From Patescibacteria group bacterium (GTDB lineage: Bacteria > Patescibacteriota > Minisyncoccia > Phycocordibacterales > UBA12088): a DNA stretch of 18,533 bases. This document shows, in pieces, positions 1 through 18,533 of the stretch. The notes beneath the pieces are model-generated. The model worked only from the letters and a program-made list of their open reading frames with translations. It searched no databases and was not told the DNA's origin. How positions within the stretch are numbered: position 1 is the first letter of the stretch; every line of letters begins with the position of its first letter. The translations under genes were made by a program, and so were the position numbers. The stretch is taken from contig WFWM01000035.1 in the NCBI GenBank assembly GCA_015491145.1, positions 1 through 18,533 of the forward strand, read 5' to 3'.

Positions 1-2
1 TG

Positions 3-137
3 GCGTACGAGCAGCAGGATGAGACGGTGGGGGCGAAGGAGCTCGCCTGCGCGGCTGGTACCTGCGAGATCGATGTGGATCTCTCGCTCCTTGCGCAAGC
101 GGATGGGGAGGAAGGGAAGGAGCAGCGAACCGCATAG
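3..137 (+). CDS. C-terminal tail of a possible ribonucleotide reductase (partial)
   Basis: This reading frame enters from the left edge and stops with TAG at 135-137, leaving 44 residues. It is acidic and carries a C-A-A-G-T-C-E-I stretch around residues 16-23. A CX4C pair followed by an acidic or basic residue and Ile is the redox tail of class I and L. leichmannii-type class II ribonucleotide reductases, which shuttles electrons from thioredoxin to the active site. Here the tail runs about 20 residues further than usual. The next gene makes adenosylcobalamin, the cofactor of class II reductases, which supports the reading. The catalytic core lies outside the window, so the family call is an inference; another protein with a CX4C tail cannot be excluded. 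Confidence 0.5.
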   Translation, partial: AYEQQDETVGAKELACAAGTCEIDVDLSLLAQADGEEGKEQRTA

Positions 138-687
138 CGCGGGCGGAGGGAGTGCCCTCCTCGTCATCGTCGGCGACGGGAAAGGGAAAACAACTGCGGC
201 GCTCGGGCAGGCGCTGCGGGTGTGGGGCAACGGCGGGCGGGTTGCGTTCTTCCAGTTCATCAAATCGCCGCGATGGGAGACGGGAGAAGCGCGTGCTATT
301 CGTTCACTTCAATCTCCCCGCTGGCGTCTCGTTGTAGGAGGGCGCGGGTTTGTCGGTATTCTCGGCGACACCCTCCCTCGAGAAATTCACCAGCAGGCAG
401 CGCAGCGGACATTTGCCTGTGCGAGTCGGGCTCTGCGGTCAGGGCGGTGGGATCTTGTGGTGCTCGATGAACTCTTGGTAGCGCTCTCGCTCTCGTTGCT
501 GCCGTGGGGGGAGGTACGGACTGCGCTCCTTTCCCGACACCACCGGACTGATGTGGTGGTAACGGGCCGTGCCTCCCCGCAGGTGTGGAATCGCATCGTC
601 CCTCTCGGCGATATCGTCACTGAGTGTCGGGAGGTGCACCACCACTTTCAAAGCGGCACCTCCGGACGGCGCGGGAGGGAGTATTGA
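103..687 (+). CDS. cobO: cob(I)yrinic acid a,c-diamide adenosyltransferase (CobO/BtuR type)
   Basis: Transfers the adenosyl group of ATP to the cobalt of corrinoids, giving adenosylcobalamin in the cytoplasm. The 194-residue product has the family P-loop GDGKGKTTAALG at residues 24-35, then FFQFIKSPRWETGE, the DLVVLDELLVAL strand and acidic pair, VVTGRASP, a DIVTECREVHHHF segment equal to the usual DLVTEMRxVKHPF, and a C-terminal GREY like the usual GIEF. The length is normal for CobO. The frame is open further upstream to ATG 19, but residues before about 103 lie over the tail of the preceding gene and look arginine-rich and unconserved. ATG 103 is the last start before the conserved core and overlaps that gene by 35 bases, suggesting one operon and translational coupling. 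No other cobalamin synthesis gene is visible, so corrinoid salvage is the likely role. Confidence 0.88.
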   Translation: MGRKGRSSEPHSAGGGSALLVIVGDGKGKTTAALGQALRVWGNGGRVAFFQFIKSPRWETGEARAIRSLQSPRWRLVVGGRGFVGILGDTLPREIHQQAAQRTFACASRALRSGRWDLVVLDELLVALSLSLLPWGEVRTALLSRHHRTDVVVTGRASPQVWNRIVPLGDIVTECREVHHHFQSGTSGRRGREY

Positions 688-702
688 AGGGGTTGGTTGG
701 GT

Positions 703-713
703 TGTGGTAAGGG
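703..713 (+). promoter_or_regulatory. weak extended -10 element before the small membrane protein
   Basis: TGTGGTAAGGG shares TGTGGTA with the other promoters of this window but lacks the final T of the -10 hexamer. It also forms part of a purine run (AAGGGAAGGGG) that can serve as ribosome binding site for the ATG at 721. The purine run alone may explain the match. Confidence 0.3.
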
Positions 714-720
714 AAGGGGT

Positions 721-1032
721 ATGATCTACCTGCTTGGCTTTCTCGATCTCCTCGGCGGTTTCACCGCAGCGGCGCTTTGGATGGGAGTGCCGCTTGCCCC
801 TTGGCTCCCATGGACCGTGGCACTCTACCTCGTCGGCAAAGGTCTCACCTTCTTCCTCCTCTCGCGGGAGCCGCTCAGCCTCATCGACATTGGGCTTGGC
901 GTGGTGCTCGCTGGCGTTGCCTTAGGCGGCAAGACGGTAGCGCCGCTTGCAGGGGTTGATGCAATCCTGCTTACTTACAAGGGGACAATCTCTTTCTTCC
1001 CCTCACTCCGATGGGCCGGTGCGTTTCGGTGA
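721..1032 (+). CDS. small multi-pass membrane protein of unknown function
   Basis: A 103-residue, strongly hydrophobic protein with about three to four membrane segments (near residues 1-20, 24-45, 55-85), and few charges apart from a short REP stretch. I chose ATG 721 because a purine-rich AAGGGAAGGGG lies just upstream; the open frame starts 24 bases earlier with a less hydrophobic, glycine-rich lead. I do not recognise the family. It follows cobO by 33 bases on the same strand, so it may be co-transcribed, for example as a membrane partner for corrinoid uptake, but nothing in the sequence shows this. Its last 30 bases overlap the end of rarA on the opposite strand, a convergent overlap without any terminator hairpin. 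Confidence 0.65.
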   Translation: MIYLLGFLDLLGGFTAAALWMGVPLAPWLPWTVALYLVGKGLTFFLLSREPLSLIDIGLGVVLAGVALGGKTVAPLAGVDAILLTYKGTISFFPSLRWAGAFR

Positions 1033-2208
1033 CTGATGAGAAGGTTGCACTGGAAAGTAGCGGCGGTGCTGCAGGCGGCGGGGGAACAGATTTGCTACAT
1101 CGTAGAGCCGGTAATCCTTTCCATACCCCAGCTTTTGAAGCATCTTCGTTGTTGGATTGCGGAGCTTGAGGGGGATGGGTAGGGCGCCAAACCGGCGCAC
1201 ATCCTCCTGCGCGGCACGGAGCGCCTCGTACGCGCTTCGGTCTTTCCTACAACGCGCAAGGTAGGCGGTTGCGTGCGCGAGGTTGATGGCGCACTCGGGG
1301 TACCCCACGGTGTGGCACGCTTGGAACGCAGCGTTCGCCACCACGAGCGCGGTGGGTTGCGCAAGGCCCACATCTTCTGAGGCAAAGATGACGAGTCGCC
1401 TTGCAATGAAGAGAGGATCCTCTCCTGCCTCCACCATTCGGGCGAGGTAGTAGATTGCCGCATCGGCGTTTCCTGCGCGCATACTCTTGATGAATGCGGA
1501 GATGGTGTCGTAGTGCGCATCACCACCTTTCCCCCGCTTATCGTATGGAAGGGGACGCTCCTTGGCGACGCGCGCCAGCGTTGTGGGGGTCACTTCCTCA
1601 TACAGGCGCACGGCAGCCTCGAGGGTGGAAAGGAGTATGCGTGCATCGCCGCGCGCGTGCTCGATGAGCCATGCGCGCGCCTCTTTCGACAGCGAAATGG
1701 AGAGGGAACGGGCCGCCCGTTGGAGGAGTATCGCCAGGTGGGAGGGTTCGAGCGCTTTGGTGGGGAATATATGGAGACGGGAGAGGAGGGGGGCAACGAT
1801 GTTGAAGCTTGGGTTTTCTGTCGTTGCTCCAATAAGGATGATGGTTCCCTCTTCCACTGCAGAAAGGAGCGCTTCCTGCTGCGCACGATTGAAGCGGTGC
1901 ACTTCGTCAAGAAGGAGAACCGTTGTTTGGTTCGGGTGTTGCCTCGCGCGTGCGATCGCGTCCCGCACCACCTCTTTCCCAACCTCCACCGCGCTGCAGG
2001 AAATAGTGGTCGCGCCCGTGGCGTGTGCGACGATGCGAGCAATGGTGGTTTTTCCACTGCCGGGAGGCCCCCATAGGAGGAAGGAGGACAGCACCCCTAC
2101 CTCGACCATTCGTCGAACTGGCCCTTCTGCGCCTACGAGGTGCTCCTGCCCGACTACCTCATCGAGGGAGCGGGGACGCATTTGTTCCGTAAGGGGTTGT
2201 TCCTGCAT
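1003..2208 (-). CDS. rarA: replication-associated recombination protein A (RarA/MgsA, AAA+ ATPase)
   Basis: A 401-residue clamp-loader-like ATPase acting at stalled replication forks. Seen in order: the lead MRPRSLDEVVGQEHLVG (10-26), Walker A GPPGSGKT (47-54), Walker B DEVHRF (101-106), sensor 1 GATTENPSF (128-136), the arginine finger in SRLHIF, and the RarA C-terminal segment with YDTISAFIKSMRAGNADAAIYYLARM, then EDVGLA and NPTTKMLQKLGYGKDY. Length and motifs are complete. The start at 2208 is preceded by GGGAGGG and by a TAGAGT -10-like box seven bases upstream. The longer open frame upstream covers the promoter of the divergent gene and is not conserved in character. The final 16 residues (from about PVQPSHQ) are a tail beyond the family end and overlap the 3' end of the convergent membrane gene. 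Confidence 0.93.
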   Translation of the reverse strand: MQEQPLTEQMRPRSLDEVVGQEHLVGAEGPVRRMVEVGVLSSFLLWGPPGSGKTTIARIVAHATGATTISCSAVEVGKEVVRDAIARARQHPNQTTVLLLDEVHRFNRAQQEALLSAVEEGTIILIGATTENPSFNIVAPLLSRLHIFPTKALEPSHLAILLQRAARSLSISLSKEARAWLIEHARGDARILLSTLEAAVRLYEEVTPTTLARVAKERPLPYDKRGKGGDAHYDTISAFIKSMRAGNADAAIYYLARMVEAGEDPLFIARRLVIFASEDVGLAQPTALVVANAAFQACHTVGYPECAINLAHATAYLARCRKDRSAYEALRAAQEDVRRFGALPIPLKLRNPTTKMLQKLGYGKDYRLYDVANLFPRRLQHRRYFPVQPSHQSPKRTGPSE

Positions 2209-2215
2209 CCCTCCC

Positions 2216-2221
2216 ACTCTA
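2216..2221 (-). promoter_or_regulatory. -10-like box upstream of rarA
   Basis: On the minus strand TAGAGT ends seven bases before the rarA ATG, preceded by TGGCG. This spacing is the same as for the TGTG(G/C)TANNNT boxes elsewhere in the window, but the TGn extension is not exact. It would give an mRNA starting at or next to the start codon. Confidence 0.4.
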
Positions 2222-2248
2222 CGCCACCAATGGTTCAGCGCCAACCGG

Positions 2249-2259
2249 TGTGGTATACT
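2249..2259 (+). promoter_or_regulatory. extended -10 promoter (TGTGGTATACT) of the thioredoxin/dsbB/sigma unit
   Basis: TGTGGTATACT contains a near-consensus TATACT with the TGn extension. No good -35 hexamer is seen at 17 bases. The predicted transcription start (about 2266) leaves a leader of only about nine bases before ATG 2275, and it would exclude the GGAG at 2262-2265 from the mRNA. Confidence 0.65.
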
Positions 2260-2274
2260 CTGGAGCACAGGCCT

Positions 2275-2676
2275 ATGGCGCGAATGCGAACCTCTGCGAA
2301 AATTGCATGGCTGCTTGCTGGCGGACTCGTGATAGGAGCTCCGTTGCTGTACTGGGGGTACGTAATGAGCCAGCCTCATCCACTCGACGGGTTTGCGCAA
2401 TGCCTTGCCGATCGGGGCGCCACCTTCTACGGAGCATTCTGGTGCCCCCGCTGCCGAGAACAGAAGGCGTTGTTTGGAAGGGCGCAACGGCTCCTCCCCT
2501 ATGTGGAGTGCTCACCGCCGAACCGGCAGGGACAGTATGCGGTGTGCCGCGAGGCGCAGGTGCGCGCCTACCCGACGTGGGTATTTGCAGATGGAACTCG
2601 GAGGGAGGGGGTGCTCTCGCTGCAGCAGCTTTCCGAAGCGACAGGCTGTGAACTTCCTCTTGGCTACGGATCATAA
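2275..2676 (+). CDS. membrane-anchored thioredoxin-fold protein (VKOR-partner type)
   Basis: A 133-residue protein with an N-terminal membrane anchor (about residues 8-31) and an extracytoplasmic thioredoxin-like domain. The active site is FWCPRC (C57, C60), followed by the LPYVECS stretch, C91 in VCREAQVRAYPTW with the cis-proline at P100, and C125. This matches the thioredoxin-like domain often fused to or encoded with VKOR-type thiol oxidoreductases, where it oxidises secreted substrates. Here the partner is a DsbB-like gene that starts four bases after the stop, so the two probably form one oxidising pathway in the envelope: this protein passes disulfides to substrates and is reoxidised by the membrane enzyme. 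ATG 2284 is an alternative start. Extra cysteines C43, C79, C91 and C125 may make further disulfides. Confidence 0.82.
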   Translation: MARMRTSAKIAWLLAGGLVIGAPLLYWGYVMSQPHPLDGFAQCLADRGATFYGAFWCPRCREQKALFGRAQRLLPYVECSPPNRQGQYAVCREAQVRAYPTWVFADGTRREGVLSLQQLSEATGCELPLGYGS

Positions 2677-2679
2677 TGT

Positions 2680-3258
2680 ATGCTCCCTTATTGGATGGAT
2701 TCCCTCGTGGGCGTCATCACCCTTGGCGCTGAGGTAGGGCTGGTTGCCGTTGTAGTACTCTGGTTCTTCCGCCAAGCGCTTCCAGGTGTGGAAGCGTTGT
2801 TTCAGCTTCTCGGTCAATGGTGGGCTGCAGGCGTTGCGGGAGTGAGCATTGCCGCAATTGTGATGAGCCTCATCTATGAGGCAGCGGGGTTTACTCCCTG
2901 TTTTTGGTGCTGGGTTGCGCGGGTATTTTTCTACCCTCTCCCGCTCCTGCTTGTCGTTGGGTGGTTCCGTCGCGAGCTACACTTGTTGGCGCCGTACGTG
3001 CTCGCGTTTTCCATCGCCGGCCTCGTCGTCACACTCTACCAGCATCTCCTTCAAATGGGCATGGCCCAGCCGGGCGTCTGCGTGGCACTCGCGGGTGATG
3101 ATTGTTCCGTCCGTTGGTTCTTTGAACTGGGGCACATTACGTTCCCATGGATTGGGGTTGTGATGTTTGGCTGGTTTGCCTTCCTCGCTTTCCTCGCGCT
3201 CCGCACTCCCTCTCAGCCTCGGACAACGCACCATGTCGCACCAACGACGAACACCTAA
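2680..3258 (+). CDS. dsbB: DsbB/BdbC-like disulfide bond formation membrane protein
   Basis: A 192-residue protein with four to five predicted membrane segments (about 10-30, 50-68, 80-96, 104-124, 152-174). The first cysteine pair lies in TPCFWCW (C74, C77) before RVFFYPL, equal to the PCxxCxxxRxxxYPL pattern of the DsbB family. The second pair, C134 and C142, lies in the following outer loop, and GHITFPWIGVVMF matches the last-helix signature. Such enzymes pass electrons from a thioredoxin-fold oxidase to quinone. The start lies four bases after the preceding stop, so the two genes are one unit. ATG 2695 is an alternative start. The final 26 bases overlap the start of the sigma factor gene, pointing to translational coupling. 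Confidence 0.87.
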   Translation: MLPYWMDSLVGVITLGAEVGLVAVVVLWFFRQALPGVEALFQLLGQWWAAGVAGVSIAAIVMSLIYEAAGFTPCFWCWVARVFFYPLPLLLVVGWFRRELHLLAPYVLAFSIAGLVVTLYQHLLQMGMAQPGVCVALAGDDCSVRWFFELGHITFPWIGVVMFGWFAFLAFLALRTPSQPRTTHHVAPTTNT

Positions 3259-3805
3259 GGAGCTCCGCCGTCTCTCTGATACTGAACTCATCTGCCTTGC
3301 GCGTCGGCATAGGGAAGCGTTTGGAGAGCTCTACCGTCGGTACCGTGCTCGGGTCGAGGCATTCGTACTCCGTCTCACCAACGGAGATAAGGAGCTGGCG
3401 AGGGATATCACACAGGAGACCTTCCTCCGCGCGTTTCGGGTGTTCCACCGATACCGGCCGAAGACCGACTTCCTCTATTGGCTGTTTGCGATAGCGCGGA
3501 ACCTAGCAGTGAGTCGCTTCCGTCGAGTGAGGCGGACGGTGCCGTTGGAGGAAGCGCTCGCTCACACGCATGCGCTCCACACCGCTGCTCCACCAACGCT
3601 GGAGGTGGAGCGCGCATGGTTCCTGCAGAGGCTTGCCGCAGCAATCCGTCTCCTTCGTCCTCGCGAACGGGCGGTTGTTCGGGAGCACTACCTCTACGGC
3701 AAGCCGCTTGCGCGTATTGCGCAGGAATGGGGGGTGAGCGAAAACGCGGTGAAGCTCCTTCTCTCCAGAACACGGCGGAAAGTGCGCCATCTCCTTAATC
3801 TCTGA
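3233..3805 (+). CDS. ECF-type RNA polymerase sigma-70 family factor
   Basis: A 190-residue sigma factor with region 2 (about residues 25-95: EAFGELYRRYRARVEAFV, then DITQETFLRAF, then WLFAIARNLAVSRFRR) and region 4 (about 128-188: LLRPRERAVV, then LARIAQEWGVSENAVKLLLSRTRRKVR, a helix-turn-helix that reads the -35 element). Regions 1 and 3 are missing, as in ECF sigma factors. The start at 3233 gives the normal family length and overlaps dsbB by 26 bases. No anti-sigma factor with a membrane segment follows or precedes it; the neighbours are the thiol oxidase pair and hsp20. An inference is that it responds to envelope or protein-folding stress, perhaps sensed through the Dsb pair. The position alone does not prove this. 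Confidence 0.9.
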   Translation: MSHQRRTPKELRRLSDTELICLARRHREAFGELYRRYRARVEAFVLRLTNGDKELARDITQETFLRAFRVFHRYRPKTDFLYWLFAIARNLAVSRFRRVRRTVPLEEALAHTHALHTAAPPTLEVERAWFLQRLAAAIRLLRPRERAVVREHYLYGKPLARIAQEWGVSENAVKLLLSRTRRKVRHLLNL

Positions 3806-3868
3806 CACCTTTCACGCGCTGCAGCGTTTACCTTTACGGTCGATTACCAGCTTCGCGAGAGGCTAAGT

Positions 3869-4333
3869 ATGTGGCGTATGGTTCGGTTCCGTCGTGTTCG
3901 CCGAGGGGGTGATTGGCTCCTCGACCCGTTTGCAGCGCTTGAGGAGATGCGCTCCCTCGTGGAAGATGCGCTTGCCGGCTCGGGGGAAGAGAGCGGGCAG
4001 GTGGTGTTCCTCCCTCCGCTTGATCTCTCGGAAACGGACACCCACCTCATTGCCCGGCTCGAGCTGCCGGGAGTTGACCCGAAGGCGGTGAAGGTAGAGG
4101 CGACTGAGGACACCCTCTCCGTCTCCGGGGAAGTGAAGAATGAAGCGGAGGAGAAAGGGGAACAGTTCTATCGTGTTGAGCGGCAGTACGGATCCTTTGA
4201 GCGGACCGTGAGCCTGCCGGTGCCTATCAACCCTGAGTCGGTGGAGGCTTCCTATAAAGACGGTGTACTCACCATTCGAATGGAGAAGAAGCAGCAGACG
4301 AGCAGGAAGCAGATCCAAGTGAAGATAGACTAA
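3869..4333 (+). CDS. hsp20: small heat shock protein, Hsp20/alpha-crystallin family
   Basis: A 154-residue ATP-independent holdase that keeps unfolding proteins soluble in the cytoplasm. A basic N-terminus (MWRMVRFRRVRR) leads to an alpha-crystallin domain at about residues 48-143, with LIARLELPGVD, LSVSGEVK, YGSFERTVSLP and the signature DGVLTIRMEK (131-140). A short tail ends in an I-x-V pair (I149, V151) that normally docks between dimers. GAGAGG six bases before ATG 3869 is the likely ribosome binding site; ATG 3878 is an alternative. The 63-base gap to the sigma gene contains no copy of the TGTG(G/C)TANNNT element, so it is either co-transcribed with the sigma factor or uses another sigma factor's promoter. 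No CIRCE inverted repeat is present. Confidence 0.93.
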   Translation: MWRMVRFRRVRRGGDWLLDPFAALEEMRSLVEDALAGSGEESGQVVFLPPLDLSETDTHLIARLELPGVDPKAVKVEATEDTLSVSGEVKNEAEEKGEQFYRVERQYGSFERTVSLPVPINPESVEASYKDGVLTIRMEKKQQTSRKQIQVKID

Positions 4334-4337
4334 GGGT

Positions 4338-4348
4338 TGTGGTACGAT
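4338..4348 (+). promoter_or_regulatory. extended -10 promoter (TGTGGTACGAT) of the clpC-like gene
   Basis: TGTGGTACGAT starts five bases after the hsp20 stop codon. The predicted transcription start is about 4355, where the leader hairpin begins. No -35 match is clear. This lets the Clp gene be expressed apart from hsp20. Confidence 0.6.
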
Positions 4349-4355
4349 AGGCGCA

Positions 4356-4409
4356 CCCTTGAGGTGCGCAGCAGGAGGGCTCCCTCCCTTCTGCTGAGCC
4401 TCTCAAGGG
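4356..4409 (+). promoter_or_regulatory. structured 5' leader hairpin of the clpC-like mRNA
   Basis: An outer stem pairs CCCTTGAG (4356-4363) with CTCAAGGG (4402-4409). An internal loop of five bases on each side follows, then an inner 11-bp stem CAGCAGGAGGG (4369-4379) with CCCTTCTGCTG (4386-4396), containing one G-U pair and a six-base loop. An alternative 7-bp stem, GCGCACC (4351-4357) with GGTGCGC (4363-4369), shares the outer bases and would compete. No U-tract follows, so it is not a canonical terminator of hsp20. The gene's own ribosome binding site (AAAGGA at 4426-4431) lies outside the stem, while the SD-like AAGGGAGG at 4405-4412 is partly inside it. A role in mRNA stability or in sensing temperature is possible but unproven. 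Confidence 0.6.
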
Positions 4410-4439
4410 AGGTAGTTATTGGGCTAAAGGAAATGGAGT

Positions 4440-7169
4440 ATGGCACAGCAGATGTGTGATGTGTGTCAACGCCGCCCGGCGGAAATAATGGTTACCGTGA
4501 TCCGCAATGGGAGGCGGGAGGTGCAACATTTGTGCCGCTACGATTACGCAGCGCTCCGTGAACGGCAGCGAGGGATGTCTCCTTTCGCTTCGCTTTTTGG
4601 AGGGCTGGGGGGCGATCCTTTTGACGACGACATTCTTGGGGCAGAAGGGCTTGAGGCGCTGGCGAGCAAGCTCGGTTTCCCAATCCCACGCCATCGGGAA
4701 GGGATGAGCCTCGATCAGCTCCTCACCTCAGAGGCGAAAGAGTACATCGAGAAGGCGGGACAGTATGCGGTGGAGCGAGGCATGCAGGAGGTGGATACTG
4801 AGCACCTGCTGTTTGTCCTCCTCAAGCATCCCGTGGTGCTCTCCATCCTTCAGGCGGCAAAGGTAGAGGTAGACCAGCTCGCTCAGGCTATTGAGCGGGA
4901 GGCACCGAAGGGGAAGGCAAAGGAAGGTGTGCGAGAAATTCGCGTCTCGCCACGGGTTAAGTTTGCCCTTGAGGAAGCCGTGCGCTTTGCGCGGGAGTTG
5001 GGGCACGACTATGTCGGGCCGGAGCATATTCTCCTCGGGCTTGCTGCGGAGGAAGAGGGCCTTGCTGGTATCTTGCTGCGGAAAGCTGGAACCAACGCGG
5101 ACCAACTCCGGCAAAAGACCATCAAGGTGGTCGGAAGGGGCGCCGGAGAAGGTCGTGCAGGCAAGAAGAGCCCGACACCCACCCTCGACCAATACTCACG
5201 AGATCTCACGGAGCTTGCGCGGCAGGGCAAGCTTGATCCGGTGATCGGGCGTGCGGAGGAGATAGAGACAACCATTGAGATTCTCTCTCGCCGGACAAAG
5301 AACAACCCCGTGCTCATCGGGGAACCCGGTGTCGGGAAAACGGCGATTGTGGAAGGGCTCGCCCAGCGGATTGTCGCGGGGGATGTGCCGGAGGCACTGG
5401 AAGGGCGTCGGGTTGTTGAACTCAACCTCAACGCTCTCGTTGCCGGCTCAAAGTATCGGGGAGAATTTGAGGAGCGCGCGAAAAAGATTCTCGATGAGAT
5501 TCGCGACCAATCCGATGAACTTATCCTCTTCATTGATGAGCTCCACACCATTATGGGCGCCGGTGCCTCTGAAGGCGGCTTGGATATTGCTAACACCTTC
5601 AAACCGGCGCTCGCACGGGGAGAGCTCCATCTCATTGGAGCGACGACCCTCAATGAGTATCAGAAGCACATTGAGAAGGACCCGGCGCTCGAGCGGCGTT
5701 TCCAGCCCGTCTTTGTCGCAGAACCGACGGTTGAGCAGACGATTGAAATCCTGCGCGGGCTGCGGGATCGCTACGAGGCGCACCACAAGGTGGAGATTAC
5801 CGATGATGCGATCGTTGCCGCTGCGGAACTTTCTGACCGCTACATAACGAACCGATTCCTTCCCGACAAAGCCATCGATCTTGTCGATCAAGCGGCGGCA
5901 CGGGTGCGCATCCTCGCATCAATGGAAAACAAGGAGCTTGCCGATCTCGAGGAACAGCTTCAGGGGCTGAAGAAGGAGCTTGCAGCTGCACAAGCGCACA
6001 AGGACTTTTCGCAGGCAGGGAAGCTTGAGCGAAAAATTGCGAAGCTCGAAGAACGCCGAAAGGCGCTGGAGGAAGAGTGGCAGAAGGTTCGTTCCACTAC
6101 GACGCCGCAGGTTACGAGGGAGCATATTGCGCAGGTCGTATCGCGCCTCACCGGCATTCCGGTAGCAGAGTTGACGGAGGAAGAACGGGAGCGCTTGCTG
6201 AAGCTTGAGGAGCGCATTCACGAACGTATCGTTGGGCAGGAGGAGGCAGTACGTGCCGTTGCCAATGCGATTCGTCGTTCGCGAGCCGGCATCGCACGGG
6301 CGAACCGCCCGATTGCGACCTTCCTCTTCCTCGGCCCGACGGGGGTGGGGAAGACGGAGCTTGCAAAAACCATTGCGCGGGTGGTGTTTGGCGACGAAAA
6401 TGCGATGGTGCGACTCGATATGAGCGAGTATATGGAACGGTTCGCTGTCTCCCGTCTCGTGGGAGCGCCCCCGGGATACGTCGGCTACGAAGAAGGCGGG
6501 CAGCTCACCGAACCGGTGCGTCGCCGTCCCTACACCGTTGTCCTGCTTGACGAGATCGAGAAGGCGCATCCGGATGTGTTCAACATTCTCCTGCAGGTGT
6601 TCGACGACGGGAGGTTGACGGACTCGAAGGGGCGAACGGTGGACTTCACCAACACCATCATCATTGCCACTTCAAACATTGGATCAGCAATGATCCTCGA
6701 CAACCAGCGGAAACCGGAGGCGGACCGCCTCTCCTACGATGCTCTACGCGAGAAGCTCCTTGCAGAGCTGCGGATGACCTTCCGACCGGAGTTCCTCAAC
6801 CGGATTGATGAGATTATCGTGTTCCATGGCCTCACGAAGGAGGAGACACGTGCCATTGCAAAGCTCCGACTCGAGGAAGTGGCTCGGCTCGCCCATGGGC
6901 AGGGAGTGACGCTCTCCTTTGACGATTCACTCGTTGACCACCTCGTGGAGGTTGGCTACAGTCCGGAATTTGGGGCTCGCGAGCTCAATCGGGCAATCCA
7001 ACAAGAGGTGGAGAATGCGCTCGCCCGGTGGATGCTCAGCGGAGAAATTCGTGAGGGAGATTCGGTCGTGCTGCGGTACGAACCAAAGAAAGGGGTGGTG
7101 TTCTCGAAACAAGCATCGACTCCATCTGCTGCTCCCTCGCGGAAGGCCGGAGCTCGCAAGCGATCGTGA
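4440..7169 (+). CDS. clpC: Clp ATPase (ClpC/ClpE-like AAA+ unfoldase) with N-terminal zinc-finger-like domain
   Basis: A 909-residue hexameric protein unfoldase with two AAA+ rings. Order: a zinc-finger-like lead (C6, C9, C32, then D35 where ClpE and McsA have a fourth cysteine), a Clp_N double repeat (about 95-230), AAA1 with GEPGVGKT (about 294-301) and FIDELHTIMGAG, a short coiled-coil middle domain with a UVR-like KDFSQAGKLERKIAKLEERR (about 520-539), AAA2 with GPTGVGKT (about 632-639), VVLLDEIEKAHPD and SNIGS, and the C-terminal small domain. The middle domain is of ClpC, not ClpB, size. The loop after SNIGS lacks the [LIV]-G-[FL] tripeptide by which ClpC docks on ClpP, so its protease partnership is doubtful. 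AAAGGA at 4426-4431 fits ATG 4440. It follows hsp20 but has its own promoter and leader. Confidence 0.93.
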   Translation: MAQQMCDVCQRRPAEIMVTVIRNGRREVQHLCRYDYAALRERQRGMSPFASLFGGLGGDPFDDDILGAEGLEALASKLGFPIPRHREGMSLDQLLTSEAKEYIEKAGQYAVERGMQEVDTEHLLFVLLKHPVVLSILQAAKVEVDQLAQAIEREAPKGKAKEGVREIRVSPRVKFALEEAVRFARELGHDYVGPEHILLGLAAEEEGLAGILLRKAGTNADQLRQKTIKVVGRGAGEGRAGKKSPTPTLDQYSRDLTELARQGKLDPVIGRAEEIETTIEILSRRTKNNPVLIGEPGVGKTAIVEGLAQRIVAGDVPEALEGRRVVELNLNALVAGSKYRGEFEERAKKILDEIRDQSDELILFIDELHTIMGAGASEGGLDIANTFKPALARGELHLIGATTLNEYQKHIEKDPALERRFQPVFVAEPTVEQTIEILRGLRDRYEAHHKVEITDDAIVAAAELSDRYITNRFLPDKAIDLVDQAAARVRILASMENKELADLEEQLQGLKKELAAAQAHKDFSQAGKLERKIAKLEERRKALEEEWQKVRSTTTPQVTREHIAQVVSRLTGIPVAELTEEERERLLKLEERIHERIVGQEEAVRAVANAIRRSRAGIARANRPIATFLFLGPTGVGKTELAKTIARVVFGDENAMVRLDMSEYMERFAVSRLVGAPPGYVGYEEGGQLTEPVRRRPYTVVLLDEIEKAHPDVFNILLQVFDDGRLTDSKGRTVDFTNTIIIATSNIGSAMILDNQRKPEADRLSYDALREKLLAELRMTFRPEFLNRIDEIIVFHGLTKEETRAIAKLRLEEVARLAHGQGVTLSFDDSLVDHLVEVGYSPEFGARELNRAIQQEVENALARWMLSGEIREGDSVVLRYEPKKGVVFSKQASTPSAAPSRKAGARKRS

Positions 7170-7186
7170 GGGATGGAAATGATGGA

Positions 7187-7224
7187 CACACCACTCCGCC
7201 GGCGTGCGCCGGCGGAGTGGTGTG
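7187..7224. repeat. perfect 17-bp inverted repeat between the clpC-like gene and DUF2585
   Basis: CACACCACTCCGCCGGC (7187-7203) is followed by the four-base loop GTGC and the exact reverse complement (7208-7224). It starts 17 bases after the clpC-like stop. No T-run follows on either strand, so it is not a canonical intrinsic terminator, although the stem is strong enough to pause polymerase or protect a 3' end. Its right arm runs into the TG of the DUF2585 promoter and covers the place of a -35 box, so an operator role is also possible. Confidence 0.85.
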
Positions 7225-7231
7225 CTAAAGT
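7221..7231 (+). promoter_or_regulatory. extended -10 promoter (TGTGCTAAAGT) of the DUF2585/polX unit
   Basis: TGTGCTAAAGT ends four bases before ATG 7236 and seven before ATG 7239. Transcription would start on the start codons, giving a leaderless mRNA. Its first four bases are the end of the 17-bp inverted repeat. Confidence 0.55.
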
Positions 7232-7235
7232 GGGA

Positions 7236-7787
7236 ATGATGCGCCTGCGCGTGCCAGTGTGGTGGGTGGGGGCAGCCCTCTTTACGCTCCTTACTGCGCA
7301 ATCTCTCGCGCTTGCGGCCCTTGGCCATCCATGGGTCTGCAGCTGTAGTTTCGTCAAGCTCTGGCACGGCGCCGTGGATACGCAAAACTCGCAACACCTG
7401 TTCGACTGGTACACGTTCTCCCACATCGGGCACGGCATCCTTTTTGCCGCGGTAACCCTACTCCTGCGTCGGGTGCACGCATATGCACGCGCAATTCCCT
7501 GGTCTGTCTGGCTTGTGGGGTGGGTTGCTGTTGAGGCTGCGTGGGAGGTGTTTGAGAACACCCCGCAAATCATTGCGCTGTATCGTACGAATCCTATCTC
7601 TCGGCACTATTTCGGTGATAGCGTTATCAACTCCCTCGGTGATACACTAGCTATGATTGTGGGATTTGCGGTGGTGCGACGTTGGGGGTTGATAGTCGGG
7701 CTTGTGCTCTTGGGAGGGATGGAGCTCTTTACCTACCTTGCCGTTGGCGATTCGCTCACGCAGAATATTCTCTTCTTTCTCTCCTAG
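7236..7787 (+). CDS. DUF2585 (UPF0314)-like membrane protein
   Basis: A 183-residue membrane protein with about five segments (about residues 7-25, 59-78, 86-104, 134-152, 154-180). The conserved pattern is clear: HPWVCSCSFVKLWHG, NSQHLFDWYTFSHIGHG, WEVFENTPQII and YFGDSVINSLGDTLAM. It is rich in His, Asp, Asn and Trp at the membrane surface, which suggests an enzyme or a metal site, but the family has no known function that I can name. The frame opens at 7173, but those bases are the inverted repeat, so ATG 7236 (or 7239) directly after the -10 box is the better start. No Shine-Dalgarno sequence stands before it. The polX start is three bases after its stop, so they are probably co-transcribed. 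Confidence 0.78.
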   Translation: MMRLRVPVWWVGAALFTLLTAQSLALAALGHPWVCSCSFVKLWHGAVDTQNSQHLFDWYTFSHIGHGILFAAVTLLLRRVHAYARAIPWSVWLVGWVAVEAAWEVFENTPQIIALYRTNPISRHYFGDSVINSLGDTLAMIVGFAVVRRWGLIVGLVLLGGMELFTYLAVGDSLTQNILFFLS

Positions 7788-7790
7788 CGT

Positions 7791-9578
7791 GTGAGGCGGA
7801 ACCAGCACAAGCAATTGAAACCAGATAATGAAACGATAGCGCGCATGCTCGAGGAAACCGGGTTGCGCTACGAAATGGCGGGTGTCCCCTTCAAGCCTCG
7901 GGCGTATGAGCGGGCAGCAGCAGCGGTGCGTGCGCTCCCTGAGCCAGTCTGTGAACGCTACCGGAGGGAAGGGCAGGAGGCGCTCGATGCACTGCCGGGG
8001 ATCGGAGAAAGCATTGCCCAGCACATCGCAGACATATGCACGAGAGGGACCTTCCCTGAGTTTGATGAGCTGAGGAAGCGGTTTCCGGTAGCGGTGCGGG
8101 AACTCACGGCACTTGAGGGGCTCGGCCCGAAGCGGCTCCGGCTTCTCTATGAGGCATTTGGTGTGAAGACGCTGGAGGACCTGCGTAATGTGCTGGAGCA
8201 TAAGCCGCACAAGCTCGCAGGATTGCCGGGGTGGGGGGAAAAAACCGTTGCCCACTTGCGGGAGAGCCTCGCGCTTGCCCAGCAGACGAGGGGTCGTCTC
8301 CCGCTGGGCTTCATCCTTCCTTCGGCAGAGCGCATCCTGCAGACCATTCTCGCAATCAGAGGGGTTCGGAGAGCAGCCATTGCTGGTTCGATTCGGCGAC
8401 GAAAGGAAACGGTGGGAGATATCGATATTCTCGTCGCCACGACGGATCCGGAACGGCTTGCAGAAGCGGTGGTGGCGCTGCCGGAGGTGGTGCACGTGCA
8501 CCAGAAGGGGAGTGCGCGGACGAGCGTGCGTCTCTCCCTCGGGCTCGATATGGATGTGCGCGCTATTGAAGAGGAACGGTGGGGCGCTGCGCTGTTGTAC
8601 TTTACCGGCTCGCGGGCGCACAATATCCATCTCCGTACCTACGCAGAATCGATGGGCTACAAGCTCAACGAGTATGGCCTCTTTCAGGGGAAACGGTGCG
8701 TTGCTGCAGAAACAGAGGAGGAGATCTATGCAGCGCTCCATATGCCGTACATCCCTCCCGAGCTTCGGGAGGATGCCGGCGAAATAGAAGCGGCACTTGG
8801 AGGCACCCTTCCGACGTTGGTGCCCTACGGCGCGCTTCAGGGAGACTGTCAGGTCCACTCCACATGGACCGACGGCACTGCTTCCATTGAGGCGATGGCG
8901 AGAGCAGCATGGGAGAGCGGCTTGTCCTACATTGCCATTACCGACCATACGAGGGCACTCGCAATGACTGGCGGGTTGGATGAGCGCGCGCTCGATCGGC
9001 AAGCAGAGGAAATCCGTCGTGTCAACGCGACACTGCAGAAGGAGGGAATCGCATTTCGCGTCCTCCACGGAGCGGAGGTGAACCTGCTCAAGGATGGATC
9101 GCTCGATATCTCTCGCGAGGCGCTCGCCAAGCTCGATTGTGTCGGTGTTGGAGTGCACAGCCACTTTTCGCTCCCCCCTGAAGAGCAGACGAAACGACTC
9201 CTCCATGCCATTGAGCATCCGCTCGTCGACATTATTTTCCATCCGACGGCGCGTCTCATTGGCAGGCGCGACCCTATTACCTTCGATGTCGATGCGGTGT
9301 TCACTGCCTGTGCCCGAACCGGCACCGCACTCGATATCGATGCCTTTCCGGATCGTATGGATGCGAGCGATACGCTCATCCGCCAGGCGGTAGAGAAAGG
9401 GGTGCGGCTCGTGGTGTCCACTGATGCGCACGCACCCTCGCACCTCGCATACCGAGAGCTGGGGATTGCTCAAGCGCGGCGAGGATGGGCGCCGAAGGAA
9501 TCGATCCTCAACACCCTTCCTGTCGATGCATTTCTCGCCCATCTGAAGCGGAATCGATCGAGGAGAAATGCGCGATGA
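7791..9578 (+). CDS. polX: DNA polymerase X family protein with C-terminal PHP domain
   Basis: A 595-residue gap-filling repair polymerase with a PHP nuclease domain, of the bacterial PolX length. The N-terminal helix-hairpin-helix region (about 1-160) has PGIGESIAQHI and EGLGPKRLRLLYEAFGVKT. The polymerase core has GSIRRRKETVGDIDIL, with two catalytic aspartates near 210-212, and the third in LGLDMDVRAI near 252-254, then FTGSRAHN. The PHP domain (about 350-595) keeps its metal-binding motifs: GDCQVHSTWTDG, AITDHT, HGAEVNLL, GVHSHF, IFHPTARLIGRR, ALDIDAFPDRMD and STDAHAPSH, so the 3'-5' exonuclease/phosphatase site looks intact. The start is a GTG three bases after the DUF2585 stop, with no clear ribosome binding site; ATG 7843 would remove part of the first helix. 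Confidence 0.94.
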   Translation: MRRNQHKQLKPDNETIARMLEETGLRYEMAGVPFKPRAYERAAAAVRALPEPVCERYRREGQEALDALPGIGESIAQHIADICTRGTFPEFDELRKRFPVAVRELTALEGLGPKRLRLLYEAFGVKTLEDLRNVLEHKPHKLAGLPGWGEKTVAHLRESLALAQQTRGRLPLGFILPSAERILQTILAIRGVRRAAIAGSIRRRKETVGDIDILVATTDPERLAEAVVALPEVVHVHQKGSARTSVRLSLGLDMDVRAIEEERWGAALLYFTGSRAHNIHLRTYAESMGYKLNEYGLFQGKRCVAAETEEEIYAALHMPYIPPELREDAGEIEAALGGTLPTLVPYGALQGDCQVHSTWTDGTASIEAMARAAWESGLSYIAITDHTRALAMTGGLDERALDRQAEEIRRVNATLQKEGIAFRVLHGAEVNLLKDGSLDISREALAKLDCVGVGVHSHFSLPPEEQTKRLLHAIEHPLVDIIFHPTARLIGRRDPITFDVDAVFTACARTGTALDIDAFPDRMDASDTLIRQAVEKGVRLVVSTDAHAPSHLAYRELGIAQARRGWAPKESILNTLPVDAFLAHLKRNRSRRNAR

Positions 9579-9596
9579 GGTCGATGGTGGAGGTGT

Positions 9597-9607
9597 TGTG
9601 GTAGGGT
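9597..9607 (+). promoter_or_regulatory. extended -10 promoter (TGTGGTAGGGT) of the 442-residue unknown gene
   Basis: TGTGGTAGGGT ends seven bases before ATG 9615, so the mRNA would begin at about the start codon. The hexamer itself (TAGGGT) is a weak -10. Confidence 0.5.
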
Positions 9608-9614
9608 AATAGGT

Positions 9615-10943
9615 ATGATGGAGCAGAGGGGCAAGGTGGCTGCGTCTCCTAGCGAGAAACTAACAGATGCTCCCTTTTCGATGAAGGATCGGAAGGGGTT
9701 CCGGGGGTATGGCTCCGTGGCATTACAACAGCTTCTGGAGGAATCTGGAGGACGACTCGCATTGAGTCGTGAGATTCAACCAGTCTCGTTCCCTTTTCCC
9801 CAACTCTTTGACGAGTACCCCTTTCACCCCATTACAGAAGAGTGGATAGTGCACGGAGAAGCGCTTCCAGTTCCTTTTGCGTTCTTTCAAGGGGAAGGGA
9901 AGGAGCGGGGTAGGCCGTTTCCTGCTACGCAAGCGGAGGAAGCACTCCTCCTGCTCCTGCTGCTTGAAAGCAGCGGGTTGCAGCGGCTGTGGGAGATGGT
10001 AGGAAAACCATTGTTTCACCAAGTGCAAAAGATGCTTGAAGAGCCAAGAACTTTTCGCGAGCAAAACAACATCCTTCTTCTGCAGATATGGCAGCAGTTG
10101 TTTTCATGCCTCACCACTCTTATGGATCACGTTGCCATACGAGGGAAGGTGCAGGAGGACCCCTTTATTGGGGAAGCGGTTCGCCTTCTGCGCCCTGCAG
10201 TTGTTGTGGTTCGCGATGATCCGGGATCGGTTGTTCAAGCACTCTTAGAGAAGAGGGTGTTTTCTCAGGAGTACGTGGAAGATCCTCGCGCTGATCTCTC
10301 CAAGAAAGGTAGCACCCCTTCTCTAGTTACTTTTTTCCATCTTGATGCGCCCTTCTGGTCTCTTTTTCGTGTTATTCGCGACCTTACCACTTCTGCGTTT
10401 GGCGAATTGTGTGCGCCTCAGTCCCGACTCGGTCGTTTCCAACCATACGCTTCTTTTCTCGTGCAGCGCCTTACCAGCATTCTGGAACAGGAGGGTGATC
10501 CGACCGTAGCGCAGCGTCTTAATGAGGGACGGATAGCTCTGACGCATCTGGAAGAAATTCTCACGCGGCGAGTTGCCGGTGTTGCGAGGATTCCTCCGAT
10601 ACTGCGTATCACTATGCAGGCAGCAGCTGCCTACAGCAAGACGATCAGCGGCGTATTTTCCTTTCTCTTTTCTCCTTTTCTTATCCAAGAGGGGAGACGG
10701 GAGAGGCAAGGAGCGAGGTTGCAACGGTGGAGCATACGCAATGTCCTCCTGCGCCACTTACCGGAGGAGTTGAGAGAGGGTGCGTTCCTGAAAGGAGTCG
10801 TTGATTTCGAAGGAGAACTGGAAGGTGTTGTTGGGGAGCTCATTTCCTTTTCCAATGAGAGAGGGATAAGGGGAGCTCGTTTCTTTCGGAGCGGCGTGCA
10901 TCGCAAAGGCTTCCATCTCGTCGCTGCAATTGGCCAGAGGTGA
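9615..10943 (+). CDS. hypothetical protein, unrecognised, probably soluble
   Basis: A 442-residue protein that I cannot place in a family. It has no signal peptide and no clear membrane segment apart from a run of seven leucines at about residue 110, inside a likely amphipathic helix. The middle is mostly predicted helical (LLLQIWQQLFSCLTTLMDHV; EQEGDPTVAQRLNEGRIALTHLEEIL), and a hydrophobic stretch near 350-362 (KTISGVFSFLFSPF) could be a buried helix. Codon choice is more AT-rich than in the conserved neighbours (for example T-runs near 10320-10380), which fits a lineage-specific or recently acquired gene. It has its own promoter-like element, and ATG 9615 and 9618 are both possible starts. 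It sits between polX and a baeRF-like gene, which says little about its job. Confidence 0.7.
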   Translation: MMEQRGKVAASPSEKLTDAPFSMKDRKGFRGYGSVALQQLLEESGGRLALSREIQPVSFPFPQLFDEYPFHPITEEWIVHGEALPVPFAFFQGEGKERGRPFPATQAEEALLLLLLLESSGLQRLWEMVGKPLFHQVQKMLEEPRTFREQNNILLLQIWQQLFSCLTTLMDHVAIRGKVQEDPFIGEAVRLLRPAVVVVRDDPGSVVQALLEKRVFSQEYVEDPRADLSKKGSTPSLVTFFHLDAPFWSLFRVIRDLTTSAFGELCAPQSRLGRFQPYASFLVQRLTSILEQEGDPTVAQRLNEGRIALTHLEEILTRRVAGVARIPPILRITMQAAAAYSKTISGVFSFLFSPFLIQEGRRERQGARLQRWSIRNVLLRHLPEELREGAFLKGVVDFEGELEGVVGELISFSNERGIRGARFFRSGVHRKGFHLVAAIGQR

Positions 10944-10950
10944 GAGAGGT

Positions 10951-10968
10951 GATTTTGCGCCGCAAATC
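10951..10968. repeat. imperfect inverted repeat upstream of the baeRF-like gene
   Basis: GATTTTGCG pairs with CGCAAATC, with one bulged T and a minimal loop. It lies eight bases after the preceding stop and overlaps a TTGCGC that stands 17 bases before the -10 box, so it may be an operator-like site. It is too short and lacks a T-run for a terminator. Confidence 0.35.
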
Positions 10969-10972
10969 CTGT

Positions 10973-10983
10973 TGTGCTACGCT
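10973..10983 (+). promoter_or_regulatory. extended -10 promoter (TGTGCTACGCT) of the baeRF-like/VIT/glmS unit
   Basis: TGTGCTACGCT ends six bases before ATG 10990. A weak -35 candidate TTGCGC (10955-10960) stands 17 bases upstream. The predicted start site coincides with the A of the ATG. Confidence 0.55.
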
Positions 10984-10989
10984 TCCCCT

Positions 10990-11448
10990 ATGCGTATTCC
11001 AGGACATCTCCCGCAGTTTCCCGAAGGCGCGGTCATTGCCGCAATGGGCTCGGTGCACGGCAGGATTTGGCTGGCTCGGGAAGGCGGGGTAGAAGAGGTA
11101 AAGGAGCTTTCCCCGGAGTTTACCCATCGAACCGGAGAGGGGTTCTTCTGGACCGGCGGGAAAGGTCAGGTGTTTGCTAGTGGTACCCCAGAGGCGTTCG
11201 ATCAAGCGGCAGATTCGCACAAGTTCATCCACCTTTTTCTAGAGGAGATACTTCGCCTTGCAAAGAAGGAGCGGGTAGAGCGCATCTTCGTATTTGTTGC
11301 CCCTGAAGCCGCCGGTTACCTTGAAGCGCACATTCCCAAAGGTTTGCAGGGGAAGGTGGTCATTGTGGAACGGAAGAACTATGCCTCCTACCACGATCCT
11401 CTCTTCCTCATTGAGCGTATTGCCAACCGGCAAGAACCGGGAGCGTAG
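10990..11448 (+). CDS. host-attachment/baeRF-family-like protein
   Basis: A 152-residue soluble protein. The N-terminal strand VIAAMGSVHGRIWLAREGG and the C-terminal half follow the layout of the bacterial eRF1-like (baeRF, 'host attachment') family: a HKFIHLFLEEILRLA helix, an ERIFVFVAPEAAGYL strand and helix, an IPKGLQGKVV stretch, and a last helix (HDPLFLIERI). Members resemble archaeo-eukaryotic release factor domain 2 and are suspected to act at ribosomes. No GGQ motif is seen and the first half is divergent, so this is a fold-level guess. ATG 10990 is chosen because it stands at the predicted transcription start; the frame is open 60 bases further upstream through the promoter. It is followed after 11 bases by a metal transporter gene. 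Confidence 0.5.
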   Translation: MRIPGHLPQFPEGAVIAAMGSVHGRIWLAREGGVEEVKELSPEFTHRTGEGFFWTGGKGQVFASGTPEAFDQAADSHKFIHLFLEEILRLAKKERVERIFVFVAPEAAGYLEAHIPKGLQGKVVIVERKNYASYHDPLFLIERIANRQEPGA

Positions 11449-11459
11449 GTGGGGGTACT

Positions 11460-11978
11460 ATGCTGCAATGGGCGAGCCGCTATGTGGGGGAATTTGTCTA
11501 CGGTGCCAGTGATGGCATTATCACGACATTTGCCATCGTCACTGCTGCAGCGGGGGGAAGTCTTTCTCCCGGTGTGATTGTCGTGCTGGGGGTAGCGAAT
11601 TTGCTCGCGGATGGATTCTCAATGGGCGCCTCGAGCTTTCTCTCGGCTCGCGCAGAAGCTTCTCGAGATGCAGAGACACAAGACATTTCCCTCCCTCTGA
11701 AGCGAGGGGTCGCTACTTTTGGTGCGTTCGTGCTTGCTGGCTTGCTTCCCCTCCTTCCCTACCTTGCCGTGCAAAGCGCTGCCCCCGTCTTTCCCTTGGT
11801 GATTTCTGTTGCCGCTACCCTTGGGGCACTCGCTGTCGTTGGGGTGGGAAGGGCGCATCTTGCAGGAGAGCCAATAAGCCTTGCGGTAGTCGAGATGGTG
11901 ACGGTTGGAGGGATGGCTGCTGCGATTTCCTACGGGGTCGGGTGGTTCCTGCGCGCTATCGTTGGGGTAGGGGTGTAA
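11460..11978 (+). CDS. short VIT1/CCC1-family metal (Fe2+/Mn2+) transporter
   Basis: A 172-residue membrane protein with five predicted segments (about 12-32, 38-60, 83-103, 109-128, 143-167). The first two helices carry the family signature: FVYGASDGIITTFAIVTAA with D18, and LGVANLLADGFSMGASSFLSARAE with M55, which correspond to the aspartate and methionine lining the metal path in VIT1. In plant VIT1 a cytosolic glutamate-rich metal-binding domain separates helices 2 and 3. Here only about 20 residues (SARAEASRDAETQDISLPLK) stand there, so the regulatory or loading domain is absent. Such proteins export Fe2+ or Mn2+ against protons. The gene starts 11 bases after the preceding stop with GGTGGGGG as ribosome binding site, so they are one unit, and glmS follows. 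Confidence 0.85.
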   Translation: MLQWASRYVGEFVYGASDGIITTFAIVTAAAGGSLSPGVIVVLGVANLLADGFSMGASSFLSARAEASRDAETQDISLPLKRGVATFGAFVLAGLLPLLPYLAVQSAAPVFPLVISVAATLGALAVVGVGRAHLAGEPISLAVVEMVTVGGMAAAISYGVGWFLRAIVGVGV

Positions 11979-12009
11979 CGAACGTGGCGCCTTTGGCGTT
12001 GCGTGAGTG

Positions 12010-13848
12010 ATGTGCGGGATTGCTGCGTGGGTGGGGAGCACCCCTTCTTCCTCCATTGAGGATCGGCTCTTGGCGCTGCTCCGGCGACTGGAGTATCGAG
12101 GGTATGATTCAGCGGGGTTGTGGACGAATCGTGTAGGGCTCGTCCGTTCCATAGAGGGTATTGACTCGCTTGCCCGATCTGCGAATCATCGGCTCGCACA
12201 CGCGAACCTCTCTCAGGAAGAGAGACAGTGGGGCATTGCGCATACCCGTTGGGCAACCCATGGGATGGTATCGCTCCGTAACACCCATCCCCACAGCGGT
12301 TGCAACCGTCGCGTATTTGTGGTGCACAATGGAGTAATTGAGAATGCTCCTGATATCCGCAGGCAGCACCCGTGCTCCTACCGGAGCGAGACAGACACGG
12401 AAGTCATCGCTCACCTTATTGAGGCATACTGGAGCAGGGGTGGTACCCTCGAGGATGCGACGAGAGCTGCCGTCCGCTCCCTGTCGGGAAGCTTTGCAAT
12501 TGCGGTTACCTCGCCATTGGCACCGGAAAGCGTGGTTGTTGCTCGTCGTGAAAGTCCGCTGCTGGTTGGGGTGGGATCTGACTGGAACGCAGCTGCGTCT
12601 GATGTGTACGCGCTTGCTCCATGGGTGAGACAGGTGGCGGTGCTTCCTGAAGGGGCGGTGTGGACGCTGAAAGCAGGTGAGATTTGGCAACAGCAAAGGA
12701 AGCTCACCAATGTGCCATTCGAGGATCTCTCGTTGCAGCAGAGTGAGCCACTGCGGCCGCCGATTTCGTTTCTTGCAAAGAGGGAGGAGGCGCTTGGGAG
12801 AGAGATTGCAGAATCTCCCAACGCGTGGCAGCAGGCGGGGTTCCAGATGCTTCAGCGCGTGCAGGAGGATGAGCAGCTGCGTCGTCTTCTCGTGACGCCG
12901 GCGGCGGTGGTTTGGATCTCGGCCGCATGTGGGAGCGCTCGGATTGCCGCAGCGATAGCGGCACGATGGTTCTTTGCAGGAGGAGACCTTTTCCTCACCC
13001 CTCCCGCTCGAGATGTTCCCTTTCTCCTACAGCACTGCGCCTTTCCTCCTCGAGTTGTTGCGCTTTCTCAATCGGGGGAGACCGCAGATACGCGCTCGGC
13101 AGTGAAAGCGGCGCAGGCGTTGGGGGTCCCTACCATCGGCATCATCAATGTTGTGCCGTCTTCCCTTGCGAGGGAGGTGGATATCCTCGTGCCCCTTGCT
13201 GTAGGACCGGAGACGAGTGTTGCCTCTACGAAGGCGGTCGTCGGGCAGGTGAGTGCGCTCGTGACCCTTGCGGCGGCACGTTCGATCCTGCGTTCCGGAT
13301 CCGGCAACTTGAAGGACCATGCCACATTGCTCTCGGAAGGAGCGATCCAACTTGAGCAGTTTTTGACGCGCCAGTACCAGATACTCTCCTCGATCGGATC
13401 GTTCCTCGCTTCGTGTCGTTCTACCTTTTTCATCGGCAACGGTGCTGGAGACGCGGTGGCACGCGAGGGGGCGTTGAAATTGAAGGAAATCACCTACCTC
13501 CCTTCCGAAGGCCTCTCTGCGGCAGAGTTGAAGCACGGACCGTTGGCGGTGGTGGGGGAAGAGGTCGGGGTCGTTGCGCTTCTCCTTTCACAGGAAGATC
13601 AGGATGGCGTGATTCAAGTGGCAGAAGTGGCGGCGCGAGGAGCCCCGGTGTTCGTGGTGGCTCCTCCAGATCAAGCAAGGGCAGCGCGCTCGTTTGCCCG
13701 GGCAGTGGTGGAGCTGCCGGACCACCCGCTTGCTGCGACCGCCTGCGCCTTGAGCGCGGCGCACTGCGTCGCGTACGAGGCGGCGCGTTCGCTCAAACGC
13801 CCGGTTGATCGACCGCGCCACCTCGCCAAATCCGTCACCGTTTCGTGA
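12010..13848 (+). CDS. glmS: glutamine-fructose-6-phosphate aminotransferase (isomerizing)
   Basis: Makes glucosamine-6-phosphate from fructose-6-phosphate and glutamine, the first step towards UDP-GlcNAc for cell wall synthesis. The 612 residues match the usual length. The N-terminal glutaminase starts with MCGIAAW, so C2 becomes the catalytic N-terminal cysteine; then LEYRGYDSAG (28-37), HTRWATHG (78-85) and HNG (106-108). Two SIS domains follow with ACGSARIA, SQSGETADT (about 355-363), SVASTKA, EGALKLKEITYLPSEG, ELKHGP and the C-terminal PRHLAKSVTV with the catalytic lysine. The segment before the first SIS domain (FLAKREEALGREIAESP) is degenerate compared with the usual MxKEIxEQP. ATG 12010 is chosen over GTG 12007 because the cysteine must be residue 2. 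No glmS ribozyme structure or promoter is seen in the 31-base gap to the transporter gene. Confidence 0.97.
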   Translation: MCGIAAWVGSTPSSSIEDRLLALLRRLEYRGYDSAGLWTNRVGLVRSIEGIDSLARSANHRLAHANLSQEERQWGIAHTRWATHGMVSLRNTHPHSGCNRRVFVVHNGVIENAPDIRRQHPCSYRSETDTEVIAHLIEAYWSRGGTLEDATRAAVRSLSGSFAIAVTSPLAPESVVVARRESPLLVGVGSDWNAAASDVYALAPWVRQVAVLPEGAVWTLKAGEIWQQQRKLTNVPFEDLSLQQSEPLRPPISFLAKREEALGREIAESPNAWQQAGFQMLQRVQEDEQLRRLLVTPAAVVWISAACGSARIAAAIAARWFFAGGDLFLTPPARDVPFLLQHCAFPPRVVALSQSGETADTRSAVKAAQALGVPTIGIINVVPSSLAREVDILVPLAVGPETSVASTKAVVGQVSALVTLAAARSILRSGSGNLKDHATLLSEGAIQLEQFLTRQYQILSSIGSFLASCRSTFFIGNGAGDAVAREGALKLKEITYLPSEGLSAAELKHGPLAVVGEEVGVVALLLSQEDQDGVIQVAEVAARGAPVFVVAPPDQARAARSFARAVVELPDHPLAATACALSAAHCVAYEAARSLKRPVDRPRHLAKSVTVS

Positions 13849-13859
13849 GGAAACTGCCC

Positions 13860-13870
13860 TGTGGTTTAAT
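13860..13870 (+). promoter_or_regulatory. extended -10 promoter (TGTGGTTTAAT) of the 487-residue unknown gene
   Basis: TGTGGTTTAAT ends eight bases before ATG 13879. GGGGAG at 13871-13876 could act as ribosome binding site, but it would lie upstream of the predicted transcription start. Confidence 0.55.
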
Positions 13871-13878
13871 GGGGAGTA

Positions 13879-15342
13879 ATGTTCCCTTCCTCGACAATCC
13901 CGTTGGCGAACGAGCGTTTCGTTGCCTACCTTTCCCGGGAAGGATCGCTTCAGAAACTTCTCCACAAGCACCCCACAGCTTTCGTTGTGCTGGGAGGCGC
14001 TGCGCCGATTATGCGTTGGAAGTGGGTGCGGGATGGTACAGAAATGCTACCCCACCTTTCATGGAAGAGGAAAGGAGAACAGAATGTCGTGCTGGAGGCG
14101 CAAACGCCTGATGCCGTAGCTGTGCTTCGCTACCAATGGCGCGATGCCCACACACTAGAACTTTCTTGGACCCTTGAGGAACGAATGCACGGCGCGATCC
14201 CTTCGCTCTTCCAGTGGGAGTTCGTCGGGCCAGCGGGGTCGTTTTGGGGAAACGGCGCGCTCTGGAACAGGGGATGGCGCATCGCGCCCTCTGGGAATGG
14301 TAGCGAAGGGATGGTCTGGGTCATCAAACCATCGCTTCGGCGGGTCGAGAGAGAGGAAGGTGCCGTAGTAGCTCAGGTGGAGGCGCGCACCCCAGGGAGA
14401 AAGCGGACCTCTGAAGGTGCACTTCGGTTGCAGATCGCGTATGCGGAAGGAGGAAGGGCGCCGCATCTTCGCAAGGATCCGTCAAAGCAGATGCGTGCCG
14501 CACAAGAACGGCTGAGTTCTCGTCTTGCGTCGCTCAGCACCCCAGCACCGGTGCGATCGCTCATCGAAACTGCTCGGATCTGGCTTACCTCCCATCGCGG
14601 GCCGAATGGGGCTTTCCATTTCCCTTACACGGGTGTTCCGGATCCTGTGGTGAGTGCCCACCTTGCCTACCTCCTCCTGGGGGACCGCCGGTACACCGAA
14701 GCGGCATCCACCGCTGCTGCAGCGATCGAGCTCTTGCCTCGTGCTCCTGAGTCGGCACAGTTGCAGGCGCTCGGCTACCTCGCTGCCTACCTGCAACTGG
14801 CGAAGAGCCGGCGGACTGCCAATCGAATTGCGGCAGTCTTTCCGCATGCATTGCTTCGGAAGGTCTCGGTAGATCGCATCTCCTCGAATGTGTCCCGCCT
14901 CATTCTTTTGGGGATGGCGCTTACTGCTGGTGAGGCTACGGCAAGGTGGGAAGGGGGACGATCGTTCCCTCTGGAGTGCTACCGCACGTCGCTGGAGTCA
15001 GTGCAAAAGAAACTCTTTTCCCTGCTGCCATCCGTTTCCGTGAGAGAGCACGCTTCCGTGCTGGAAGGTGTGGCAGTGGGGGTGCTTTCACGAGCAGACC
15101 ATCGCGTGCAAGGCGTGCTCCGGCGGATCCAAGAGGAGGCACAGGATCATAATCCCTTAGCGGCGGTCTTGAGCGCGGCGCTCCTTGGTGAGACGGCGAC
15201 GGCTCGCCAAGCGCTTATACGGTTTGCGCTCGAACTACCGTCTTTTCCAAGTGATCCAGTGGCAGCGATCGCGACGAGCCGTTGGGTGTGGGATGTTGCG
15301 CTGCGCTGTTGGGGGAGGGGTGATGGAGTTCTGCTACTATAG
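13879..15342 (+). CDS. hypothetical two-domain protein, unrecognised
   Basis: A 487-residue protein without signal peptide or membrane segment. The first half (about 1-200) looks beta-rich (alternating hydrophobic strands such as NVVLEAQTPDAVAVLRYQW and TLELSWTLEER). The second half (about 215-480) is helical, with repeated aromatic/alanine helices (SLIETARIWLTSHRGPNG, VVSAHLAYLLLGDRRYTEAA, LQALGYLAAYLQLAKSRR). A beta-sandwich followed by an alpha/alpha array recalls glycoside hydrolases of the glucoamylase/trehalase type, and the PNGAFHFPYTGVPDP stretch sits where such enzymes bind sugar, but I see no firm catalytic acid pair and do not claim the function. It has its own promoter-like element. 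Its stop codon overlaps the -10 box of the next gene. Confidence 0.7.
   Translation: MFPSSTIPLANERFVAYLSREGSLQKLLHKHPTAFVVLGGAAPIMRWKWVRDGTEMLPHLSWKRKGEQNVVLEAQTPDAVAVLRYQWRDAHTLELSWTLEERMHGAIPSLFQWEFVGPAGSFWGNGALWNRGWRIAPSGNGSEGMVWVIKPSLRRVEREEGAVVAQVEARTPGRKRTSEGALRLQIAYAEGGRAPHLRKDPSKQMRAAQERLSSRLASLSTPAPVRSLIETARIWLTSHRGPNGAFHFPYTGVPDPVVSAHLAYLLLGDRRYTEAASTAAAAIELLPRAPESAQLQALGYLAAYLQLAKSRRTANRIAAVFPHALLRKVSVDRISSNVSRLILLGMALTAGEATARWEGGRSFPLECYRTSLESVQKKLFSLLPSVSVREHASVLEGVAVGVLSRADHRVQGVLRRIQEEAQDHNPLAAVLSAALLGETATARQALIRFALELPSFPSDPVAAIATSRWVWDVALRCWGRGDGVLLL
15330..15340 (+). promoter_or_regulatory. extended -10 promoter (TCTGCTACTAT) of the SH3 protein gene
   Basis: TCTGCTACTAT lies inside the last codons of the preceding gene and ends eight bases before ATG 15349. 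The TGn extension is exact; the first TG of the consensus reads TC. Confidence 0.5.
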
Positions 15343-15348
15343 AGATGT

Positions 15349-15960
15349 ATGGCGCAGGAACAGCAGTTCGAAGGAGCACCCTCACCGCAGCGGGCGTTTG
15401 TGCCGGTGGGAGGAATACGGAGAAGGGAGCACCACACTCACTCACCGGATCAAAAGAAAGAGGGGAGCCTCCATCTCCCTCCAAAGCCGAAACGACGCCT
15501 CTTCTCTCGCTTTTCTCTCGCGTACACGCTGCTGCTTGTGGTGGCGGTTACCCTCACAGGAGGCGGGCTCACATGGATCGTAGTGACAACTCCCCGCTGG
15601 CTCGCGGCGCAGCCTCCCCAGCAGGAGCTCTCGCCAGAAGCCCGGGATGTTCTTGCGGCGGTAGAGCGGCAAACTGATCCTTCTTATCAGCAGGAAAAGC
15701 GGGCGCCGGCAGCAGTTTCCTCAACTTCCCCTCAACAGGCCGGGCAGGAGAGAAAGCCGAGTGTCCGTATTCTCTCCACCGAAACCGGCTGGCTCAATGT
15801 GCGGGAGGGACCTTCCACGCGATACCCCAGAATCGGGAGAGTGTTGCCGGGCGAGGTGTACCCCTTCCTTGAGCAGCAGAGTGGGTGGTATCGCATCGAC
15901 TTGGGGGAAGGAAAAGCCGGGTGGGTTTCCGGCACCTATGTGCGAGAGGTAGAACGATAG
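15349..15960 (+). CDS. membrane-anchored bacterial SH3 domain protein
   Basis: A 203-residue protein with a basic, His/Pro/Arg-rich cytosolic N-terminus (1-54), one membrane segment (about 57-80), a Gln/Glu/Pro-rich linker (81-137) and a C-terminal SH3b domain (138-203) on the outside. The domain shows SVRILSTETGWLNVREGPSTRYP, IGRVLPGEVYPFLEQQSGWYRIDL and KAGWVSGTYV, the normal SH3_3 pattern. Such domains bind peptidoglycan stem peptides or other wall parts, so it may tie the membrane to the cell wall. No catalytic domain is attached. It stands alone between the unknown 487-residue gene and the convergent antiporter, whose stop is 15 bases away; no terminator separates them. Confidence 0.88.
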   Translation: MAQEQQFEGAPSPQRAFVPVGGIRRREHHTHSPDQKKEGSLHLPPKPKRRLFSRFSLAYTLLLVVAVTLTGGGLTWIVVTTPRWLAAQPPQQELSPEARDVLAAVERQTDPSYQQEKRAPAAVSSTSPQQAGQERKPSVRILSTETGWLNVREGPSTRYPRIGRVLPGEVYPFLEQQSGWYRIDLGEGKAGWVSGTYVREVER

Positions 15961-15975
15961 AGGGAAGGGTGGTGT

Positions 15976-17343
15976 CTACTTCGTTTCCTTCACGAGACCG
16001 AGTGATCGGGCGATCCATGGGGTGATCGGCGGCTCGAGGGTCAGGGTAAGGAGAATGACCCACATCCCGAGCGCGAAGAGGGTTTCTGCCGCAGGAATTC
16101 CGCTTGCGAGCGCAATGAGGAGGAGGACCGCAGGAATAGCCCCCGTCTCCCTCACAAATGAGAGGAAGGTGAGTTCCTGCCACGAAAACAACGCTCTAGC
16201 CCGAAGGGCCCACGGGGCCAAGGTGAGGAACACCACGAGGGGACGGACCACGAAGAGGAAAAAGAGGCCTGCGGCAATACCGATCGGAGCGAGGGTGAGG
16301 AGCGCAGAAAGCGGCGCGAGGGCACCAAGGAGGAGGAAAATGACCGGTTTGATGAATTTGTCGACAAACACCTCAAAGAAGTGGCGAGCTTCCTTTGAGG
16401 GGTGGGCCGCATCAAAGAGCAGGCCGGCAACGAATGCGGAGAGAAACCCTGAGCCCCCCACGAGGCTGCCGGCGGCAAAGGCGATAATGGGCACTGCGAA
16501 GAAGAGAGCGGGATCGAGGGTGATCGTGCGTCCCCGCGCCAGAAGCCGTTGTTGCCATTGGTCGAGGAACCATGCAGCGGCGATGCCGACGAGAGTCCCC
16601 CACATGATTTCCAACGCGAGGGCATCCACGGTATCCCGTTGGAGCACAACTTGAAACGCGTCACCCACAGAAGTGTAGCTTGCAGTCCCGGCGAGGAGAG
16701 TAACGATGAAGAAGCGGGAGAGGATGGATCCAGTGACATCGTTAAGGGCGCTCTCGGCGACGGCAATGTCCCGAATGAAGGGGCGTTTGAACGCGAGGCT
16801 CTTTAGCGCGGGAATGATGGCGGTAGGGTCGATGGATGCGAGGATGGCTGCGAGAATAACTACACTCACGACAGGGAGATTCACGGAGAAGAGTTCGGCG
16901 AGCCGACTAAGACCGAAAGCAAAGAGGAAAGCGGTGAGGACGGTTCCTACCACCGCGAGGGCTGCAATGGGAGCGAAGTAGCGTCGAAAATTCCTGAACG
17001 GCACCTCAATGCCGCCCCCGAACAGAACGAGCGCCGCGAGAAGCTGCACGAGAAATGCGAGGACCGCCGTGTCCTGGGTAAGAACGGTAAACACCGGCTG
17101 GAGTGCCATACCGAAGAAAATAGCCCATACGAAAGAGGGGATGATGGTGCGAGGGGCCACGGTATCGAGCACGAAGCCGAGGAAGAAAAGGAGGCCGAGC
17201 GCGAGGTAGATTCCCTCAGGAGGAGAGTGGAACAGAGTAAGCAGTGGAGGAAAAGTGTGTACGCTGTAAGAAAGGAGGAGTGCTGCACCAATGAGGGAGA
17301 GGTAGGGGAGGAAGGGGCGTATCGTGAGGATCAGCTGGTGCAT
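15976..17343 (-). CDS. CPA1-family cation/proton antiporter (NhaP type)
   Basis: A 455-residue protein with about 12 membrane segments, exchanging Na+ or K+ for H+ across the membrane. Key motifs: SIDPTAIIPAL (170-180), with the Asp of the family's DP pair at D172, AESALNDVTG (196-205), with the ExxxND signature residues E197, N201 and D202, and RETGAIPAVLL near the last helices. There is no C-terminal cytosolic TrkA-type domain, so gating by a nucleotide is unlikely; the protein ends just after its last membrane segment. ATG 17343 follows the stop of the AI-2E gene by five bases, so the two are one minus-strand unit. The substrate ion cannot be told from the sequence. Confidence 0.9.
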   Translation of the reverse strand: MHQLILTIRPFLPYLSLIGAALLLSYSVHTFPPLLTLFHSPPEGIYLALGLLFFLGFVLDTVAPRTIIPSFVWAIFFGMALQPVFTVLTQDTAVLAFLVQLLAALVLFGGGIEVPFRNFRRYFAPIAALAVVGTVLTAFLFAFGLSRLAELFSVNLPVVSVVILAAILASIDPTAIIPALKSLAFKRPFIRDIAVAESALNDVTGSILSRFFIVTLLAGTASYTSVGDAFQVVLQRDTVDALALEIMWGTLVGIAAAWFLDQWQQRLLARGRTITLDPALFFAVPIIAFAAGSLVGGSGFLSAFVAGLLFDAAHPSKEARHFFEVFVDKFIKPVIFLLLGALAPLSALLTLAPIGIAAGLFFLFVVRPLVVFLTLAPWALRARALFSWQELTFLSFVRETGAIPAVLLLIALASGIPAAETLFALGMWVILLTLTLEPPITPWIARSLGLVKETK

Positions 17344-17348
17344 AGCAA

Positions 17349-18404
17349 CTATGTATTGTGGTGGAGCGCGTCACGGTAGAGGTCGGTCATCACCCCTATC
17401 ATCGTTCGGGCGAAGGCGAAGGCGAGAGGGCCAAGCACGAACCCGCTGAGCCCAAAGGTGGCAATGCCTCCCAAAGTGGCGACGAACACGACAGGATCAG
17501 GTATCCCAAGGTCTCTCCCCACAAGGAGAGGACGCAGCACATTATCGATGACGCTAATTACCCCAACGCCTGCACCGAGCACGATTGTTGCACCAAGCCA
17601 GTTGCCAGTGAGAGCGAGCACCGCTCCAACAGGGGCCCAAATGATGGCGGGGCCTACAGAGGGAATGAGGGCAAAGAATGTCATAGCAATACCCCACAAG
17701 ACAGGAGCGGGCACGCCTGCAAGCCAAAACGCAACACCACCGAGTGCACCCTGGGCGAGCGCTACCGCGAGCGTCCCTTTGAGCACGGCTCGGGCAGTAG
17801 TAGCGAAGTCAGCGAAGAGGCGTCGCTCGTAGTGGTCTCCAAGGGGCAGGACATAGATGAGCCAATCGATAAGGCGCTTCCCATCTTTGAGGAAGAAGAA
17901 GAGAAGGTAGAGCATCACGGCGGTTTGCAGGAGGAAGGAGAACGTAAATTGGCCGGCTGCGACGAGGCTGTTGAGCACGAAGGCGGCAGCACCAGCGAAC
18001 GCCTCGCCAAGGCGACTGCTGATTTCACTTTCCGTGATGCCATACGGCGCAAGAAGTGAGGCGAGCCACTGCACTGCCGCCCCGACGGATCCGCTTGCGG
18101 TATTGTCGGATCCGCCTTGCGGGAAGAAGGAGGAGTACACCGCCATTGCCTCTCTCAGCGCGAGTCCTGAGACCAACACAAGCGGCACCACACCGACTCC
18201 CACCACGAGGAGCACACCGAGGGAAGCGGCGACCCAGCGGGCTGTGTGTCGCGCGAGCCATTCCACGAGTGGGTGGAGGAGAATCGCGAGGATGCCAGCC
18301 CACAACAGTGGCATGGCAAGTGGCAGCGCGGTCCATCCTGCAATGGCAATACTCCCGACGAGGAGCGCAAGGAGGAATCCCTCGCGGTAGTGGCGAAATT
18401 TCAT
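17349..18404 (-). CDS. AI-2E family transporter (UPF0118/PerM type)
   Basis: A 351-residue membrane protein with about seven to eight segments. The family marks are seen: LLWAGILAILLHPLVEWL in the first helices, FFFLKDG, then ALIPSVGPAIIWAPVGAV and SVIDNVLRPLLVG, followed by a last pair of helices ending GFVLGPLAFAF. Members include the quorum-signal exporter TqsA and sodium/lithium antiporters such as Halobacillus UPF0118, so the substrate is open. Co-transcription with a CPA1 antiporter makes a role in ion homeostasis more attractive here. The open frame begins 75 bases upstream, but ATG 18404 stands nine bases after a TATACT -10 box, while the longer start would cover that promoter. Confidence 0.88.
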   Translation of the reverse strand: MKFRHYREGFLLALLVGSIAIAGWTALPLAMPLLWAGILAILLHPLVEWLARHTARWVAASLGVLLVVGVGVVPLVLVSGLALREAMAVYSSFFPQGGSDNTASGSVGAAVQWLASLLAPYGITESEISSRLGEAFAGAAAFVLNSLVAAGQFTFSFLLQTAVMLYLLFFFLKDGKRLIDWLIYVLPLGDHYERRLFADFATTARAVLKGTLAVALAQGALGGVAFWLAGVPAPVLWGIAMTFFALIPSVGPAIIWAPVGAVLALTGNWLGATIVLGAGVGVISVIDNVLRPLLVGRDLGIPDPVVFVATLGGIATFGLSGFVLGPLAFAFARTMIGVMTDLYRDALHHNT

Positions 18405-18407
18405 ACC

Positions 18408-18418
18408 CGTGGTAGTAT
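18408..18418 (+). promoter_or_regulatory. extended -10 promoter (CGTGGTAGTAT) of the right-edge gene
   Basis: CGTGGTAGTAT ends 11 bases before ATG 18430. It overlaps the minus-strand TATACT box at 18414-18419 base for base, so the two promoters face away from each other at the same place. Confidence 0.5.
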
Positions 18419-18419
18419 A
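18414..18419 (-). promoter_or_regulatory. -10 box (TATACT) of the AI-2E/antiporter unit
   Basis: On the minus strand TATACT ends nine bases before the AI-2E ATG at 18404, which predicts a leader of about three bases. A TG stands three bases before it (TGCGA), not at the exact extended position. Confidence 0.55.
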
Positions 18420-18429
18420 TCGCATCGAT

Positions 18430-18533
18430 ATGGAGCGTTCGCAATCCCCACCGGCGTGTGAGCGAGAGGAAAAGGACACTCTCGTGCATGAACGATTCGC
18501 TGCGTACCGTCGCGAGGTGGAGGAGTGGTGGGA
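18430..18533 (+). CDS. start of an unidentified gene (cut by the window end)
   Basis: An open frame of 34 codons starting at ATG 18430 and running off the edge. The residues (MERSQSPPACEREEKD, then HERFAAYRREVEEWW) are charged and helix-like. I do not recognise the family from so little. Support for a real gene comes from the promoter box 11 bases upstream and from the divergent layout with the AI-2E gene, 25 bases away. Confidence 0.5.
   Translation, partial: MERSQSPPACEREEKDTLVHERFAAYRREVEEWW

Follow-up and report, generated by a model that had tools for sequence, protein, structure and literature searches.

The 18,533-nt window, by which we mean the whole stretch of DNA analyzed, comes from a tiny, uncultured member of the Parcubacteria and carries a recurrent box, TGTG[G/C]TANNNT, close to the start codons of several genes. 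Is this box a promoter that would place mRNA 5' ends on or next to the ATG, or is it a signal read by the ribosome?

Boxes ahead of genes in the window

The exact box occurs five times in the window; across 200 shuffled versions of it the mean was 0.33, and no shuffle contained five. With one mismatch permitted, there were 27 matches versus 10.8 expected, so that a lone degenerate box is credible only through its position. The original prediction had named eight plus-strand boxes, and all of them are present where it had placed them, five exact and three with one mismatch. Offsets to the ATG are counted from the last T of the box.

The exact box TGTGGTATACT (2249 to 2259, plus strand) stands 15 nt from the ATG at 2275, for which a short leader, not a strictly leaderless mRNA, is predicted. 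The exact plus-strand box TGTGGTACGAT (4338 to 4348) lies upstream of clpC, which is leadered: the clpC ATG (4440) is 91 nt away, and the first ATG after the box, 84 nt on, is out of the clpC frame. The same leader holds a long hairpin on the plus strand (4356 to 4409; the minimum free energy of 4355 to 4442 is -41.2 kcal/mol, z -3.2). The three other exact boxes, all on the plus strand, sit nearer to their genes. They are TGTGCTAAAGT (7221 to 7231), followed by ATGs at 7236 and 7239 (offsets of 4 and 7 nt) and a DUF2585 gene that runs to 7787; TGTGGTAGGGT (9597 to 9607), with two ATGs at offsets of 7 nt (9615) or 10 nt; and TGTGCTACGCT (10973 to 10983), 6 nt from the ATG at 10990 of a gene with a weak baeRF_family12 match. 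A Pfam search with the product of the plus-strand open reading frame at 9615 to 10943 gave no match.

The one-mismatch boxes are also on the plus strand. TGTGGTTTAAT (13860 to 13870) lies 8 nt from the ATG at 13879. TCTGCTACTAT (15330 to 15340) is followed by one ATG 4 nt away and by a second 8 nt away (15349), which starts a 203-amino-acid SH3-domain gene, and CGTGGTAGTAT (18408 to 18418) lies 11 nt from the ATG at 18430 of an open reading frame that leaves the contig. On the minus strand, TGCGATATACT (18414 to 18424) is 9 nt from the ATG at 18404 of an AI-2E transporter gene (17349 to 18404); it overlaps the plus-strand box at 18408 to 18418. A -10-like TAGAGT that lacks the TGTG extension (2216 to 2221, minus strand) lies 7 nt from the ATG at 2208 of an MgsA-type AAA gene (1003 to 2208). 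Choosing the better ATG where two exist, 7 of these 10 listed boxes lie 6 to 9 nt from an ATG. A degenerate plus-strand box missing its last T, TGTGGTAAGGG (703 to 713), 7 nt from the ATG at 721, had not been listed before.

The box as a promoter

In the 67 of 84 contigs that could be read, the box occurs 100 times, versus a mean of 10.0 in Markov-1 genomes (40 runs; largest, 20), and 89 of the 100 boxes lie outside genes. An ATG begins 6 to 9 nt after 52 of them, where the Markov-1 expectation is 0.55 (largest, 2). No corresponding peak of GTG or TTG follows the box genome-wide, though 72 of the 533 starts called by our own gene caller are GTG or TTG. The original prediction had named a genome-wide peak shortly before start codons as its test, and this peak is present at 6 to 9 nt. 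In a scan with a matrix trained on tRNA genes (score of at least 9), offsets 6 to 9 gave 27, 41, 31, and 22 hits over a background of about 5.9 hits per offset at 31 to 60. The peak was absent in reversed sequence, and the exact box showed none in Markov-1 genomes.

The box is also found ahead of genes that are not translated. Expectation maximization on 42 tRNA upstream regions, started from random substrings, found T-G-T/C-G-G/C-T-A-N-A/G-N-T de novo, with 8 to 11 nt separating the box end from the tRNA at 35 of the 42. The same box before tRNA genes means that it is not a ribosome-binding site. An altered Shine-Dalgarno sequence, in which TGTGG pairs with the ...CCACA located just beyond a changed 16S tail, might have been suggested by the tail itself, which in this genome reads GGAATGGTTCCACA in place of GGATCACCTCC, and by the 6 to 9 nt between box and ATG, a distance like that of a Shine-Dalgarno site. 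The tRNA genes rule this reading out unless two separate boxes resemble each other. It is opposed, moreover, by TANNNT and the initiator signals described below, which are promoter features, by the lack of a box at most inner genes (17 of the 148 with gaps of at most 20 nt have one), and by the tails of other members of the order, which differ from this one. We regard it as having almost no chance of being correct.

We conclude that the box exists and acts as a promoter. It combines a TG extension with TANNNT at a fixed position before coding and noncoding transcripts, as an extended -10 element of sigma-70 does. Extended -10 sigma-70 promoters read TGN-TATAAT. The box resembles them in its TG one base 5' of the -10, its TANNNT, and a -35 that is weak or absent at mRNA genes, and it differs in having TGTG instead of TGN. 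The original prediction of no convincing -35 holds for mRNA promoters but not for tRNA promoters, which additionally carry a TTGC -35 and a spacer of 17 nt. The genome encodes a sigma-70 protein that aligns to E. coli RpoD 375 to 599, which we take to be regions 2 to 4, and the housekeeping sigma-70 probably reads the box.

In 37 tRNA boxes, position 6 after the box is a pyrimidine in 27, position 7 a purine in 25, and position 8 a purine in 29. This pyrimidine-purine initiator bias suggests that transcription begins 7 to 8 nt past the last T, and hence that mRNA leaders would be 0 to 3 nt long. At tRNA genes, where the box is about 2 nt farther away, a precursor end of 1 to 5 nt would result. 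Loss of RNase P as a reason for leaderless tRNAs was considered and rejected, as an RNase P RNA was found (E value, 6e-29; 90.9 bits, below the Rfam cutoff of 100). Leaders might instead be some 5 to 15 nt long, with the start site nearer the box or the true start codon farther downstream. The window offsets of 15 nt (box at 2249) and 11 nt (box at 18408) fit such leaders, as do several genome boxes with a called start 16 to 50 nt on, but the genome-wide ATG peak at 6 to 9 nt and the purine at start positions 7 to 8 make them unlikely.

Under the promoter reading, about a quarter of genes would be transcribed from the A of the ATG or from 1 to 3 nt 5' of it, giving leaderless or near-leaderless mRNAs, and these would mostly be genes that lack tight coupling to one lying upstream. 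Counting all genes, 129 of 533 have a box at 6 to 9 nt (control, 10). Of the 86 genes transcribed divergently, 38 have one, versus 2 at control offsets of 26 to 29, and more than half have none. The promoter and its placement for predicted 0- to 3-nt leaders survive from the original prediction, and the claim that leaderless mRNAs are the rule for first genes goes too far; from these counts, leaderless transcription looks common in the genome, yet not the rule. The box at tRNA genes, the loss of Shine-Dalgarno and anti-Shine-Dalgarno sequences, and the UAUG signature of inner genes had been overlooked.

Shine-Dalgarno signals and the 16S tail

CCTCC is missing downstream of helix 45 from 37 of 37 16S tails of the family and order; 32 of 35 loci were placed by a first anchor, and the remaining 3 and two more genomes by a looser one. 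Eroded tails occur in 11 further families of the class Paceibacteria and in 0 of 263 sampled genomes from other classes.

No clear Shine-Dalgarno signal was found upstream of the genes. Shine-Dalgarno 5-mers at -20 to -3 versus -40 to -23 numbered 9 versus 14 in 140 first genes, 15 versus 14 in 162 mid genes, and 15 versus 15 in 148 inner genes. A looser score, at least 5 nt of AAGGAGGTGA, gave counts slightly above those of the control stretch, 64 versus 47 of 447 in the genome and 24 versus 13 of 145 in inner genes. The same score gave 21 versus 12 of 280 at 79 named loci, with longest-ORF starts, and 25 versus 18 of 253 in four relatives that keep CCTCC. As a positive control, 100 kb of E. 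coli with the same caller and score gave 32 versus 2 of 88; a weaker E. coli control (50 kb, 38 genes) gave 8 versus 1. Three 40-kb samples of other classes (12, 30, and 26 ATG genes), whose size does not support a verdict on Shine-Dalgarno use, gave 1, 4, and 4 versus 0, 1, and 2. Shine-Dalgarno signals appear to be gone and the anti-Shine-Dalgarno to have decayed in the 16S tail, and for this reason ribosomes would choose starts without Shine-Dalgarno pairing.

Class members that retain CCUCC also show an excess of boxes before ATG, so the box is weakly tied to the loss of CCUCC. A tight link between the two was rejected, as the difference is modest: the per-genome ratio of TATAATN{6,8}ATG over its reversed control had a median of 2.54 in 22 eroded genomes versus 1.91 in 46 with CCTCC (p = 0.018). 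The eroded group omits one genome (G000; 1 match versus 1) and includes another with both tails (G233), which was left out of the CCTCC group. Loss of bS21 was rejected as a cause, since 120 of the 188 genomes of the class, from both tail groups, have an S21 match at an E value of at most 0.001 (53 above the cutoff). Loss of S1 was likewise rejected, with one 439-amino-acid frame showing three S1-domain matches.

The base before inner start codons

Inner genes carry a different mark. Of 145 inner genes that start with ATG, 126 have U at -1, versus 21% of 2,034 internal ATGs. This U is found in 16/17, 21/25, 35/38, and 50/55 genes at gaps of -4 and 1 to 20 nt, in 5/10 at gaps of -5 or less, and in 0/3 at gaps of -3 to 0. 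GTG and TTG starts have it in 19 of 72. The initiator tRNA loop is CUCAUAA, with A37, and U before AUG could extend pairing with the initiator tRNA to UAUG. In the window the inner genes fit poorly, with G before glmS (12010), G before the called start of dsbB, C before those of sigma and polX, and T before VIT alone. At 29 16S loci of the order (29 genes), an excess of T at -1 was absent (9/29 versus 30% inside genes).

The same base could instead mark a nuclease or processing site, so that polycistronic mRNA is cut at U|AUG and inner cistrons become leaderless. The restriction of U to particular gaps and its scarcity at GTG and TTG starts would suit such cutting. UAUG is not avoided within genes, however, and a cutter would therefore require more context; extended codon-anticodon pairing is a simpler account of the same base. 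We give cutting a small chance.

Taken jointly, a sigma-70 extended -10 box, leaderless or near-leaderless mRNAs, and Shine-Dalgarno-free start selection with UAUG form what we consider a highly probable account. Leaderless AUGs would follow the leaderless route. Inner genes and leadered ones would be recognized by a UAUG context, often at most 20 nt from the preceding stop codon, whose U may pair with A37. The elements are each known singly; their combination and taxonomic extent look new. Extended codon-anticodon initiation at UAUG was reportedly described in chloroplasts by Esposito in 2003, likewise with U at -1 facing A37; here it is a genome-wide base preference read from sequence instead of an experiment. 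Leaderless-transcribing genomes such as mycobacteria use Shine-Dalgarno sites at other genes, whereas here no Shine-Dalgarno signal stands out and the anti-Shine-Dalgarno is lost. According to one study, GeneMarkS-2 and StartLink predict leaderless transcription in 21.6% of bacterial species, in up to 40% of transcripts, and such genomes, like this one, have a promoter signal immediately 5' of the start codon (PMC9581028). Another lists 128 taxids with 16S rRNA lacking CCUCCU, concentrated in Bacteroidetes, Mycoplasma, and Carsonella (PMC6107228). Those organisms, as described there, similarly have neither an anti-Shine-Dalgarno nor a recognizable Shine-Dalgarno; the present case differs in being order-wide within Paceibacteria and in adding leaderless promoters and UAUG. 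The word Parcubacteria does not occur in the main text of that source.

More tentatively, Paceibacteria may have abandoned Shine-Dalgarno initiation for leaderless 5' ends or UAUG contact, with a useless anti-Shine-Dalgarno eroding across the whole of this order and in several families; cutting at U|AUG might even make every cistron leaderless. We hold this as a serious possibility but stop short of favoring it. If true, it would make these bacteria a natural lineage that starts translation without mRNA-rRNA pairing. The sampled relatives form a graded series, with and without an anti-Shine-Dalgarno and neither with a clear Shine-Dalgarno signal, so that the order of loss is testable. Gene finders that expect Shine-Dalgarno sites may misplace starts in Parcubacteria, and box distance together with U at -1 could correct them.

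The promoter box in the source genome

Genome-wide counts covered 67 contigs (564,215 bases; contigs under 3 kb left out) of the 607-kb source genome, which is 95.5% complete in 84 contigs, the window being the entire contig C35. A purpose-made Markov caller that does not model upstream signals gave 544 genes, with 461 ATG, 68 GTG, and 4 TTG starts and 11 genes open at an edge. The original prediction had placed eight plus-strand extended -10-like boxes, TGTG[G/C]TANNNT, and two looser minus-strand ones in the window, and all lie where it put them. Five exact boxes occur there (shuffled windows averaged 0.33 and never reached 5), while the remaining three plus-strand boxes have one mismatch, a class with 27 matches in the window versus 10.8 expected. 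Of the 10, 7 are followed by an ATG 6 to 9 nt after the last T; the boxes at 2249 (15 nt) and 18408 (11 nt) and that of clpC are exceptions.

Across the genome, the exact box occurs 100 times, against a mean of 10.0 in 40 Markov-1 genomes; 89 copies lie outside genes, 10 in a same-strand gene, and 1 in an opposite-strand gene. An ATG follows at 6, 7, 8, or 9 nt in 14, 14, 17, and 7 cases, or 52 of 100 versus 0.55 by chance. No such 6- to 9-nt peak was found genome-wide for GTG or TTG starts in either the exact-box or the matrix scans. Both box and spacing are sound, and chance does not explain them.

ARAGORN identified 43 tRNA genes, and the 40 nt upstream of 42 of them were searched for a motif by EM, seeded with random substrings rather than with the predicted box. 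The resulting motif, T-G-T/C-G-G/C-T-A-N-A/G-N-T, spans 14 columns and ends two bases beyond the last T of the box, which lies 8 to 11 nt upstream of the tRNA in 35 of the 42 genes; most tRNA genes here have a promoter of their own. tRNAs have no ribosome-binding site, and because their genes carry the box, it acts on transcription; its promoter function is strongly supported. The proposed genome-wide scan of box-to-start distance, run with a matrix built from tRNA genes only, recovered the ATG peak. At a score of ≥9 there were 27, 41, 31, and 22 matches at offsets 6 to 9 versus 5.9 per offset further on, and the reversed sequence gave 1, 2, 0, and 1 (183 matches in total versus 444 forward).

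Of 37 tRNA boxes (offsets 7 to 15 only), 27 have a pyrimidine as the sixth base after the last T, and 25 and 29 have a purine as the seventh and eighth, respectively, a pattern that, on sequence grounds, would mark the transcription start 7 or 8 nt past the box. With a start there, an ATG at an offset of 6 to 9 would therefore have a leader of 0 to 3 nt, and predicted tRNA precursors would carry about 1 to 5 extra 5' nt. The tRNA promoters also have a TTGC element (T 0.71, T 0.47, G 0.60, C 0.55), separated from the -10 by a 17-nt spacer; only a trace of this element is seen in 132 leaderless-type promoters. A sigma-70 gene (C41:54-740) encodes a protein that shares 55% identity with RpoD 375-599 of E. 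coli, which we take to be regions 2 to 4. The alpha C-terminal domain is lost in Parcubacteria, according to PMC8321222.

In the window, the clpC leader holds a long stable hairpin at 4356-4409 (z -3.2) and is a possible regulatory leader. A perfect 17-bp stem 3' of clpC (7187-7224) ends in TGTG, with which the following box begins, and the boxes of a tRNA-Gly (C2) and a tRNA-Arg (C15) likewise start within the T-run behind a hairpin; terminator and promoter are fused at these sites. Divergent promoters of the window overlap at 18408-18424 (plus box 18408-18418, minus box 18414-18424). The genes at 9615-10943 and 13879-15342 have leaderless-type promoters and no Pfam match.

Frequency of leaderless-type promoters

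Each gene was counted once if a tRNA-matrix score of ≥6 fell at an offset of 6 to 9 from an in-frame ATG, with offsets 26 to 29 as the control. Divergently transcribed genes had such a box in 38 of 86 cases (control 2). For same-strand genes the count was 34 of 106 at gaps of 21 to 60 nt (control 3), 20 of 110 at larger gaps (control 5), and 17 of 148 at gaps of 20 nt or less (control 0). Genes after an RNA gene gave 13 of 38 and genes at an edge 7 of 45, both with a control of 0. Leaderless starts, predicted to be the rule for first genes, are thus frequent, but with 129 of 533 genes overall (control 10) and fewer than half of the divergent ones they are not the rule even there. As judged from sequence, leaderless transcription in this genome is well supported. 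The known extent of leaderless transcription is treated in PMC9581028, and PMC12641178 describes YchF as broadly conserved and promoting translation of leaderless mRNA.

The 3' tail of 16S rRNA

The single 16S gene found is full length and keeps the helix-45 sequence, and the tail after helix 45 reads GGAATGGTTCCACA where GGATCACCTCC is expected. At this locus (L093, C81:10946-12435, minus strand), the 3' flank CCACATTG...CAATGTGG could make a stem right after the tail. Another RNA locus, L094 (C3:7849-8231, minus strand), is an RNase P RNA candidate at 90.9 bits, below the Rfam cut-off of 100.

From the family and order, 35 16S loci were fetched, of which 32 had the first anchor, and none of the 32 had CCTCC in the 30 to 65 nt after it. 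With a looser anchor, L099, L125, L128, and the order members G011 and G114 had no CCTCC after helix 45, and 37 of 37 family and order tails read lacked it (fetched loci, not every member). A tail pattern common to the source genome and its order recurs in the named Candidatus Nomura-, Kaiser-, Taylor-, Zambryski-, Lloyd-, Yonath-, Adler-, Harrison-, and Staskawiczbacteria and other Parcubacteria (at least 80 loci).

In a sample of 188 genomes of the class, 47 tails were canonical (CCTCC kept) and 23 eroded (CCTCC lost): 7 of 9 genomes in the own order were eroded, and among the other 179, 46 were canonical and 16, from 11 families, eroded. A sample of 286 genomes across the phylum, with just 11 class members from outside the own order, gave 117 canonical tails and 10 eroded, all in the own order (10 of 12); the 263 genomes of other classes gave 114 canonical and no eroded tails. 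Where neither pattern matched, the 16S gene was perhaps unassembled or its anchor divergent. One order member, G233, has both tails; we take the canonical copy (G233:C6:260-305), which looks like a Bacteroidota sequence, to be probably bin contamination.

PMC6107228 lists 128 taxids without CCUCCU, with a concentration in Bacteroidetes, Mycoplasma, and Carsonella, and PMC10582724 reports that Era, which binds GAUCACCUCC, is lost in most CPR; this loss would fit a freely drifting 16S tail. PMC6851277, PMC9723584, PMC9828097, and PMC9841429 added nothing beyond the Esposito reference. Our literature search, which covered few subscription papers and is no proof, found no description of anti-Shine-Dalgarno (anti-SD) loss or leaderless promoters in Patescibacteria, Parcubacteria, CPR, or Saccharibacteria. 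Each element is already known singly; the order-wide anti-SD loss and the UAUG pattern described below are the more surprising parts of the finding.

Start-codon context

The strict SD test sought AGGAG, GGAGG, or GAGGT at -20 to -3, with -40 to -23 as the control and leaving out 83 genes that lie at an edge or follow an RNA gene. It gave no excess overall in the source genome: 9 versus 14 of 140 first genes, 15 versus 14 of 162 intermediate genes, and 15 versus 15 of 148 inner genes. A looser score gave a small excess (64 versus 47 of 447; inner genes, 24 versus 13 of 145). In a set of eight relatives that includes four with CCTCC, the counts for SD stretch/control were 2/1, 7/6, 6/9, 7/8, 1/0, 3/5, 3/4, and 3/2, and E. 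coli, through the same caller, gave 32 versus 2 of 88. With longest-ORF starts, the named loci had an SD in 21 versus 12 of 280 genes and E. coli in 18 versus 4 of 72. No clear SD is seen, also in relatives keeping CCTCC, and therefore SD use seems to have been abandoned in the class, probably Paceibacteria, before the anti-SD was lost in some families, an order of events that we infer.

Among inner genes of the source genome, 126 of 145 ATG starts have T at -1, versus 20.5% of 2034 internal in-frame ATGs and 19 of 72 GTG/TTG starts. By gap, with any start codon, T is at -1 in 16 of 17 genes at -4, 21 of 25 at 1 to 5, 35 of 38 at 6 to 10, and 50 of 55 at 11 to 20; it is rarer at -3 to 0 (0 of 3) and at -5 or less (5 of 10). 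Among ATG starts of the eight relatives, 47 to 75% carry T at -1 versus 7 to 33% inside genes, and E. coli has 24% versus 20%. In 79 of the 80 named loci, longest-ORF starts have T at -1 in 146 of 280 versus a 28% background, and TATAAT-like boxes stand at offsets 6 to 9 in 23, 14, 14, and 8 genes versus 2.2 per offset further up. Two relatives, G183 (7 of 20) and G095 (9 of 26), come close to background when just their inner genes are counted, and the strength of the preference therefore varies. At -2 and -3, G/C predominates in the source genome and A/T in AT-rich relatives, which leaves U at -1 as the sole shared base. The initiator tRNA loop of the source genome is CTCATAA, whose A37 would face U at -1.
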